64,000 nucleotides of DNA, taken from Planotetraspora kaengkrachanensis. GTDB taxonomy: Bacteria; Actinomycetota; Actinomycetes; Streptosporangiales; Streptosporangiaceae. Below are positions 1 through 64,000 of this stretch, one piece after another. The position numbers were made by a program, and so were the translations under genes. The stretch spans positions 1 to 64,000 of the forward strand of contig NZ_BONV01000033.1 in the NCBI RefSeq assembly GCF_016862895.1, read 5' to 3'. The first letter of the stretch is position 1. Each line of letters begins with the position of its first letter. Under the pieces are notes generated by a model. It was not told the origin of the DNA and made no database searches. It saw nothing but the letters and a program-made list of their open reading frames with translations.

Positions 1-46
1 CCCCGAGGCCGTCAGCCCTGTTGCTCGCGGCGGAATGACCAGAACT

Positions 47-66
47 ACCTTTGTCCGTACAAAGGT
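47..66. promoter_or_regulatory. 20-bp operator-like palindrome upstream of the mannoside operon
   Basis: ACCTTTGTCCGTACAAAGGT matches its own reverse complement at 18 of 20 positions, with 8-bp perfect arms around a CCGT centre. It lies about 165 bp upstream of the solute-binding protein start. The TTTGT...ACAAA form resembles operators of GntR-family repressors, but no such regulator is in the window, so the binding protein is inferred. It probably controls the importer/glycosidase operon. Confidence 0.5.
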
Positions 67-230
67 ATTGCGGGCAATTAGGAAATATGATTTGCTAACC
101 CGCCATGGCGCTCGACGCGTGAGCCGTCACCCCCAGCGTCCTGCCCATGACAACCAGACGGCATCCCGGCCCCCTTGCCTGAGGGCTCAACGCCGATCCG
201 TCTAGCGCCGTCGCTAGCCAGAAGGAAAAA

Positions 231-1577
231 ATGAGCAACACAGTCATGCGCATCCGCGTCGCGGGTGCCGTCGTCGCGGCGGTGGCCGGCTTCGCCGCAC
301 TCTCCGCGTGTTCGTCGCCCGAGCCGTCGTCGGGCGGTACGGCCGCGGCGGCCCCCTGTGAGCCCTCGAAGGGCAAGGTCACCCTGCAGTACTGGAACAC
401 GGTTCCGGGCATGGACCAGGTCGTCGCCCTCTGGAACAAGAACAACCCGAACATCCAGGTGGAGATGAAGAACATCTCCAACGACCAGTACGGCACCATC
501 GGCAACGCCCTCAAGGCGGGCAGCGCGCCCGAGCTCGCTCAGGTCGGCTACGACGAGCTCCCCTTCCTGCGCACCCAGGACGCCTTCGTGGACGTCTCGG
601 CCTGCGCGGACGCCACCGCGGCCAAATCGAAGTTCGTGCCGTGGACCTGGTCGCAGACCAGCTTCGGCGACACGGGCGTGTTCGCCCTGCCGCAGGACAC
701 CGGCCCGATGGCCCTGTTCGTGCGCACCGACATCTTCGACAAGCACCACCTCGACATCCCCAAGACCTGGGACGAGTACGCGGCCGACGCACAGAAGCTG
801 CACGACGCGGACCCCAACCTCAGCATCACGTTCTTCGACCCGAACAACGCCGAGTGGTTCAACGGGCTCCTCTGGCAGAACAGCGCCAAGATGTACAACT
901 ACTCCGGCGACAACTGGCACGTCACCGTCGAGTCCGACCAGAGCAAGCAGGTCGCCGAGTACTGGCAGAAGCTGATCGACGCCAAGCTCGTCCGCACCGA
1001 CCTCGCCAACGGCTCGACCCCGATGTACGCCGCGTACCAGAAGAACCAGGTCGCCAGCTATGTCGGCGCCGCCTGGGGCTACAGCATGTTCCGCGACAAC
1101 CTGCCCGACCAGAAGGGCAAGTGGTCAATCGTCCCGATGCCGACGTGGGGCACGAGCGCCGCGTCCGGCGACTGGGGCGGCTCCACCGTCGCGTTCATGA
1201 AGGGCAACAAGCACCTGTACGAGTCGGTCAAGTTCAACACCTGGCTGAACTCCGACCCCGAGGCTCTGGCGCTGGAGAACAAGCTGGGCGGCCTCTACCC
1301 GGCGGCGCTCGCCGGTTCGTCGCTTCCCGCGCTCTCCGCGGGCGTCGAGTACTACAACAACGAGAAGATCTTCGATGTCTTCGCCGACTCGTCCAAGAAC
1401 ATCGACACCAGCTTCACCTGGGGGCCCACCCAGAAGACGGTGAACCTGGCGCTGCAGGACGCGATGGCCAAGGCGGCGGCCGGCGACGGCACGCTCGCCG
1501 ACGCGATCTCGGCAGCCCAGGCGACCGCGCTGAAGTCGATGAAGGACCAGGCGATCCCCGCTGTGGCGGGCAACTGA
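231..1577 (+). CDS. Sugar ABC transporter substrate-binding lipoprotein
   Basis: A 448-residue family 1 extracellular solute-binding protein. The N-terminus is a lipoprotein signal: a basic start, a hydrophobic stretch and the lipobox L-S-A-C with Cys27 as lipidation site, followed by a Ser/Pro-rich linker. The mature part has the usual fold start (VTLQYWNTV) and the family motif region around SGDWGGSTVAFMKG. The start ATG is preceded by AGAAGGAAAA. It heads an operon with two permeases and two glycosidases, so the ligand is probably a mannose- or galactose-containing oligosaccharide; the sugar itself is inferred from the neighbours. No importer ATPase lies in the operon; a shared MsiK-type ATPase elsewhere in the genome would be usual for actinomycetes. 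Confidence 0.93.
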   Translation: MSNTVMRIRVAGAVVAAVAGFAALSACSSPEPSSGGTAAAAPCEPSKGKVTLQYWNTVPGMDQVVALWNKNNPNIQVEMKNISNDQYGTIGNALKAGSAPELAQVGYDELPFLRTQDAFVDVSACADATAAKSKFVPWTWSQTSFGDTGVFALPQDTGPMALFVRTDIFDKHHLDIPKTWDEYAADAQKLHDADPNLSITFFDPNNAEWFNGLLWQNSAKMYNYSGDNWHVTVESDQSKQVAEYWQKLIDAKLVRTDLANGSTPMYAAYQKNQVASYVGAAWGYSMFRDNLPDQKGKWSIVPMPTWGTSAASGDWGGSTVAFMKGNKHLYESVKFNTWLNSDPEALALENKLGGLYPAALAGSSLPALSAGVEYYNNEKIFDVFADSSKNIDTSFTWGPTQKTVNLALQDAMAKAAAGDGTLADAISAAQATALKSMKDQAIPAVAGN

Positions 1578-1584
1578 CCGCAGC

Positions 1585-2532
1585 ATGACTGACATCGCAA
1601 CCCGCGCGACCCGCGTGGTGCCCGCGACCGGGGGTCGCCGCCGTCTCAACGGCGGCGGCCCCCGGATGGGCGTCATCGTCGCGTTCCTGACCCCGTTCTT
1701 CCTCCCGTTCGTGCTGTTCTACCTGGTGCCGATCGGCTACGCGATCGGGCAGAGCTTCATGGTCGTGCGCCGCACCGGCGGCCAGTACGGCACGTCGTAC
1801 ACGACCTTCGGCGGCTTCGAGCAGTACGCGCAGGTGTTCCAGAACGGCGAGTTCTGGGCCAGCATCGGGCGCATCGGCCTGTTCGGCATCGTGCAGGTGC
1901 CAGTCATGCTGTTCATCGCGCTGACCATGGCGCTGCTGCTCGACACGCCCCTGCTGAAGCTCAAGTCGTTCTTCCGCATCGCGGCGTTCATGCCGTACGC
2001 CGTGCCGGGCGTCATCGCCGCGATCATGTGGTCGTTCCTCTACTCGCCCCAGCTCAGCCCGGTCGTCGACGTGCTGAAGGCCGTCGGCCTCCAGCCCGAC
2101 TTCCTCGGTCCCGGCGCCGTGTTGTGGTCGGCGGCGAACGTCTCCACGTGGCTCTGGACCGGGTACAACATGCTGATCATGTACTCGGCCCTGCAGGCGA
2201 TCCCGCAGGAGCTCTACGAGGCCGCCAAGCTCGACGGTGCGAGCAATTGGTCGATCGCGTGGCGGATCAAGGTCCCGATCATCGCTCCGTCGATCGTTCT
2301 CACCACGGTGTTCTCGATCATCGGCACGCTGCAGCTCTACGCCGAGCCGGCCGTGTTGCGGCAGATCTCGTCGAACATCTCGAGCACGTTCACGCCGAAC
2401 ATGCTCGCGTACGCCGTGGCCTCCGGGAACAACTACCAGCAGGCAGCGGCGATCTCCGTGGTCATCGCCGTCATCACCTTCGTCTTGAGCTTCGGGTTCA
2501 TGCGACTGACCTCGAAGAAGGCCGGACTGTGA
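1585..2532 (+). CDS. Sugar ABC transporter permease (MalF type)
   Basis: A 315-residue inner-membrane permease with six predicted membrane segments, beginning after a basic cytoplasmic tail. The EAA loop that contacts the ATPase is clear (EAAKLDGASNWSIAWRIKVP, roughly residues 212-231). It starts 7 bp after the binding-protein gene and its stop overlaps the start of the next permease by 3 bases, so the three transport genes are translationally coupled. Together they form a CUT1-family importer for oligosaccharides. Confidence 0.93.
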   Translation: MTDIATRATRVVPATGGRRRLNGGGPRMGVIVAFLTPFFLPFVLFYLVPIGYAIGQSFMVVRRTGGQYGTSYTTFGGFEQYAQVFQNGEFWASIGRIGLFGIVQVPVMLFIALTMALLLDTPLLKLKSFFRIAAFMPYAVPGVIAAIMWSFLYSPQLSPVVDVLKAVGLQPDFLGPGAVLWSAANVSTWLWTGYNMLIMYSALQAIPQELYEAAKLDGASNWSIAWRIKVPIIAPSIVLTTVFSIIGTLQLYAEPAVLRQISSNISSTFTPNMLAYAVASGNNYQQAAAISVVIAVITFVLSFGFMRLTSKKAGL

Positions 2533-3386
2533 ACAACCAGACCCCGATCCGGGAAAGCCTCTTCAGCCGTACGGCCGCCCTGGCGCTGATGTTCCTGCTG
2601 GCGATCTACTTCCTGCTGCCGATCTACTTCCTGATCGTCGCGGCGACGAAACCGCAGGGTGACCTCGCCTCCACCTTCGGCCTGGCGTTCTCGCACTTCA
2701 ACCTGTTCGAGAACCTGAGCACGCTGTTCGGCCGCAGCGACGGCATCTTCGGGCGGTGGGCGCTGAACAGCGTGATCTACGCGGTGCTGGGCGCGGCGGT
2801 CGGAACCCTGATCTCCGCGCTGTGCGGCTACGCGCTCGCCAAGTTCAAGTTCAGGGGCCGCGAGTTCCTGTTCTCCGTCATCCTCGGCGGCGTCCTCGTG
2901 CCCACGACCGCGCTGGCGCTCCCGCTGTTCCTGCTGTTCTCGGCGACGGGGATCGTCAACACCTACCTGGCGGTGTTCCTGCCCAGCATCGTCAGCCCGT
3001 TCGGCGTGTACCTCGCCCGCGTCTTCACGTCCGCCGCCGTCCCCGACGAGATCCTCGAGTCGGCGCGCCTGGACGGCGCAGGCGAGTTCCGCACGTTCTT
3101 CTCGGTCTCGCTCAAGCTGATGACGCCGGCGCTGGTGACCATCTTCCTGTTCCAGTTCGTCGGCATCTGGAACAACTTCTTCCTGCCGATGGTCATGCTG
3201 CAGAAGGAGTCGCTGTTCCCGATCACGCTCGGCCTCTTCGAGTGGAACGGCCAGACCGCCAGGGTCTCGCTCCTCCAGGAGTCCGTGATCACCGGCGCGC
3301 TGATCTCGATCGTGCCCGTGATCATCGTGTTCATCCTCCTCCAGCGGTTCTGGCGCACCGGACTCGCCGCCGGTTCCATCAAGTGA
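2529..3386 (+). CDS. Sugar ABC transporter permease (MalG type)
   Basis: A 285-residue permease, the partner of the preceding one. I place the start at the GTG whose last two bases are shared with the upstream TGA stop (GTGA overlap); the open frame extends further upstream but that stretch is the shadow of the first permease. The protein opens with a basic tail and a hydrophobic helix (ALALMFLLAIYFLLPIYFL), and has the EAA loop ESARLDGAGEFRTFFSVSL near residues 177-195. It completes the CUT1 importer. Confidence 0.92.
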   Translation: MNNQTPIRESLFSRTAALALMFLLAIYFLLPIYFLIVAATKPQGDLASTFGLAFSHFNLFENLSTLFGRSDGIFGRWALNSVIYAVLGAAVGTLISALCGYALAKFKFRGREFLFSVILGGVLVPTTALALPLFLLFSATGIVNTYLAVFLPSIVSPFGVYLARVFTSAAVPDEILESARLDGAGEFRTFFSVSLKLMTPALVTIFLFQFVGIWNNFFLPMVMLQKESLFPITLGLFEWNGQTARVSLLQESVITGALISIVPVIIVFILLQRFWRTGLAAGSIK

Positions 3387-3436
3387 CTCCGCTCCCCCGC
3401 CCCTGCCTCTCCTAACGACAGAAGGTCCCACTCTCC

Positions 3437-9255
<5,819 letters not shown>

Positions 9256-9267
9256 GAACCGGTCCCC

Positions 9268-9304
9268 CCTCCGCGGCGCCGGGTGCCCTCCAGCGTCGCG
9301 GAGG
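9268..9304. terminator. Inverted repeat between convergent genes
   Basis: Arms CCTCCGCG and CGCGGAGG are perfect and lie 21 bp apart, just after the beta-galactosidase stop and before the end of the converging NTF2-like gene. It may act as a bidirectional terminator. There is no U-tract, which is common in high-GC actinomycetes. Confidence 0.4.
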
Positions 9305-9345
9305 CGCGCACATCTCCCCCGATGCCGTCGTGGTCACGGTGCGGG

Positions 9346-9678
9346 TCACGGTGCGATGGTCAACGCGGAGATCTTGTCACCGTCGACGGTGAAGTCGAAC
9401 CTCAGCACGACGGGGCTGCCGGGGAAGTCTCCGCCGACCTCGACCGTGACCAGCGTCCGGCCGTCGTCGTCCGCCACGTCCTTGACCTCGTAGGTCGCGC
9501 GGACCTTCTTGCTCGCCTCGTCGTTCCACGCGCGGACCGCGTCCGCCCCCTGATATCGCCTGCCGTCGTCGGTGATCAGCGCGTCCTCGGTGAGCGTGGC
9601 CACCAGAGCCTCGCTGTCATGGGAGCGCTTGGCACGCAGGTAGGCGGCGACGGGTTCGGGCAGGGACGGTGACCCCAT
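9346..9678 (-). CDS. SnoaL/NTF2-like nuclear-transport-factor fold protein
   Basis: A 110-residue single-domain protein of the SnoaL-like/NTF2 superfamily: an N-terminal helical pair (PVAAYLRAKRSHDSEALVAT), the DALITDDGRRYQGADAVRAW segment and a strand-rich C-terminus. The start ATG at 9678 is preceded by AAGGAG; the open frame runs 22 codons further upstream without a better site. Such proteins can be enzymes or ligand binders, and nothing here decides the activity. It is divergent from a TetR regulator and is probably its target. Confidence 0.8.
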   Translation of the reverse strand: MGSPSLPEPVAAYLRAKRSHDSEALVATLTEDALITDDGRRYQGADAVRAWNDEASKKVRATYEVKDVADDDGRTLVTVEVGGDFPGSPVVLRFDFTVDGDKISALTIAP

Positions 9679-9743
9679 GGTCGGCTCCTTGAATCGTTGC
9701 CGGTCATGACCGTTCTCGCGCGCGATCACAACCGATACGAGCA

Positions 9744-9775
9744 CTACAGGCCGGAATGTAGCACCTGTAGCGCTA
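9744..9775. promoter_or_regulatory. Operator region between NTF2-like gene and TetR gene
   Basis: Inverted arms CTACAGG (9744-9750) and CCTGTAG (9764-9770) lie 20 bp apart centre to centre, and the 8-bp palindrome TAGCGCTA (9768-9775) overlaps the second arm. TATATT at 9774-9779 sits 6 bases before the TetR ATG at 9786, which suggests a -10 box of a leaderless transcript lying inside the operator. This fits autoregulation by the TetR protein. Confidence 0.5.
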
Positions 9776-9785
9776 TATTCGTTAC

Positions 9786-10526
9786 ATGAATGCCCGCCCC
9801 AAGCCGAGCGTGACGCGCGACCGGCTCCTGCTCGCAGCCGCGCAACTTCTGCACGAGTCTCCGGGCGGGACGGTCTCCACCCGGGCCGTCTGCGAACGTG
9901 CGGGGGTGCAGGCGCCCACGCTCTACCACCACTTCGGCAGCAAGCAGGGGCTGCTCGACGCGGTGGTCAACTACGGCTTCACCCAGTACATCCGAGGCGG
10001 CGAACCCGGCGACACCGGGGACGGCGAGCCGGGCGGCGACCCTGTCGAGCGCGTCCGCCAGGGCTGGGACGACCACGTCAGGTACGGCCTGGACCACCCC
10101 TCGTTCTACGTCCTGCTCTACGGCCAGATCGAGCCCGGAGTCCCCTGCACGCTGACCTCCCGCGCGGAGGCCATGCTGCTCGACCTGCTCACCGCCGTGG
10201 CCCGCGAGGGCCGGCTCCGCGTCAGCCCCGCGGAGGCCGCCCGCCAGATCGCGGCCGCCAACGTCGGCGTCACGCTCAGCCTCATCTCCCGGCCGGACGG
10301 CGAGGCCGATCTCGGTACCTCTCACCAGGTGCGTGAGGCACTCATCGCCGCGCTCATCGACGACGCCTCCACGCCTCCGGATGAGAACGCCATGCCCACG
10401 ATCAGGACTCTGGCCGTCACACTGTCGGCCGCGCTCGAAGGCGGTACGGCCGCGCTGAGCGCGGGTGAGGTGACCATGCTCCGGGAGTGGCTGAGCCGGC
10501 TCGCCGACCAGTCCCCCACCGCCTGA
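9786..10526 (+). CDS. TetR family transcriptional regulator
   Basis: A 246-residue repressor. The N-terminal helix-turn-helix is clear (STRAVCERAGVQAPTLYHHFGSKQGLLDAVV, near residues 31-61), followed by an all-helical ligand domain. It is divergent from the SnoaL-like gene, with 107 bp between them that hold nested inverted repeats, so it probably represses itself and that gene. The start seems leaderless. The ligand is unknown. Confidence 0.88.
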   Translation: MNARPKPSVTRDRLLLAAAQLLHESPGGTVSTRAVCERAGVQAPTLYHHFGSKQGLLDAVVNYGFTQYIRGGEPGDTGDGEPGGDPVERVRQGWDDHVRYGLDHPSFYVLLYGQIEPGVPCTLTSRAEAMLLDLLTAVAREGRLRVSPAEAARQIAAANVGVTLSLISRPDGEADLGTSHQVREALIAALIDDASTPPDENAMPTIRTLAVTLSAALEGGTAALSAGEVTMLREWLSRLADQSPTA

Positions 10527-10721
10527 GACCGGGCCGGTCATGGGAATACGCGGATGCGAGGTGTTTCCTCGATTGGATATCGCATCTACACCCCGATTTA
10601 GGTGGTTACTTTAGAAGATGCGGGTAAGAACATGACCTGCCCGCCAGGTTGACCCGGCGGCTGTGGGCCGTCCGTGTCCACGCGACCGGACGGCCGGGCA
10701 TCCGTGCGAGAAGGAGGCGGC

Positions 10722-11216
10722 ATGCGACCGGCTTCGATCGGCGCTCCCGGCACTCTCGCCGGGCAGGTACGGCTGGCGGGCGACCTGCGCGCCCCCCGGA
10801 TGATCGATGTCACCGACCTGCGGGCGCTGCCAGGCCGCGACGTCGAGGTCGGATTCCTGTGCCGCAAGTCGGGGGTCAGGCGGCACCGCTTCGCGGGCCC
10901 GCTGCTCCTGGACGTGCTCCGGGCGGCGGAACCGGACTTCGATCCCGCCGAGCGCAAGGACCGCCTGCGGTTCCTCATCTCCGTCCTCGGGCGTGACGGG
11001 CATCGGGCGGTGTTGTCCTGGGGTGAGATCGACCCCGAGTTCGGCAACGTCCCGGCCGTGCTCGGGCTGCACATGGACGGCCGTGACCTCGGCGAGCACG
11101 GGCCGCATCTCGTGGTGCCCGGCGACCGGTGCGGGGGCCGGCACGTGAGCGAGGTCGTCGAGGTGCGCGTCAGCGCCGACGACCTGCTGTGGGCCCGCGA
11201 CAGCCCGCACGCGTGA
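10722..11216 (+). CDS. Molybdopterin-dependent oxidoreductase-like domain protein
   Basis: A 164-residue protein resembling the sulfite-oxidase-type molybdopterin-binding fold: LAGQVRLAGDLRAPRMIDVTDLRALP, the segment RHRFAGPLLLDVLRAA, and the late DRCGGRHVSEVVEV. It is shorter than full enzymes and I do not see the HC...C pattern of catalytic sulfite oxidases; Cys47 lies in VGFLCRKSG. The start ATG follows AGAAGGAGG, which overrides an earlier in-frame start at 10674. It converges on the molybdate importer genes with stops 10 bp apart, which supports a link to molybdenum cofactor. Whether it is an enzyme or a cofactor-binding remnant is open. Confidence 0.7.
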   Translation: MRPASIGAPGTLAGQVRLAGDLRAPRMIDVTDLRALPGRDVEVGFLCRKSGVRRHRFAGPLLLDVLRAAEPDFDPAERKDRLRFLISVLGRDGHRAVLSWGEIDPEFGNVPAVLGLHMDGRDLGEHGPHLVVPGDRCGGRHVSEVVEVRVSADDLLWARDSPHA

Positions 11217-11229
11217 CCCCAAAGGGTCA
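11214..11229. terminator. Short hairpin carrying both convergent stop codons
   Basis: TGACCC, loop CAAA, GGGTCA. The left arm contains the stop of the molybdopterin-type gene and the right arm, read on the minus strand, the stop of modC. It may be a compact bidirectional terminator, but the stem is only 6 bp. Confidence 0.35.
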
Positions 11230-12294
11230 GGCGGGGTAGGCGTGGGTCTCCGTGGCCTTGACCGCCGCCCAGACCTGCTGCCCCGCCGTCAGGTCGAGGT
11301 CGGCCACGGCTGCGGGGGTGATGTCGGCGGCCGCCGCGATCGGGCCTTCGAGGTGGACGCGGACGTTGTCGCCGTGGCGCTCGATGCCCTCGATCGCGGC
11401 CTGCCAGAGGTTGCGCGGGGTCCCGTCCGGGCGGGTGCGGAAGAGCGCCACGGCGGAGGGCGGGAAGGCGATGAAGACCGGGCCGTGGATCCGCTCGGTG
11501 ACGCTGAAGATCACGTCGCCGACGGTGACCTGCTGCTCGTCCGCCGCTCCTCGGTAGAGGTTGAGCCCGACCAGGCGGGCGACGTAGTCGGTGCGCGGCC
11601 TGCGCGCCACCTCGGCGGGCGGCCCCTGCTGCACCACCGCGCCGTTCTCGATGACGACGAGGTGGTCGGCCAGCACCATCGCGTCCAGCGGGTCGTGGGT
11701 GACCAGGATCGTGGCGCCGTCGAAGTCACCGAGATGGCGCCGCAGCCGCGACCGGATCTCCAGGCGGGTGTGGGCGTCGAGCGCGGCCAGGGGCTCGTCC
11801 AGAAGCAGCAGCCGCGGCTCGACCGCCAGGGCCCGCGCGAGGGCGACCCGCTGCGCCTGGCCGCCGGACAGCTGGCGGGGCCTGGCCGCGGCGTGCTCCG
11901 CGAGGCCGACCCGTTCCAGCCACGCGCCGGCCGTACGGCGGGCCTCGTGCTTCGACGCCCCCTGGCACCGGGGGCCGAAGGCGACGTTGTCGAGCGCGGA
12001 CAGGTGCGGGAAGAGCAGATAGTCCTGGAAGACGACGCCGATAGGGCGGCGCTCGACCGGCACGCTGTTCAGGGCACGGCCATCCAGGGTGATGTGCCCG
12101 CCGGAGAGCGGCGTGAGGCCGGCGAGCGCGCGCAGCGCCGTCGTCTTACCCGCGCCGTTGGGGCCGAGCAGCGCGATGACCTGGCCCGCGTCCGCGGCCA
12201 GCTCGACGTCCAGGCGGAACCGGGGACGTTCGACGACCAGGTGGGCCTCCAGGCGCGGCCGGCCGTTACCCGGATCCTGCTCGCTGCCGCTCAC
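11227..12294 (-). CDS. modC: Molybdate ABC transporter ATP-binding protein
   Basis: A 355-residue ATPase that drives molybdate import. Walker A is LLGPNGAGKTT, the signature LSGGQAQRVALARAL and Walker B LLLLDEPLAALD, followed by the H-loop VTHDPLDAM. The last 70 residues form a TOBE/Mop-like domain typical of ModC (LTAGQQVWAAVKATETHAYPA at the end, cut here for clarity). The start is a GTG overlapping the modB stop (GTGA); the longer open frame upstream is the shadow of modB. Confidence 0.92.
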   Translation of the reverse strand: MSGSEQDPGNGRPRLEAHLVVERPRFRLDVELAADAGQVIALLGPNGAGKTTALRALAGLTPLSGGHITLDGRALNSVPVERRPIGVVFQDYLLFPHLSALDNVAFGPRCQGASKHEARRTAGAWLERVGLAEHAAARPRQLSGGQAQRVALARALAVEPRLLLLDEPLAALDAHTRLEIRSRLRRHLGDFDGATILVTHDPLDAMVLADHLVVIENGAVVQQGPPAEVARRPRTDYVARLVGLNLYRGAADEQQVTVGDVIFSVTERIHGPVFIAFPPSAVALFRTRPDGTPRNLWQAAIEGIERHGDNVRVHLEGPIAAAADITPAAVADLDLTAGQQVWAAVKATETHAYPA

Positions 12295-13121
12295 GCGCTG
12301 GTCACCCACCGATCGCGCAGCCCGGCCAGGATCGCCACCGACACGAGGAGCAGGAGCAGGCTGAGGACGATCGCGGCATCCGGTTCGGTCTCCAGCGCGA
12401 GGTAGACGGCGAGGGGCATGGTCTGCGTGCGGCCGGGGAAGTTCCCCGCGAAGGTGATCGTGGCGCCGAACTCCCCGAGGGCGCGGGCCCAGCACAACAC
12501 GGCGCCGGCCACGATCCCCGGCGCGATGAGCGGCATGGTCACCCGCCGGAAGACGACCCAGCGTGAGGCCCCCAGCGTGGCGGCGGCCTCCTCATACCGC
12601 AGGTCGGCCGCGCGCAGCGCTCCCTCCACGCTGATGACCAGGAAGGGCATCGCGACGAACGCCTCGGCGACCACGACCCCGGCCGTCGTGAAAGGCAGGG
12701 AGAAGCCGAAGGCCGACTCGAGCCACTGACCGATCAGCCCGCGCCGGCCGAGGACCAGCAGCAGTGCGACGCCGCCGACGACGGGCGGCAGGACGAGAGG
12801 GATGGTGACCAGCGCGCGCACCAGCCGCCTGCCGGGGAAGGACACGCGCGCCAGCAGCCACGCGAGCGGCACACCCAGCACCAGGCAGACGGCCGTTGCG
12901 ATGGTCGCGGTGACCAGTGACAGCCGCAGGGCCTCAAGGACCTGCGGCTCGGCCAGCCGCTCCGGCATCGTCGACCACGGAGCCCGGACGAGGAGCCCGG
13001 CCAGGGGCAGGACCAGGAAGGCCATGCCCAACACGGCGAGCAGCATGAGCGTCCAGGGGACGCGCCCGGCCCCCGGCCTGTCGCGCGGGCTCCGTCGTCG
13101 GAGCGGGAACAGTCGTGTCAC
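12291..13121 (-). CDS. modB: Molybdate ABC transporter permease
   Basis: A 276-residue membrane protein with five to six membrane segments, starting after a basic tail (MTRLFPLRRRSPRDR). The permease EAA loop reads EEAAATLGASRWVVFRRVTM and the end resembles other ModB proteins (LPLAVYLALETEPDAAIVLS). It lies 6 bp after modA and overlaps modC by 4 bases, so the transporter genes form one operon. Confidence 0.92.
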   Translation of the reverse strand: MTRLFPLRRRSPRDRPGAGRVPWTLMLLAVLGMAFLVLPLAGLLVRAPWSTMPERLAEPQVLEALRLSLVTATIATAVCLVLGVPLAWLLARVSFPGRRLVRALVTIPLVLPPVVGGVALLLVLGRRGLIGQWLESAFGFSLPFTTAGVVVAEAFVAMPFLVISVEGALRAADLRYEEAAATLGASRWVVFRRVTMPLIAPGIVAGAVLCWARALGEFGATITFAGNFPGRTQTMPLAVYLALETEPDAAIVLSLLLLLVSVAILAGLRDRWVTSA

Positions 13122-13127
13122 GTCAGG

Positions 13128-13934
13128 TCAGGCGGCTTCGAACCCGGCCTTGACCAGCACGTCCTTGCCCTGCTGCGAGAGCACCAGGTCGACGAACTTC
13201 TTGGCCAGATCCGGTGCGGGGGCCTTGGACAGGGGCGCGATCGGGTAGTCGTTGATCGCCTTGTCGGCCTCGGGGAAGTCGATGCCCGTGACCTTGCCGC
13301 CGGCGGACAGCACGTCGGTCTTGTAGACGAGCGCGGCGTCGACCTCGCCGAGTTCGACCTTGGTCAGCGTGGCCTTGACGTCCTGCTCCAGCGTGACGGG
13401 GGTGACCTTCAGCCCCGCGGCGTCCAGCGCCTTGATCGCGGCGGCGCCGCACGGCACCTGCTCGGCGCACAGCGCCACCTTGACCTTGGCGTCGGCGAGG
13501 TCCTTCAGCTCGTCGACCTTGGCGGGGTTGTCCGGCGGCACCGCGATCTCCAGCTTGTTGCGGACGAACGTGGTCGGCGCGGCGGCCATCGAGGCGTCGG
13601 TGACGGTCTTCATCGTGGCCGGGCTGGCCGCGGCGAACACGTCGGCGGGGGCGCCCTGCGTGATCTGCTGCGCCAGGGTGGCGCTCGAGCCGAAGTTGAA
13701 CGTCACCTTCACGCCCGGGTTGGCCGCCTCGAAGGTCTTCCCGAGTTCGGTGAAGGTCTCGGTGAGGGAGGCGGCCGCGAATACGGTCAGCGCCGACGAC
13801 GACGCAGCCGACGAGGCGGCGGGGGACGCCGACGCCGTGGTGCCCGGCTCGTCGGATCCGCAGGCCGACAGGCCCGAGACGAGCGCTAAAGCGACGGGGG
13901 CCGCGACGGCCCACCGGGTAAGACGCCTGAGCAC
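13128..13934 (-). CDS. modA: Molybdate ABC transporter substrate-binding lipoprotein
   Basis: A 268-residue binding protein. The lipoprotein signal ends in L-S-A-C (Cys25). The mature part begins with LTVFAAASLTETFTELGK, the ModA hallmark, and has FGSSATLAQQITQGAPADVFAAAS, where Ser residues contact the oxyanion. The start GTG at 13934 is preceded by GAAGGAG; the upstream open frame overlaps the regulator gene and is not used. First transport gene of the mod operon, 17 bp after the HTH-Mop gene. Confidence 0.94.
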   Translation of the reverse strand: MLRRLTRWAVAAPVALALVSGLSACGSDEPGTTASASPAASSAASSSALTVFAAASLTETFTELGKTFEAANPGVKVTFNFGSSATLAQQITQGAPADVFAAASPATMKTVTDASMAAAPTTFVRNKLEIAVPPDNPAKVDELKDLADAKVKVALCAEQVPCGAAAIKALDAAGLKVTPVTLEQDVKATLTKVELGEVDAALVYKTDVLSAGGKVTGIDFPEADKAINDYPIAPLSKAPAPDLAKKFVDLVLSQQGKDVLVKAGFEAA

Positions 13935-13951
13935 GGGAACTCCTTCATGGG

Positions 13952-14365
13952 TCAGGTACGCGCGTGGTCGGGGATCTCCACGACGACGTTGGTGGATTTG
14001 ATGACCGCGATGGCCACGGCGCCGACCTCGAGGCCGAGCTCGTCGGCCGCCTGCCGGCTCATGAGCGAGACCACCCGGAACGGTCCGGCGGCGATCTCCA
14101 CCTGAGCCATCACCGCGTCCCTGATCACCTCGGTCACGATCCCGCGGAAGCGGTTGCGTGCCGACGACAGCCCCAAGCCGTCCTCCGTGTCGATCTGGGC
14201 GCGGGCGAACGAGGCCAGATCCGCGCCGTCCACCATCCGGTGGCCGTGATCGTCGCGCTGCGCGGGCAGACGGCCCGCGTCGACCCAGCGCCGGACGGTG
14301 TCCGCGCTGACGCCGAGCAGCGCGGCGGCTTCGCTGATCCGGAACGTGGTCACGGCAGTCACCAT
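13952..14365 (-). CDS. HTH-Mop molybdate-responsive regulator/molbindin
   Basis: A 137-residue protein with two parts: an excisionase/MerR-type helix-turn-helix (RISEAAALLGVSADTVRRWVDAG, residues 8-30) and a C-terminal Mop (TOBE) domain (SARNRFRGIVTEVIRDAVMAQVEI onward) that binds oxyanion. It is the first gene of the modABC operon, so it probably senses molybdate and regulates its own operon. It differs from enterobacterial ModE, whose HTH is of the winged LysR-like type, but similar fusions are known in actinobacteria and clostridia. Confidence 0.85.
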   Translation of the reverse strand: MVTAVTTFRISEAAALLGVSADTVRRWVDAGRLPAQRDDHGHRMVDGADLASFARAQIDTEDGLGLSSARNRFRGIVTEVIRDAVMAQVEIAAGPFRVVSLMSRQAADELGLEVGAVAIAVIKSTNVVVEIPDHART

Positions 14366-14534
14366 ACCTTCGGAAATACAAGTTTCAATCGGCAGAAGTG
14401 CGCGCAGGAGCAAGGGTGATCAGGTTGTTAGCATTGCATCTGCGACAGCCGACCGCCGGATCCGCCCTCTCCCGTGCTGTACCGACCGTACGGGTGGCGC
14501 GGGCCGAGGGCGACCTCGCACCACCCGCCCGAGG

Positions 14535-14744
14535 TCAGTCCTCCACCGCGAGCATCACGTCGGAGGCCTTGACCATCGCGATCACCTGACCGCCCCGGGC
14601 CAGTCCGAGTTCCCTGGCGGCCTCCACGGTGATCGAGGCCACCAGGCGCACTCCGCCGGCGTCCAGTTCGACGTTCGCGGTGGCCTCTCCGTGGGTTATG
14701 GCGGTCACCCGGGCGGGGATCTTGTTCCGCGCGCTCAGTCGCAT
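14535..14744 (-). CDS. Molbindin, single Mop/TOBE domain
   Basis: A 69-residue protein consisting of one Mop domain: MRLSARNKIPARVTAITHGE, then ANVELDAGG, ASITVEAARELGL and a C-terminal AMVKASDVMLAVED. Such molbindins oligomerise and store or buffer molybdate in the cytoplasm. The start is fixed by AAGGAG 8 bases upstream; a long upstream extension in the same frame is not coding. It lies 170 bp upstream of the mod operon on the same strand and is a near relative of the C-terminal half of the HTH-Mop protein. Confidence 0.85.
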   Translation of the reverse strand: MRLSARNKIPARVTAITHGEATANVELDAGGVRLVASITVEAARELGLARGGQVIAMVKASDVMLAVED

Positions 14745-15121
14745 GACGCTCTCCTTGATCACAACGTCGAAAGGCCGCGCCGGTCGGCCCGGTGCGGCTT
14801 TTCCGACGTTAAGCCACACCTTCACGCGCCAAGAAGCCGCCACGACGCTGCGACCAGCGGTTTTACAGAGCCCTGCCCACTGAACTCGTCCTCCGCCCCG
14901 CGGCGGGCTTTGCGGCAGCGACTCGATCCGCTGCGCGACAGCGACTCCGAGCGGACGGCGAAGGCGGCGATTTCCGCTTTGAGGTCGGTCGAGAAATAAA
15001 GAAGGCACCAAAGGCCACAATTGATTCAATGCGGTTACATCGCTGACGCCTCGTGATCCCACCCTCGCGTGAGGGGACGTGTCATATTTCTCGATGCACG
15101 AATCGACCTGGAGGCAGGGTT
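14745..15121. other. 377-bp divergent intergenic region
   Basis: No gene is visible. It holds the promoter of the molbindin gene (minus strand) and that of the mannosyltransferase-like gene (plus strand). A small hairpin, CCCTC-GCGT-GAGGG, lies at 15062-15075 close to the plus-strand start. GC falls between 14990 and 15045, as expected for a promoter zone. Confidence 0.4.
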
Positions 15122-16375
15122 ATGTCGAGAGGAATGACGTCCGTCCCGCGGCCCACGGCAGTACGAGGCCATTTCGCCACCGGGCGGGCAAAAACAGTCA
15201 GCAGGACCGTGGTGGTGACTGGTGTCGTCCTCACGGCGCTGGCTGTACGAGTCGTCATGTTCGATTTCCAGTCGGCGGATTACATCGTCCACCTGAAACG
15301 GTGGTATGACTACATTTATCACCATGGTGGATTCAGTGCGATCGCAGATGGCTTCGGGAGTCACGGCTTCTCGGATTACAACGCTCCATATCTCTACCTG
15401 ATGGCGGCGCTGACCCACCTGCCGATAGGCGCGCTGACCGGAATCAAGCTGATCTCGGTGGCGTTCGACCTGCTGCTGGCGTTCTTCTCCTATCGGATCG
15501 TAAAACTCCGCCACCCGGATTCCTGGCAGCCGTTCGTGGCGGGAGCCGTTGTGCTGTTCCTGCCGACGGTGGCCATGAACAGCGCGCTGTGGGGGCAGTC
15601 CGACTCGATCTACACCGCTTTCGCGTTGGGTGGGGTCTACTTCCTGATCCGGGACCGCCCCTGGTGGGCGTGCGCGTTCTTCGGCCTCGCCCTGGCGTTC
15701 AAACTGCAGGCCGTTTTCATCCTTCCCCTCCTGCTCGTCCTGGCCCTGCTCAAGCGCCTGCCATGGCGGACCCTGACGGCCGTCCCCGCGGTTTATCTGG
15801 CGCTCGATATGCCGGCACTGCTTCTGGGCGCCTCACCTGAAAGGCTCCTCACCGTCTATTCGCGGCAGACGGAGACCTACCAGCAACTCACCCTCAACGC
15901 GCCCTCCCTGTACCAATGGGTGACGCCGGGCGCCTATGCGGACGTTCTGCGCACGTCAGGCATCCTGCTGACCGGCGTGGTGGTGATCGCTCTGACCGCC
16001 GCCATCGTGGTCAAGCGGGTGGAGCCGACTCCGCTCCGGATCGTGCTGATGGCCACGACGTCGGCCATCCTTCTGCCGTTCCTCCTGCCGTCGATGCACG
16101 AGCGGTACTTTTACCTGGCTGACGTGCTCACCGTGATCGCCGCGTTCTATTTGCCGCGACGACTGTGGTCAATTCCGATCGCAGTGCAGACGTCCTCATT
16201 CCTGGCCTATCTGCCATTCCTGGGGGTCAGCCTGGTCCGGGGCGACGTGGTGCCCCTGGAATTCAAACTTCTGGCGGCACTGATGGCGCTCGCTCTCGCA
16301 GCCGTCCTGTGGGCCGCGTTCGCGGAATTCCGTAAAGGAGACGCCGTTCAGTCGGCGCGGATCAGATCCGCGTAG
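15122..16375 (+). CDS. Polytopic mannosyltransferase-like membrane protein (Gpi18-like)
   Basis: A 417-residue protein with about ten membrane segments. Early in the protein lies DFQSADYIVHLKRWYDYI, with the acidic loop residue expected of lipid-linked-sugar-dependent (GT-C fold) transferases, followed by DYNAPYLYLMAALTHLP and NSALWGQSDSIYTAFAL, which match Gpi18/PIG-V-like and GT87 proteins. It probably transfers a sugar from a polyprenyl phosphate donor on the outer membrane face. The start ATG follows GGAGG; the frame upstream of it is open but lacks a site. No glycan operon surrounds it, so the acceptor is unknown. Confidence 0.75.
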   Translation: MSRGMTSVPRPTAVRGHFATGRAKTVSRTVVVTGVVLTALAVRVVMFDFQSADYIVHLKRWYDYIYHHGGFSAIADGFGSHGFSDYNAPYLYLMAALTHLPIGALTGIKLISVAFDLLLAFFSYRIVKLRHPDSWQPFVAGAVVLFLPTVAMNSALWGQSDSIYTAFALGGVYFLIRDRPWWACAFFGLALAFKLQAVFILPLLLVLALLKRLPWRTLTAVPAVYLALDMPALLLGASPERLLTVYSRQTETYQQLTLNAPSLYQWVTPGAYADVLRTSGILLTGVVVIALTAAIVVKRVEPTPLRIVLMATTSAILLPFLLPSMHERYFYLADVLTVIAAFYLPRRLWSIPIAVQTSSFLAYLPFLGVSLVRGDVVPLEFKLLAALMALALAAVLWAAFAEFRKGDAVQSARIRSA

Positions 16376-16399
16376 GCGTCCGCCGCGGTCCGTCTGTCG

Positions 16400-16426
16400 T
16401 GAAGGGCTGTCGCGGCACACCCTTCA
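16400..16426. terminator. Hairpin between convergent genes
   Basis: TGAAGGGCTGT and ACACCCTTCA pair with one bulged C around the loop CGCGGC. It lies between the stop of the membrane transferase and the stop of the converging TetR gene and probably terminates both. Confidence 0.5.
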
Positions 16427-17020
16427 GGTCGCGGGCGCCAGACCGCGCAGGAGGGTTTCGACCGTGCCGGAGACGACCACGTCGGCGGACCGGTCGCCGA
16501 TCATGCCGCCGGTGATGATCGCGGCAAGGCCCTGAATGGTGGCCAGCAGCGCCATCGCGACCCGGTCGGGGTCGGCGCCGTCGATCTCCCCGGCCGCCTG
16601 CGCCCCGGCGATGAGCGCGACCGGCGCCGCGAACGCCCGCTCGCCGGCCTCCAGGAGTTCAGGGACGTCGGGACGGTCCTTGCGCGCGAACATCAGCGCC
16701 AGCAGCGCCGGATGCGCGGTCGCGAACCTGACGTAGGCGCGCACGAACGCGAGCAGCCGGTCGGCGAACGGGCCCCGCGCCTCGCCCAGGGCCGCGTCCA
16801 GCTCGCGTCCGAGCCGCTCCAGGCCCAGGACGGCCAGCGCGTCCAGCAGCGCCTGCTTGTCAGGGAAGTGCTGACGGGGCGCGCCGTGGCTCACGCCGAT
16901 CTCGCGGGCCAGCTCCCGCAGGGACAGCCCCTGGACGCCGGCCGCCTCCAGCTTGCGCTCGGCGGAGACGAGCAGCTCGGCGCGCAGGTTGCCGTGGTGG
17001 TAGCGCGGGGTCTGTGCCAT
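16424..17020 (-). CDS. TetR family transcriptional regulator
   Basis: A 198-residue repressor. The helix-turn-helix is LSLRELAREIGVSHGAPRQHFPDKQALLDALA (near residues 33-64), preceded by the common YHHGNLRAELL start. TAGGTT lies 7 bases before the ATG, suggesting a leaderless start; an in-frame TTG at 17029 is an alternative. It is divergent from an SDR gene, and three matching palindromes lie between them, so it very likely represses both. Confidence 0.88.
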   Translation of the reverse strand: MAQTPRYHHGNLRAELLVSAERKLEAAGVQGLSLRELAREIGVSHGAPRQHFPDKQALLDALAVLGLERLGRELDAALGEARGPFADRLLAFVRAYVRFATAHPALLALMFARKDRPDVPELLEAGERAFAAPVALIAGAQAAGEIDGADPDRVAMALLATIQGLAAIITGGMIGDRSADVVVSGTVETLLRGLAPAT

Positions 17021-17042
17021 GCCCCACAACCTACTCCGGGTC

Positions 17043-17092
17043 TAGCCATTGACTACATTTCTAGACACTGGCTAGATTCTAGACAGTGACTA
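17043..17092. promoter_or_regulatory. Three tandem 13-bp palindromic operators, TAGNCANTGNCTA
   Basis: Sites at 17043-17055 (TAGCCATTGACTA), 17062-17074 (TAGACACTGGCTA) and 17080-17092 (TAGACAGTGACTA) each fit the palindrome TAGNCANTGNCTA and start 19 and 18 bp apart. They lie between the divergent TetR and SDR genes, and the first is close to the TetR promoter box. They are almost certainly binding sites of the TetR protein encoded alongside. Confidence 0.75.
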
Positions 17093-17114
17093 CATTGTGC
17101 GAAGGGGCACGGAC

Positions 17115-17999
17115 ATGACATCCAGGACCTGGTTCATCACCGGCGCGGCATCGGGATTGGGATACGAGCTCACCACGCTCCTGCTCGCCAGAGGTGAGCG
17201 TGTGGCGGCCACCGGCCGCACCATAACCGCGTTTGAACCGCTCGCGGCCCGGTACGGCGACCGCCTATGGACGGCGCGCCTCGACGTGGCCGACGCCTCC
17301 GAGATCCACCGCGTGGTCGGGGAGGCGTTCGCCGCCTTCGGCCGGATCGACGTGGTCGTCTCCAACGCCGGGTTCGGCGTGCTCGGCGCGGCCGAGGAGG
17401 TGCCGGACGACCTTCTGCGCCGCCAGATCGAGGTCAACCTGCTCGGCGCGATCCGGCTCACCCGGGCGGCCCTGCCGTACCTGCGGGCGCAGGGCGGCGG
17501 GCGGATCGTGCAGATGTCCAGCTCCGGCGGGCAGGTCCCCGATCCCGGCATGAGCGTGTACAACGCGACCAAGTTCGGCGTCGAGGGCTTCTTCGAGTCG
17601 GTCGCCATCGAGCTCGCGCCGTTCGGCGTCGAGGTCACGCTCGTCGAGCCCGGCGGAGCGCGGACGGGCTTCAACCGCAACCTCGCGGTCGCCGACCCGA
17701 TCGACGCGTACGGCACAGGCGTCGTGGGCCGGATCCGCGGCATGCTTGGCGGTGGCGTGGACCCGGACCTCCTGCGCAGGGCCGTCGCGGGCGACCCGCG
17801 CAAGATCGCCCGTGCCGTCGCCGACTCGGTCGAGACGAGCCCGGCGCCGCGGCGGCTCACGCTCGGCGGCGGCGCCTACGAGGCGATCGAGGCGGCCCTC
17901 CAGGAGAGGTTGTCGGCGCTGCGGGCGCAGCGCGATCTGGCCTACGGCACGGACGCGGACGACGTCGTCGCCGAGCGCGCGGGGATCCCGGTCACCTGA
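17115..17999 (+). CDS. Short-chain dehydrogenase/reductase (SDR)
   Basis: A 294-residue classical SDR. The Rossmann motif is TGAASGLG, the NNAG-type motif reads SNAGFG, the catalytic Ser lies in MSSSGG and the Tyr-Lys pair in VYNATKFG. The sequence after it (FESVAIELAPFGVEVTLVEPGG) is typical of 17-beta-HSD-like SDRs that oxidise or reduce alcohols with NAD(P)H. The ATG at 17115 follows GAAGGGG. The substrate is not evident. It is under the control of the divergent TetR gene. Confidence 0.9.
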   Translation: MTSRTWFITGAASGLGYELTTLLLARGERVAATGRTITAFEPLAARYGDRLWTARLDVADASEIHRVVGEAFAAFGRIDVVVSNAGFGVLGAAEEVPDDLLRRQIEVNLLGAIRLTRAALPYLRAQGGGRIVQMSSSGGQVPDPGMSVYNATKFGVEGFFESVAIELAPFGVEVTLVEPGGARTGFNRNLAVADPIDAYGTGVVGRIRGMLGGGVDPDLLRRAVAGDPRKIARAVADSVETSPAPRRLTLGGGAYEAIEAALQERLSALRAQRDLAYGTDADDVVAERAGIPVT

Positions 18000-18471
18000 G
18001 CCCGGCCGGCCGCGCCGGTGCGACGACGGGAACCCGGAGGTGCTCGTAGACGATGCTGGTGCGCACGTCCGCCACCTCGGGCCGTTCGGTGAGCCTGTCG
18101 ATGACGAACGCGTACAGGCTGTCGTTGCCGGGGACGGCGACGTGGATCAGGAAGTCCTCCGTCCCCGACACCACGAAGACGCCGATCGTCTCGGGCAGAC
18201 CGCGGACCCAGTTGCGGAATGCCTCGATGGCGCGCCGCGATGGCGGGCGGATCCGCACGGCGATCAGCGCCTGGACCGGGCGCCCGATCTCCGCGAGGTC
18301 GACGTCGAGCGTCGCCCCCCGGATGACGCCTCGCTCGCGCAGGGCCCGCGTCCGGTCGAGCGCCGTGGTCGGCGACACCCCCACGGCGGCGGCGACGTCG
18401 CGGTTGGTGCGCCGTGCGTCGTGCTGCAGTTCCCGCAGGATCGCCGTATCTAGTTCGTCCAGGTCAGCCAT
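17992..18471 (-). CDS. Lrp/AsnC family transcriptional regulator
   Basis: A 159-residue regulator: N-terminal HTH (DTAILRELQHDARRTNRDVAAAVGVSPTTALDR) and C-terminal RAM domain (IAVRIRPPSRRAIEAFRNW, VSGTEDFLIHVAVP) that binds an amino acid or related ligand. TAGGCT lies 6 bases before the ATG on this strand, so the start is probably leaderless. Its 3' end overlaps the converging SDR gene by 8 bp. It is divergent from the DUF2000 gene, its likely target. Confidence 0.9.
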   Translation of the reverse strand: MADLDELDTAILRELQHDARRTNRDVAAAVGVSPTTALDRTRALRERGVIRGATLDVDLAEIGRPVQALIAVRIRPPSRRAIEAFRNWVRGLPETIGVFVVSGTEDFLIHVAVPGNDSLYAFVIDRLTERPEVADVRTSIVYEHLRVPVVAPARPAGLR

Positions 18472-18574
18472 ATCGGCAGCCTAACCGAATTTAGTACGGA
18501 TGCCATTGGCTAGAGCTGGACTTATGCCTACCCTGATGCCCGGATTCCGTATATCAGCAAGGGAGCGAGCTGGC

Positions 18575-19051
18575 ATGAACGATGCGGCGCCGGCGATCGG
18601 ATACGCGCCGGAGGAGATCCTGACGGGAGAGCCGACCCGCTCGTCCCGGCTGAAGTGGGTGGTCGTCGTCGCCGAGGCGTTGCCGGCGGGCCGGATCGTC
18701 AACGCCGCCGTTTGCGTCGCGGCGGCCACGGCGGCCGGGGTGCCGGGGCTCCTCGGCCCGGACGCGAAGGACGCGACCGGAGACCTCCATCCCGGCCTTC
18801 CCTGGGCGGGGTGCACGATCCTCGCCGCGTCGTCGTCCCGGATCGCGGAGATCAGGGCCGAGGCGGCCGCCTCGCAGGGGGTGTTCGTGGCCGACATGCC
18901 GGGCCTCGCCCAGCTCGTCCGCGTCTACGACGGATTCCTCGAGCGGATGTCCGCCGCGGACGCCGACGAGCTGGACTACTGCGCGGTCAGCGTCGTCGGC
19001 CCCCGCAAGACCGTCGACCGCCTCGTGCGCGGGCTCTCGCTGCTCGCCTGA
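18575..19051 (+). CDS. DUF2000 family protein
   Basis: A 158-residue protein of the DUF2000 family, whose fold resembles peptidyl-tRNA hydrolase 2: KWVVVVAEALPAGRIVNAAVCVAA at the start of the domain and CAVSVVGPRKTVDRLVRGLSLLA at the end. No function is established. AGGGAG precedes the ATG at 18575, which I prefer over the earlier ATG at 18500. It is divergent from an Lrp-type regulator, an arrangement seen repeatedly for this family, so it may take part in amino acid metabolism; that is inference. Confidence 0.75.
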   Translation: MNDAAPAIGYAPEEILTGEPTRSSRLKWVVVVAEALPAGRIVNAAVCVAAATAAGVPGLLGPDAKDATGDLHPGLPWAGCTILAASSSRIAEIRAEAAASQGVFVADMPGLAQLVRVYDGFLERMSAADADELDYCAVSVVGPRKTVDRLVRGLSLLA

Positions 19052-19054
19052 AGA

Positions 19055-20002
19055 TCAGCCGACCGCGGGGTAGGCGACTCCGGTGAGCTTCTCGGAGACC
19101 TCCCACAGTCGCGCGGCGGCCGCGTCGTCCAGGGCGCGCCTGGGCGCTCTGCCCTCGGCCGGTCCGCCGGTGAGCCCGCAGAACCCGTCCGGGCCGTAGT
19201 AGGCGCCCCCTCTCGCGTCCGGGCTGACGGCGGCGTGCAGGATCGGCAGGATTCCGGTGGGCACCTGCTGCCACAGTCCGGGGATCCGGTACAGGAGGCC
19301 GTACATCAGGCGCGTGCGCGTGACGGCGGCGCCGCCGTGCGTGGGGCCGGTGAACTGCAGGTTGGTGATCGTCGCACCTGGATGGGCGGCGTTGCTGAGG
19401 ACGCCCCACCCGGCCTCTTCGCTGCGTCGGTGGAGCTCCCGGGCGAACAGCAGGTTCGCGATCTTGGAGCCGCCGTAGGCACGCTGCGGCCGGTATCTCT
19501 CGCTCTGCAGGTCGCCGAAGTTGAGCCGGCCCCACCAGGTGGAGATGCTGCTGACCGTGGTCACGCGGGGCGACTGCGCGGCTCGCAGTAACGGCAGCAG
19601 GTGCCCGGTCAGCGCGAAGTGCCCGAGGTGGTTGCCGCCGAACTGCGTCTCGAAGCCGTCCTCGGTCACGCCGCGCCTCGGCAGCGCCATGACGCCGGCG
19701 TTGTTGATCAGGAAGTCGATCGGCCGGCCTTCGGCCGCCAGTTCGGCGCCGAAGGCCGCCACGGTCTTGAGGGAGGTCAGGTCGAGGTGGCGGATCGTCA
19801 GCCGCGCGTCCGGCACCGCCGTACGCACCTCCTCGACCGCGGCTGCGCCCTTCGCGCGGTTCCTGACGGCGAGGACGACCTCGGCTCCCGCCTCGGCGAA
19901 ACGGCGCGTCAGCCCGAGCCCGAGGCCGCTGTTCGCCCCCGTGATCACCGCGCGCCTTCCCGTGAGGTCGGGGACGGTCACGTCGGGCGCCGAACGTGCC
20001 AT
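19055..20002 (-). CDS. Short-chain dehydrogenase/reductase, retinol-dehydrogenase-like
   Basis: A 315-residue SDR with TGANSGLG (cofactor), NNAGVMALP, the Ser of TVSSIST and the Tyr-Lys of AYGGSKIAN. The long C-terminal part and the [13 protein letters not shown] segment are typical of the WWOX/retinol-dehydrogenase-like subgroup. Its stop lies 3 bp from that of the converging DUF2000 gene. The substrate is unknown. Confidence 0.88.
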
Positions 20003-20057
20003 GGGGAGCTCCAGGGGGACGTGCCGCCAGGGTCACCGGCAAACTATCCCATCGTGA

Positions 20058-20396
20058 TCAATTGTGGGGTGCGTACATGATGACGCCCACACCGACCAGG
20101 CAGATGGCGGCGCCGACGATGTCCCAGACGGTGGGACGGAACCCGTCGGCCACCATCCCCCACGCCAGCGAGCCGGCGACGAACACGCCGCCGTAGGCGG
20201 CCAGCACCCGCCCGAAATGAGCCTCCGGCTGGAATGTCGCGACGAAGCCGTACGCGGCGAGGGCCATGACGCCCGCGGCGATCCACCAGGGGCCGCGGTG
20301 TTCCCGCCACCCCTGCCAGACCAGCCACGCACCGCCGATCTCGGCGACGGCCGCGACGACGAAGAGCAGAATCGAACGGGCGACGGTCACGAACAC
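20058..20396 (-). CDS. YnfA/UPF0060 family small membrane protein
   Basis: A 112-residue protein with four membrane helices. It matches the UPF0060 pattern: [48 protein letters not shown] and a C-terminal [19 protein letters not shown]. These proteins resemble small multidrug resistance transporters. GTG start. It lies 27 bp after the FtsX-type permease on the same strand and may be cotranscribed with it. Confidence 0.88.
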
Positions 20397-20423
20397 GACC
20401 GTATCGGGCGGCGCCGAGGTGCG

Positions 20424-23414
20424 TCAGGCGGGCGCCTCGCGGAGCTGGTCGACTTGGACGCCGCGCAGCAGGAGCTCCGACGTCACGGCGGCGGCGACCA
20501 GGCTGAGGACGAGCACGGCGCAGGCCACGGCGATGACGGGAACGGGCACCAGCGAGTAGTCCAGCGGAGGCGTCACGGGGGTCTCGGCGAACTCGGGCAC
20601 CCGCGGCAGCGCGGCCCAGGCCGCGACCAGGCCGGCGAGTATCCCGGTCAGCGCTCCCCACGACAACGTGATCGTCTGCTCCAGCAGCAGCGCCACCCGC
20701 AACGGCCGCACGCGGGCGCCCGCGGCCTCGAGGGCCGCCATCTCGTACGTGCGCCGCCGCGCGGCCGCGTGGAGGGCCAGCACGGCCCGGCCGAGCGCGA
20801 GCAGGGCGGCGACGCCCGCCGAGATGATGAGCAGGAGCAGCGCCAGGCCGGGTCCCTGACTCGTGTAGCCGGCGACGAGATCGTCCAGCGTCCGCATGCC
20901 GAGGACGGGGACGCCGTCCCTGCGCAGCGCGTCGCGCACCTCGTCCCCGCGGCCGGGGGCCGCCCAGATCTGGAACTCGGTCTTCGGGGAGTAGCCGTAG
21001 GCGACCCGGTCGGCCGTCTCCAGGTCCACGACGACCCCGGGGGCGTTCAGTCCAGGAAGGGCCCGGGTCGTGGCGACCGACTCGTAACCGGAGAAATAGA
21101 CGTCGTCCAGGCCCGGCAGCTTCTGGCCCGCCGCCGTTCCCGACGACAGCCCGGGCATGGGGTCGGGGAAGGTGTCCGGCCTGCTCTCGCTGAAGTTCGG
21201 GTCGAAGGACAGGGGGAGCCCGCCGTCCGCGGTCGATGAGGTCGACGTCCACCTGGTCGGGTCGTCGAGCCCGGCGTCGACGGTGGTCCACCGGCCGTCG
21301 CGCCGCATCTCGAGCTTCGTGAGGAGCGCACTGCCGCTCGGCCGGTCCTCGAAGTTCGTGCCGGTGTCCCCCATCACCTCCATGCGCAGGCCGCGCAGCT
21401 CGCACGGTGCGGTGAGGCAGCCGCGCGGCAGCCCCCACTCGTGCACCGTGGTCCGCGCGTCCGGCCTGGCGAGCGGGATCGACGCAGGTCTGGTCTCGCC
21501 GGCGACCCGGAAATCGGCGTAGAGGATGGCGCTCCAGCCTTCCGGCAACGGCGGAGTGGTGATGTGGGCGCGGATCCGGTCGCCGGACAACATCACCCTG
21601 GGCGGCGGCGCAGAAGGGGAGAGTTTCGCCACCAGCCGGCTCAGTTCCTGGTCGTTCCCGTACGACGGCCGCCAGAGCGCGACCGCGGCGAAGAGGGCGG
21701 GGTCGGTGGCGAGCGTCGCCGGAGGACCGGGTGTCACGATGACGGGGGCCGTGCCCGGGATGGCCGCGGAGATCTTCCTCAGCGTCTCCGTGTCGGTTCT
21801 GGCAACGACGAAGACGGTCTCGGCGCCGTTGTGGACGCGCGCGACCTCCTGGTAGTTGCGCGAGGTCACCGACCAGGCCGCGACCGCGAAGACCGCGAGC
21901 CCGAGGCCCGCGGCGAGCACGACCACCGAGCTCGCCGTGGCCGAGCCGCGCGCGATCTGGCGCATGGCGAGGAAGGCGCCGATGTTCCCGCGGGTCCGGG
22001 TGAACCGGAACAGGGCGCGGCAGGCGAGCGGCAGGATCCGTCTGGCGATCATGGCGAGCGCCACCGCGAGCAGGCCCGGTGCGACGAGGGCGCTCGCGCG
22101 CTGGCCCGTCGTGTCGGTGATGGCGCCTCCCGCGACCAGCTCCGCGAGCCCCACCGCGGTGATCGCGAGCACCACCCCGTCGACGACCCAGGCGCGGCGA
22201 TGCGCGCGGGGCGTGCGCCGCCACTGCTCGACGACGGGCTGCGTCACCGTCTGCCTGGCGGCCAGCGCCGTGGCCAGCAGGCCGCCGAAGACGGCGGCCA
22301 CGCCGCACAGGACGGTGAAGCCGTCGACGGTGACCTCCAGATCCTTACGGAGGAGCGTCTCGCTCATCCGCTGGACCACCGCGAAGCTCGCGGCGAGCCC
22401 GAGAGGCAGCGCCGCGAGCAGGAGGAACGCGGGCTCGGACAGGCCGAACGCCCAGATCCGCAGGGTGGGCAGGCCGCGCAGCCTGGCCAGTGCGATCTCC
22501 TGCGCACGGGCGGCGACGAGGTCGCGGACGGTGAGGAACAACAGGAGCCAGCCGAGGGCCACGAGCTGGAGCGTCACCAGGGTCGTCGGCACCGACAGGG
22601 AGTCGAGATGCCGGTGGACGGCTGCCAGCGTGTCGTCCATGTAGCTGAAGACGGTCGTGGTCTGCCGGCTCTGCCCGAGGCCGCGCAGTTCGGCCTGGAT
22701 GGACTCCAGCAGCGCGAGGCCGTCGCCGGTGATCTTCTGCGGGTCGATGTAGACGATGGCACTGCTGACCCACGACTCACCGGGGACGCCGACGACGCCA
22801 CCCGTCGCCACCACGGACTTCGCCTGCGTGTCCGGCACGGTGAGGAGAGGGTCGCCGTTGCCCTCGGTGACCCCGGCCGTCTGCGGGAACAGGCTCCTGC
22901 CGTACCAGATGGGGTCGGCGGCGTCGGTCTCGTAGACGCCGACCACGCGCAAAGGGGTGAGCCGCGCGTCGTCGGAGCCGGACTCGCGCAGCAGGCGGAG
23001 TTTGACGGTCCCGCCGACCTTCAGGCCCGACGCGCCGGTGACCATGATCTCGTTGGCCGCCTCCGGGCACCGGCCCTCGAGCAGCCTCACGTGGTCGCAC
23101 TGACCGTCGACCCACATCAGGGGGTAGGTCTTGGTGGCCTTGTCGTTGGGGCTGAGCAGCTCCGCCCCCTGGATGGGCGGAAGGAGGAAGGGCGCCCTGA
23201 CGTGCTCCACCAGCCTGCCCGCGGTGTCCGTCACGGAGGTGACGCGCCAGCCGCGGTGATCGAGGAGCGCGTGGTCGAGCGTCTCACGCAGGAGCGTGGT
23301 GCGGGCGGCGTCGGTGTACATCGGGCCGAGCGACCCGGCGACCACGGGGAGGATCGCGACGACGAGCACGATCAGCGACAACCAGCGGCGCCGCCACAGT
23401 CCGCGGAGGATCAC
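20424..23414 (-). CDS. FtsX/MacB-type ABC transporter permease
   Basis: About 996 residues. It has an N-terminal membrane anchor (WLSLIVLVVAILPVVAGSLGP), a large extracytoplasmic part, a central block of helices near residues 270-520, a second external domain, and three C-terminal FtsX helices (ISAGVAALLALGRAVLALHAA). I place the start at the GTG overlapping the stop of the second ATPase gene (GTGA); the open frame continues upstream only as a shadow. MacB-like permeases do not import; they expel compounds or transmit mechanical work across the membrane. The cargo is unknown. Confidence 0.85.
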   Translation of the reverse strand: MILRGLWRRRWLSLIVLVVAILPVVAGSLGPMYTDAARTTLLRETLDHALLDHRGWRVTSVTDTAGRLVEHVRAPFLLPPIQGAELLSPNDKATKTYPLMWVDGQCDHVRLLEGRCPEAANEIMVTGASGLKVGGTVKLRLLRESGSDDARLTPLRVVGVYETDAADPIWYGRSLFPQTAGVTEGNGDPLLTVPDTQAKSVVATGGVVGVPGESWVSSAIVYIDPQKITGDGLALLESIQAELRGLGQSRQTTTVFSYMDDTLAAVHRHLDSLSVPTTLVTLQLVALGWLLLFLTVRDLVAARAQEIALARLRGLPTLRIWAFGLSEPAFLLLAALPLGLAASFAVVQRMSETLLRKDLEVTVDGFTVLCGVAAVFGGLLATALAARQTVTQPVVEQWRRTPRAHRRAWVVDGVVLAITAVGLAELVAGGAITDTTGQRASALVAPGLLAVALAMIARRILPLACRALFRFTRTRGNIGAFLAMRQIARGSATASSVVVLAAGLGLAVFAVAAWSVTSRNYQEVARVHNGAETVFVVARTDTETLRKISAAIPGTAPVIVTPGPPATLATDPALFAAVALWRPSYGNDQELSRLVAKLSPSAPPPRVMLSGDRIRAHITTPPLPEGWSAILYADFRVAGETRPASIPLARPDARTTVHEWGLPRGCLTAPCELRGLRMEVMGDTGTNFEDRPSGSALLTKLEMRRDGRWTTVDAGLDDPTRWTSTSSTADGGLPLSFDPNFSESRPDTFPDPMPGLSSGTAAGQKLPGLDDVYFSGYESVATTRALPGLNAPGVVVDLETADRVAYGYSPKTEFQIWAAPGRGDEVRDALRRDGVPVLGMRTLDDLVAGYTSQGPGLALLLLIISAGVAALLALGRAVLALHAAARRRTYEMAALEAAGARVRPLRVALLLEQTITLSWGALTGILAGLVAAWAALPRVPEFAETPVTPPLDYSLVPVPVIAVACAVLVLSLVAAAVTSELLLRGVQVDQLREAPA

Positions 23415-24217
23415 GGCTCGGCCCGCCTCAGGACGACGCCGTCGGGAAGCGGCTCCACCCGCGCCATGGAACCCGGAGGCAGCAGCTCGTGATATTCGGG
23501 CGGCAACTGGACGGCGCCCTCCCTTCCGATCACCACGAAGTCCTCTCCGCCTCTGCCCTCGGCGCCGATCCTGCCGTCCCTGATCGTGACCGTGCGGCCG
23601 GTGGCCTCGCTCACCCTGACGTCGTGCGTCACCACCACGGACGTCTCCCCGAGGTCCCTGATGAGCTCGATCACGGCCTGGCCGGTGGCGGCGTCGAGCT
23701 GGCTCGTCGGCTCGTCGGCCAGCAGCAGTCGCGGCCGGTTGGCCAGGGCGACCGCGACGGCCAGCCGCTGCTGCTCTCCCCCGGACAACCGCCCGGCCGG
23801 CTTGTCGCGGACCCCGGTCAGCCCGACCCGGTCGAGCAGGTCGCCCGCCGGCCTCCTGCCGCGCCGTCCGACGGCACGCTGGGCGAAGGTCACGTTCTGG
23901 ACGGCGGTGGCGTAGGGGATGAGGTTGCGCGCCGGGTTCTGCAGGACCACTCCGATGTCCGCGGCCCTGAGCCGGTCCAGGGCGCGCGGTCCCAGCTTGC
24001 CGATCTCGGTGGTGCCCAGCCACAGACGGCCGGCGCTCGGCCGCAGCAGCCCGGCGAGCAGCCACAGCAGCGTCGACTTGCCCGCGCCCGACGGCCCGAG
24101 GAACGCGACGCTCTCCCCCTCCTCGATGACCAGGTCGATGTCGCGCAGGGCGACGACCTCGATCTCCTTGGTCTTGTAGATCTGCACGACGCCGTCGCAG
24201 CGCACCGCCGGTGTCAT
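23411..24217 (-). CDS. ABC transporter ATP-binding protein (LolD/MacB type)
   Basis: A 268-residue ATPase: Walker A LGPSGAGKST, signature LSGGEQQRLAVAVAL, Walker B LLLADEPTSQLD, and VVTHDVRVS. Beyond the ATPase there is an added tail (residues ~215-268) with DGRIGAEGRGGEDFVVIGREGAVQLP. The start ATG overlaps the preceding ATPase stop (ATGA) and the stop overlaps the permease start. Two different ATPases followed by one permease suggests a heteromeric motor. Confidence 0.88.
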   Translation of the reverse strand: MTPAVRCDGVVQIYKTKEIEVVALRDIDLVIEEGESVAFLGPSGAGKSTLLWLLAGLLRPSAGRLWLGTTEIGKLGPRALDRLRAADIGVVLQNPARNLIPYATAVQNVTFAQRAVGRRGRRPAGDLLDRVGLTGVRDKPAGRLSGGEQQRLAVAVALANRPRLLLADEPTSQLDAATGQAVIELIRDLGETSVVVTHDVRVSEATGRTVTIRDGRIGAEGRGGEDFVVIGREGAVQLPPEYHELLPPGSMARVEPLPDGVVLRRAEP

Positions 24218-24852
24218 CGGACACCTGCCGTCGACCGCAGTTCCACGACCCGGTCGCAGCGCTCGGCCACCTCGGGGTCGTGTGTGGCGATCACGAGCGC
24301 GGCGGGAGCCGCCATCAGCGCCTCGAGGACCAGCATGCGGTTGACCTTGTCCTGCTCGGCCGTCGGCTCGTCGGCGAGGATGACGCCGGGCGCCAGAGCG
24401 AGGGCCCGGGCCACCGCCACGCGTTGTTGCTGGCCTCCGGACAGCTCCTCGATCAGGTGGTCCGCGTAGGGGGTGAGCCGCATGCGTCCCAGGACGTCCG
24501 CCGCCTCCGCGATCGCCTCCCGCGGCGGGCGGCCGGCCGCCCGCAGGGCCACCTCGATGTTCTCCGCGGCGGTCAGCAGCGAGACGAGTCCGTACGACTG
24601 GAAGACCAGGGTGAGGTTCCTGCGCAGGGACGGCTGCCCGTCGAGGGGAACCGAGCCGACGAGGACCCGTCCGGCGGACGGCGGGATGAGCCCGCCGAGC
24701 GTCGTGAGCAGGGTCGTCTTCCCTGAGCCGGAAGGTCCCATGATCGCGACCCGTTCGCCGGGCATGACCTCCAGCGACAGGTCCTTCACCACTTCCCTGC
24801 CGCCGGCCCGGCAGGCGAGCGACTGGCAGGACAGGGCTGGTTGGGGCATCAT
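24214..24852 (-). CDS. ABC transporter ATP-binding protein (LolD/MacB type)
   Basis: A 212-residue ATPase: Walker A MGPSGSGKTTL, Q-loop VFQSYGLVSLL, signature LSGGQQQRVAVARAL, and Walker B GVILADEPTAEQD. It is the first gene of a tightly coupled three-gene operon (overlaps of 4 bases). GGGGGAGG stands just before the start. In-frame ATG codons at the first two positions are both possible. Confidence 0.88.
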   Translation of the reverse strand: MMPQPALSCQSLACRAGGREVVKDLSLEVMPGERVAIMGPSGSGKTTLLTTLGGLIPPSAGRVLVGSVPLDGQPSLRRNLTLVFQSYGLVSLLTAAENIEVALRAAGRPPREAIAEAADVLGRMRLTPYADHLIEELSGGQQQRVAVARALALAPGVILADEPTAEQDKVNRMLVLEALMAAPAALVIATHDPEVAERCDRVVELRSTAGVR

Positions 24853-24993
24853 CTGCCTCCCCCTGATGCGACACCATCGCGTGGCCCGTTACGCGAAACA
24901 ATCGGATAGATCACCTTGTGCGCTTCGCCGACCCTACGCCCGAGGAGATCACAGAGGTGTCACGATCACCCGACAGATCGCCATGATCCCCCC

Positions 24994-25031
24994 TTAGCCG
25001 TGACCCACCCCCTCAGCCGTGACCCACCCCC
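24994..25031 (+). repeat. Two 19-bp lead-in repeats before array 1
   Basis: TTAGCCGTGACCCACCCCC at 24994-25012 and TCAGCCGTGACCCACCCCC at 25013-25031 are head-to-tail and run straight into TTAGCCGTGATCATGCAC at 25032, the first 53-bp unit. GTGACCC is a variant of the GTGATCA core. Confidence 0.8.
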
Positions 25032-25037
25032 TTAGCC

Positions 25038-25260
25038 GTGATCATGCACGGATTCGCGGAAGTACCCGCCGACCTGCCCACCCCCGCCGCGTGATCATGC
25101 ACAGATTCGCGTTCATGCCCGCTCACCTGCCGATACTCACCCCGTGATCATGCACGCTTTCGGCCGCGTACGGCCCGACCGGCGGAAACCCTGGCCGTGA
25201 TCATGCACGGATTCGTCGCCGTGCCGTACGACCAGGGCGGACACACCGCGTGATCATGCA
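25038..25260 (+). repeat. Array 1: five forward GTGATCATGCAC units, 53-bp period
   Basis: The 12-mer starts at 25038, 25091, 25144, 25197 and 25250, exactly 53 bp apart every time; the fifth copy ends in CAG instead of CAC. The 8-10 bases after the 12-mer (consensus AGRTTCGC) are partly conserved; the rest of each unit is degenerate, with a recurring ACCTGCC near its centre. It fills the space between the ABC operon and the UbiA gene and ends 45 bp before the UbiA start. Confidence 0.9.
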
Positions 25261-25296
25261 GATCACGCCTGGCCCCATGATGATCCACGCCGGAGT

Positions 25297-25302
25297 TAGG
25301 CT
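25297..25302 (+). promoter_or_regulatory. Probable -10 box of a leaderless UbiA transcript
   Basis: TAGGCT stands three to six bases before the GTG-GTG start codons of the prenyltransferase gene, and no Shine-Dalgarno sequence is present. This is the pattern of leaderless actinobacterial transcripts. Confidence 0.45.
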
Positions 25303-25305
25303 CTG

Positions 25306-26157
25306 GTGGTGACGATGGGGCGCGGCTCCCTGACGGGGGCGCTGAGCGGTCTCGCGAAGTCCTGTCACCCCGGGCCGACCGTGGCCGTCACCGCGCTGGT
25401 CACCGCCCTTGCTGTGGCCGCCGGACATGACACCTCGGGCAGCGTCCTGGTGGCGGCCGCCATTCTCACCGGTCAACTCTCAGTGGGCTGGTGCAACGAC
25501 GCCGTCGACGCGGCCCGTGACACCGCCGCCGCTCGTGCCGAGAAGCCCATCGTCGCCGGACTGGTCGGCGTGAAGACGGTGTACGTGTCCGCGATCTCCG
25601 CGTTCGCCCTCTGCGTGCCGCTCTCGTTCGCCTGCGGCCTGCTCGCCGGTGCCGTCCACCTCGTCGCCGTCGCGGGAGCGTGGGCGTACAACCTCCGGCT
25701 GAAGGCGACCGTGTTGTCCTGGGCGCCGTACGTCGTGGGATTCGGCAGCCTGCCGATCTTCGTGACGACCGGGCTCCCCGGAGGGCCGTGGCCGGCGTGG
25801 TGGGCGGTCGCCGCGGCGGCTGCGCTCGGGCTCGGGGCGCATCTCGCGAACGTCCTGCCCGACATCGCACAGGACGTCGCCGTCGGAGTCCGCGGCTGGC
25901 CGCAACGTCTGGGGCCGTCCCGTGTCCGCACGTTGATCCCGGTTCCCCTGCTCGGGGCGTCGGCACTGCTCGTGTTCGCGCCTGCCGGGCCGCCGGGTTC
26001 TGTCGCGTGGGCCGCGCTGGCCGCGGCCTCCGTGTTCGGCGTCGCGGGTACGGCTCTCGCCGGCCTGTCACCGAGGGTCCCCTTCGCCGCGGCCATCGGG
26101 TGTGCGGCCGTCGATGTCGGCCTCCTCCTCGGGTCCGGAGTCGGTGTGGGCGTCTGA
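25306..26157 (+). CDS. UbiA family prenyltransferase
   Basis: A 283-residue polytopic membrane protein (eight to nine helices). Both Asp-rich motifs of the UbiA family are present: NDAVDAARD at residues 64-72 and DIAQD at 186-190, which bind the Mg-diphosphate of a prenyl donor. Such enzymes attach a prenyl chain to an aromatic ring. The gene is leaderless and is enclosed by repeat array 1 upstream and inverted array 2 downstream. The type III polyketide synthase, methyltransferase and flavoprotein genes that follow suggest a prenylated or quinone-type phenolic product. It could instead serve a general role such as menaquinone synthesis, but the context argues against that. Confidence 0.88.
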   Translation: MVTMGRGSLTGALSGLAKSCHPGPTVAVTALVTALAVAAGHDTSGSVLVAAAILTGQLSVGWCNDAVDAARDTAAARAEKPIVAGLVGVKTVYVSAISAFALCVPLSFACGLLAGAVHLVAVAGAWAYNLRLKATVLSWAPYVVGFGSLPIFVTTGLPGGPWPAWWAVAAAAALGLGAHLANVLPDIAQDVAVGVRGWPQRLGPSRVRTLIPVPLLGASALLVFAPAGPPGSVAWAALAAASVFGVAGTALAGLSPRVPFAAAIGCAAVDVGLLLGSGVGVGV

Positions 26158-26169
26158 CGGGCCGCGTCG

Positions 26170-26393
26170 CTGCATGATCACGAACGGCATATGCGCGGGC
26201 CAGACCGTGCGCGACCGAAAGCGTGCATGATCACGGAGTGAGTATTGGCAGGTGAGCGGGCATGAACGCGAATCCGTGCATGATCACGAGCAGGTGGAGG
26301 GCAGGTCACGGGGGCTCTTGACGAAGATGTGCATGATCACGGCAAGGGAAGGGGCTGGTCAGCGGGCATGGCCGCGAGCCTGTGCATGATCAC
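26170..26393 (-). repeat. Array 2: five inverted GTGATCATGCAC units, 53-bp period
   Basis: Read on the minus strand, GTGATCATGCAC begins at 26393, 26340, 26287 and 26234, and GTGATCATGCAG at 26181, exactly 53 bp apart each time. The array fills the gap between the UbiA stop and the polyketide synthase promoter and has the opposite orientation to array 1. An apparent open frame through it would extend the polyketide synthase upstream, but this is not coding. Confidence 0.9.
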
Positions 26394-26484
26394 CCCACGA
26401 GGGGGCGGGGGTGATCGGCATGGGGACGCTCTTGGCGGGCAAAAGAGATATGCCGAATCTTTCGCTACCCCGGGGGAATTGGAT

Positions 26485-27603
26485 ATGACGCGAATCGCCG
26501 CCGTCCACGGAGTCCTTCCCCCGAACAGGTATCCGCAGGCGGAGATCACCGACGTCTTCGCCAAGGTCTGCCTCCCCGACGGCGCCGACCGCAGACTGCT
26601 CGACCGGCTCCACGGCAGCGCCCGCGTCTCGCATCGCAATCTCGTGCTCCCCCTCGACCAGTACGGCGAGCTCGACGGGTTCGGCATGGCGAACGACCTG
26701 TTCATCGAGGCGGCCGTCGAACTCGGGGCCCAGGCGGTCGCGGGCGCACTCGACGCGGCGGGTCTCACCCCGGACGACGTCGACATGATCATGTGCACGT
26801 CCGTGACCGGCATCGCGGCCCCCTCCATCGACGCGCGGCTCGCGGGCCGCCTCGGCCTGCGCCCGGACGTGAAGCGGATCCCCGTCTTCGGCCTCGGCTG
26901 CGTGGCCGGCGCGGCGGGGATCGCCCGCCTGCACGACTACCTGCGCGGCTGGCCCGGTCATGTGGCCGTCCTGCTCTCGGTGGAACTGTGCTCACTCACG
27001 CTCCAGCGGGAGGACGGCTCGATCGCCAACCTGGTGGCGAGCGCGCTGTTCGGAGACGGCGCCGCGGCGGTCGTCGCCGTCGGCGACGACAGGCCCACCG
27101 CCGAGAGACCAACCGCTCCGAACCCGCAGAGCCCCGCCGCCCCTCACCCGCAGAGCACCACAGCCCAGGGGCCCACGGTCGTGGCCACCCGCAGCCGGCT
27201 CTACCCGTCCTCCCAGCGGGTGATGGGCTGGGACGTCCGCGACTCCGGCTTCAAGGTCGTGCTGGACGCCGGTGTGCCCGACGTCGTGCGGACCTACCTC
27301 GCCGACGACGTGACCGCCTTCCTCGGCGGCCACGGGCTGACCGCACCGGACATGACGGCCTGGGTGTGCCATCCGGGCGGGCCGAAGGTCCTCGAGGCCG
27401 TGGCGGACACGCTCGAACTGCCGACCGGGGCGCTCGACATGACCTGGCGGTCGCTGGACGCGATCGGGAACCTGTCCTCGTCCTCGGTCCTGCACGTGCT
27501 CAGGGACACCCTCGCCCTCCGCCCGCCGCCGCCCGGCACCCCGGGGCTGCTGATCGCCATGGGCCCCGGCTTCTGCTCCGAGCTCGTCCTGCTGCGCTGG
27601 TAG
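26485..27603 (+). CDS. Type III polyketide synthase
   Basis: A 372-residue chalcone-synthase-like enzyme that condenses malonyl-CoA units onto an acyl starter. The catalytic triad is visible: Cys139 in GLGCVAGAAG, His296 in WVCHPGGPK and Asn329 in IGNLSSSSV. Between residues ~205 and 235 there is a Pro/Ala/Thr-rich insert (PTAERPTAPNPQSPAAPH) not usual for the family. GGGGGAATTGG precedes the ATG at 26485; the longer frame from 26329 crosses repeat array 2 and is rejected. The order PKS, isoprenylcysteine-type methyltransferase, FAD oxidoreductase is that of srsABC of Streptomyces griseus, which makes methylated alkylresorcinols and quinones; a similar phenolic lipid is the likely product. 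Confidence 0.93.
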   Translation: MTRIAAVHGVLPPNRYPQAEITDVFAKVCLPDGADRRLLDRLHGSARVSHRNLVLPLDQYGELDGFGMANDLFIEAAVELGAQAVAGALDAAGLTPDDVDMIMCTSVTGIAAPSIDARLAGRLGLRPDVKRIPVFGLGCVAGAAGIARLHDYLRGWPGHVAVLLSVELCSLTLQREDGSIANLVASALFGDGAAAVVAVGDDRPTAERPTAPNPQSPAAPHPQSTTAQGPTVVATRSRLYPSSQRVMGWDVRDSGFKVVLDAGVPDVVRTYLADDVTAFLGGHGLTAPDMTAWVCHPGGPKVLEAVADTLELPTGALDMTWRSLDAIGNLSSSSVLHVLRDTLALRPPPPGTPGLLIAMGPGFCSELVLLRW

Positions 27604-27621
27604 GACAGGGAGGTCCCGCAC

Positions 27622-28185
27622 GTGTCGACCTGGTACGCATTACTCGTCGTCCTCGTCGCGGTGGAACGCCTCGCCGAACTGGTCGTGGCCCGCCGCAACG
27701 CCCGCTGGAGCCTCGCCCGAGGCGGCGTCGTCGCCGGACGCGGCCACTATCCCTGGATGGTCGCCCTCCACACGGGGCTGCTGTTCGGATGCCTGCTGGA
27801 GGTGTGGCTGGCCGACCGGCCGTTCGTTCCCGCGCTCGGCTGGCCCATGCTGGTCCTGGTCCTGGCGGCCCAGGGCCTGCGCTGGTGGTGCATCGCCACT
27901 CTCGGGCGCCAGTGGAACACCGAGGTCATCGTGGTGCCCGGTCTGCCGCTGGTGGCCCGCGGGCCGTACCGGCTGGCGTGGCTGCGCCATCCGAACTACG
28001 TGGCGGTGGCGGTCGAGGGGGCGGCGCTGCCGCTGGTTCACACCGCGTGGCTGACGGCGGCCGTCTTCACCGTGCTGAACGCGGCCCTCATGGTCGTGCG
28101 GATCCGCTGCGAGGAGTCCCTCATGGACCGGCTCTCCGCCGCGGCGGCCTCGGGCTCCCGATCGCAGGAGGGGGCGCCTGGATGA
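27622..28185 (+). CDS. Isoprenylcysteine carboxyl methyltransferase (ICMT) family protein
   Basis: A 187-residue membrane methyltransferase with about four helices and the C-terminal SAM-binding signature GPYRLAWLRHPNYVAVAVEGAA. In SrsB of the S. griseus alkylresorcinol pathway the same family O-methylates a resorcinol, and I infer that role here. GGGAGG precedes the GTG start 18 bp after the polyketide synthase. Its stop overlaps the start of the flavoprotein gene (ATGA). Confidence 0.88.
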   Translation: MSTWYALLVVLVAVERLAELVVARRNARWSLARGGVVAGRGHYPWMVALHTGLLFGCLLEVWLADRPFVPALGWPMLVLVLAAQGLRWWCIATLGRQWNTEVIVVPGLPLVARGPYRLAWLRHPNYVAVAVEGAALPLVHTAWLTAAVFTVLNAALMVVRIRCEESLMDRLSAAAASGSRSQEGAPG

Positions 28186-29207
28186 TCGACGTACTCGTCG
28201 CGGGCGGCGGCCCGGCCGGGCTCGCGACCGCGATCAACGCCGCACTGGCCGGGATGGAGGCGGTCGTGGTGGAACCACGGGCCGGCCCCGTGGACAAGGC
28301 CTGCGGCGAGGGGCTGATGCCGACGGGAGCCGCCGCGCTCCGGTCGATGGGCGTCCTCATGGCGGGCAGGCCGTTCCGCGGGATCCGCTACCTCGACGGC
28401 AGCCACCGCGCCCAGGCGGCCTTCCACGACGGCCTCGGTGTCGGCGTGCGGCGTACGGTCCTGCACGCGGCGCTCGCCGAACGCGCGGAGAGTCTCGGCG
28501 TGCGCGTCGTCCCCGGCCACGTGGACGGCGTCAGCCAGGAGACCGGATCTGTGCTCGCCTCAGTGAGCGACCGTACCGTGAGCGCGCGGTGGCTGGTCGC
28601 CGCCGACGGGCTGCACTCCCCCATCCGGGCGATGCTCGGACTGGATCCGCCCCCTTCCCGCCTCCGGAGGTACGGCCTGCGCCGCCATTACCGGACGGCC
28701 CCGTGGACCGACTTCGTGGAGGTGCACTGGGCCCCCGGAGGCGAGGCGTACGTCACCCCGGTGGGCGACGACCTCGTCGGCGTGGCCGTGCTGAGCTCCC
28801 GGCGCCGGGCCTACGACGAGCACCTGTCGGAGTTCCCCGATCTGCGGGCCCGCCTGGACTGCCCCGCGGCGACCCCGGTGCGCGGTGCGGGGCCCCTGCT
28901 CCAGCGCGTACGGTCCCGGGTGGCCGGGCGGGTGCTGCTGGTCGGGGACGCGGCGGGCTACATGGACGCCCTCACCGGCGAGGGCCTGTCGCTGGCGGTG
29001 TTGTCGTCGCAGGCTCTGGTCCGCTGCCTGCGGGCGGGGCGGCCCGAGGCCTACGAGCAGGCCTGGCGCCGCATATCCCTGCGCCACCGGCTGCTGACCG
29101 CCGCCCTCCTCGCGGCCCGCCGTCACCAGGGGTCCGCGCGTCTCGTCGTCCCTGCGGCGCAGCGGATGCCCGCGCTCTTCGGCGCCGCCGTACGAGCCCT
29201 CGCCTGA
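28182..29207 (+). CDS. FAD-dependent oxidoreductase/monooxygenase
   Basis: A 341-residue flavoprotein of the geranylgeranyl reductase/aromatic hydroxylase superfamily: dinucleotide motif VAGGGPAGLATAINAAL with a downstream acidic end (VVVE), the DG motif in VAADGLHSPIRAMLG and the GD motif LLVGDAAGYMDALTGEG. It corresponds in position to SrsC, a hydroxylase that converts methylated alkylresorcinol to a quinone precursor. Reduction of an isoprenoid chain is the alternative, given the UbiA neighbour. The start overlaps the methyltransferase stop by 4 bases. Confidence 0.87.
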   Translation: MIDVLVAGGGPAGLATAINAALAGMEAVVVEPRAGPVDKACGEGLMPTGAAALRSMGVLMAGRPFRGIRYLDGSHRAQAAFHDGLGVGVRRTVLHAALAERAESLGVRVVPGHVDGVSQETGSVLASVSDRTVSARWLVAADGLHSPIRAMLGLDPPPSRLRRYGLRRHYRTAPWTDFVEVHWAPGGEAYVTPVGDDLVGVAVLSSRRRAYDEHLSEFPDLRARLDCPAATPVRGAGPLLQRVRSRVAGRVLLVGDAAGYMDALTGEGLSLAVLSSQALVRCLRAGRPEAYEQAWRRISLRHRLLTAALLAARRHQGSARLVVPAAQRMPALFGAAVRALA

Positions 29208-29225
29208 GAGTCCCGGTTAACCGCC

Positions 29226-29816
29226 GTGCGGCCGGTCCGCGTCGCGGTGAATGGTGAGGGCGAGATCACCGAGGATCGGGCCGTCGAACTGGTCGAGGCG
29301 CTGCTGTCGCCGATGCGGCAGCGGTCGCCGTGGATGCCTGAACTCGCCGTCCTCCACGTGGAGGAACACGCCCTCGGCTGGCTGGTCTTCTGGCAGTCGG
29401 TGGAGTACGTCCGCGGCCGCGACTTGGAGCACATGCTGGCGGGCCACGGCCCTTACCTGGTGGACCGGCAGGACGGGAGCATCCACCACATCCCCGTCAC
29501 CACGTACGTGAGTGAGGACTGGGAGGCTCTGTACGTTCAGCAGATCAAGGACGTCCGACCGCCTGATCCGCTGGCCACGGCCGTCCGGGAGCTCACGCGC
29601 TCCGAGGGGGCCATGGCCGCGATGCGCCACCTGCGCAAGCATGCCCCGCAGCTGGGACCGCGAGAGGCGAAGGCCTATGTCATGGCCGTGCGGGACGGCG
29701 CGGAGCCGCCGGAGGAACTCGCGAACCTCACCAGGAAACAGGAGGCGATCCCGGCGCTGTCCATCGACACGGTGGCCGGACCGACAGGTGGTCCCATCGA
29801 GAGAGGGGGATCCTGA
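29226..29816 (+). CDS. YrhB/Imm35-like domain protein with L7/L12-like tail
   Basis: A 196-residue protein. Residues ~10-95 resemble the YrhB (Imm35) domain, with WLVFWQSVEYVRGRD and GPYLVDRQDGSIHHIPVTTYV. Residues ~125-160 (AMAAMRHLRKHAPQLGPREAKAYVMAV) resemble the short motif of the ribosomal L7/L12 C-terminal fold seen in related Streptomyces proteins. The family is mostly uncharacterised; some members are toxin immunity proteins or chaperone-like. GTG start, 18 bp after the flavoprotein, so it could be read with the biosynthetic operon. No toxin gene is nearby. Confidence 0.65.
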   Translation: MRPVRVAVNGEGEITEDRAVELVEALLSPMRQRSPWMPELAVLHVEEHALGWLVFWQSVEYVRGRDLEHMLAGHGPYLVDRQDGSIHHIPVTTYVSEDWEALYVQQIKDVRPPDPLATAVRELTRSEGAMAAMRHLRKHAPQLGPREAKAYVMAVRDGAEPPEELANLTRKQEAIPALSIDTVAGPTGGPIERGGS

Positions 29817-30033
29817 GACCCCAGATTCGCCGCCGCAAGCGGGCGGAATTCTCTATCCTCGTCAACCGAATCACGCGCATCGCGACGATTCCGGCATCCA
29901 TCCGGCACGCCGCGAATAGAACGCAATTCGATCCGCATTAAGTCGCCATATTTATCGACTTTCATGCGATGATCTGGCGGTGCATTCGAAAGCGAGGCCG
30001 GTCCTCTGGCGAGGATGACTGGAGGATCTTCAC

Positions 30034-30741
30034 TTGCCCAGCTCCGCCGTGCTCGCCCTCGCCGCCGTGACGATCTGCCTCGTGTGCGCCGCCCTCGCCG
30101 TGCTCGCCTGCCGTTCACGACGGTCCCGCCGTCCGGACGGCGAAGCCCTGCGCAAGGCCGCGGCCGAGGCGCGTGAACAGCTCGGCCGCGACGTGCACGA
30201 CCTGGTCGGCAGCCGCCTCTGGCTGGCCTCCCTCCAGGGCGAGCTCGCCTACCGCCTCGCCGACGAGAACTCCCCCGTGCGGCCGGCCCTGGCCAACGTG
30301 ATCGAGTCCGTCCGCAGGGCGGCGACCGACATCCGCAACGTGACCCGGTCCTACCAGGAGATCTCCCTCTGGTCGGAGATCGCCGACGCCAGGGCCGTCC
30401 TCACCGCGCGCGGCGTCGACTGCACTCTTCAGGTGGCGGACGTCGCGCTCGCCCCCGACGCCGGCGCCTTCTTCGCGGTCACGGTGCGCGAGGCGGTGAC
30501 CAACGTGCTCCGGCACAGCGACGCACGTCGCTGCCTCATCGAGATGCGGCCGACGGGCCGGTCGGTCACCCTCACCGTCGCCAACGACGGCGTGGAGCCC
30601 ATGACCCGCCCGCGGAGCGGCACCGGCATCGACAGCCTGCGCGTCCGCGCGGCCGCCCTCGACGGCACGGTCAGCACGATCCTCGACCTGGACGGCTGGT
30701 TCCGGCTGGTGACGGAGCTCCCCACGCGTTCCTCCCGCTGA
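30034..30741 (+). CDS. Small sensor histidine kinase, HisKA_3/HATPase type
   Basis: A 235-residue protein: one membrane helix at residues 5-25 followed by basic residues, a dimerisation/phosphoacceptor segment with LGRDVHDLVGSRLW (His55), and a HATPase domain (VREAVTNVLRHSDARRCLIEM as N box, GTGIDSLRVRAAAL as G box). There is no extracellular sensor domain. TTG start after GGAGG. No regulator gene is adjacent; the NarL-type regulator at the far end of the lanthipeptide operon is the obvious candidate partner. The upstream 216 bp is AT-richer than the surroundings and has no gene. Confidence 0.82.
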   Translation: MPSSAVLALAAVTICLVCAALAVLACRSRRSRRPDGEALRKAAAEAREQLGRDVHDLVGSRLWLASLQGELAYRLADENSPVRPALANVIESVRRAATDIRNVTRSYQEISLWSEIADARAVLTARGVDCTLQVADVALAPDAGAFFAVTVREAVTNVLRHSDARRCLIEMRPTGRSVTLTVANDGVEPMTRPRSGTGIDSLRVRAAALDGTVSTILDLDGWFRLVTELPTRSSR

Positions 30742-30908
30742 CCTGCCCGGACCGGTCCCGCCACTCTCCGGAAGCCAGGCCGCCTCGGCCCGTCACCTGT
30801 GAGTTCGGCCGATTCCACACGCATGCGTCCGGCCCGTCCATGGGTTCGTCATGCGATGTCCCATGACCAGAATCACGGGTGGCCGCATGACGGACACCTA
30901 TGCAGGTG

Positions 30909-30949
30909 TTGACTCACGTAACTTGGCCCAACCCCTTAATTCCGGAATT
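30909..30949 (+). promoter_or_regulatory. Candidate promoter and 12-bp palindrome before the lanthipeptide operon
   Basis: TTGACT at 30909-30914 and CTTAAT at 30935-30940 form a promoter-like pair with a wide 20-bp spacer, which would suit activator control. AATTCCGGAATT at 30938-30949 is a perfect 12-bp palindrome overlapping the -10 region, a possible operator. It lies 32 bp before the start of the LanKC gene. Confidence 0.45.
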
Positions 30950-30980
30950 CTTTGAAGCGATCGGCCTAAGGGGAAATCTT

Positions 30981-33578
30981 GTGATTAACACGTACGAGAA
31001 TTATTGCTTCGCGGATCCTTTCTTTTATGACACGCTCGACCGCAAACGCGCCGAGCACCCGGACTTCGCCGTCGCCGGCCGTGCCCTTCCCGACGGCTGG
31101 GCACATGTGGCGACGGACACCTGGTCGCACTACGCGCCGTCCCGCGGACGGCTGCCGCAGCAGGGATGGAAGATCCACGTCTCGTCGTGTCTCGATCAGG
31201 CCGAGCAGGTGCTCGCGGCGGTGTGGGACTACTGCGTCACCCACGGTCTGGCGTTCAAGTTCCTGCGCGGCCGGCGCGTGATGATGATGCGGAACTCGAA
31301 GTACGCCGGCCGCGACTCCAGCGGCAAGCTCGTGACGATCTACCCGGTCGACGAGGTCCAGCTGGAGCTCGTACTCAAGGACCTCGCGGAGATCCTCGAG
31401 GGCGTCGCGGGGCCGTACATCTTGAGCGACCTGCGCTACGGCGCCGGCCCGCTGTTCGTGCGGTACGGCGGCTTCGCCGAACGGTATTGCGTGACGGACG
31501 GCGGCGAGCGGGTGCTCGCGATCGAGAACCCCGAAGGCGAACTCGTTCCCGACGTCCGCGGGCCCGCCTTCGTCCTCCCGCCGTGGGTGACGCTCCCCGG
31601 GTTCCTCGAACCGCATCTGGCCGCCAGGAACTCCGTCACCATGGAGGGCCTGCCGTACCGGGTGGACAGCGTGCTGCACTTCTCCAACGGGGGCGGCGTC
31701 TACCTCGGGACCGACGTCCGCACGGGCGAGCGCGTCGTGCTCAAGGAGGCGCGTCCGCACGCGGGACTGGACACCGCCGGCCGGGACGCGGTCACCCGTC
31801 TCCGGCACGAGGCCGAGATCATGGATCGGCTGGCCGGGCTGGACGTGGTGCCCGCCCTGCGCGACTACTTCACCCTCGGGGAGCACCACTTCCTCGTCCA
31901 GGAGCACGTGGACGGCACGACCCTGAGCCGGCTCATCGCGCAGAAGCACCCGCTGACAAGTTCGGACGAGGACGACGACGCCCTCGCCGGCTACACCCGG
32001 TGGGCGGTCGACATGCTCGCCGAGGTGCGCAGGGCGCTGGCGGCCCTGCACGAGCGGGGCGTGGTGTTCGGCGACCTGCACCCGTTCAACGTCCTCGTCG
32101 ACGGGGAGCGCGTGGTGCTCATCGACTTCGAGGTCTCCTCTCTGGCGGCCGACCGCAAACGGCCCACGCTGGCCAACCCCGGGTTCGTCCCGCCGCCGGG
32201 CCGCACGGGCGTGGATGCGGACGCGTACGCGCTCGCCTGCCTACACCTCGGCATGTTCGCCCCGATGGCCACGATGATGTTGCCGCTCCACCGGCCGAAG
32301 GCCGTCGACCTGGGCCGGCTGGTCACGGAGACGTTCCCGGTCTCCCCCGGGCTGATCACGGCCGCCGTACGGACGATCGTGGGCCACGAGCCGCCCGCGC
32401 CTCCCGCGAGCATGCTGGCGAACAGCTGGCCGGCGATCAGGGAGTCCGTCACCAGGGCGATCCTGGCGAGCGCGACGCCCGGCCGCGGCGACCGGCTGTT
32501 CCCCGGAGACATCGTCCAGTTCCAGCCGGGTGGAGGCGTCAGCCTCGCCAACGGAGCCGCCGGCGTGCTGCACGCGCTCGCGGTCACGGGCGCAGGGCGC
32601 TTCCCCGACCACGAGGACTGGCTGGTCGAACGGGCCAAGGACCCGGCGGCGGGCATCGGGTTCTACAACGGGCTGCACGGCGTCGCCTACGCGCTCGAGG
32701 CGCTCGGCCGCAGTGAGGACGCGCTCGACGTGGCCGAGGTCTGCGCGGGGCAGGGCTGGGAGCACCTCGACCTGAGCCTGTATCGCGGCATCGCCGGGAT
32801 CGCGCTGAACCTGCTCCATCTCCAGGACGTCACCGGCGAGGCGGCGTTCGGCGACCAGGCGTTCGACATGGTCGAGGTGGTGGCGGACCGGCTCGGGGGC
32901 CCCGGCGACGTGCCCGAGATCAGCGGCGGCGTCCACCCGCACGCCGGCCTGATGTACGGCTCGGCCGGGCCCGCCCTCATGTTCCTGCACGCCTACGAGC
33001 GGACCGGCGACATGAGCCTGCTCGACCTGGCGGCGACCGCGCTGCGGCAGGACCTCAGGCGCTGTGTCCGCAGGGACGACGGCCAGCTCCACGTGCAGCA
33101 GGGCTGGCGGACCAACCCCTACCTCGACGAGGGGTCGGCCGGCATCGGCCTGGTCCTGGCCCGCTATCTCTCACACAGGCGGGACGAGCGGTTCGCCGAG
33201 GCGATGGAGGCCATGCGCCCCGTCACCACCCTGTCGTACTTCATCCAGCCGGGCCTGTTCGCCGGGCGCGCAGGCATGATCGCCTGCCTCGGGATGGAGG
33301 GCCGGCGGGACGCGGCCGCGCGGCAGATCTCACGCCTGGCCTGGCATGAGCTGCCCTACAGGAACGGCCTCGCCTTCCCCGGAGCCCAGTTGCTCCGGTT
33401 GTCGATGGATTTCGCAACGGGGAGTGCCGGAGTGCTGTTCGCGCTCGGCGCCGTGCTGCACGACGAGCCGGTGCGCCTCCCCTTCTTCAAGCCCCCCGGA
33501 AGGCGTAAGGCGCAGGGGCCCCTGCGTGAGCCCGCCGGGTCCACCATCCCGACGAGTAGTGGAAGGAGGTGTTCGTAA
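30981..33578 (+). CDS. Class III lanthipeptide synthetase LanKC
   Basis: An 865-residue trifunctional enzyme that phosphorylates Ser/Thr of the precursor, eliminates phosphate and cyclises the product. The N-terminal lyase-like part (YENYCFADPFFYDTLDRKR, LKFLRG-type motif FKFLRGRRVMMMRNSKYAGR) is followed by a kinase domain with Lys255 (VVLKEA), Asp365 (FGDLHPFN) and Asp382 (IDFE), then a LanC-like cyclase from about residue 515. The CHG and Cys zinc ligands of LanC/LanL are absent, which places it in class III. The GTG at 30981 after AAGGGGA matches where RamC/AmfT proteins begin; the ATG at 30900 would add unrelated residues over the promoter. Confidence 0.95.
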   Translation: MINTYENYCFADPFFYDTLDRKRAEHPDFAVAGRALPDGWAHVATDTWSHYAPSRGRLPQQGWKIHVSSCLDQAEQVLAAVWDYCVTHGLAFKFLRGRRVMMMRNSKYAGRDSSGKLVTIYPVDEVQLELVLKDLAEILEGVAGPYILSDLRYGAGPLFVRYGGFAERYCVTDGGERVLAIENPEGELVPDVRGPAFVLPPWVTLPGFLEPHLAARNSVTMEGLPYRVDSVLHFSNGGGVYLGTDVRTGERVVLKEARPHAGLDTAGRDAVTRLRHEAEIMDRLAGLDVVPALRDYFTLGEHHFLVQEHVDGTTLSRLIAQKHPLTSSDEDDDALAGYTRWAVDMLAEVRRALAALHERGVVFGDLHPFNVLVDGERVVLIDFEVSSLAADRKRPTLANPGFVPPPGRTGVDADAYALACLHLGMFAPMATMMLPLHRPKAVDLGRLVTETFPVSPGLITAAVRTIVGHEPPAPPASMLANSWPAIRESVTRAILASATPGRGDRLFPGDIVQFQPGGGVSLANGAAGVLHALAVTGAGRFPDHEDWLVERAKDPAAGIGFYNGLHGVAYALEALGRSEDALDVAEVCAGQGWEHLDLSLYRGIAGIALNLLHLQDVTGEAAFGDQAFDMVEVVADRLGGPGDVPEISGGVHPHAGLMYGSAGPALMFLHAYERTGDMSLLDLAATALRQDLRRCVRRDDGQLHVQQGWRTNPYLDEGSAGIGLVLARYLSHRRDERFAEAMEAMRPVTTLSYFIQPGLFAGRAGMIACLGMEGRRDAAARQISRLAWHELPYRNGLAFPGAQLLRLSMDFATGSAGVLFALGAVLHDEPVRLPFFKPPGRRKAQGPLREPAGSTIPTSSGRRCS

Positions 33579-33718
33579 TGGCACTTCTCGACCTTCAGAC
33601 GCTCGAGACCCCCGGTGGTCACGGCGGCGGTCACGGTGGAGGCGGCGGCAGCAACCTGAGCCTGCTGGCCTGCACCCCGCACGAGAACAGCAGCCTCAGC
33701 CTGCTCTGCGGGCGGTGA
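33578..33718 (+). CDS. Class III lanthipeptide precursor, AmfS/SapB type
   Basis: A 46-residue peptide. The leader MALLDLQTLETPGG has the LxLQ motif recognised by LanKC enzymes and begins like AmfS. A Gly/His linker (residues 13-24) follows: two GGH groups and runs of Gly. The core, from Ser25, has two cyclisation motifs: SNLSLLAC (S-X2-S-X3-C, Cys32) and SSLSLLC (S-X2-S-X2-C, Cys44), joined by TPHEN and ending in GR. Both fit the labionin/lanthionine pattern S-X2-S-X2-5-C. The start overlaps the LanKC stop (TAATG) and GGAAGGAGGTG is a near-perfect ribosome-binding site, suited to high output. By relation to SapB and AmfS, a surfactant-like morphogenetic peptide is likely. Confidence 0.95.
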   Translation: MALLDLQTLETPGGHGGGHGGGGGSNLSLLACTPHENSSLSLLCGR

Positions 33719-33736
33719 CGATTTAGCACGACAGGT

Positions 33737-33761
33737 CTGGGCGGCCCTCGCGGCCGCCCAG
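33737..33761 (+). terminator. Hairpin between precursor and exporter genes
   Basis: CTGGGCGGCC, loop CTCGC, GGCCGCCCAG: a perfect 10-bp GC stem. It lies 18 bp after the precursor stop and 76 bp before the exporter start. Partial termination or 3'-end protection here would give more precursor mRNA than exporter mRNA. Confidence 0.6.
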
Positions 33762-33837
33762 GCTCTCGTTTCTCCGGGACCCTCCGAGCCGAGGCCTCAT
33801 GCCGGTTCGGGGAGGTCCAAGGTCCAGGGAGGGGCCG

Positions 33838-35529
33838 ATGTCCTCACGAGCGGCGGACGCGCTGATCAGCACGGCCGCCAGGCACAGCGGCCGGTGGCTG
33901 TGGCTCCTCACCGCCACCGCGCTGGCCGGCTCCGTCGCGGAGCTGTTCCTCCCGATGGCGCTCGGCCGCACGCTCGACACCCTGACGGGGGCCACGCCGG
34001 ACGGCCACGGGTGGCTGCCCGCGACCGTGCTCCTCGTGGTCTTCCTCGTTGCCTGTGACGCGCTCGGCGTCCTGTCGTCCGGCGCGAGCGGGGCGCACGC
34101 GGCGCTGTGGCTGCGCCGCCGCGTCGTCGGCCACATCCTCGCCGTCGGGGCGGCCATGACCAGGCGTTTCACGACCGGGGACCTGGTGACCCGCGCGGGG
34201 GTGAACGTGGAGGAGGCCGCACGCGCGCCCGAGTCCGTCGTCACGGCCGCGTCGCTGGTCATCCCCTCCGCCGGGAGCGTGGTCGCCCTCGCCCTCATCG
34301 ATCCGTGGCTGGCGGTGACGCTCGTCGCGGGTCTGCTCGCCATCGTCGGCGTCGTCCGGGCGTTCATGCGCAAGACGACGGCGGCCGCGGGCGGCTACCA
34401 GCAGGCTCAGGGCGAAATCGCGGCCCGGCTCGTCGGCGCCCTCGCGGGTGCGAGCACGATCACGGCGGCGGGCACCCAGGAGCAGGAGGTGCGCCGCGTC
34501 CTCCTGCCGCTCCCCCGGCTCCGCTCACACGGGCTGGCGCTGTGGCGGCTCCACGCGCGTGCGGGTGTGCAGGCGGCCGTGGTGATCCCGCTGCTGGAGA
34601 CGGCGGTGCTCGCCGTCGGCGGGCTCAGGCTCGCGAGCGGCGCCCTCACCGTCGGCGAACTGCTCGCCGGAGCCCGCTACGCCGTGCTCGGCGCGGGCCT
34701 CGGCTCGGCGATCGGCTACGCGGGCCGGCTCGCCCGCGCCCGGTCGGCCGCCCACCGCCTCGAACGTCTGCTGGCGGAGCGGCCCCTTTCGTACGGCTCC
34801 CGCCCGCCGGCCGGAGGGCGCGGGCGGCTGGAGTTCCGCAGGGTCACCGTCCGGGCGAACGGCACGCCTCTGCTGAGCGACATCGATCTGGTGGTCCCCG
34901 GCGGGTGCTGCGTGGCGGTCGTCGGCCGGTCGGGCTCGGGCAAGTCGTCGCTCGCGGCGGTGGCGGGCAGACTGGTCGACCCGGACTGGGGGTCGGTGCT
35001 GCTCGACGGTGTTCCACTGCCGGAGATCGGGCGTGATCAGCTGCGCCGCGCGGTCGGGTACGCGTTCGAGCGTCCGGTCCTGCTCGGCGCGACCGTCGGT
35101 GACGCCGTCGCCTTCGGGCAGCGGTGGCCGGACGCCGCCCGGGTCCAGGAGGCGGCGCAGGACGCGTGCGCCGACGTGTTCATCCGCCGCCTGCCCCGGG
35201 GATACGCCACGCCGACGGCGGCGGCGCCGATGTCGGGCGGCCAGGCCCAGCGCGTCGGCCTCGCCCGGGCGTTCGCCCAGGCCGAGCGCCTCCTCATCCT
35301 CGACGACGCCATGTCGAGCCTCGACACCCTCACCGAGCGCCAGGTCAGCCGCGCGCTCACCGGCAGGCTCGCGGACCGGACCCGCCTGGTCGTCGCCCAC
35401 CGGGTCGCCACCGCGGCCCGGGCCGACCAGGTCGTCTGGCTGGAGAACGGGCGTGTGCGCGCACACGGCACGCATGAGTCGCTGTGGGCCGACCCGGACT
35501 ACCGGGCGGTCTTCCAGGGGGCCACATGA
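33838..35529 (+). CDS. ABC transporter, fused membrane and ATPase (lanthipeptide exporter half 1)
   Basis: A 563-residue half-transporter: six helices (residues ~20-310), then an ATPase with Walker A GRSGSGKSS, signature MSGGQAQRVGLARAF, Walker B LLILDDAMSSLD (Asp in place of the usual Glu after the Walker B Asp) and VVAHRVATA. That substitution suggests a weak site and a heterodimer with the next gene. AGGGAGGGG precedes the ATG at 33838; an ATG at 33799 is less likely. Corresponds to AmfA/AmfB or RamA/RamB and should export the modified peptide. No peptidase domain, so leader removal needs another protease. Confidence 0.92.
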   Translation: MSSRAADALISTAARHSGRWLWLLTATALAGSVAELFLPMALGRTLDTLTGATPDGHGWLPATVLLVVFLVACDALGVLSSGASGAHAALWLRRRVVGHILAVGAAMTRRFTTGDLVTRAGVNVEEAARAPESVVTAASLVIPSAGSVVALALIDPWLAVTLVAGLLAIVGVVRAFMRKTTAAAGGYQQAQGEIAARLVGALAGASTITAAGTQEQEVRRVLLPLPRLRSHGLALWRLHARAGVQAAVVIPLLETAVLAVGGLRLASGALTVGELLAGARYAVLGAGLGSAIGYAGRLARARSAAHRLERLLAERPLSYGSRPPAGGRGRLEFRRVTVRANGTPLLSDIDLVVPGGCCVAVVGRSGSGKSSLAAVAGRLVDPDWGSVLLDGVPLPEIGRDQLRRAVGYAFERPVLLGATVGDAVAFGQRWPDAARVQEAAQDACADVFIRRLPRGYATPTAAAPMSGGQAQRVGLARAFAQAERLLILDDAMSSLDTLTERQVSRALTGRLADRTRLVVAHRVATAARADQVVWLENGRVRAHGTHESLWADPDYRAVFQGAT

Positions 35530-37241
35530 GTGGCGGGCTCGTGTGGATCTTCCTTCGCCGGTCGTTGTCGCGGGAGCCGTACCGGATCGTCCGGCTGAGC
35601 GCCTGGTCACTGGCCGAGGTGGTGCCCGCGTTCGCGGGAGGTCACGCGGTGGCGAGGGCCGTGGACGACGGGTTCGCGGCGGGGCGTCCCGGGACGGGAC
35701 TCGCCTGGCTCGCCCTGCTGGCCGCCGCCTGGCTGCTGGCCGCCGTCGCGGCCCGCCAGATCCTGTTGAACATCGCGGCGGTGGTCGAGCCCTTCCGCGA
35801 CGACCTGCTGACCCGCGTGGTCTCCGGCGCGTTGCGCGCGGGGCGTGACGGCGACGCCGCGGCGGTGGCCAGGATGAACCATCAGGTCGAGCTCGCGAGG
35901 GACGCGCTCGGGGCGATCATCACCGTGGTCAGGTCGTTCGTGTTCACCCTGGTCAGCGTCGCGATCGGCATGATGACGCTCGCCCCGGAGGTGGTGCCGC
36001 TCGTGTTGCCCCCCGTGCTGCTCGGCCTGGGCCTGTTCCTCGCGTCCCTGCCCGCGCTGGCCCGGCGGCAGCGGGACTTCATCGTGGCCGACGAGCGGAC
36101 CGCCTCGGCGGTTGCCGTCATGGCGGGCGGACTGCGCGACGTCTCGGCCTGCGGGGCGGAGGTCCGCGTCGCCGCCACCGTGGGCCGCCAGATCGGCGAC
36201 CAGGCCCGGGCCGCCAGATCGCTGGCCAGGGTCACGGCCACCCGGACGTTGTCGCTCGCCGTGGGCGGCTGGCTGCCGATCCTCCTGCTGCTCGCGGGGA
36301 CACCGTGGCTGCTCGGCCGGGGTCTGACGGCGGGAGTGGTGCTCGGGGCCCTCACGTACGTCATGCAGTCGCTCACTCCCGCGCTGTCCGGGCTCGTCCA
36401 GGGGCTCGGCGTCAGCGGGGTACGGCTGGCCGTCACTCTGGAGCGGATCCTCGGCGACCAGGGCCCGCCGGAGTCGGGCGGGCCGCGGCGGCGTCCCGAG
36501 GGCACGCGACTGGAGCTGACGGGGGTCGCCTTCGCGTACGGGCCCAAAGCGGAGCCGGTGATCGACGGTCTGGATCTCGTCGTGCCGGAAGGCGACCACC
36601 TCGCGGTCGTGGGGCCGAGCGGGATCGGCAAGTCCACCCTCGCCGGGCTCGTCGCCGGGGTGCTGCGCCCCACGGAGGGCTCGGTGCTGGTCGGCGGCGT
36701 CCCCGCGAACGAGACGCACGAGGCGGTACGCGCGCTGATCCCGCAGGAGGCCTACGTCTTCCACGGAAGCCTCGCGGAGAACCTCACCTACCTCACCCCC
36801 GAGGCGCCGGCCGAGGCCGTCGACGAGGCTGTCGCGGCCTTCGGGCTGGCCGGCCTGGCCCAGCGGTTCGACGGCTACGACACCGAGATCGATCCGGCCG
36901 AGCTGTCCGCCGGAGAGCGGCAGCTGATCGCGCTGGCCAGGACCTATCTGTCCCCCGCGCGGCTGGTCGTGCTCGACGAGGCGACCTGCCATCTCGACGC
37001 CGCCGCCGAGGCCAGAGCCGAGGCCGCGTTCGCCGCGAGGGGCGGGACGCTGATCGTCGTCGCCCACCGGATCTCGTCCGCGCTGCGTGCCCGCCGCGTC
37101 CTGGTCATGGACGGCACCCGCGTGCTGGTCGGAACGCACGAGGACCTGGTCGGCGCCTCGCCGCTCTACGCCGACCTCGTCGGCCTATGGGTGGATCACC
37201 GCCTGCCCCAAGGGATCCCCACCCCCTCCCCCCGCCCATGA
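35526..37241 (+). CDS. ABC transporter, fused membrane and ATPase (lanthipeptide exporter half 2)
   Basis: A 571-residue half-transporter with six helices and an ATPase: Walker A GPSGIGKST, signature LSAGERQLIALARTY, Walker B LVVLDEATCHLD with the catalytic Glu intact, and VVAHRIS. Its start overlaps the partner's stop by 4 bases (ATGA). Together with the preceding protein it probably forms a heterodimeric exporter in which this half has the main ATPase site. Last gene of the lanthipeptide operon; a repeat array follows at once. Confidence 0.92.
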   Translation: MSGGLVWIFLRRSLSREPYRIVRLSAWSLAEVVPAFAGGHAVARAVDDGFAAGRPGTGLAWLALLAAAWLLAAVAARQILLNIAAVVEPFRDDLLTRVVSGALRAGRDGDAAAVARMNHQVELARDALGAIITVVRSFVFTLVSVAIGMMTLAPEVVPLVLPPVLLGLGLFLASLPALARRQRDFIVADERTASAVAVMAGGLRDVSACGAEVRVAATVGRQIGDQARAARSLARVTATRTLSLAVGGWLPILLLLAGTPWLLGRGLTAGVVLGALTYVMQSLTPALSGLVQGLGVSGVRLAVTLERILGDQGPPESGGPRRRPEGTRLELTGVAFAYGPKAEPVIDGLDLVVPEGDHLAVVGPSGIGKSTLAGLVAGVLRPTEGSVLVGGVPANETHEAVRALIPQEAYVFHGSLAENLTYLTPEAPAEAVDEAVAAFGLAGLAQRFDGYDTEIDPAELSAGERQLIALARTYLSPARLVVLDEATCHLDAAAEARAEAAFAARGGTLIVVAHRISSALRARRVLVMDGTRVLVGTHEDLVGASPLYADLVGLWVDHRLPQGIPTPSPRP

Positions 37242-37294
37242 CCACGCCCCCCTGGCCGTGACCACGCACCCCTTGCCGTGACCACGCCCCCCTG
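37235..37294 (+). repeat. Three 20-bp lead-in repeats before array 3
   Basis: GCCGTGACCACGCACCCCTT-like units occupy 37235-37254, 37255-37274 and 37275-37294 (the first has CCATG for CCGTG and overlaps the last codons of the exporter gene). They run directly into GCCGTGATCATGCAC at 37295. This repeats the layout in front of array 1, where the units are 19 bp. Confidence 0.8.
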
Positions 37295-37297
37295 GCC

Positions 37298-37415
37298 GTG
37301 ATCATGCACAGGTTCGTGATCACGCCCTCCCACCTGCCCGTTCCCTTGGCGTGATCATGCACAGACTCGCGATCAACACGCGTGACCAGGGAGAACGCCA
37401 ATCGTGATCATGCGC
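37298..37415 (+). repeat. Array 3: three forward GTGATCATGCAC units, 53-bp period
   Basis: GTGATCATGCAC starts at 37298 and 37351, and GTGATCATGCGC at 37404, again exactly 53 bp apart. The array fills the space between the converging exporter gene and response-regulator gene. No promoter for a gene start is expected here, so these copies lie at two 3' ends. Confidence 0.9.
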
Positions 37416-37479
37416 GGTTCGTCGCGTGGGCCGATATCCACGGCTTCTTTCGGTTCGACGGGCACTCCGCCCCACCGGG

Positions 37480-38151
37480 TCAGCGCCTGGGGCGCTGGCG
37501 GAGGATGCCGATCTCACGCCCGTTCGCCGGCCACAACCAGCCCGATTCCGAGGCGATCTGAATCGCCTCCACGCGTGATCGGGCGCCGAGCTTGGCGAGA
37601 ATGCGCGACAGGTAGTTCCGGACCGTTCCATGGGAAAGCGAAAGCCGCTCGGCTATCTCGCCGACCGTGGCTCCTGCTGCGGCGATCTCCAGGATGTCCA
37701 GCTCGCGAGCCGTCAGCGGGTTGCCGTCCGTGTCGAGCGCGGCCGCCGCGAGCTCGGGGTCGACCACACGCTCGCCGGCGTACACGCGGCGGATGCAGTC
37801 GACAACGTGCCCGGGTTCGGCGTCCTTGACGATAAAGCCCCGTACGTTGGCGTCCAGCGACCGGCGCAGGGCGAGCGGGGTGCCGAGCCCGGTGAGGATC
37901 ACCGTCTTGCAGGTGGGTAATCGCCGGTGCAGTTCCGAGGCCGCGGTCAGTCCGTCGACCCCGGGCATCCCGATGTCGAGCAGGGCGACGTCCGGCCGGC
38001 GCAGACAGGCGAGCCTGACGATCTCCTCGCCTCTCGCGGTCTCGGCGACCACCTCGAGGTCGTCCTCACAGGAGAGCAGCGCGATCAGAGCCTTCCGGAT
38101 CAGATGCATGTCCTCGGCGAGCAGCAGACGAATCACCAGCGGTTCACTCAC
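37480..38151 (-). CDS. NarL/FixJ-type response regulator (RamR/AmfR-like)
   Basis: A 223-residue regulator: receiver domain with acidic pair Glu13-Asp14, phosphoacceptor Asp59 (VALLDIGMPG) and the Lys of GFIVKDAE, then a LuxR-type HTH (LTARELDILEIAAAGATVGEIAERLSLSHGTVRNYLSRI, shown in part). The GTG at 38151 follows AAGGAAG; an earlier start at 38196 is possible. In Streptomyces, RamR and AmfR activate the homologous lanthipeptide operon, so it probably activates the LanKC operon. It converges on that operon instead of following it on the same strand. Confidence 0.9.
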   Translation of the reverse strand: MSEPLVIRLLLAEDMHLIRKALIALLSCEDDLEVVAETARGEEIVRLACLRRPDVALLDIGMPGVDGLTAASELHRRLPTCKTVILTGLGTPLALRRSLDANVRGFIVKDAEPGHVVDCIRRVYAGERVVDPELAAAALDTDGNPLTARELDILEIAAAGATVGEIAERLSLSHGTVRNYLSRILAKLGARSRVEAIQIASESGWLWPANGREIGILRQRPRR

Positions 38152-38314
38152 GCTTCCTTGTCCCCGACGCCCGGGACCGTGACGGCCCGAGCTCACTCAA
38201 TATGGACGCCGGACATCGTTTTCGGTTGCCCTCTCCACTCCATCTATTACCTTTAATCGCCAGTCTTATCGGCGAAAGCCGTACAGGTCTGGAAATTGTG
38301 CGACCAACGGAAAA

Positions 38315-38342
38315 TGCCCGGCTCCGTGGTAGGAGCCGGGCA
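38315..38342 (-). terminator. Rho-independent terminator of the Pro/Ala-rich protein gene
   Basis: TGCCCGGCTCC and GGAGCCGGGCA form a perfect 11-bp stem with a 6-base loop. On the minus strand it is followed by TTTT, as expected for a terminator of the gene ending at 38410. The remaining 160 bp up to the response regulator is AT-richer and should hold that gene's promoter. Confidence 0.75.
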
Positions 38343-38409
38343 CGAATCCGCTGCTAGAACAAGTCCACCCGATAAGTACTATCCAGGATGAACGACGCTT
38401 TGTCGCGAT

Positions 38410-39684
38410 TTATGGATGCTTATCCAGACTGATGTCACCTGCGTAGTGACCGGTACCCGCATATTCCGCGCGCCAGACGCCGTCGCCCATTCCGCGAAGC
38501 CGGCTGCTGAACCAGCCGTTCTTGTCGGTCACGGCCGTACCCATCGTGCGCCACACCCCCGAACCGGCGGGCCGGAAGGCCAGTGACACCGACTGCCCCG
38601 CGAACGGCCGGTAGTCCACCCGGCCGAGCGGGTCGACGCGCAGCAGGGTCCCGGTGATGCGGACCTGGTTGTTGACGCTGCGGAGGACGTTCACCCCTTC
38701 GAGCGTGGTCTGCCGCTTCAGAAAGAAGATCGTCCGGTAATTGACGACGTTCCCCTGTGCGTTCCGGGCCGTGGCCGTGACCGTCCACTGACCGCTGGGG
38801 TACCACCTGGACAGCGGCTTCTCCGGCAGGAAGAGCCAGGTCTCCCATTCGGACCGGTCGTTGCCTGCGCCGGGGACCGACGCGGACATCGCACGCATGG
38901 GTCCATGCGGGATGGTGTGGGCGTTCGCGGCGGCCGGAGCACCCGCCGCCGGCGCTGCCGCCGGGGCGCCCAAAGCCTGCGTGGGCGCAGGGACCTTGGC
39001 CGTCGGAGCCTGAGTCGGCATAGGAGCCTTCACCTGGGCAGGGACGTGGCCGGACGTCTGAGCGGGCAACGGCGCGGGGATCTTGGCAGGAGCCTGAGCC
39101 GGCACGGGCGCGGGCACTTTCGCCGGAACCTGAGCGGCAACAGGTGCCTTCACCTGCCCAGGAACCTGAGACGGGACCTGCGCCTGAACCTGCGGCTGAG
39201 CAGGAACGGGCGCCTTCACCTGCGCGGGAACCTGCGAGGAGGCCTGCGCGGGCGCGGGGGCCTGCGCCGGGAACTGGGCCGGAGGTTGCGCGGGAGCTTG
39301 TGCCGCAGGTTGCGCTGGGGCCTGCGCCGGAGCCTGAGCCGGGAACTGGCCATGGGCGGGAGGCTGGGCGGGGACTCCCGGCACGACGTTGCCCGGGGTA
39401 CCGGGATTGGCGGGCGGCTGCACTCCTGGTGACGGTGGAGTTCTGGGACCGCTCGGGGTCACCGGTCCGGTACGGCCGGGCTCGAGGAGAACGGAGACGG
39501 CCGTCGCCCCCCGCGCCATCACCTCGATCACCACCTTGACCGCACCCGTCGGCCCCACGACGGGGGTTCCCGGCTTGACCGTGATGGACCTGATGGCCAG
39601 TTCGTCGGCGGCCGCGGGGGCCGAACCGGCCGCCAACGTAACCGCCATTCCGAGGATAGGCGTCGCAATCAAACGTCTCATCAT
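38410..39684 (-). CDS. Secreted protein with long Pro/Ala/Gln repeat region
   Basis: A 424-residue protein not matched to a known family. Signal peptide MMRRLIATPILGMAVTLAAG with a cut near ADE; a small beta domain to about residue 75; a low-complexity region (~85-290) of PAQ-, PAQVK-, PAQAP- and PAPVPAQ-type repeats; and a C-terminal domain (~305-424) with EWETWLFLPEKPLSRWYPSG and GNVVNYRTIFFLKRQTTLEG, probably beta-sandwich. There is no clear ribosome-binding site; TACGGT lies 8-10 bases before the ATG, so a leaderless start is possible. The layout resembles a cell-wall spanning linker between two folded domains. Its place beside the morphogen-type lanthipeptide suggests, but does not show, a surface role. 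Confidence 0.8.
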   Translation of the reverse strand: MMRRLIATPILGMAVTLAAGSAPAAADELAIRSITVKPGTPVVGPTGAVKVVIEVMARGATAVSVLLEPGRTGPVTPSGPRTPPSPGVQPPANPGTPGNVVPGVPAQPPAHGQFPAQAPAQAPAQPAAQAPAQPPAQFPAQAPAPAQASSQVPAQVKAPVPAQPQVQAQVPSQVPGQVKAPVAAQVPAKVPAPVPAQAPAKIPAPLPAQTSGHVPAQVKAPMPTQAPTAKVPAPTQALGAPAAAPAAGAPAAANAHTIPHGPMRAMSASVPGAGNDRSEWETWLFLPEKPLSRWYPSGQWTVTATARNAQGNVVNYRTIFFLKRQTTLEGVNVLRSVNNQVRITGTLLRVDPLGRVDYRPFAGQSVSLAFRPAGSGVWRTMGTAVTDKNGWFSSRLRGMGDGVWRAEYAGTGHYAGDISLDKHP

Positions 39685-39777
39685 GGCCAGTGACCGTACG
39701 CAGCCGGAGGTAATCCCCCCGCCCCTGACACACACCCCAACGAGCAAAACCCGCCCGTACGCCCCAACCCCCCGGCC

Positions 39778-39948
39778 GTGATCATGCACACATTCGGGAT
39801 CATGGTCGTCAAGCGGCCCAAACTCCATGCGTGATCATGCGCAGGTTCGGCGAGACCAGCGACTGCCTGCGCCTTGGCCTTCCGTGATCATGCACGACTT
39901 CGCGCATCCGGCCACCGGCTGCCCCGACCACGTGGCGTAATCAGATAC
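39778..39948 (+). repeat. Array 4, forward part: three clear units and one degenerate
   Basis: GTGATCATGCAC at 39778, GTGATCATGCGC at 39831, GTGATCATGCAC at 39884 and the decayed GTAATCAGATAC at 39937, all 53 bp apart. The decayed copy in register shows that the spacing is a property of the repeat and not chance. It lies upstream of the secreted-protein gene, which points away. Confidence 0.88.
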
Positions 39949-40034
39949 GCCTCAATCGCTCGGGCCGTACGTCCTTGAAGACGAATGACACCTCCGCGAC
40001 ACGACAAGCCACCGCCTCGGCCCACACCACTCCA

Positions 40035-40192
40035 TTGCATGATCACAAGCGCCATAACCACAGGCCAGGGCTTACTTCTCCGAACCTGTGCATGATCACA
40101 ACAAGGAGAGGCGCCGGTCAGAGCCCGATCTGCGAATCTGTGCATGATCACCACTGATCACCTGGCGACCACCCGGCGATCACCAACGTGTC
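40035..40192 (-). repeat. Array 4, inverted part, with short-period lead-in
   Basis: On the minus strand GTGATCATGCAC begins at 40151 and 40099 and GTGATCATGCAA at 40046; spacings are 52 and 53 bp. Outside it (40152-40192, read on the minus strand) come GGTGATC, GGTGGTC and GGTGATC groups about 11 bp apart, running into the first full unit. Forward and inverted halves of array 4 face each other with no gene between them. Confidence 0.85.
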
Positions 40193-40341
40193 ACGCCAGG
40201 CACATGAGCATTCAAAAGGCTCAGTCGTTTACTCACATTCATGCCTTAAGTGATGGTTTGGCATAGAAATCAACTAAAACGCAAAGAACATCCTGTTTGG
40301 GGGTAACGTGCTGTGGGCACTGCGGAATCGGGGGAGAACGC

Positions 40342-41824
<1,483 letters not shown>

Positions 41825-41835
<11 letters not shown>

Positions 41836-43255
41836 GGGTGAGCGACGTCGCCGGGCGGTGGCCGTACTCGCCCGGTGGTGCCGCGATGCGGCGGATCGCG
41901 TCCTCGAGCACCGCGGGCGGCTGGGTGAACGGCAGCCGCAGGTAGCGCTCCAGCGTCCCCTCCACGCCGAACCACGCGCCGGGCGCGAGCCGTACGCCGT
42001 TGGAGGCCGCGGCCTCCACCACGGACGTCGCGACCGGCGCGCCGAGCCGCACCCACAACGAGCCGCCCCCCGCCGGCACCGTGTAGCTCCAGGAGGGCAA
42101 CTCCTCGCGTAAGGCCGCCACGAGCGCCTCGCGGGACGCTCCCAGGGTGCGGCGGCGCTCGGCACGCGTCTCCTCCATGCGGCCGAACAGGGCGGCGACG
42201 ACGAGCTGGTCGAAGACCGCGCTCGCGATGTCCACCGCGGCCCGCAGCACGGCGAGGCGGCGCACCAGCGCGGCCGTGCCCCGGATCCAGCCGATCCGCA
42301 GGCCGCCCCACCACAGCTTGGACGCGGAGCCGATGCCGATCACCCGGCCGTCCGTGTCGAACGAGGCCAGCGGAGCCCGGGCGCCGACGTCGTCGATGGC
42401 GAGCTCCACCCACGTCTCGTCGACGAGCAGGGTCGTGTCGTACCGCCGGGCGGCCGCCACGAGCTCCGCCCGGTCGCCGTCCGGCATCAGGTGGCCGGTC
42501 GGATTGTGGAAGTCCGGGATGACGTAGGCGAGCCGCGCGGCCGACTGCCGCATCGCGCTGGTGAGCAGGTCCATGTGCCAGCCGTCCGCGGGGATGCCGA
42601 CGGGTACCAGGCGTGCCCCGCGCATGCGGGCGACGTCGAGGATGTGCGGGTAGGTGGGCGACTCGATCAGCACCGGGTCCCCCGGCCCGGACAGCAGCGT
42701 CATGAGCAGGTGGATGGCCTGTTGCGCGCCGGTGGTGACGATGATCTGGTCAGGCCGGGTGGCGAGGCCCCGGCTGCAGTACCTGTCGGCGATGGCCTCC
42801 CGCAGCGTGACCAGGCCGACCGGGTCGTAGCCCGTCCCCAGGGTGTAGCGGTGATAGGCCTGCCCCGCCTCGGCGATCGCCTCGCCGAGGAGGCCGGTCG
42901 CGGACGGTGCCGCGCTGTGCAGCGGAAGCAGGCCGTCGTCGTCCGGCGCGGCGACCCACGGGTTCTCCAGCCCGAGTGCGGCCGGTCCGGGAAGCGTGGT
43001 CCAGCTCCCCGATCCCTGCCGGCTCTCCAGGTAGCCGTCCGCGCGTAGCCGGTCGTACGCCGTAGTCACGGTGGTCCGGCTGACTCCGAGGGCCTCGGCG
43101 AGGTGCCGCTCGGCGGGGACGCGCACCTTCACCGGCAGCCGCCCGTCCAGGATCAGCCCGCGTACGGCTCCCGCCAGCGCCTTGTAGTACGGCCGGGCGC
43201 CGGACGGGACCTCGACGAGTCTCGCCAGCTGGGACGCACTAAGATACCGGTCCAT
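41825..43255 (-). CDS. MocR-type regulator (GntR HTH plus aminotransferase domain)
   Basis: A 476-residue protein. Residues ~20-85 form a GntR winged HTH (RVPAERHLAEALGVSRTTVTTAYDRLRADGYLESRQGSGS, quoted in part), and the rest is a fold-type I aminotransferase domain binding PLP; the Schiff-base Lys lies in GIGSASKLWWGGLRIGW. MocR regulators sense PLP or amino compounds. AGGAAAAG precedes the ATG at 43255. It is divergent from a YczE-type membrane protein gene, a pairing known in Bacillus (yczR/yczE) and common in actinobacteria. Confidence 0.92.
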
Positions 43256-43284
43256 AAGGCCACTTTTCCTGATTGGCTCTTTAT

Positions 43285-43294
43285 TTGCAAGCAA
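43285..43294. promoter_or_regulatory. Short inverted repeat in the MocR/YczE divergent region
   Basis: TTGCAAGCAA (TTGC and GCAA arms) lies between the two divergent starts, which are 51 bp apart. It is a possible MocR site, but it is short and occurs only once. Confidence 0.25.
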
Positions 43295-43306
43295 TTGGCC
43301 CGAAAG

Positions 43307-43924
43307 ATGGAAACCACTATGACGGAGATCTCGCTACCACGGTCAACTTCCCTCTCGTCCAGGCTCGTCCGCCTGTACGCCGGGCTCGTCGTCTACGGCG
43401 CAGGCATCGGGCTGCTCGTGCAGTCCGGGCTCGGGCTCGACCCCTGGGAGGTCTTCCATCAGGGCCTGTCCTTCCGCACCGGCTGGTCGATGGGGTTCTG
43501 CATCAACCTGGTCGGCGCCCTCGTACTGCTCCTGTGGATCCCGTTGCGGCAGCGGCCCGGCCTCGGCACGATCAGCAACGTCCTGATCGTGGGAAGCTGC
43601 GCCGACCTCGTCATGTGGCGCGTCTCCCCGCCGTCCCACCTCGTCGTCGAGTGGGCGTTCCTCCTCGGCGGGATCGTCCTGGTCGCCGCGGCGGGCGGCC
43701 TCTACATCAACGCGGGCTTCGGCCCGGGCCCTCGCGACGGACTGATGACGGGGCTGGCCAAACTGGGCCTTTCCGTCCGGGTCGCCCGCACCCTGATCGA
43801 ACTCACGGTGCTCGCGGCGGGCTGGCTCCTCGGCGGGACCGTCGGCATCGGAACCGTCGTCTTCGCCGTCACCATCGGGCCTCTCACTCAGGTGTTCATG
43901 AAGATGTGGCGGCCCGCCGGGTAG
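43307..43924 (+). CDS. YczE/YyaS/YitT-like membrane protein
   Basis: A 205-residue membrane protein with five or six helices. It matches the YczE family: YAGLVVYGAGIGLLVQSGLG, DPWEVFHQGLS and GFGPGPRDGLMTGLAK. In Bacillus YczE affects surfactin-type product formation at a post-translational level, but the biochemical role is unknown. Starts at 43307 or 43319 are both ATG; neither has a strong ribosome-binding site. It should be controlled by the divergent MocR gene. Confidence 0.85.
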   Translation: METTMTEISLPRSTSLSSRLVRLYAGLVVYGAGIGLLVQSGLGLDPWEVFHQGLSFRTGWSMGFCINLVGALVLLLWIPLRQRPGLGTISNVLIVGSCADLVMWRVSPPSHLVVEWAFLLGGIVLVAAAGGLYINAGFGPGPRDGLMTGLAKLGLSVRVARTLIELTVLAAGWLLGGTVGIGTVVFAVTIGPLTQVFMKMWRPAG

Positions 43925-43934
43925 CCTGGCCCGC

Positions 43935-45689
43935 ATGCTGATCGAGGACTACGCCCTCATCGGGGACATGCAGTCAGCCGCCCTCGTCGGCCGCGACGGA
44001 TCGATCGACTGGCTCTGCCTCCCCCGCTTCGACTCCCCCTCCTGTTTCGCGAAACTCCTCGGCGACGAGTCCAACGGCTTCTGGCGGCTGGCCCCCTCGG
44101 AAGGGCGTACGGCGACCCGGCGGCAGTACGTGAAGGACACGCTGATCCTCGAGACCCTGTGGGAGACCCCCACGGGCACCGTCAAGGTCATCGACTTCAT
44201 GCCGCCCCGCCACGCCAACCCCGATCTGGTCAGGATCGTGGAAGGCGTCTCGGGGACCGTGGAGATGACCGCCGAGATCCGCATCAGGTTCGACTACGGG
44301 CGGATGGTCCCGTGGGTCCGCCGCACCGACGGCGACCTCCACGCCATCGGCGGACCCGACTCCGTCTGGATCCACACCCCCGTCCAGCTGAAGGGCGGCG
44401 GATACCGGCACACCGGAGTCTTCACGGTCACCGCCGGCGAGCAGCTCCCCTTCGTGTTCACCTGGCACCCGTCCCACCAGCCGCGGCCGGAACCCATCGA
44501 CGCCGTCGAGGAGCTCTGCGAGACCAGGCTGATCTGGGAGGACTGGGTCTCCCAGTGCGGCTATACGGGCCCCTGGCGCGACGAGGTCGTCCGCTCGCTC
44601 ATCACCCTCAAGGCGCTCACGTACGGCCCGACCGGCGGCATCGTCGCCGCGCCCACGACCTCGCTGCCCGAGCACATCGGCGGGATCCGCAACTGGGACT
44701 ACCGCTACTGCTGGCTCCGCGACGCCGCCATGACGCTCGACGCGCTGACCGACGCGGGGTACATCGGCGAGGCCGGAGCCTGGCGCGACTGGTTGCTGCG
44801 CGCCGTCGCGGGCCGCCCGGAGGACCTTCAGGTCATGTACGGCGTGGCGGGCGAGAGGCGGCTCCCCGAGCTCACGCTGGGCTGGCTGCGGGGCTACGAG
44901 GACTCCAGGCCGGTGCGGATCGGCAACGGCGCGGCCGACCAGCTCCAGCTCGACGTCTACGGGGAGGTCGTCAACTGCCTCTACCAGGCCCGCAAGAAGG
45001 GCCTGCCGCCCGACGACCACGCCTGGTCCATCGTCCGCAAGCTGCTCGACTTCCTCGAACGCAGCTGGGACCAGCCGGACGAGGGCCTGTGGGAGGTCCG
45101 CGGGCCGCGGCGGCACTTCGTCCATTCCAAGGTCATGGCCTGGGTGGCGGCGGACCGCATGGTGCGGATCGTGGAGGAGCTCGGCCGTACGGGCCCGGTC
45201 GACCGCTGGCGGGCCATGCGCGACCGGATCCACGCCGAGGTCTGCGAGAAGGGCTTCGATCCCGAGCGCGGCACCTTCACCCAGTCGTACGGCTCACGCG
45301 AGCTCGACGCCGCGCTGCTCCTGATCCCGATCGTCGGCTTCCTCCCGCCGGAGGACCCCCGGGTGACCGGAACGATCGAAGCGATCGAGCGCGAGCTGAT
45401 GCCCGACGGCTTCGTGTTGCGTTATCCGATCGCCGACAGCAACCACGTCGACGGCCTCCCCGGCGCCGAGGGCGCGTTCCTCGCCTGCAGCTTCTGGCTG
45501 GCCGAGGCGCTCGCGCTGGTCGGCCGCAAGGACGAGGCCCGGGAGTTGTTCGAGCGGCTGCTCGCGCTGTGCAACGACGTCGGCCTGCTCGCCGAGGAGT
45601 ACGACCCGGTCGAGCGGCGCCAGCTCGGCAACTTCCCGCAGGCGTTCACCCACATCCACCTGGTCCGCACGGCCCAGGCGCTCAGCTAG
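43935..45689 (+). CDS. Glycoside hydrolase family 15 protein (glucoamylase/trehalase type)
   Basis: A 584-residue cytoplasmic enzyme. An N-terminal beta domain (IEDYALIGDMQSAALVGRDG, SIDWLCLPRFDSPS) precedes the (alpha/alpha)6 barrel with GGIRNWDYRYCWLRDAAMTLDAL. The segment LLAEEYDPVERRQLGNFPQAF carries the second catalytic Glu. In mycobacteria and Streptomyces close relatives are trehalases or dextran-type glucosidases; the specificity here is not decidable. TAGCCT lies 7 bases before the ATG, so the start is probably leaderless although it is only 10 bp from the YczE stop. Confidence 0.92.
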   Translation: MLIEDYALIGDMQSAALVGRDGSIDWLCLPRFDSPSCFAKLLGDESNGFWRLAPSEGRTATRRQYVKDTLILETLWETPTGTVKVIDFMPPRHANPDLVRIVEGVSGTVEMTAEIRIRFDYGRMVPWVRRTDGDLHAIGGPDSVWIHTPVQLKGGGYRHTGVFTVTAGEQLPFVFTWHPSHQPRPEPIDAVEELCETRLIWEDWVSQCGYTGPWRDEVVRSLITLKALTYGPTGGIVAAPTTSLPEHIGGIRNWDYRYCWLRDAAMTLDALTDAGYIGEAGAWRDWLLRAVAGRPEDLQVMYGVAGERRLPELTLGWLRGYEDSRPVRIGNGAADQLQLDVYGEVVNCLYQARKKGLPPDDHAWSIVRKLLDFLERSWDQPDEGLWEVRGPRRHFVHSKVMAWVAADRMVRIVEELGRTGPVDRWRAMRDRIHAEVCEKGFDPERGTFTQSYGSRELDAALLLIPIVGFLPPEDPRVTGTIEAIERELMPDGFVLRYPIADSNHVDGLPGAEGAFLACSFWLAEALALVGRKDEARELFERLLALCNDVGLLAEEYDPVERRQLGNFPQAFTHIHLVRTAQALS

Positions 45690-45813
45690 GGCCTGTCTGG
45701 AAGCCAGGGCTGTCCGGAATTGTGATCACATGGCGGGAAAAAGGGTTGTACGGGATCGCGGTCGGTCTGGTAGCTTGCAGCCGACCGCGACACCGCCCGA
45801 GGAGGTGAGACCC

Positions 45814-45867
45814 ATGAACGCTGTATCCACGTGGGTGCTCCCCCTGTCGTCACGGTCGGGCGATTGA
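45814..45867 (+). CDS. 17-codon upstream ORF (leader peptide)
   Basis: MNAVSTWVLPLSSRSGD, preceded by the strong site GAGGAGGTGAG, lies 56 bp before the alpha/beta hydrolase gene in a 234-bp leader. The strong ribosome-binding site and short length suggest a translated leader that controls the downstream gene. A run of Ser codons near the end (TCG TCA CGG TCG) may matter. I do not recognise a riboswitch around it. Not proven to be translated. Confidence 0.5.
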   Translation: MNAVSTWVLPLSSRSGD

Positions 45868-45923
45868 CGTAGGTGTCGCCGGGAGCGCCGCGAAACCAAG
45901 GCACTCCCCGAAAGGCAACACCC

Positions 45924-46688
45924 ATGCACTCTCTGCAGTTCACCGCCGAGTCGCCGTCGAACGGCATGATCGAACGCGACTTCACCGTGGGCGACGTCCC
46001 CGGAGTTCTCTGGTCGCCGGCTTCCGGCGCCGTCCGCGCACCCCTGGTGCTGATGGGCCACGGTGGCGGCAACCACAAGAAGCATCCGGCGATGGCGGGC
46101 CGGGCACACCGCCTGGTGACCGGCTGTGGTTTCCACGTCGCCGTCATCGACGCGCCCGGTCACGGCGACCGGCCGCGCACGGAGCACGACGAGCAGGAGA
46201 TCGCCGCGCTGTTCGAGGCGAGGGCGGCGGGCGAGCCGGAAGGCCCGATCGTCGTGCGCTACAACGCATATTTGGCGGAGATCGCCGTGCCCGAGTGGCA
46301 GGCGACCCTGGACGCCCTCCAGGAACTTCCTGAGATCGGCGCCGACGGGCCGGTCGGCTACTTCGGCATCAACATGGGCACCGCGATCGGGGTGCCGCTT
46401 GTGGCGATCGAACCCAGGATCACGGCCGCGGTCTTCGGCCAGCACTGGCCTGACGTCCTGGCCGAGAAGGCGAAGCGGATCACCATCCCGATCGAGTTCG
46501 ACATGCAGTGGGATGACGAGCACATCCCGCGCGAGGCCGGTCTCGCGCTGTTCGACGCCTTCGCCTCGAAGGAGAAGACGTTGCACGCCAACGCGGGCAG
46601 GCACAAGGAACTGCCCAGGTTCGAGGCCGACAGTGCGGTCCGGTTCTTCGCGCGCCACTTCGGCCGAGAGGTCACCCTGCCGGCCTGA
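45924..46688 (+). CDS. Alpha/beta hydrolase with Asn at the nucleophile position
   Basis: A 254-residue alpha/beta hydrolase of the dienelactone-hydrolase-like type. The oxyanion motif is MGHGGGNHKKH and the nucleophile elbow reads GYFGINMGTAIG, so position 150, normally Ser in G-x-S-M-G, is Asn (codon AAC at 46371-46373). The acid region (EFDMQWDDEHIP) and a late His (GRHKELPRF) are intact. A Ser to Asn change needs one base. The protein may be inactive, may have another function, or the base may be a sequencing error. GAAAGG precedes the ATG. Confidence 0.85.
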   Translation: MHSLQFTAESPSNGMIERDFTVGDVPGVLWSPASGAVRAPLVLMGHGGGNHKKHPAMAGRAHRLVTGCGFHVAVIDAPGHGDRPRTEHDEQEIAALFEARAAGEPEGPIVVRYNAYLAEIAVPEWQATLDALQELPEIGADGPVGYFGINMGTAIGVPLVAIEPRITAAVFGQHWPDVLAEKAKRITIPIEFDMQWDDEHIPREAGLALFDAFASKEKTLHANAGRHKELPRFEADSAVRFFARHFGREVTLPA

Positions 46689-46774
46689 CGCGCGCGGTCG
46701 CGGCGTCCGGCTCGCCGGCCGGGCGCGGCGACCGGCTTGACTGACGCCGACGTCAACGTTTCACGCTGACGGGC

Positions 46775-47164
46775 ATGATCTTCACCCGAGCAGAACTCGA
46801 CTACCTGGCCACGCAGCGCATCGGACGGCTGGCCACCGTCTCGCCCGACGGGCAGGTGCAGAACAACCCGACCAACTTCTTCGTCGACGCCGGCACCGGC
46901 ACGATCGTCATCGGAGGGCACGCGCTGGGGACGTCGAAGAAGTTCAGGAACGTCCAGCAGGGCAGCACGGTCGCGTTCGTCGTTGACGACCTGGCGACGA
47001 TCGACCCGTGGGCGCCCCGCGGCATCGAGATCCGGGGCTCGGCGGTGGCGCTGACGGACCACGAGCCGCCCCTGCCGTACTTCTCGCGGGAGATCATCAG
47101 GATCACACCCGCCAAGATCATCTCTTGGGCGCTGGACGGGCCGCGAGCGAGCCGTACGGTGTGA
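46775..47164 (+). CDS. PPOX-fold (pyridoxamine 5'-phosphate oxidase-like) F420/FMN-binding protein
   Basis: A 129-residue split-barrel protein: AELDYLATQRIGRLATVSPDGQVQNNPTNFFVD at the start and IEIRGSAVALTDHEPP later, typical of the PPOX class used by F420- or FMN-dependent reductases in actinobacteria. It probably works as a dimer. The upstream 86 bp holds TTGAC and GTCAA arms (46737-46741 and 46752-46756). Substrate unknown. Confidence 0.85.
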   Translation: MIFTRAELDYLATQRIGRLATVSPDGQVQNNPTNFFVDAGTGTIVIGGHALGTSKKFRNVQQGSTVAFVVDDLATIDPWAPRGIEIRGSAVALTDHEPPLPYFSREIIRITPAKIISWALDGPRASRTV

Positions 47165-47205
47165 AGTCGTGATCACCCCTGCGGGCGGTCACCGGTCACG
47201 CACGG

Positions 47206-48126
47206 TCAGCCGGACGATCCCGCGATCCTGGCGAGCAGCCGGGCGAACTCCGGGGGCGGCGCCACGACCAGGCGGGTCTGGCCGTCATGGGTGATCAGGT
47301 CGGCCTGGATGCGGGTCAGCCTGCTGCGGTGCCACCAGTAGACGTGCGGGCTGATCCCGTCGTCCCTGGTCTCGAACTCACGCTGGGCGAACAGCCTGAG
47401 CCGCTCGATGGCCCGCACGACGCCGATTCCGGCCACCGGGTGGACGGCCACCGCCCCCCGGTGCGGGAGCACGGCGAGCGCGCCGTCGGACGGCACGAGC
47501 ACGTGGTCGGCCAGGCGGCGCAGGTGCGCGGCGGCGCTCGGCGCGGTCAGGAGCGACACCCGGGTGCCGCCGAGGTCGAGCCATTCGGTCGTGGGCCGCT
47601 CGTCCGCGAGCGCGTTGTCCAGCGCGAGGTCCAGGGCCTCACCCGGGGGGATCGGCCAGCAGAACGCCTCCTCGGGGCGGACCGGCCGGGCGCCGATGGT
47701 GAGCACCTCGATCAGGTCGGCGCTCAGGTGGCGGCCGATGATCCGCGAGGGGTCGGGGATGGCCGGGTCGTCCGCGGCGTGGACCCTCGTGCGCAGCAGC
47801 GGCCGGATGGGCGCGAGGTTGCAGGCGTCGAACGGCTCGCCGGACACGGCGTGGGCCAGGTGTTCCGAGACGAGCATCGGCCAGTCCTCGCGGGCACGCC
47901 GCGCTGCCTCCCTGCGCAGTCCCACGAGGTTGACCACGCGCCCGCTCTCCGGGGTCTCGTCCGTGGCGCCCAGCGTCAGCGAGGTCCCGTCGTCGGCGAA
48001 GACGCAGGTGAACCCCATCGTCTCGGCGACCAGCGCGAGGAGGGAGTCGAGATCGGCATCCTCCGGCGATCTCGACGCGGGGAGATCAGGTTGCGTCCGG
48101 CCCAGCAGTCGCCGCAAGAGTCGCAA
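47206..48126 (-). CDS. Hypothetical protein, 306 residues
   Basis: Not recognised. It has no signal peptide or membrane segment and is rich in Arg and Pro. It opens with MRLLRRLLGRTQPDLPASRS and ends in a short strand-rich segment (YWWHRSRLTRIQADLITHDGQTRLVVAPPPE). The central part, with HLADHVLVPSDGALAVLP-like hydrophobic strands, looks like a globular mixed domain. TTG start preceded by GGAGGG. It lies between the PPOX gene (convergent) and the LD-carboxypeptidase gene (same strand, 43 bp upstream) and may be cotranscribed with the latter. Confidence 0.7.
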   Translation of the reverse strand: MRLLRRLLGRTQPDLPASRSPEDADLDSLLALVAETMGFTCVFADDGTSLTLGATDETPESGRVVNLVGLRREAARRAREDWPMLVSEHLAHAVSGEPFDACNLAPIRPLLRTRVHAADDPAIPDPSRIIGRHLSADLIEVLTIGARPVRPEEAFCWPIPPGEALDLALDNALADERPTTEWLDLGGTRVSLLTAPSAAAHLRRLADHVLVPSDGALAVLPHRGAVAVHPVAGIGVVRAIERLRLFAQREFETRDDGISPHVYWWHRSRLTRIQADLITHDGQTRLVVAPPPEFARLLARIAGSSG

Positions 48127-48169
48127 TGCACCATCCCTCCACCGCTGCCCGGATGATTCCAGGCGGCTT

Positions 48170-49087
48170 TCAGGGTGCCCTGTCCGGATAGCGGAACATG
48201 CCAGTCAGAGAGCACGATTTGGTATCAATAACCCCATCTGTCTCCAGCCACACACCGAACTGTGGTGATCCATGTCCGATGGGAAGGCCCGCGATGACGG
48301 GAACGCCGAGGGGCGCGAGCCGTTCCGCCAGCACAGGAATCGGGTCTCCGCAGCCCACCCACGACCCGAGCACGAAGCCCAGCGCGCCGTCGAGACAGCC
48401 CGCCTGGAGCAGTTGCGTCAGCATGCGGTCGATCCGGTAGGGCTCCTCGTCCACGTCCTCGAGCAGGACGATGCGGCCCTGGGCGCCCATGGCGTACGGC
48501 GTGCCGGCCAGTGCGGCGAGCAGGGTGAGGTTGCCGCCCGTCACGGGGCCCGTCACCCGGCCCTGCGCCCCGATCGACGCGGTGCCGGTCACGGGCGCCA
48601 CGATCCCGTCCTCGAACAGCGTGCCCCTGAGATGGGCGAGGGTCACCGGCTCGGGACCGGGCTCGTCCCCCATCGTCGCGGCGGCGGGCATGGGGCCGAA
48701 AAGCGTCGAGACCCCGAGCCTTCGGCCGAAGGCCCGGTGCAACGCGGTGATGTCGCTGGAACCGAGCAGGATCTTGGGCTCCGCCTCGGCCATCGCGTCC
48801 CAGTCGAGCAGGTCGAGCAGCCGCGTCGCCCCGTAACCGCCCCGGGCGCAGATCACCGCGGCCACGTCCGGGTCGCACCACGCCTCCTGGAGATCGGCCG
48901 CCCGCGTGGCGTCGGGGCCGGCCAGATACCCCTGCCTGTCCAGCAGGTGGCGCGGCGTCCTCACCTCGAGGCCGAGCCCGGTCAGCACCCGCGTGCCCCG
49001 GGCCAGCCGCTCGGGGTCGACGGGGCCGGAGGGCGCCACCAGGACGACGGCGTCGCCCCGCCGCAGCCGCCTGGGCGGCCTAGCCAC
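48170..49087 (-). CDS. LD-carboxypeptidase, peptidase family S66
   Basis: A 305-residue enzyme that trims the terminal D-Ala from murein tetrapeptides during cell wall recycling, or a relative such as a microcin C immunity protein. Family features are the N-terminal LRRGDAVVLVAPSGPV, the nucleophile Ser in LLGSSDITALH, the Glu in LLEDVDEEPYRIDRML and the His in GHGSPQFGVWLE. There is no signal peptide. GTG start, divergent from a sulfotransferase gene. Confidence 0.92.
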   Translation of the reverse strand: MARPPRRLRRGDAVVLVAPSGPVDPERLARGTRVLTGLGLEVRTPRHLLDRQGYLAGPDATRAADLQEAWCDPDVAAVICARGGYGATRLLDLLDWDAMAEAEPKILLGSSDITALHRAFGRRLGVSTLFGPMPAAATMGDEPGPEPVTLAHLRGTLFEDGIVAPVTGTASIGAQGRVTGPVTGGNLTLLAALAGTPYAMGAQGRIVLLEDVDEEPYRIDRMLTQLLQAGCLDGALGFVLGSWVGCGDPIPVLAERLAPLGVPVIAGLPIGHGSPQFGVWLETDGVIDTKSCSLTGMFRYPDRAP

Positions 49088-49239
49088 GGGTGTCTCCGCG
49101 GCCCCGGCGGAGGGCGGCCGAAGATCGGTGCGTTCGCGCAGGCAGGGGCAGGTACGGGACCGTTATCGAGGCGTCATCGTCCGCCCTGGCCGGGATGCGT
49201 CCTTTCACCCCCCAAAGGGTGTCAGACTTAGCCGTACCT

Positions 49240-50118
49240 ATGCGACCTCCGACGCACATTCTCGTGGTCAACGGCGTGAAGGTCCGCCAGCCGGTGTTCG
49301 TGGTCGCCGCCCCGCACTCCGGAGCGGGCCTCCTCGGCCGTGCCCTGAAACGATCACCTGGATTCCACCTGACGATGGGCCGCGGGCCCGTCGCCCGGGT
49401 GGTCTACGCGTTCGCGCGCAGGCCGTCGATCGCGCGCAGCGGCGGGGCGCCGACCGTGATCCGCGACGTGCTCGCCGAGGCCTGGCAGGTGGTGCCCGGA
49501 GCCTGCGCGGAGTGCACCGCGACTTGCCGTGAGGCGGGCGGCCTCGTCGGTGCGGGCCCCTGCGTCGGCACGGCGAACATCAACAGGTTCGGAGACGCCA
49601 GCCCCGATCTCCTCTACAGCTCCCCCGTGCTGCTCCAGGCCTTCACCGACGCCAGGCTCATCCAGATCATCAGGGACGGCCGCGACGTCGTCGCCGACAT
49701 GCTCGACGACCCGGCCTCCATGACCTGGTTCAAGCCCCACATGCTCAGCGAGGACGCGGAGTTCCCCAACCCGTTCCTCGGCGTCAAGTCGGCGGAGCAT
49801 CGCGACAAGTGGAACGCCATGCCCCCCGCGGGCAAGTGTGCCCTGCGCTGGCGCGGCGCCGTACGGCTCAGCGCCGCGCTGCGCAGGGAGGTGCCCAGGG
49901 AGCAGTTGCTGACCCTGCGCTACGAGGACATGCTCGAATCCCCCGCGGAGACGAGCAAGACCGTGTCGGAGTTCCTGGAGACCAGGATCTCCACCATCGC
50001 CCTGTACGGCACGGCCGCGCCCAAGCCGGGTAGATGGCGCACGGCACTGACCCCCGCGGACGTCGAACTCGTCGAGAAGGTCGCCCGCGAGGAGCTCACG
50101 CGCCTGGGCTACCTGTGA
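49240..50118 (+). CDS. Sulfotransferase family protein
   Basis: A 292-residue protein of the PAPS-dependent sulfotransferase superfamily. The 5'-phosphosulfate loop is FVVAAPHSGAGLLGRALKRSP and the 3'-phosphate motif IIRDGRDVVADML, followed by LRYEDMLESPAETSKTVSEFL. In the middle there is a Cys cluster (GACAECTATCREAGG) that is unusual and might bind metal or form disulfides. The ATG at 49240 has no clear ribosome-binding site. Its 3' end overlaps the converging exporter gene by 23 bp. Acceptor unknown. Confidence 0.85.
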   Translation: MRPPTHILVVNGVKVRQPVFVVAAPHSGAGLLGRALKRSPGFHLTMGRGPVARVVYAFARRPSIARSGGAPTVIRDVLAEAWQVVPGACAECTATCREAGGLVGAGPCVGTANINRFGDASPDLLYSSPVLLQAFTDARLIQIIRDGRDVVADMLDDPASMTWFKPHMLSEDAEFPNPFLGVKSAEHRDKWNAMPPAGKCALRWRGAVRLSAALRREVPREQLLTLRYEDMLESPAETSKTVSEFLETRISTIALYGTAAPKPGRWRTALTPADVELVEKVAREELTRLGYL

Positions 50119-51991
50119 GGTCCGGGCTGCCGGTGAACTGGGTGCGGTACAGCTCGGCGTAGGCGCCGCCCCGCTCGAGCAGCGAGTCGTGGTCACCGCG
50201 CTCGACGATCGTCCCGTCCTCGATCACGAGGATGACGTCGGCCTCGCGGATCGTGGACAGCCGGTGGGCGATCACCAGCGAGGTCCTCCCGTGCAGGGCC
50301 GACTTCAGCGCCTTCTGCACGGCGGCCTCGGACTCGGAGTCGAGGTGGGCGGTGGCCTCGTCGAGGACCACGACCCTGGGCGCCTTCAGCAGGAGCCTGG
50401 CCAGGGCGATCCGCTGCTTCTCCCCTCCCGACAACCGGTAGCCCCGGTCGCCCACGACCGTCTCCAGCCCTTCGGGAAGGCCGCTGACCAGGTCGAAGAT
50501 CTGCGCCGCGCGGAGCGCCTCCCAGATCTCCTCCTCGGTGGCCTCCGGCCGGGCATAGCGGAGGTTGCTCTCGATCGTGTCGTGGAACAGGTGGGCGTCC
50601 TGCATGACGACGCCCACGGTGTCCCTGATGCTCGCCAGGGTGGCGTCGCGGACGTCCGTGCCGTTGATCCGGACGGCGCCCTCGTCGACGTCGTAGAGCC
50701 GGGAGACGAGCGAGGTCAGCGTGGTCTTGCCGGCCCCAGAATGCCCCACCAGCGCCACGAGCTGGCCGGGCTTCGCGGTGAACGTGACGCCCTTGAGCAC
50801 CTCCTGGGAGGGGCCGGTGTCCGGCCGGGCCACCGACTCGAGGGACGCCAGCGACACCTCCGAGGCCGCGGGGTAGCGGAACCTCACGTCGTCGAACTCG
50901 ATCGTCACCGGCCCGTCCGGGATCGCCTGGGCGCCGGGCCGTTCCGCGACCATCGGCTTGAGGTCGAGGACCTCGAAGACCCGGTCGAAGCTCACCAGCG
51001 CCGTCATCACGTCCACGTGGACGTTGGACAGGCTCGTCAGCGGCCCGTAGAGCCGCATGAGCAGGGACGACATCGCCACCAGCGTGCCGAGCGCGAAGAC
51101 GCCCGACACCGCAAGCTGGCCGCCGAGACCGTAGACGAGCGCGGTGGCGAGCGCGGCGACCAGCCCGAGCGCGATCCTGAACACCGCGCCGTACATCGCG
51201 ACGATGACGCCCACGTCCCTGACGCGGCCGGCCCGCTGCCCGAAGTGCGCGGCCTCGTCCTCCGGCCTGCCGTACAGCTTGGCGACCATGGCGCCGGCGA
51301 CGTTGAAGCGCTCGGTCATGACCGAGCTCATCTCCGCGTCGAGTTGCATCTGCTCCCGCGTGAGCTTGGACATCCGGCGGCCGACCCACTTCGCGGGGAA
51401 GATGAAGATCGGCAGCAGGACGAGCGCGACCACCGTGATCTGCCACGAGAGCACGAGCATGGCGCCGAGCACCATCACCAGGCTCACCACGTTGGAGACC
51501 ACGGACGACAGCGTGGTCGTGAGCGCCCGCTGGGCCCCGATGACGTCGCTGTTCAGCCGGGAGACCAGAGCGCCGGTCTGGGCGCGCATGAAGAACGCCA
51601 CCGGCATGCGCTGCACGTGGTCGAAGACCTCGGTGCGCAGGTTGTAGATCAGGCCCTCGCCGATCCGCGCGGAGAACCACCGCTGGACCAGGCCCAGCCC
51701 GGCGTCGACGACGGCGAGCGCGCCGATGGCGCCGGCCAGCCACAACACCACGTCGGCCCGCTTGGGGACGATGCCGTCGTCGATGATCGCCTTCATCAGC
51801 AGCGGGTTGGCGATCACGATCACGGCGTCGACGACGACGAGGGCCAGGAACCCGACGATCTGCCTCTTGAACGGGCTCGCGTAGCGCGCGATCCGGCGAA
51901 CCGTCCCAGGGGCGATCCGCTCCTTCACGACCGAGCTGTCGCGCCGGAGAGACCGCATCACCTGCGGTCCGTAGCCACCACTCATCGCCAT
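50096..51991 (-). CDS. ABC exporter, fused membrane and ATPase
   Basis: A 631-residue half-transporter of the multidrug/lipid flippase type: six helices (residues ~60-360), then an ATPase with Walker A GHSGAGKTTL, signature LSGGEKQRIALARLL, Walker B VVVLDEATAHLD and VIAHRLSTI. All catalytic residues are intact, so a homodimer is possible. GGGAGGT precedes the ATG at 51991; the longer frame is a shadow. It lies 55 bp downstream of an enoyl-CoA hydratase gene on the same strand, with no evident functional link. Confidence 0.92.
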   Translation of the reverse strand: MAMSGGYGPQVMRSLRRDSSVVKERIAPGTVRRIARYASPFKRQIVGFLALVVVDAVIVIANPLLMKAIIDDGIVPKRADVVLWLAGAIGALAVVDAGLGLVQRWFSARIGEGLIYNLRTEVFDHVQRMPVAFFMRAQTGALVSRLNSDVIGAQRALTTTLSSVVSNVVSLVMVLGAMLVLSWQITVVALVLLPIFIFPAKWVGRRMSKLTREQMQLDAEMSSVMTERFNVAGAMVAKLYGRPEDEAAHFGQRAGRVRDVGVIVAMYGAVFRIALGLVAALATALVYGLGGQLAVSGVFALGTLVAMSSLLMRLYGPLTSLSNVHVDVMTALVSFDRVFEVLDLKPMVAERPGAQAIPDGPVTIEFDDVRFRYPAASEVSLASLESVARPDTGPSQEVLKGVTFTAKPGQLVALVGHSGAGKTTLTSLVSRLYDVDEGAVRINGTDVRDATLASIRDTVGVVMQDAHLFHDTIESNLRYARPEATEEEIWEALRAAQIFDLVSGLPEGLETVVGDRGYRLSGGEKQRIALARLLLKAPRVVVLDEATAHLDSESEAAVQKALKSALHGRTSLVIAHRLSTIREADVILVIEDGTIVERGDHDSLLERGGAYAELYRTQFTGSPDLTGSPGA

Positions 51992-52046
51992 ACGTTTCGT
52001 ACCTCCCGCTGCTGAAGCACCGGGAAGGTCACCTCCGATTCCCTCA

Positions 52047-52949
52047 TCAGCTGGAGGCGAACAATGCTCTGATTCGCGCCGCCTGCTCGGCGCGCTCGGC
52101 GGCGGACTGCTCCTCGAGCGTCCGCCCTGGCGCCCCCTGCAGGAGCCGCTTGGTCGCCGTCGCCGCCGCACGGTCGGTCGCCAGCAGCGCCGCCGCCAGA
52201 TCCTGTACGGCCTGCGCCAGCTCGTCCCCCGGCACGGCCATCTCGGCCAGACCGAGCTGTACGGCCTCGGCCGCGCCGACGGTGCGCGCGGTCAGGCAGA
52301 TCTCGATCGCACGCGGCACGCCGACGAGCTCCACAAGCGGCTTGGTACCCGTCAGATCGGGGACCAGCCCGAGAGCGGGCTCCTTCATGCAGAACTTCAC
52401 GTCGTCCGCGACGATCCTCAGATCGCACGACAGGGCCAGCTGGAAGCCCGCACCGATGGCGTGGCCCTGAACCGCGGCGATGGACACGATGTCGGGTCGG
52501 CGCAGCCAGAGGAAGCCGCGCTGGTATTCCGCGACCTGCCGCTGGAACCCGTCGTCGTCGAGTGCGGCGACGGTCGCCAGCGAATCCTGCCGGGGGGTTC
52601 CCCCCGGCGTGAACATGCTCAGGTCGAGCCCCGCCGAGAAGGACGGCCCCTCACCTCGGACCACGACGACTCTTACCTGCTCCGGCAGGTTCTCCCCGAT
52701 CCGGGCCAGTGCCGACCACGTGGCGGACGTCTGAGCGTTCCGCTTGCCGGGCCGGTCCAGAACGATCGTCGCGATCTCGCCGTCCACCTCGAAGCGCAGC
52801 CCGATCTCAGCCAGCTCAGCCGCCGAAATCGTCTCCGTGCCAGGCGAGCCGCTCCCCCCGGCGGTGTCACCGGGATCGAGGACCGTGCCCCGATCGCCGT
52901 GTGCCGTACGGGCCGGCTCCCTGTTCCCCCCAAGATCCGCTTCCGCCAT
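52047..52949 (-). CDS. Enoyl-CoA hydratase/isomerase family protein
   Basis: A 300-residue crotonase. The oxyanion loops are GEGPSFSAGLDLSMF and VQGHAIGAGFQLALSCDLRIVADD (first part), with a Glu in CMKEPALGLVPDL as one of the catalytic acids. It hydrates enoyl-CoA or acts on a related thioester, probably in fatty acid breakdown. The ATG at 52949 fits the position of an upstream operator; a start at 53066 would put the operator inside the gene. The first 45 residues are low-complexity. Confidence 0.88.
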   Translation of the reverse strand: MAEADLGGNREPARTAHGDRGTVLDPGDTAGGSGSPGTETISAAELAEIGLRFEVDGEIATIVLDRPGKRNAQTSATWSALARIGENLPEQVRVVVVRGEGPSFSAGLDLSMFTPGGTPRQDSLATVAALDDDGFQRQVAEYQRGFLWLRRPDIVSIAAVQGHAIGAGFQLALSCDLRIVADDVKFCMKEPALGLVPDLTGTKPLVELVGVPRAIEICLTARTVGAAEAVQLGLAEMAVPGDELAQAVQDLAAALLATDRAAATATKRLLQGAPGRTLEEQSAAERAEQAARIRALFASS

Positions 52950-53057
52950 CGCCTGTTCCCTGCTCCCCTCGAGGCGGCGTCGCCTCGCACGGCCGGTCCG
53001 GTGCGGCGTCCCGTCCGTGCGTGGCTCGCCCTCTTCTCCCACGGCCGCGTCGAGCTT

Positions 53058-53074
53058 ACCGAACATCGTTCGGT
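53058..53074. promoter_or_regulatory. 17-bp TetR-type operator palindrome
   Basis: ACCGAAC, ATC, GTTCGGT: perfect 7-bp arms. The form is typical of operators of TetR regulators in actinobacteria. It lies 109 bp upstream of the enoyl-CoA hydratase start and just outside the HTH protein gene. The regulator is not in the neighbourhood. Confidence 0.55.
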
Positions 53075-53139
53075 CAGCGGACGCGACCGCTTCGGCTATG
53101 GGAACGAGCGGCTGCGGTCGCGCGTTGTGAGGCGGATCT

Positions 53140-53355
53140 CTAGCGCTTGGACTTGCCTCGGGTGGCCCCGCCGCGTCCGCGCAGAGTCACGCCGGACTCG
53201 CTGAGGATGCGGTGGATGAACCCGTACGACCGACCGGTGGAAGCGGCCAGGGCGCGGATGCTCTCACCCGCGGAGTAGCGCTTCTTGAGATCACCGGCCA
53301 GCTTTTCGCGGTCGGCTCCGGTCACCCGGGTGCCTTTCTTCAGAGTCTCAGCCAC
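53140..53355 (-). CDS. Small helix-turn-helix protein
   Basis: A 71-residue basic protein of a type common in actinobacteria. MAETLKKGTRVTGADREKL is followed by a helix-turn-helix (YSAGESIRALAASTGRSYG) and a basic tail RGRGGATRGKSKR that may contact DNA or RNA. AGGAGG precedes the GTG. It ends 190 bp upstream of the enoyl-CoA hydratase start on the same strand. A nucleoid- or RNA-binding role is possible; I know of no proven function. Confidence 0.85.
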   Translation of the reverse strand: MAETLKKGTRVTGADREKLAGDLKKRYSAGESIRALAASTGRSYGFIHRILSESGVTLRGRGGATRGKSKR

Positions 53356-53469
53356 GAGTACCTCCTGTAGTGCCAGACTTCCGCAGCGTTACTTAGGCCA
53401 TGATCAGTCATTTCGGCGCGATCGGCTACCTACTCCATGGGAAAAGATCCCTACCCGCTCAAATTAAGA

Positions 53470-55068
53470 TCAGGCAAGTGCCACAAGATCGGAAAATTCG
53501 TCGCTCCACGCGTCTTCCACCCCGTCGGGGAGCAGGATCACCCGATCCGGGCGCAACGCCTCCACGGCACCCTCATCATGCGTGACCAGCACGATCGCCC
53601 CCACAAAGGAGCTCAGCGCCTCCAGAACCTGCTCCCGGGAGGCGGGGTCGAGGTTGTTGGTGGGCTCGTCGAGGAGCAGCACGTTGGCGCTCGACAGCAC
53701 CAGTGTCGCCAGGGCCAGCCGCGTCTTCTCGCCGCCCGACAACACGCCCGCGGGCTTGTCCACGTCGTCACCGGTGAACAGGAACGAGCCGAGCACCTTA
53801 CGCAGGTCGACGTCGGCGAGATCGGGGCCCGCCGAGCGCATGTTCTCCAGGACCGTGCGGTTCCCGTCGAGCGTCTCGTGCTCCTGGGCGTAATAGCCGA
53901 CCCGCAGGCCGTGGCCGGGCCGCACCTCGCCCGTGTCCGGCTTCTCGATGCCCGCCAGGATGCGCAGCAGCGTGGTCTTGCCGGCTCCGTTGAGGCCCAG
54001 GATGACGACCCGTGAGCCGCGGTCCACGGCCGCGTCGACGTCGGTGAACACCTCGAGCGAGCCGTAGGACTTGGACAGGCCGTGCGCGGTCAGCGGCGTC
54101 TTGCCGCAGGGGGCGGGCTCGGGGAAGCGCAGCTTGGCCACGCGGTCGCTGCGCCGGACGGTCTCGACGCCGGCCAGCATGCGGCGGGCCCGGCGCTCCA
54201 TGTCCTGCGCCGCCTTGGCCTTGGTGGCCTTGGCCCGCATGCGGTCGGCCTGCGAAAGCAGCACCGACGCCTGCTTCTCCGCGTTGGCCCGCTCCCGCTT
54301 GCGGCGCTTCTCGTCGGTCTCCCGCTGGGCGAGATAGGCCTTCCAGCCGACGTTGTAGGTGTCGATGACGCAGCGGTTGGCGTCGAGGTGCAGGACCCGG
54401 TTTACCGTCGCTTCAAGAAGGTTGACATCGTGGCTGATGACGACCAAGCCGCCCTGGTGGGAGCGCAAAAAATCACGAAGCCACCCGATCGAGTCCGCAT
54501 CGAGGTGGTTTGTGGGCTCGTCGAGCAGGAGAGTCTCCGCTCCGCTGAACAGGATGCGGGCGAGTTCGACCCGCCTGCGCTGCCCTCCTGACAGGGTCGC
54601 CAGAGGCTGTCCGAGCACGCGGTCGGGCAGGCCGAGGCTCGAGGCGATCGACGACGCCTCCGCCTCGGCGGCGTAGCCTCCGAGCACGTGCAGGCGGTCC
54701 TCCAGCCGTCCGTAGGCGCGCACCGCCTTGTCCCGGACGCGGGTGTCCTCGGCCGCCATCCCCTTCTCGGCCTCGCGGAGCTCGCGGAGCACCTCGTCCA
54801 GGCCCCGGGCGGACAGGATGCGGTCGCGGGCGAGCACCTGGATGTCACCCGCGCGGGGGTCCTGCGGCAGGTAGCCGACGCTGCCTGCGATCGTCACCGT
54901 GCCCTCGGCGGGGATGCCCTCGCCCGCGAGCACCTTGGTGAGGGTGGTCTTGCCGGCGCCGTTGCGGCCGACGAGGCCGATCTTGTCTCCGGGGTTCACC
55001 CGGAACGACGCGCTTTCTATGAGCAGCCGGGATCCGGCGCGCAGTTCGATGTCAGTCGCGATAATCAT
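53470..55068 (-). CDS. ABC-F family ATPase (ribosome-associated)
   Basis: A 532-residue protein with two ATPase domains and no membrane segment. The first domain has GRNGAGKTTL, LSGGQRRRVELARIL and LLLDEPTNHLD; the second GLNGAGKTTLL, LSGGEKTRLALATLV and LLLDEPTNNLD. A basic linker (ETDEKRRKRERANAEKQAS, ~residues 250-300) between them is the P-site tRNA interaction motif region of ABC-F proteins. They act on the ribosome, relieving stalling or giving resistance to antibiotics. It lies 216 bp downstream of an acVLRF1 gene on the same strand, another ribosome-rescue factor. Confidence 0.92.
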   Translation of the reverse strand: MIIATDIELRAGSRLLIESASFRVNPGDKIGLVGRNGAGKTTLTKVLAGEGIPAEGTVTIAGSVGYLPQDPRAGDIQVLARDRILSARGLDEVLRELREAEKGMAAEDTRVRDKAVRAYGRLEDRLHVLGGYAAEAEASSIASSLGLPDRVLGQPLATLSGGQRRRVELARILFSGAETLLLDEPTNHLDADSIGWLRDFLRSHQGGLVVISHDVNLLEATVNRVLHLDANRCVIDTYNVGWKAYLAQRETDEKRRKRERANAEKQASVLLSQADRMRAKATKAKAAQDMERRARRMLAGVETVRRSDRVAKLRFPEPAPCGKTPLTAHGLSKSYGSLEVFTDVDAAVDRGSRVVILGLNGAGKTTLLRILAGIEKPDTGEVRPGHGLRVGYYAQEHETLDGNRTVLENMRSAGPDLADVDLRKVLGSFLFTGDDVDKPAGVLSGGEKTRLALATLVLSSANVLLLDEPTNNLDPASREQVLEALSSFVGAIVLVTHDEGAVEALRPDRVILLPDGVEDAWSDEFSDLVALA

Positions 55069-55284
55069 GATCTGGGGAACACTCCCGGGAAGATGGGGTC
55101 AGGATCGGCGGGATGTCGATCAGTCGGGAGCGCGCATACCCGTCATTGTAGGGGCAGGGATGCATGAGGCACCTGCTCGTGACCCTGCGGGCTCCCGGGA
55201 CCACGCCGTCGTGAACGGCGAGGACGGACGGCGAGGGGTGGCGAGGACGGCCGCGAGCGCGGCCCGCCACCGGGAGCGGAGACC

Positions 55285-55971
55285 TCAGCCCTCCGGATCG
55301 AGCACCCGGATCCGCACCGCGCGGAACAACGCGGGCGTGCCTTCGAGGACCGCCAGTTTCGGGTCGGGGACCGCCAGGAAGGCGCCGGCCTCGAGCGCGA
55401 ACAGCGGCGCGAGCCGCCTGTCCCCGCGCAACTCCTCGACCGCCCTCCGATCGCCGCCGAGCACGACGGCGTCGAGCCCCTCCGCGCGCGGAACGAGCAC
55501 GCGGGCCGCCACGTCGGCGGCGGCCGCCAGAGCCTCCGACGACTGCTTCTCCCTGCGCCTGGCGAAGCGCTGCTGCGACCAGCCTCCGGCGGCGCTGCGC
55601 CCGTGGACGAGCCGCGATCCCACCTTCGACGTCACCAGACGCTCGCCCTCGAACACCCCGGCCGCGTAGCCCCCGAGGCGGACGAGCAGGACGCCGACCG
55701 TGCGGCTCCTGCGGGCGTGCGCGACGAGCGCGCCCGCCGCGTCCTCCTGCCCACCGGCACCGTCGCCCGGGACGTCGCGGAGGTCCAGAGGGGGAAAGGG
55801 GACATGACACTCGGCCGCCGAACCGTCCGCGGCGGCGAAACGCACCAGGTCGGGACCGGAGGTCGCCTCGACGGCGCCGTGCCGCTCCGCGAAGCCCCGG
55901 ATCCACCCGGCGAGCCGCTCGGGCGCGACCGTCACCCATCGTCCGCCGCCCGCGGCCGGCCGTGCCGTCAT
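55285..55971 (-). CDS. acVLRF1-type peptidyl-tRNA hydrolase/release factor
   Basis: A 228-residue protein matching the actinobacterial Vms1/ANKZF1-like release factor family. The eRF1-like core is GVLLVRLGGYAAGVFEGERLV, and the catalytic loop is RSAAGGWSQQRFARRREKQ with the Gln that replaces the GGQ motif. It should release nascent chains from stalled or split 50S subunits. The ATG at 55971 is chosen because the upstream 25 codons are poorly conserved in type. Confidence 0.82.
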   Translation of the reverse strand: MTARPAAGGGRWVTVAPERLAGWIRGFAERHGAVEATSGPDLVRFAAADGSAAECHVPFPPLDLRDVPGDGAGGQEDAAGALVAHARRSRTVGVLLVRLGGYAAGVFEGERLVTSKVGSRLVHGRSAAGGWSQQRFARRREKQSSEALAAAADVAARVLVPRAEGLDAVVLGGDRRAVEELRGDRRLAPLFALEAGAFLAVPDPKLAVLEGTPALFRAVRIRVLDPEG

Positions 55972-56133
55972 GACAGCAGAGATTACCCGCCATACTTGGG
56001 GCTGCCGGTTCTCACCAGGCACGACGACTCCCGGTTGCACCCGCAAGTAAAGATCTCAACATCCGGGGAAATATGGGTGAATTCTGCCGCTAGTGGCTGA
56101 TGTGACCGCTGAGTAAGGCTGACAATTCAGTAC

Positions 56134-57816
56134 GTGTCGGTCCCCTCAACTTCGGCGGCTCCGCCTGCCATGCCACAGGCCCAGACCGCTCCAGACGCCT
56201 CGACGTCCGGAAGCCACCGGGCGCCCGCGCCCGGTGTGGACGCGTCTGCGCCCGGCCGCCCCTACGGCGCGGCCCCTTCCGCACCGGATCCCGCATCTCG
56301 CCCATACGGCCCCGGTCCCTCCACAGACCCGGGATCGCGCCCCTACGCCCCCGGTCCTGCCATGGACCCGGGGGCTCGCCCGTACGGCGCCGCCCCTTCC
56401 GCGGCGGAGTCGATGTCCCGCCCGTACGGCCCGGGCCCTTCCGCGGACCCCGGATCATCCCCGTACGGCCCCGGCCCCTCCACAGACCCGGGATCGCGCT
56501 CCTACGGCGGTCCTCACATGGACCCCGGGACGCGTCCGTACGGCGCCGGTCCCTCGACGGATCCCGGAACCCGCTCCTACGGTCCCGGCCCCTCCACGGA
56601 TCCCGGAACCCGCCCGTACGGCGCGGCCGCACCCACCACGGACGTCCCGCCCTCCGGCCGTACCTCCGGGGCCGTCGCGCCCGGGTTCGAGATGCCGGGG
56701 TTCGACATCCCCGGCACCCCGGGCCGGCCGCACTTCATCCCGGTCATCGACCTCGACACCGGCGGCGTCATCGCGGTCGAGGTGATCGCGAGCACGCTCG
56801 GCGGTCCCGCCTCCGGCATCGCCGCGACGGTAAACGGCGTCAACGCCGCCGCACAGGAGGACGCGCTCCTTCCCCTCCTGCTCCCCATCCCGGTCTCCGC
56901 CGTGCTCGGCGGCTCCGCGGGGCTGGCGACACTCCACGAGGCGCTGCGCGTGACCAACCGGCGCAGCCGCGAGGTGATCCTGGTCATCGAGGGAGACGTC
57001 TCCCCCGGCGACCGGCGCTACCTCCTGTCCGGTATCGAAGGCCTGCGCGCCGTCGGCTACCTGATCGCGTTCGGCGGTCTCGGCTCCTCCTACGTCCCGC
57101 TCGAGCTGGTCGCGGACGCCTCGCCGTACGTGATCCTCATTTCGCCGGACGTGGTCGAGCGCGGGCCGCGCGACCCCCGCAGGGGCGGGCTCGCCGAGTC
57201 GCTGGTGACGTTCGCCAAGGCCATCGGGGCGCACGTCCTGGCGCCGGGCGTCCGCGACGAGACCCAGCTGGGCGCGGTGCGCGGCTGGGGCATCCGGCTG
57301 GCGCAGGGCCCGCTGCTCGCCCCGTCGGACTGGCGGCCCTCCCTCGGCCACAGCCGCGTCCACGTGCCCCTGCCCCTCCCCGAGACGACGCCGGCCGCCG
57401 CGATGCTGGGTCCCCGGGTGCAGGAGTTCCTGCTCCCCGCCGTGACCATCCCGATGGAGTCCACGGCCGAGGACGTGATGTCCGTGCTCAGCTCCGAGCC
57501 CTCCATCACCAGCGTCATCCTGGTCGACGAGTACCAGCGGCCGCACGGCAGCATCGACCGCAGCCGCTTCCTGCTGTTCATGGCCGGGGCGTACGGCCAC
57601 GCGCTGCACGCCAGGAAGCCGGCTCACCGGCTCGCCGACTCGGCCAAGGTGGTGCCGAAGACCACGCCCGCGATAGCCGCCATGCAGGTGGCGGGGCGTG
57701 ACAACGCCCGGGTGTACGACGATCTCGTGGTCGTGGACGAGGTCGGCAGGTGCATGGGGATCGTCAGGGTCGGCGACCTGATCCGTCACGTCGCCGAGTC
57801 GCAGGCGGGCCGCTGA
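56134..57816 (+). CDS. Repeat-rich protein with degenerate EAL domain and CBS-like C-terminus
   Basis: A 560-residue protein in three parts. Residues 1-185 are low-complexity with about nine copies of an RPYGPGPSTDPGS-type repeat. Residues ~195-420 resemble an EAL domain (PHFIPVIDLDTGGVIAVEV, IASTLGG, VILVIEGDVSPGDRR, GVRDETQLGAVRGWGIRLAQG), but the EAL motif itself is VEV and metal ligands are missing, so it is unlikely to cut cyclic di-GMP. The last 120 residues resemble paired CBS domains (MESTAEDVMSVLSSEPSITSVILVDE, VVDEVGRCMGIVRVGDLI). GTG start. It is probably a cytoplasmic nucleotide sensor or scaffold. Confidence 0.78.
   Translation: MSVPSTSAAPPAMPQAQTAPDASTSGSHRAPAPGVDASAPGRPYGAAPSAPDPASRPYGPGPSTDPGSRPYAPGPAMDPGARPYGAAPSAAESMSRPYGPGPSADPGSSPYGPGPSTDPGSRSYGGPHMDPGTRPYGAGPSTDPGTRSYGPGPSTDPGTRPYGAAAPTTDVPPSGRTSGAVAPGFEMPGFDIPGTPGRPHFIPVIDLDTGGVIAVEVIASTLGGPASGIAATVNGVNAAAQEDALLPLLLPIPVSAVLGGSAGLATLHEALRVTNRRSREVILVIEGDVSPGDRRYLLSGIEGLRAVGYLIAFGGLGSSYVPLELVADASPYVILISPDVVERGPRDPRRGGLAESLVTFAKAIGAHVLAPGVRDETQLGAVRGWGIRLAQGPLLAPSDWRPSLGHSRVHVPLPLPETTPAAAMLGPRVQEFLLPAVTIPMESTAEDVMSVLSSEPSITSVILVDEYQRPHGSIDRSRFLLFMAGAYGHALHARKPAHRLADSAKVVPKTTPAIAAMQVAGRDNARVYDDLVVVDEVGRCMGIVRVGDLIRHVAESQAGR
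56260..56625 (+). repeat. Minisatellite-like coding repeat (about 39-42 bp)
   Basis: Tandem in-frame units encode RPYG(P/A)(G/A)PS-x-DPG(S/T). They vary in single bases, and the unit length is 13 or 14 codons. Such a region can gain or lose units, so repeat number may differ between strains. Confidence 0.75.
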
Positions 57817-57882
57817 GGCCCGCCGCCGAGCCGGAGCGCTGAGGCGGAGCGCCGCGGTTCCGCCCGGGACGGGGCTGGAGGG

Positions 57883-58488
57883 TCAGAGCCAGCCCTGGTC
57901 CTGAGCCTTCTGCACCGCCTCCATCCGGTTGCGCGCCGACGTCTTCTGAATCGCCGACGACAGGTAGTTGCGGACGGTCCCCTCGGACAGGTGCAGCCGC
58001 GCGGCGATGTCGTTGATCGTCGAGCCGTCGACCGCGGCGCTCAGAACCTCCCGCTCGCGCGGGGACAGCGGATTCGGGCCCGCGCTGAGAGCGGCGGCGG
58101 CGAGCCCGGGGTCGATGACGCGCTCGCCCGACAGGACGCGCCTGATGGCGGCGGCCAGCTCGCGCGCGGGACTGTCCTTGACGAGGAAGGCCGACGCCCC
58201 GGCCTCCATGGCCCGCCGCAGGTAGCCGGGCCGGGCGAACGTGGTGAGGATCATCACGTGGCACTCGGGGACCTCGCGGCGTATCTCCCCCGCCGCGGTG
58301 ATGCCGTCCTTGCCGGGCATCTCGATGTCGAGCAGCGCCACGTCGGGCCTCGTGACCGCGGCCACCGCGACGGCTTCGTCGCCGGTCGCGGCCTCCCCGA
58401 CCACGTCGATGTCGGGCTCGAGGCTCAGCAGGGAGGCGAGGGCTCCCCGGATCATGGTCTGGTCCTCCGCCAGTATCACCCGGATCAC
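57883..58488 (-). CDS. NarL-type response regulator
   Basis: A 201-residue regulator: receiver with Glu8-Asp9, phosphoacceptor Asp54 (VALLDIEMPGKDG) and the Lys in AFLVKDSP; LuxR-type HTH with LSPREREVLSAAVDGSTIND and LHLSEGTVRNYLSSAIQK. It starts (GTG) 16 bp after the histidine kinase gene and is its cognate regulator. The likely target is the adjacent ABC-2 exporter operon. Confidence 0.92.
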   Translation of the reverse strand: MIRVILAEDQTMIRGALASLLSLEPDIDVVGEAATGDEAVAVAAVTRPDVALLDIEMPGKDGITAAGEIRREVPECHVMILTTFARPGYLRRAMEAGASAFLVKDSPARELAAAIRRVLSGERVIDPGLAAAALSAGPNPLSPREREVLSAAVDGSTINDIAARLHLSEGTVRNYLSSAIQKTSARNRMEAVQKAQDQGWL

Positions 58489-58504
58489 GTGGCCAACCTA
58501 TCGC

Positions 58505-59668
58505 TCAGACGGCGACGGTCCGGCCCGCCACCGGCTTCGCGGGGTGGCGCGGGACGGTGATCCGAATGCGGAATCCCGCGGCGGCGGAATCCACCTCGAC
58601 GGAGCCGCCGGCCGCGCCCACCCGCTCGGCCAGACCCGTCAGACCGCTGCCGGGCTGGTACGGTCCGGCCACGCCGTTGTCGGCGACCTCCAGCAGCGCG
58701 CCGGCCTCGCCGTACGTCAGGGTGATCTCGCAACGCGTCGCCCGGGCGTGCCGTACGACGTTCGTTGCCGCCTCGCGGACGGCCCAGCCGAGCAGTCCGT
58801 CCAGGGGGTCGGGCACCGGGGTGCCCGACGTGCGCACGGTCAGCTCGACTCCCGCCGCGGCCAGTGCGGACCTGGCGCCGTCGATCTCCTCGGAGAGGCA
58901 GCGCTGACGGTATCCGGTCACGGCCTCGCGCACCTCGACCAGCGCCTGCCTGGCCACGGACTCGATGTCGGCCATCTCCCCGGCCGCCCGGTCGGAGCCC
59001 TGCTCGGCGAGCCTGCGGGCGAGTTCGCTCTTCAGCACGATGAGGGACAGGCTGTGGCCGAGCAGGTCGTGCAGGTCACGGGCGATCCGCAGGCGCTCCT
59101 CGTTGGCCGCCAGCCTGGCGACCTCGCTCTGCGCCTGCCGGACCTGGATGACGAGCAGCCGGGTGTTGCGCACTCCCATGAACAGCAGGCCGAGCGTCAG
59201 CACCTCCATCACGAGCAGCGTGAGCGTGCCTCCGTCGGCCTTCTTGATCAGGCCGTCCACGATCACGATGGCCACCATGCCACCGAGGGCGGGCAGGGCC
59301 AGTCGCGGGCGCAGCCCCATCGAGAAGACGACGGACACGTAGATCGGCAGGGCGAGCCAGCCCGGGCCGAAGACGAGCGGGTAGGCGGCGGCCATCAGCG
59401 TGAGGAGGCCGAGGAGGGGCAGGGTGAGCGGGTTGCGCTCGTCCTCGTCGTCGGCCGCCGTCAGCACCGTCGTCATGTAGGTGGCCACGAAGGCCGCCAG
59501 CGCGACGAGCTGCCAGCGGGCCTCGTCCCACGGCACCTTGCCGCTGACGATGTCGACCACCGGATAACACAGGTAGACCAGGCCGAACATGACGCCGATC
59601 AACCGTCGCCACCGCGCCGACCTGCCGTCCATCGCGCCGAACGTGAAGGTGCGGCTGAACCAGCCCAT
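58505..59668 (-). CDS. Sensor histidine kinase, HisKA_3 type
   Basis: A 387-residue membrane kinase of the DesK/LiaS type: five or six helices in residues ~25-175 with no large external domain, a coiled segment, the phosphoacceptor His200 in IARDLHDLLGHSLSL, and a HATPase domain (VREAATNVVRHARATRCEI; GSGLTGLAERV). GGAGG precedes the ATG at 59668. It probably senses membrane or envelope stress. It lies 44 bp after the ABC-2 permease gene on the same strand. Confidence 0.9.
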   Translation of the reverse strand: MGWFSRTFTFGAMDGRSARWRRLIGVMFGLVYLCYPVVDIVSGKVPWDEARWQLVALAAFVATYMTTVLTAADDEDERNPLTLPLLGLLTLMAAAYPLVFGPGWLALPIYVSVVFSMGLRPRLALPALGGMVAIVIVDGLIKKADGGTLTLLVMEVLTLGLLFMGVRNTRLLVIQVRQAQSEVARLAANEERLRIARDLHDLLGHSLSLIVLKSELARRLAEQGSDRAAGEMADIESVARQALVEVREAVTGYRQRCLSEEIDGARSALAAAGVELTVRTSGTPVPDPLDGLLGWAVREAATNVVRHARATRCEITLTYGEAGALLEVADNGVAGPYQPGSGLTGLAERVGAAGGSVEVDSAAAGFRIRITVPRHPAKPVAGRTVAV

Positions 59669-59712
59669 CCTTCGGCCTCCTGTCCCTGTTCCCACCGCGT
59701 CCCCGCCCTCGG

Positions 59713-60456
59713 TCAGGCGCGGACCGTCGCCCGGCGGTAGGCGAAGACGGCGAGGACGCCGAGCACGACCGCCCAGCCGACGATCCCGAAGACGGCGGAG
59801 GCCTCCGGCGTGTCTCCCGCGACGATCTTCCAGCCGATGCTCGCGTAATCGTAGGAGGGCAGCACCTGGGCGATCGACTTCATGGCGGACGGCATGACCT
59901 CAACAGGGAACCACAGGCCACCGAGCAGGGCCAGCCCGAACATCCCGATCATGGCGACGGGCTGCGCCGTGTCCGGCGGCAGGAGCGAGCCGATCGTCAG
60001 GCCGAGCGCGATGAAGGGGATCGTCCCGACCCATAGGGAGCCGATGAGCCCGGCCCATTCGCCCGCCGGGAGCGACACGTCCTGCGTCAGCACCGCCGCC
60101 AGCCCCACGAGCAGCAGGGACGGCAACACCAGCACCATGGACGCGATCAGCTTGGTGCAGATGATCGCCCAGCCGGGCAGCGGGGTGATCTGGAGCTGGC
60201 GCAGCCAGCCGCTGTGCCGCTCCTGCGCCCACGGCACCGCGCTCGACATGATCGACGCGGCGAGCGCGCCGTACGCCGCCATGGAGACCATCAGGACCAC
60301 CGCGCCCTTGACCCCCGTCGTCTCGTCTACCTGGTCCCCCCAGAGGTTGGAGTAGAGGAGGTAGAAGATCACGGGGAAGGCGATCACGAAGATGATGTAC
60401 CGCTTGTTGCGGACCATGCGGAGCAGTTCGATCCTCAGATAGTGCGCCATGGTCAT
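59713..60456 (-). CDS. ABC-2 type transporter permease
   Basis: A 247-residue membrane protein with six helices and the ABC-2 architecture (YLRIELLRMVRNKRYIIFVIAFPVIFYLL at the start, quoted in part; GMFGLALLGGLWFPVEVMPS before the last helix). With the preceding ATPase it forms an exporter for a drug, lipid or peptide. The start overlaps the ATPase stop (ATGA). Confidence 0.9.
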   Translation of the reverse strand: MTMAHYLRIELLRMVRNKRYIIFVIAFPVIFYLLYSNLWGDQVDETTGVKGAVVLMVSMAAYGALAASIMSSAVPWAQERHSGWLRQLQITPLPGWAIICTKLIASMVLVLPSLLLVGLAAVLTQDVSLPAGEWAGLIGSLWVGTIPFIALGLTIGSLLPPDTAQPVAMIGMFGLALLGGLWFPVEVMPSAMKSIAQVLPSYDYASIGWKIVAGDTPEASAVFGIVGWAVVLGVLAVFAYRRATVRA

Positions 60457-61337
60457 GACTCCTTGGTGAGAGCGAGGAAGGCGTCCTCAAGATCGGCCCC
60501 GTGGATCTGGAGGTCGCGCACGTCGAGGGTGGTCTTGCGGTAGAGCGCGTCGACGGTGGCGTCAGGATCCCCGGTCCTGACCGTGACGCGGTCCGTCTGG
60601 ATCTCCACGGCGGACACCCCGGGCAGGGCGTCCAGCCCGGCGGCCGACTGGAGACCGAGCCGGAAGCTCACCGTGTGCCCCGCCACCCCCGCCTTGATCT
60701 CCGCGGCGGTGCCGTCGGCGACGACCTTGCCGCGGGCGACGACCACGACCCGGTCGGAGTTCTGGTCCGCCTCCTCCAGGTAGTGGGTGGCGAACAGGAT
60801 CGTCCGGCCCTGGGCCGCGTAGGCCCGCATGTTGTCCCAGAACGACCGGCGCGACTCGACGTCCATCGCGGCCGTCGGCTCGTCCAGCAGGAGGAGCTTG
60901 GGACCCCCGGCGATGGCCAGGGCGAAGCGCACCCGCTGCGTCTGGCCGCCGGACAGCTTGTCCGCCCTCCGTCCCGCGAGGTCGGTCAGCTCGGCCATCC
61001 GCAGCACCTCGTCCAGGGGCAGCGGGTCGGGATAGAGCCGGCGGATGAAGTCGACGGACTCCCTGACCGTCAGCTCGGGGATCAGCGAGCCCTCCTGGAG
61101 CATCGCGCCGATGTCCCCGCGGGTGACCGCCTCGTCCGGCCCGTTCCCGAACACCTTGATGTCGCCGCTGGTCGGGCGGAGCAGTCCGAGCAGCATGTTG
61201 ATGGAGGTCGACTTGCCCGCGCCGTTCGGGCCGAGGAGCGCGACGGTGCTCCCCACGGGGATGTCCAGCGTGAGCCCGTCCACGGCGACGACTTCGCCGT
61301 ATTTCTTGGTGACGCCGTTGAAGGCGATGGCGTTCAT
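60453..61337 (-). CDS. ABC-2 type transporter ATP-binding protein
   Basis: A 294-residue ATPase of the DrrA/CcmA type: Walker A LGPNGAGKST, signature LSGGQTQRVRFALAI, Walker B LLLLDEPTAAMD and ATHYLEEAD. A C-terminal domain of about 80 residues follows. TAGCGT lies 7 bases before the ATG at 61337, so the transcript may be leaderless; a start at 61355 is possible. First gene of an operon ATPase-permease-kinase-regulator. Confidence 0.9.
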   Translation of the reverse strand: MNAIAFNGVTKKYGEVVAVDGLTLDIPVGSTVALLGPNGAGKSTSINMLLGLLRPTSGDIKVFGNGPDEAVTRGDIGAMLQEGSLIPELTVRESVDFIRRLYPDPLPLDEVLRMAELTDLAGRRADKLSGGQTQRVRFALAIAGGPKLLLLDEPTAAMDVESRRSFWDNMRAYAAQGRTILFATHYLEEADQNSDRVVVVARGKVVADGTAAEIKAGVAGHTVSFRLGLQSAAGLDALPGVSAVEIQTDRVTVRTGDPDATVDALYRKTTLDVRDLQIHGADLEDAFLALTKES

Positions 61338-61469
61338 GAGGTCAACGCTAGGCATGCTTCCGGTAGATCATCAGTGCCGAGCGTCCGGGCTTCGGGATGA
61401 CATTTGTCAGACGCCGGGTGAATCACCTGTCGGACGACCCGTGTGGGCCTCTGCGGCCGGGCCGTACGC

Positions 61470-62225
61470 TCAGGCCGGGGAACTCTCCACGGGCAGACCC
61501 GACCCGGCCCAGTCCTCGATCCCCTCGGCGTACAGGCGCACGTCGCGGTAGCCGAGCCGCTTCAACTCCGCGACGAGGCCGGGACCCCGCGTGCAGGCGA
61601 CGTCGGTCGAGTAGGCGACGATCGGGGCCGACCGGTCGGGCAGCAGATCGTTCGCCGACTTCTCCGCGTCCTCGGCGGTGAGGTTCAGGGCTCCGGGCAG
61701 ATGCCTGCGCCGGTAGGCCGGCTCGGGCAACCCGTCCACGACGGTCACGGCGCCCGTGTCGATCGCGGACCGCAACTCCTCCCTGGAGATCGTCGGCCGG
61801 ACCGGGAGTCCGTCCCCGGCCACGTGAGCGTCGCGGGCGAAGGGCGGCGGCGCCCCGGGGTCCTGGAGCGGCCCGCTGAGCTGGATGTTGGCGATCAGCC
61901 AGCGCTCGTCCTGCCGTACGGCCACGAGGGTGAGCCTGAACGAGCCGCTGGTGTCGCGCCCCATGGCGGTGGTGCGCTGGTCCTGGACTCCCGACACGAC
62001 CGCGGTGTCGCCGTAGAACCTGACCTGTGGCTCAAGGATCGCGAAGTGGTGGTTCTCCAGGGGCCCCTGATGACGGCCGGCCCACTGCCGCCCGCCGAGG
62101 ACGAACCCCACGGGACCGATTCCCGCGAAATCCACGGTGAGGAGGTCGTCGTAGGCGGCGACGTCACCGTGCAACTCGGCCTGGGCCCAGCGGTCGACGA
62201 GATCGAGAACCTGCTGCCGGCTCAT
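61470..62225 (-). CDS. NTF2-like/rhodanese fusion protein
   Basis: A 251-residue protein. Residues 1-125 are an NTF2/SnoaL-like domain of the stress-response type (VLDLVDRWAQAELHGDVAAYDDLLTVDF, FYGDTAVVSGVQDQRTT). Residues ~145-251 are a rhodanese domain (VTVVDGLPEPAYRRRHLPGALNL) with Cys in VAYSTDVACTRGPGLVAELKRLGY, quoted in part as the candidate sulfur-carrying site; the loop differs from the usual CXXGXR. It may handle sulfane sulfur or arsenate-like substrates. AAGGAGAG precedes the ATG. It is divergent from a TetR gene. Confidence 0.82.
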   Translation of the reverse strand: MSRQQVLDLVDRWAQAELHGDVAAYDDLLTVDFAGIGPVGFVLGGRQWAGRHQGPLENHHFAILEPQVRFYGDTAVVSGVQDQRTTAMGRDTSGSFRLTLVAVRQDERWLIANIQLSGPLQDPGAPPPFARDAHVAGDGLPVRPTISREELRSAIDTGAVTVVDGLPEPAYRRRHLPGALNLTAEDAEKSANDLLPDRSAPIVAYSTDVACTRGPGLVAELKRLGYRDVRLYAEGIEDWAGSGLPVESSPA

Positions 62226-62266
62226 GAAACTCTCCTTGCTCTCCTGGAACGACTACGTTCACGGCC

Positions 62267-62289
62267 AAGCGGAGAAAAAACCTCCGATT
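62267..62289. promoter_or_regulatory. Operator 1 of the TetR/rhodanese pair
   Basis: AAGCGGAG, seven bases, CTCCGATT. It aligns with operator 2 read on the opposite strand, where AAGCGGAGAAAAA is shared exactly. It lies 42 bp upstream of the rhodanese fusion gene start. Confidence 0.65.
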
Positions 62290-62322
62290 AACTGTGACAC
62301 GGCAGCCGATGTCCGGCAAGGC

Positions 62323-62347
62323 GAAGTGGAGCATTTTTCTCCGCTTC
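62323..62347. promoter_or_regulatory. Operator 2 of the TetR/rhodanese pair
   Basis: GAAGTGGAG, seven bases, CTCCGCTTC: 9-bp arms with one mismatch. It lies 39 bp upstream of the TetR start and overlaps a probable promoter (TATGCT at 62353-62358). Confidence 0.7.
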
Positions 62348-62385
62348 ATAGGTATGCTGTTCCCAACACCGGAAGGGGCGCGACG

Positions 62386-63000
62386 ATGGCCAGGCCGATG
62401 CGGGCCGATGCCCGGCGCAACCAGGAGCAGATCCTGCTCGCCGCACGGGATCTCGTGGCCGAGCGCGGCCCCGACGTTCCCCTCGACGAGGTCGCCCGCC
62501 GTGCGGGAGTGGGCATCGGCACGTTGTACCGCCGGTTCCCCGACCGGGAGGCCCTGCTGCACGCGCTGGCACTGGACGCGCTGACCAGGACGGTCGCGGC
62601 GGCGCACGCCGCCGCGGAGCAGGAGACCGACCCGTTCGACGCGCTCGCGCGCTACCTGCGCGAGGCCCTCGAGCTGCGCGTGTCCGCGGTGCTGCCCGCC
62701 CTGATGGACGTGGTCGACCTCGGGAACGACCCCGAACTCGGTCCCGTGCGGGAGAAGTCCGCCCGCCTCGTGCGGAGCATCCTCGATCGGGCCCGGACGG
62801 CGGGCGCGCTTCCCCATGACGTCACCTTCGAGGACGTCGGGATGATGCTCGTTCGGATCGCCCGGCCTCTCCCCGGCCCGCTCCCGGCTGAGGCGAAGCA
62901 CGAGCTCGCGCGCCGCCATCTGGAGTTGTTCATCCGCGGCCTCGGGGCCCTGGCCGCGGGCGAACCCGCGGTCGCCGCGGAACTTCGCGTCCCCGGGTGA
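62386..63000 (+). CDS. TetR family transcriptional regulator
   Basis: A 204-residue repressor with the HTH VPLDEVARRAGVGIGTLYRRFPDREALLHALA (in two halves around residue 40) after a basic start (MARPMRADARRNQEQILLAA). GGAAGGGG precedes the ATG; the frame is open upstream through the operators but is not coding there. Two matching inverted repeats in the divergent region should be its operators, giving control of itself and of the rhodanese fusion. Confidence 0.9.
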   Translation: MARPMRADARRNQEQILLAARDLVAERGPDVPLDEVARRAGVGIGTLYRRFPDREALLHALALDALTRTVAAAHAAAEQETDPFDALARYLREALELRVSAVLPALMDVVDLGNDPELGPVREKSARLVRSILDRARTAGALPHDVTFEDVGMMLVRIARPLPGPLPAEAKHELARRHLELFIRGLGALAAGEPAVAAELRVPG

Positions 63001-63053
63001 CCTGACCGGCACTTTCCTTCAGCGCCTGAGCCGGCCCCGCCCGGGAACGGGTC

Positions 63054-64000
63054 TCAGCGGCCGAGCCTGGCCCTGGCGTCCTCGACGTCCATGCCGTGGA
63101 GCCTGAGCAGGTTCTCCCCGAGGATCTTGCGCTTGGCCTGCTCGGTGAGCTGGGGGTAGCCGTACCCGTCACAGAGGTCCTGGGGGATCTGGAAGTCCTT
63201 GAACGCGCGCAGCGCCCACTGCGGATGGAAGATCGGGGCCTCCGACCCGTAGATGATCTTGTCTTCCCCGCACCAGAACAGCAGCTTGCCCATGATCTCG
63301 GCGAACATCCTGGGCGCCCGGACGACGAAGTTGATCGTCGCGGCCAGCGACGCGTACAGGTTGGGGTAGCGGATGAGCTGCCAGCAGGTCTCGTCCAGGA
63401 ACGGCAGGCCGACGTGGAAGATGACGAAGTTGACGTCGGGGAAGTTGGCCGCGGCGCCGTCCATGTCCCAGGTCTGGGTGTGCTCGATCGGCTGGGGGCC
63501 GAGGGGGACGCCCTTGTGCACGCCGATGAGGTTCACGCCGAGCTCCTGCGCCTTCTCGAAGATCGGGAAGGCGATGCGCGGGTCGTCCATCCGCCACGGG
63601 TACGGCGAGCCGTAGTCGTAGCGGACGTTGTACAGCTTGAACGCCCGGGCGCCGAACTCCCCGACCTGGCGCTCCATCAGGTCGAGCGCCTTGCGGCCCT
63701 CGAGCGGGTTGACCGTTCCCCAGAAGACGGTCCTGTCGGGGTCCCGCGCGGCGAGGTCCGCGCACTCCGTCCACGGGGAGAGCCCGTCGTGGTACAGGTC
63801 GGTGAGCGGCAGGGGCATCGCCACGAGCATGTCGGTGTCGGACTCCTCGTACACCATCCGCCGGATGTCCTCGACCGTCCACTGCCGCAGGAACTCCTCC
63901 GGCGGCAGCTTGGTCTCCCCGTCCGGGGTGAGGGCGTTGTGGAAGGCGTAGAGATGGTTGGAGAACATCTCGCCCGGCTTGCCGAAGGCGTTCTTGGCCT
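63054..64000 (-). CDS. Amidohydrolase family protein (5' end beyond the window)
   Basis: At least 315 residues; the frame stays open to the window edge (AKNAFGKPGEMFSN), so the true start lies outside. It is a metal-dependent hydrolase of the amidohydrolase_2 (TIM-dependent decarboxylase-like) type: ARAFKLYNVRYDYGSPYPW, LIGVHKGVPLGPQP, VIFHVGLPFLDETCWQLIRY (split here), and KIIYGSEAPIFHPQWAL. In many relatives the last motif is GSD; here it is GSE. The N-terminal HxH metal site, if present, is outside. It converges on the TetR gene. Confidence 0.85.
   Translation of the reverse strand, partial: AKNAFGKPGEMFSNHLYAFHNALTPDGETKLPPEEFLRQWTVEDIRRMVYEESDTDMLVAMPLPLTDLYHDGLSPWTECADLAARDPDRTVFWGTVNPLEGRKALDLMERQVGEFGARAFKLYNVRYDYGSPYPWRMDDPRIAFPIFEKAQELGVNLIGVHKGVPLGPQPIEHTQTWDMDGAAANFPDVNFVIFHVGLPFLDETCWQLIRYPNLYASLAATINFVVRAPRMFAEIMGKLLFWCGEDKIIYGSEAPIFHPQWALRAFKDFQIPQDLCDGYGYPQLTEQAKRKILGENLLRLHGMDVEDARARLGR

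What the first reader, a model, noticed from the sequence alone, without database searches (positions are those of the whole stretch)
24994..40192. A family of 53-bp periodic arrays of GTGATCATGCAC confined to one 15-kb biosynthetic segment
Nineteen clear copies plus one decayed copy of GTGATCATGCAC occur in four intergenic regions. Starts are 25038, 25091, 25144, 25197, 25250; 26393, 26340, 26287, 26234, 26181 (minus); 37298, 37351, 37404; 39778, 39831, 39884, 39937; 40151, 40099, 40046 (minus). Fifteen of the sixteen intervals inside runs are exactly 53 bp; one is 52. The 12-mer is nearly invariant while most of each unit has drifted, so the 12-mer and the spacing look selected. 53 bp is close to five helical turns, which puts all sites of a run on one face of the DNA. 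This suggests cooperative loading of a DNA-binding protein along a polymer, for silencing, insulation or topological isolation of the lanthipeptide and polyketide genes. No known actinobacterial site that I can name (parS, DnaA box, CRP, AdpA) matches.
Basis: partly seen in the sequence, partly recalled or inferred. Interest (0 to 1): 0.88.

Follow-up and report, generated by a model that had tools for sequence, protein, structure and literature searches.

The report
Genome-wide periodic sites at gene ends

Summary
The window (Planotetraspora, Streptosporangiaceae) holds 19 copies of GTGATCATGCAC with at most one mismatch; its genome holds 652 exact copies, the reversed word none. Copies form 53-bp head-to-tail runs, often as facing pairs of runs, mostly between genes. 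In three contiguous stretches that carry them they occupy 19 of 72 convergent gaps, 17 of 241 tandem and 1 of 120 divergent (a fourth stretch, in G432, had none). Units at different loci share little beyond the motif, and orthologous elements persist across species: 12-mers change at 0.04-0.09 per base, spacers at 0.18-0.37. So sites and spacing look selected. The core GTGATCATGCA recurs, patchily, in three other actinomycete families, with other or no periods and its own 3' extension in each genome. That fits a trans-acting DNA-binding factor whose specificity drifts; it was not found. REP/RAYT, CRISPR, uptake sequence, RNA structure and active transposition are disfavoured by tests. Best guess: a protein-bound, two-sided gene-end boundary (roadblock or termination aid). 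Silencing of the biosynthetic cluster is not supported.

The parts
25038..25261 (+). Run of five sites, 53 bp apart (last one GTGATCATGCAG), between an ABC-transporter ATPase gene (-) and a UbiA-family gene (+)
26170..26393 (-). Run of five sites on the minus strand, 53 bp apart, starting 12 bp after the stop codon of the UbiA-family gene; some of its units resemble units of the first run, inverted
37298..37415 (+). Run of three sites, 53 bp apart, between the convergent ABC-transporter (+, ends 37241) and LuxR-type response regulator (-, ends 37480) genes
39778..39948 (+). Run of three sites plus one decayed site (39937), 53 bp apart
40035..40151 (-). Run of three sites on the minus strand (53, then 52 bp), partner of 39778-39948
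24989..25041 (+). Leader of 19-bp degenerate repeats (CCCCCTTAGCCGTGACCCA) on the outer side of the first run
37228..37301 (+). Leader of 20-bp degenerate repeats (CCCCCTGGCCGTGACCACGC) at the end of the ABC-transporter gene, outer side of the third run
25306..26157 (+). UbiA-family gene enclosed by the first two runs; the arrangement is kept in P. silvatica (L066, G004) and P. mira (G003)

Best explanation
The arrays are binding sites of an unidentified sequence-specific DNA-binding protein that marks gene ends. SHOWN: a 19-bp box (GTGATCATGCACnnnTTCG in Planotetraspora) and a second, weaker box after 13 more bases, repeated every 53 bp; facing pairs of runs; placement near stop codons and away from divergent gaps; a C-rich leader where the nearest site faces in the gene's own direction; conservation of boxes and spacing while the rest drifts; persistence at fixed loci; a uniform shift of the box in one species. 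INFERRED: one protein (or complex) per 53-bp unit, bound side by side along the run; two runs facing each other form a non-polar barrier that stops or slows RNA polymerase arriving from either side, helping Rho (which favours C-rich RNA) to release it, and so insulates neighbouring genes. The boundary step is the most likely of several functions and has not been tested.
For: Gap preference pooled over 820 kb of three genomes (G000, G004, G093): convergent 19 of 72, tandem 17 of 241, divergent 1 of 120; convergent vs divergent p = 2e-8 (a fourth stretch, 200 kb of G432 with no occupied gap in 85, is not in the pool). Sites in called genes there: 0 of 45, 1 of 61, 1 of 37. Median stop-to-site distance 22, 18 and 49 nt against 56, 69 and 73 for random placement. 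C/G of the leader 1.95-3.44 in five lineage groups (95, 10, 10, 5 and 7 leaders) against 0.98-1.28 after other stop codons. Selection: 107 of 107 units chosen by phase have the 12-mer with at most 1 mismatch (mean column conservation 0.985 vs 0.61 in the spacer); 387 distinct units with little coupling between columns; orthologue rates. Factor: G001 reads mostly CAGAAGTTCG (CAG in 23 of 34 sites) where G000, G003 and G004 read mostly CACAGGTTCG, at orthologous elements. Patchy within genera: G053/G113 149/107 vs G114 2; G116 38 vs G051 1; G432 206 vs G388 0.
Against: No protein was identified and no transcript data were available. In tandem gaps single runs lie sense and antisense about equally in Planotetraspora (fetched loci 12 vs 8 and 5 vs 6; pooled stretches, G093 included, 8 vs 7), so a polar terminator is not supported there; in the few fetched loci of G432, G491/G579 and G093/G091 it was 8 vs 1. 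The C-rich leader goes with sense-facing sites only (94 leaders C 0.48, G 0.23; 21 antisense C 0.35, G 0.34). Stop-to-site medians vary: 14-24 nt in G116, Planotetraspora, G432 and G491/G579, but 29.5 in G137, 51 in G054, 57 in G093/G091 and 85.5 in G053/G113, where 5 of 43 sites also fall in called genes. Only a minority of gene ends carry an element. Two of the window's own four places lie between divergent genes, the exception elsewhere. Large stretches are empty (G432:C1:400-600 kb: 1 site, inside a gene; G000:C2: 3 exact copies in 395 kb), which a housekeeping terminator would not predict. Placement at 3' ends is also what tolerated but useless repeats would show.
Confidence: 0.42

Rival explanations
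1. Chromosome-organising sites: a dedicated protein polymerises on the arrays to fold, load or silence the chromosome, and gene ends are merely where such sites are tolerated.
For: Regular 53-bp runs and facing pairs; uneven distribution along contigs; no polarity relative to transcription in Planotetraspora.
Against: Fetched loci of G432, G491, G579, G113 and G116 show mostly single sites or inverted pairs instead of runs; closeness to stop codons and C-rich leaders are not needed for it; in the complete G093 chromosome the 87 TTCGTGATCATGCA sites lie from 68 kb to 3.08 Mb with no ori or ter pattern evident by eye (dnaA-like gene at the contig start, by eye).
Confidence: 0.2
2. A REP/BIME- or MITE-like repeat family, spread by a lost or unrecognised transposase and now domesticated or inert.
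For: Inverted pairs look like terminal repeats; hundreds of copies; 3'-end and convergent-gap preference as described for REPs (recalled); a lineage-specific extension shared by most copies in a genome; in G002 and G001 sites are missing at 3 of 13 and 3 of 9 of the tested places.
Against: RAYT-type transposase (PF01797) is absent from G000 and from 12 of the 14 genomes searched that have 18 or more copies (present in G001 and G116). No recent copies: variable spacer columns at other loci of the same species agree at 0.401, between species at 0.393. 13 of 13 tested elements of G000 have sites at the same place in P. mira and P. silvatica. Inert copies would not keep 12-mers while spacers change 3.6-6.8 times faster. 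Other transposase families were not searched.
Confidence: 0.22
3. RNA-level element: the inverted pairs fold as hairpin terminators or 3' stabilisers of mRNA.
For: Pairs with 2-48 nt loops in G054, G053, G432, G491, G116 and others can fold; position after the stop codon.
Against: 45 of 87 occupied gaps in the named Planotetraspora loci hold runs of one orientation only, counting exact 11-mers; no covariation in 387 units; 12 of 31 close pairs mismatch at position 12; the run at 37280-37470 folds no better than shuffles (z 0.36), the run at 25030-25270 somewhat better (z -2.24); no Rfam match at the gathering score on the elements of five sources. Hairpins need complementarity, not one word in four families.
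Confidence: 0.12
4. Uptake or recognition word used for DNA exchange or self-recognition (like the DUS of Neisseria).
For: A 12-mer in inverted pairs at gene ends, hundreds of copies.
Against: Practically none in coding DNA, whereas uptake sequences are frequent in genes (recalled); it explains neither the 53-bp phasing nor the second box.
Confidence: 0.04

Closest known systems
REP/BIME/REPIN elements with RAYT transposases (features recalled)
   Same: hundreds of extragenic copies, inverted pairs, gene 3' ends and convergent gaps
   Different: no RAYT found in the window's genome; unit not palindromic; direct runs with fixed period; no recent copies; core shared across families
Dispersed chromosomal sites of dedicated proteins (parS/ParB, matS/MatP, Noc and SlmA sites; recalled)
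   Same: many short conserved sites for what is probably one protein; uneven along the chromosome
   Different: phased runs, facing pairs, near stop codons; factor unknown; lineage-specific 3' extension
Protein-roadblock terminators (TTF-I/Sal box, Reb1; LacI roadblocks in E. coli; recalled, LacI also in the listing)
   Same: repeated sites just after genes; a bound protein would halt polymerase
   Different: genome-wide in a bacterium, and no polarity in Planotetraspora; termination not shown
DNA uptake sequences (recalled)
   Same: 12-mer, inverted pairs, gene ends
   Different: almost absent from coding DNA
CRISPR arrays (recalled)
   Same: conserved word at a fixed period
   Different: the spacer carries a conserved box and consensus, 2-6 units a run, facing pairs, many loci

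Membership tests
REP/BIME/REPIN with RAYT | RAYT (Y1_Tnp, PF01797) encoded in the genome | tested here: not met
   absent in G000 and in 12 of the 14 genomes searched with 18 or more copies; present in G001 and G116
REP/BIME/REPIN with RAYT | extragenic, many copies, inverted pairs | tested here: met
REP/BIME/REPIN with RAYT | copies alike because of recent spread | tested here: not met
   spacers at background likeness between loci; little coupling between columns
CRISPR | spacers unrelated to one another | tested here: not met
   spacer columns 33-40 conserved
DNA uptake sequence | frequent inside genes | tested here: not met
   0 of 45, 1 of 61, 1 of 37 sites in genes
DNA uptake sequence | preferential uptake of marked DNA | not testable with these tools
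   needs an experiment
Structured RNA / hairpin terminator | base-pair covariation | tested here: not met
   highest MI among the column pairs listed 0.086 bits in 387 units, pairs at least 3 columns apart; position 12 unpaired in 12 of 31 pairs
Dispersed sites of a chromosome-organising protein | a known cognate protein | not tested
   factor not identified
Roadblock terminator | sites just downstream of genes | tested here: met
   with the exceptions told in the Against line
Roadblock terminator | transcripts end at the site | not testable with these tools
   no RNA data at hand

The most novel reading that the evidence does not exclude
A previously undescribed, patchily inherited gene-boundary system of Actinomycetes: a dedicated DNA-binding factor recognises an 11-bp core conserved across families plus an extension that drifts from species to species in step at many fixed loci, and in Planotetraspora it assembles on 53-bp phased, facing arrays at gene ends as a two-sided transcription barrier.
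Probability: 0.35. Interest if true: 0.9.

Novelty: new variant of a known kind. Interest (0 to 1): 0.72.

Why it matters
If true, some bacteria delimit a share of their genes with protein-bound boundary arrays, a mode of genome partitioning known mainly from eukaryotes (recalled). Because the box has shifted at orthologous elements between close species, and because there are pairs of same-genus genomes with and without the system, the factor should be findable by comparing gene content, and its effect on termination or folding becomes directly testable. It also warns that such arrays can be taken for features of one biosynthetic cluster, and perhaps for CRISPRs.

Tried and rejected
Rejected: confinement to the biosynthetic segment. 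RAYT/REPIN. Viral carriage: inverted-pair pattern, 0 matches in viral contigs (one pattern only). Plasmid carriage: one 301-base query, 6 chance-level matches, best E 0.9. Known RNA families: window, L160, L166, L125, L174 at the gathering score, 2 matches, neither on an element. A recurrent neighbouring gene: of 1504 called genes 327 lie near sites; the widest cross-lineage cluster spans three groups (four response-regulator-like proteins), so no cargo or factor gene stands out; genes flanking arrays in divergent gaps show no common regulator by eye. Empty-site test in G388: the listed matches are 66-82% identical, too far, not pursued. Printed record: search listings only, some capped (20 of 23, 10 of 10, 15 of 31, 12 of 12, 12 of 51, none found). 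Papers holding the 12-mer or its 11-mer forms: 23, of which the 20 listed do not appear to be about a repeat, judged by title. PMC11431748 was seen only as passages found.

Weak points: gene calls are my own simple codon-bias caller, not a standard annotation. The 220-kb G000 stretch was chosen because it was known to hold arrays; the G004 and G093 stretches also contain places known to hold sites; the G432 stretch was chosen blind and held none in gaps. The orthologue panel was ascertained from G000; one of 14 elements had no usable flank matches and was dropped, and in G001 only 9 of 13 were fetched. In one search elements longer than 900 bp and sites with alignment gaps (6-17 per comparison) were left out, and flanks are mostly coding.
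Full report
WHAT IS THERE. The window holds 19 copies of GTGATCATGCAC with at most one mismatch in five runs (TRF lists 53-bp tandem repeats in three rows). The window's genome has 652 exact copies (320/332 by strand; control 0). The four other genomes of the genus have 165, 231, 623 and 698.

ANATOMY. In 80 named Planotetraspora loci, 174 of 213 same-orientation intervals are 53 bp, then 106, 52, 105, 54; neighbours of opposite orientation are + then - 49 times and - then + 3 times, all three more than 2 kb apart (these loci were fetched by spacing, so see the contiguous stretches: 27 of 32 and 33 of 41). 55 compact facing elements were listed: 2-6 units, a centre of 0-156 bp, most often 11, then 2-6 inverted units. 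Unit consensus from 387 distinct units: GTGATCATGCACAGGTTCG, 13 weakly conserved bases, YGACCTGC, 12 weakly conserved bases, C. On the outer side there may be 19-21 bp degenerate repeats that resemble the core.

SELECTION, NOT RECENT DUPLICATION. Choosing units by phase alone (exact sites 53 bp before and after), 88 of 107 have the exact 12-mer and 19 one mismatch; mean column conservation is 0.985 in the 12-mer and 0.61 in the spacer that follows. Among the column pairs listed the highest mutual information is 0.086 bits, so I see neither RNA covariation nor a clear trace of shared recent ancestry. Variable spacer columns agree at 0.40 between loci of a species, 0.39 between species, 0.47 between adjacent units. 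Of 14 elements of G000, 13 gave usable flanks; P. silvatica and P. mira have sites at all 13, G002 at 10 of 13, G001 at 6 of the 9 regions fetched. At one locus the run is inverted in P. silvatica. Substitutions per base: 12-mer 0.042-0.085; spacer 0.180-0.185 between P. mira and P. silvatica and 0.345-0.368 to G000; flanks 0.055-0.057 and 0.116-0.133. Only 39-50 of 67-78 aligned 12-mers are identical, so single changes are tolerated, and 6-17 sites per comparison fell on gaps.

PLACE. In contiguous stretches of G000 (220 kb), G004 (400 kb) and G093 (200 kb) together, elements occupy 19 of 72 convergent, 17 of 241 tandem and 1 of 120 divergent gaps. A fourth stretch, G432:C1:400-600 kb, has one site, inside a called gene, and no occupied gap in 7 convergent, 55 tandem and 23 divergent ones; it is left out of the pool. 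Nearest site to a stop codon: median 22, 18 and 49 nt. In 29 of 522 sense sites the TGA inside the core is the stop codon of the called gene. In the fetched loci the medians run from 14 nt (G116) and 20-24 (Planotetraspora, G432, G491/G579) to 29.5 (G137), 51 (G054), 57 (G093/G091) and 85.5 (G053/G113). The window itself is atypical: two of its four places lie in gaps between divergent genes.

RELATIVES. Streptosporangiaceae, 341 genomes, pattern TGATCATGCANNNNTTC: 163-728 in G000-G004 and G137, 149 in G053, 107 in G113, 38 in G116, 18 in G054, 10 in G149, and 0-4 in the rest. Many of the remaining genomes carry one TGATCATGCAGGACTTC, by its letters probably coding (inference). Class, 394 genomes: 12-mer 206 in G432, 104 in G579, 87 in G491, at most 7 elsewhere outside the window's genome. 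Phylum, 396 genomes: CGTGATCATGCA 288 in G093, at most 6 elsewhere outside G000. These lie in families f1, f30, f32 and f42; G091 (f30) has only short runs, 22 bp apart. Architecture differs: runs of 53 bp in Planotetraspora and G137, 41 in G054, 37 or 38 in G093, inverted pairs 27-38 bp apart in G432, G116, G113 and G579 (most pairs). After the core each genome mostly has its own extension: CAGG then TTCG in Planotetraspora, GAAG then TTCG in G001, RTCCCGCCACCC in G093, RTCYTGGG after one base in G432, GTTCGCCCC after one base in G491.

MECHANISM. A word kept in DNA in both orientations (antisense runs in tandem gaps: 13 of 19 exact and 6 with one mismatch; sense: 11 and 3 of 14), with an extension that is uniform in a genome but differs between sister species at orthologous loci, is best explained by a trans-acting DNA-binding protein. 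Its position near stop codons, the avoidance of promoter gaps, the facing pairs and the C-rich leaders suggest a two-sided boundary to transcription. The leader is C-rich only where the nearest site faces the gene's own direction, as Rho loading on nascent RNA would want, but single runs in tandem gaps show no preferred direction in Planotetraspora, so the barrier itself would be non-polar there. This step is inference; architecture and domesticated-repeat readings remain open.

NOVELTY. None of the titles and abstract openings listed by my searches describes the repeat. It fails defining tests of REPIN/RAYT, CRISPR, uptake sequences and structured RNA. Broadly it belongs with dispersed chromosomal sites of dedicated proteins, of which it would be a new variant; the more novel reading is given as the novel case.

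Noticed in passing
Planotetraspora genomes as described in PMC11431748 (table passage): DFAST CRISPR counts read 4, 15, 3, 18, 64; with the column order of the legend these are P. kaengkrachanensis, mira, phitsanulokensis, silvatica, thailandica. Some may be these arrays miscalled as CRISPR (inference, not tested).
   Followed up: no
L078:2760-2940 vs L150:4010-4200; element 12: Run orientation is inverted at an orthologous place in P. silvatica, as if arrays can flip in place.
   Followed up: partly
G432:C1:400001-600000; G000:C2: Large chromosomal stretches almost free of sites, while other stretches of the same contig or genome are dense.
   Followed up: partly
G093:C1:2123065-2495159: No TTCGTGATCATGCA site in 372 kb of a complete 3.1-Mb chromosome that has 87.
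   Followed up: partly
L137:5968-6015: An inverted pair of the 12-mer between two genes whose proteins share a near-identical HTH-like N-terminus by eye, in a genome (G028) with only 6 exact copies.
   Followed up: no
window 38410-39684 (-): Predicted protein with long proline/alanine-rich stretches coded by 12-36 bp repeats and no Pfam match, beside the fourth array.
   Followed up: no
window 56257-56642: 39/120-bp tandem repeats.
   Followed up: no
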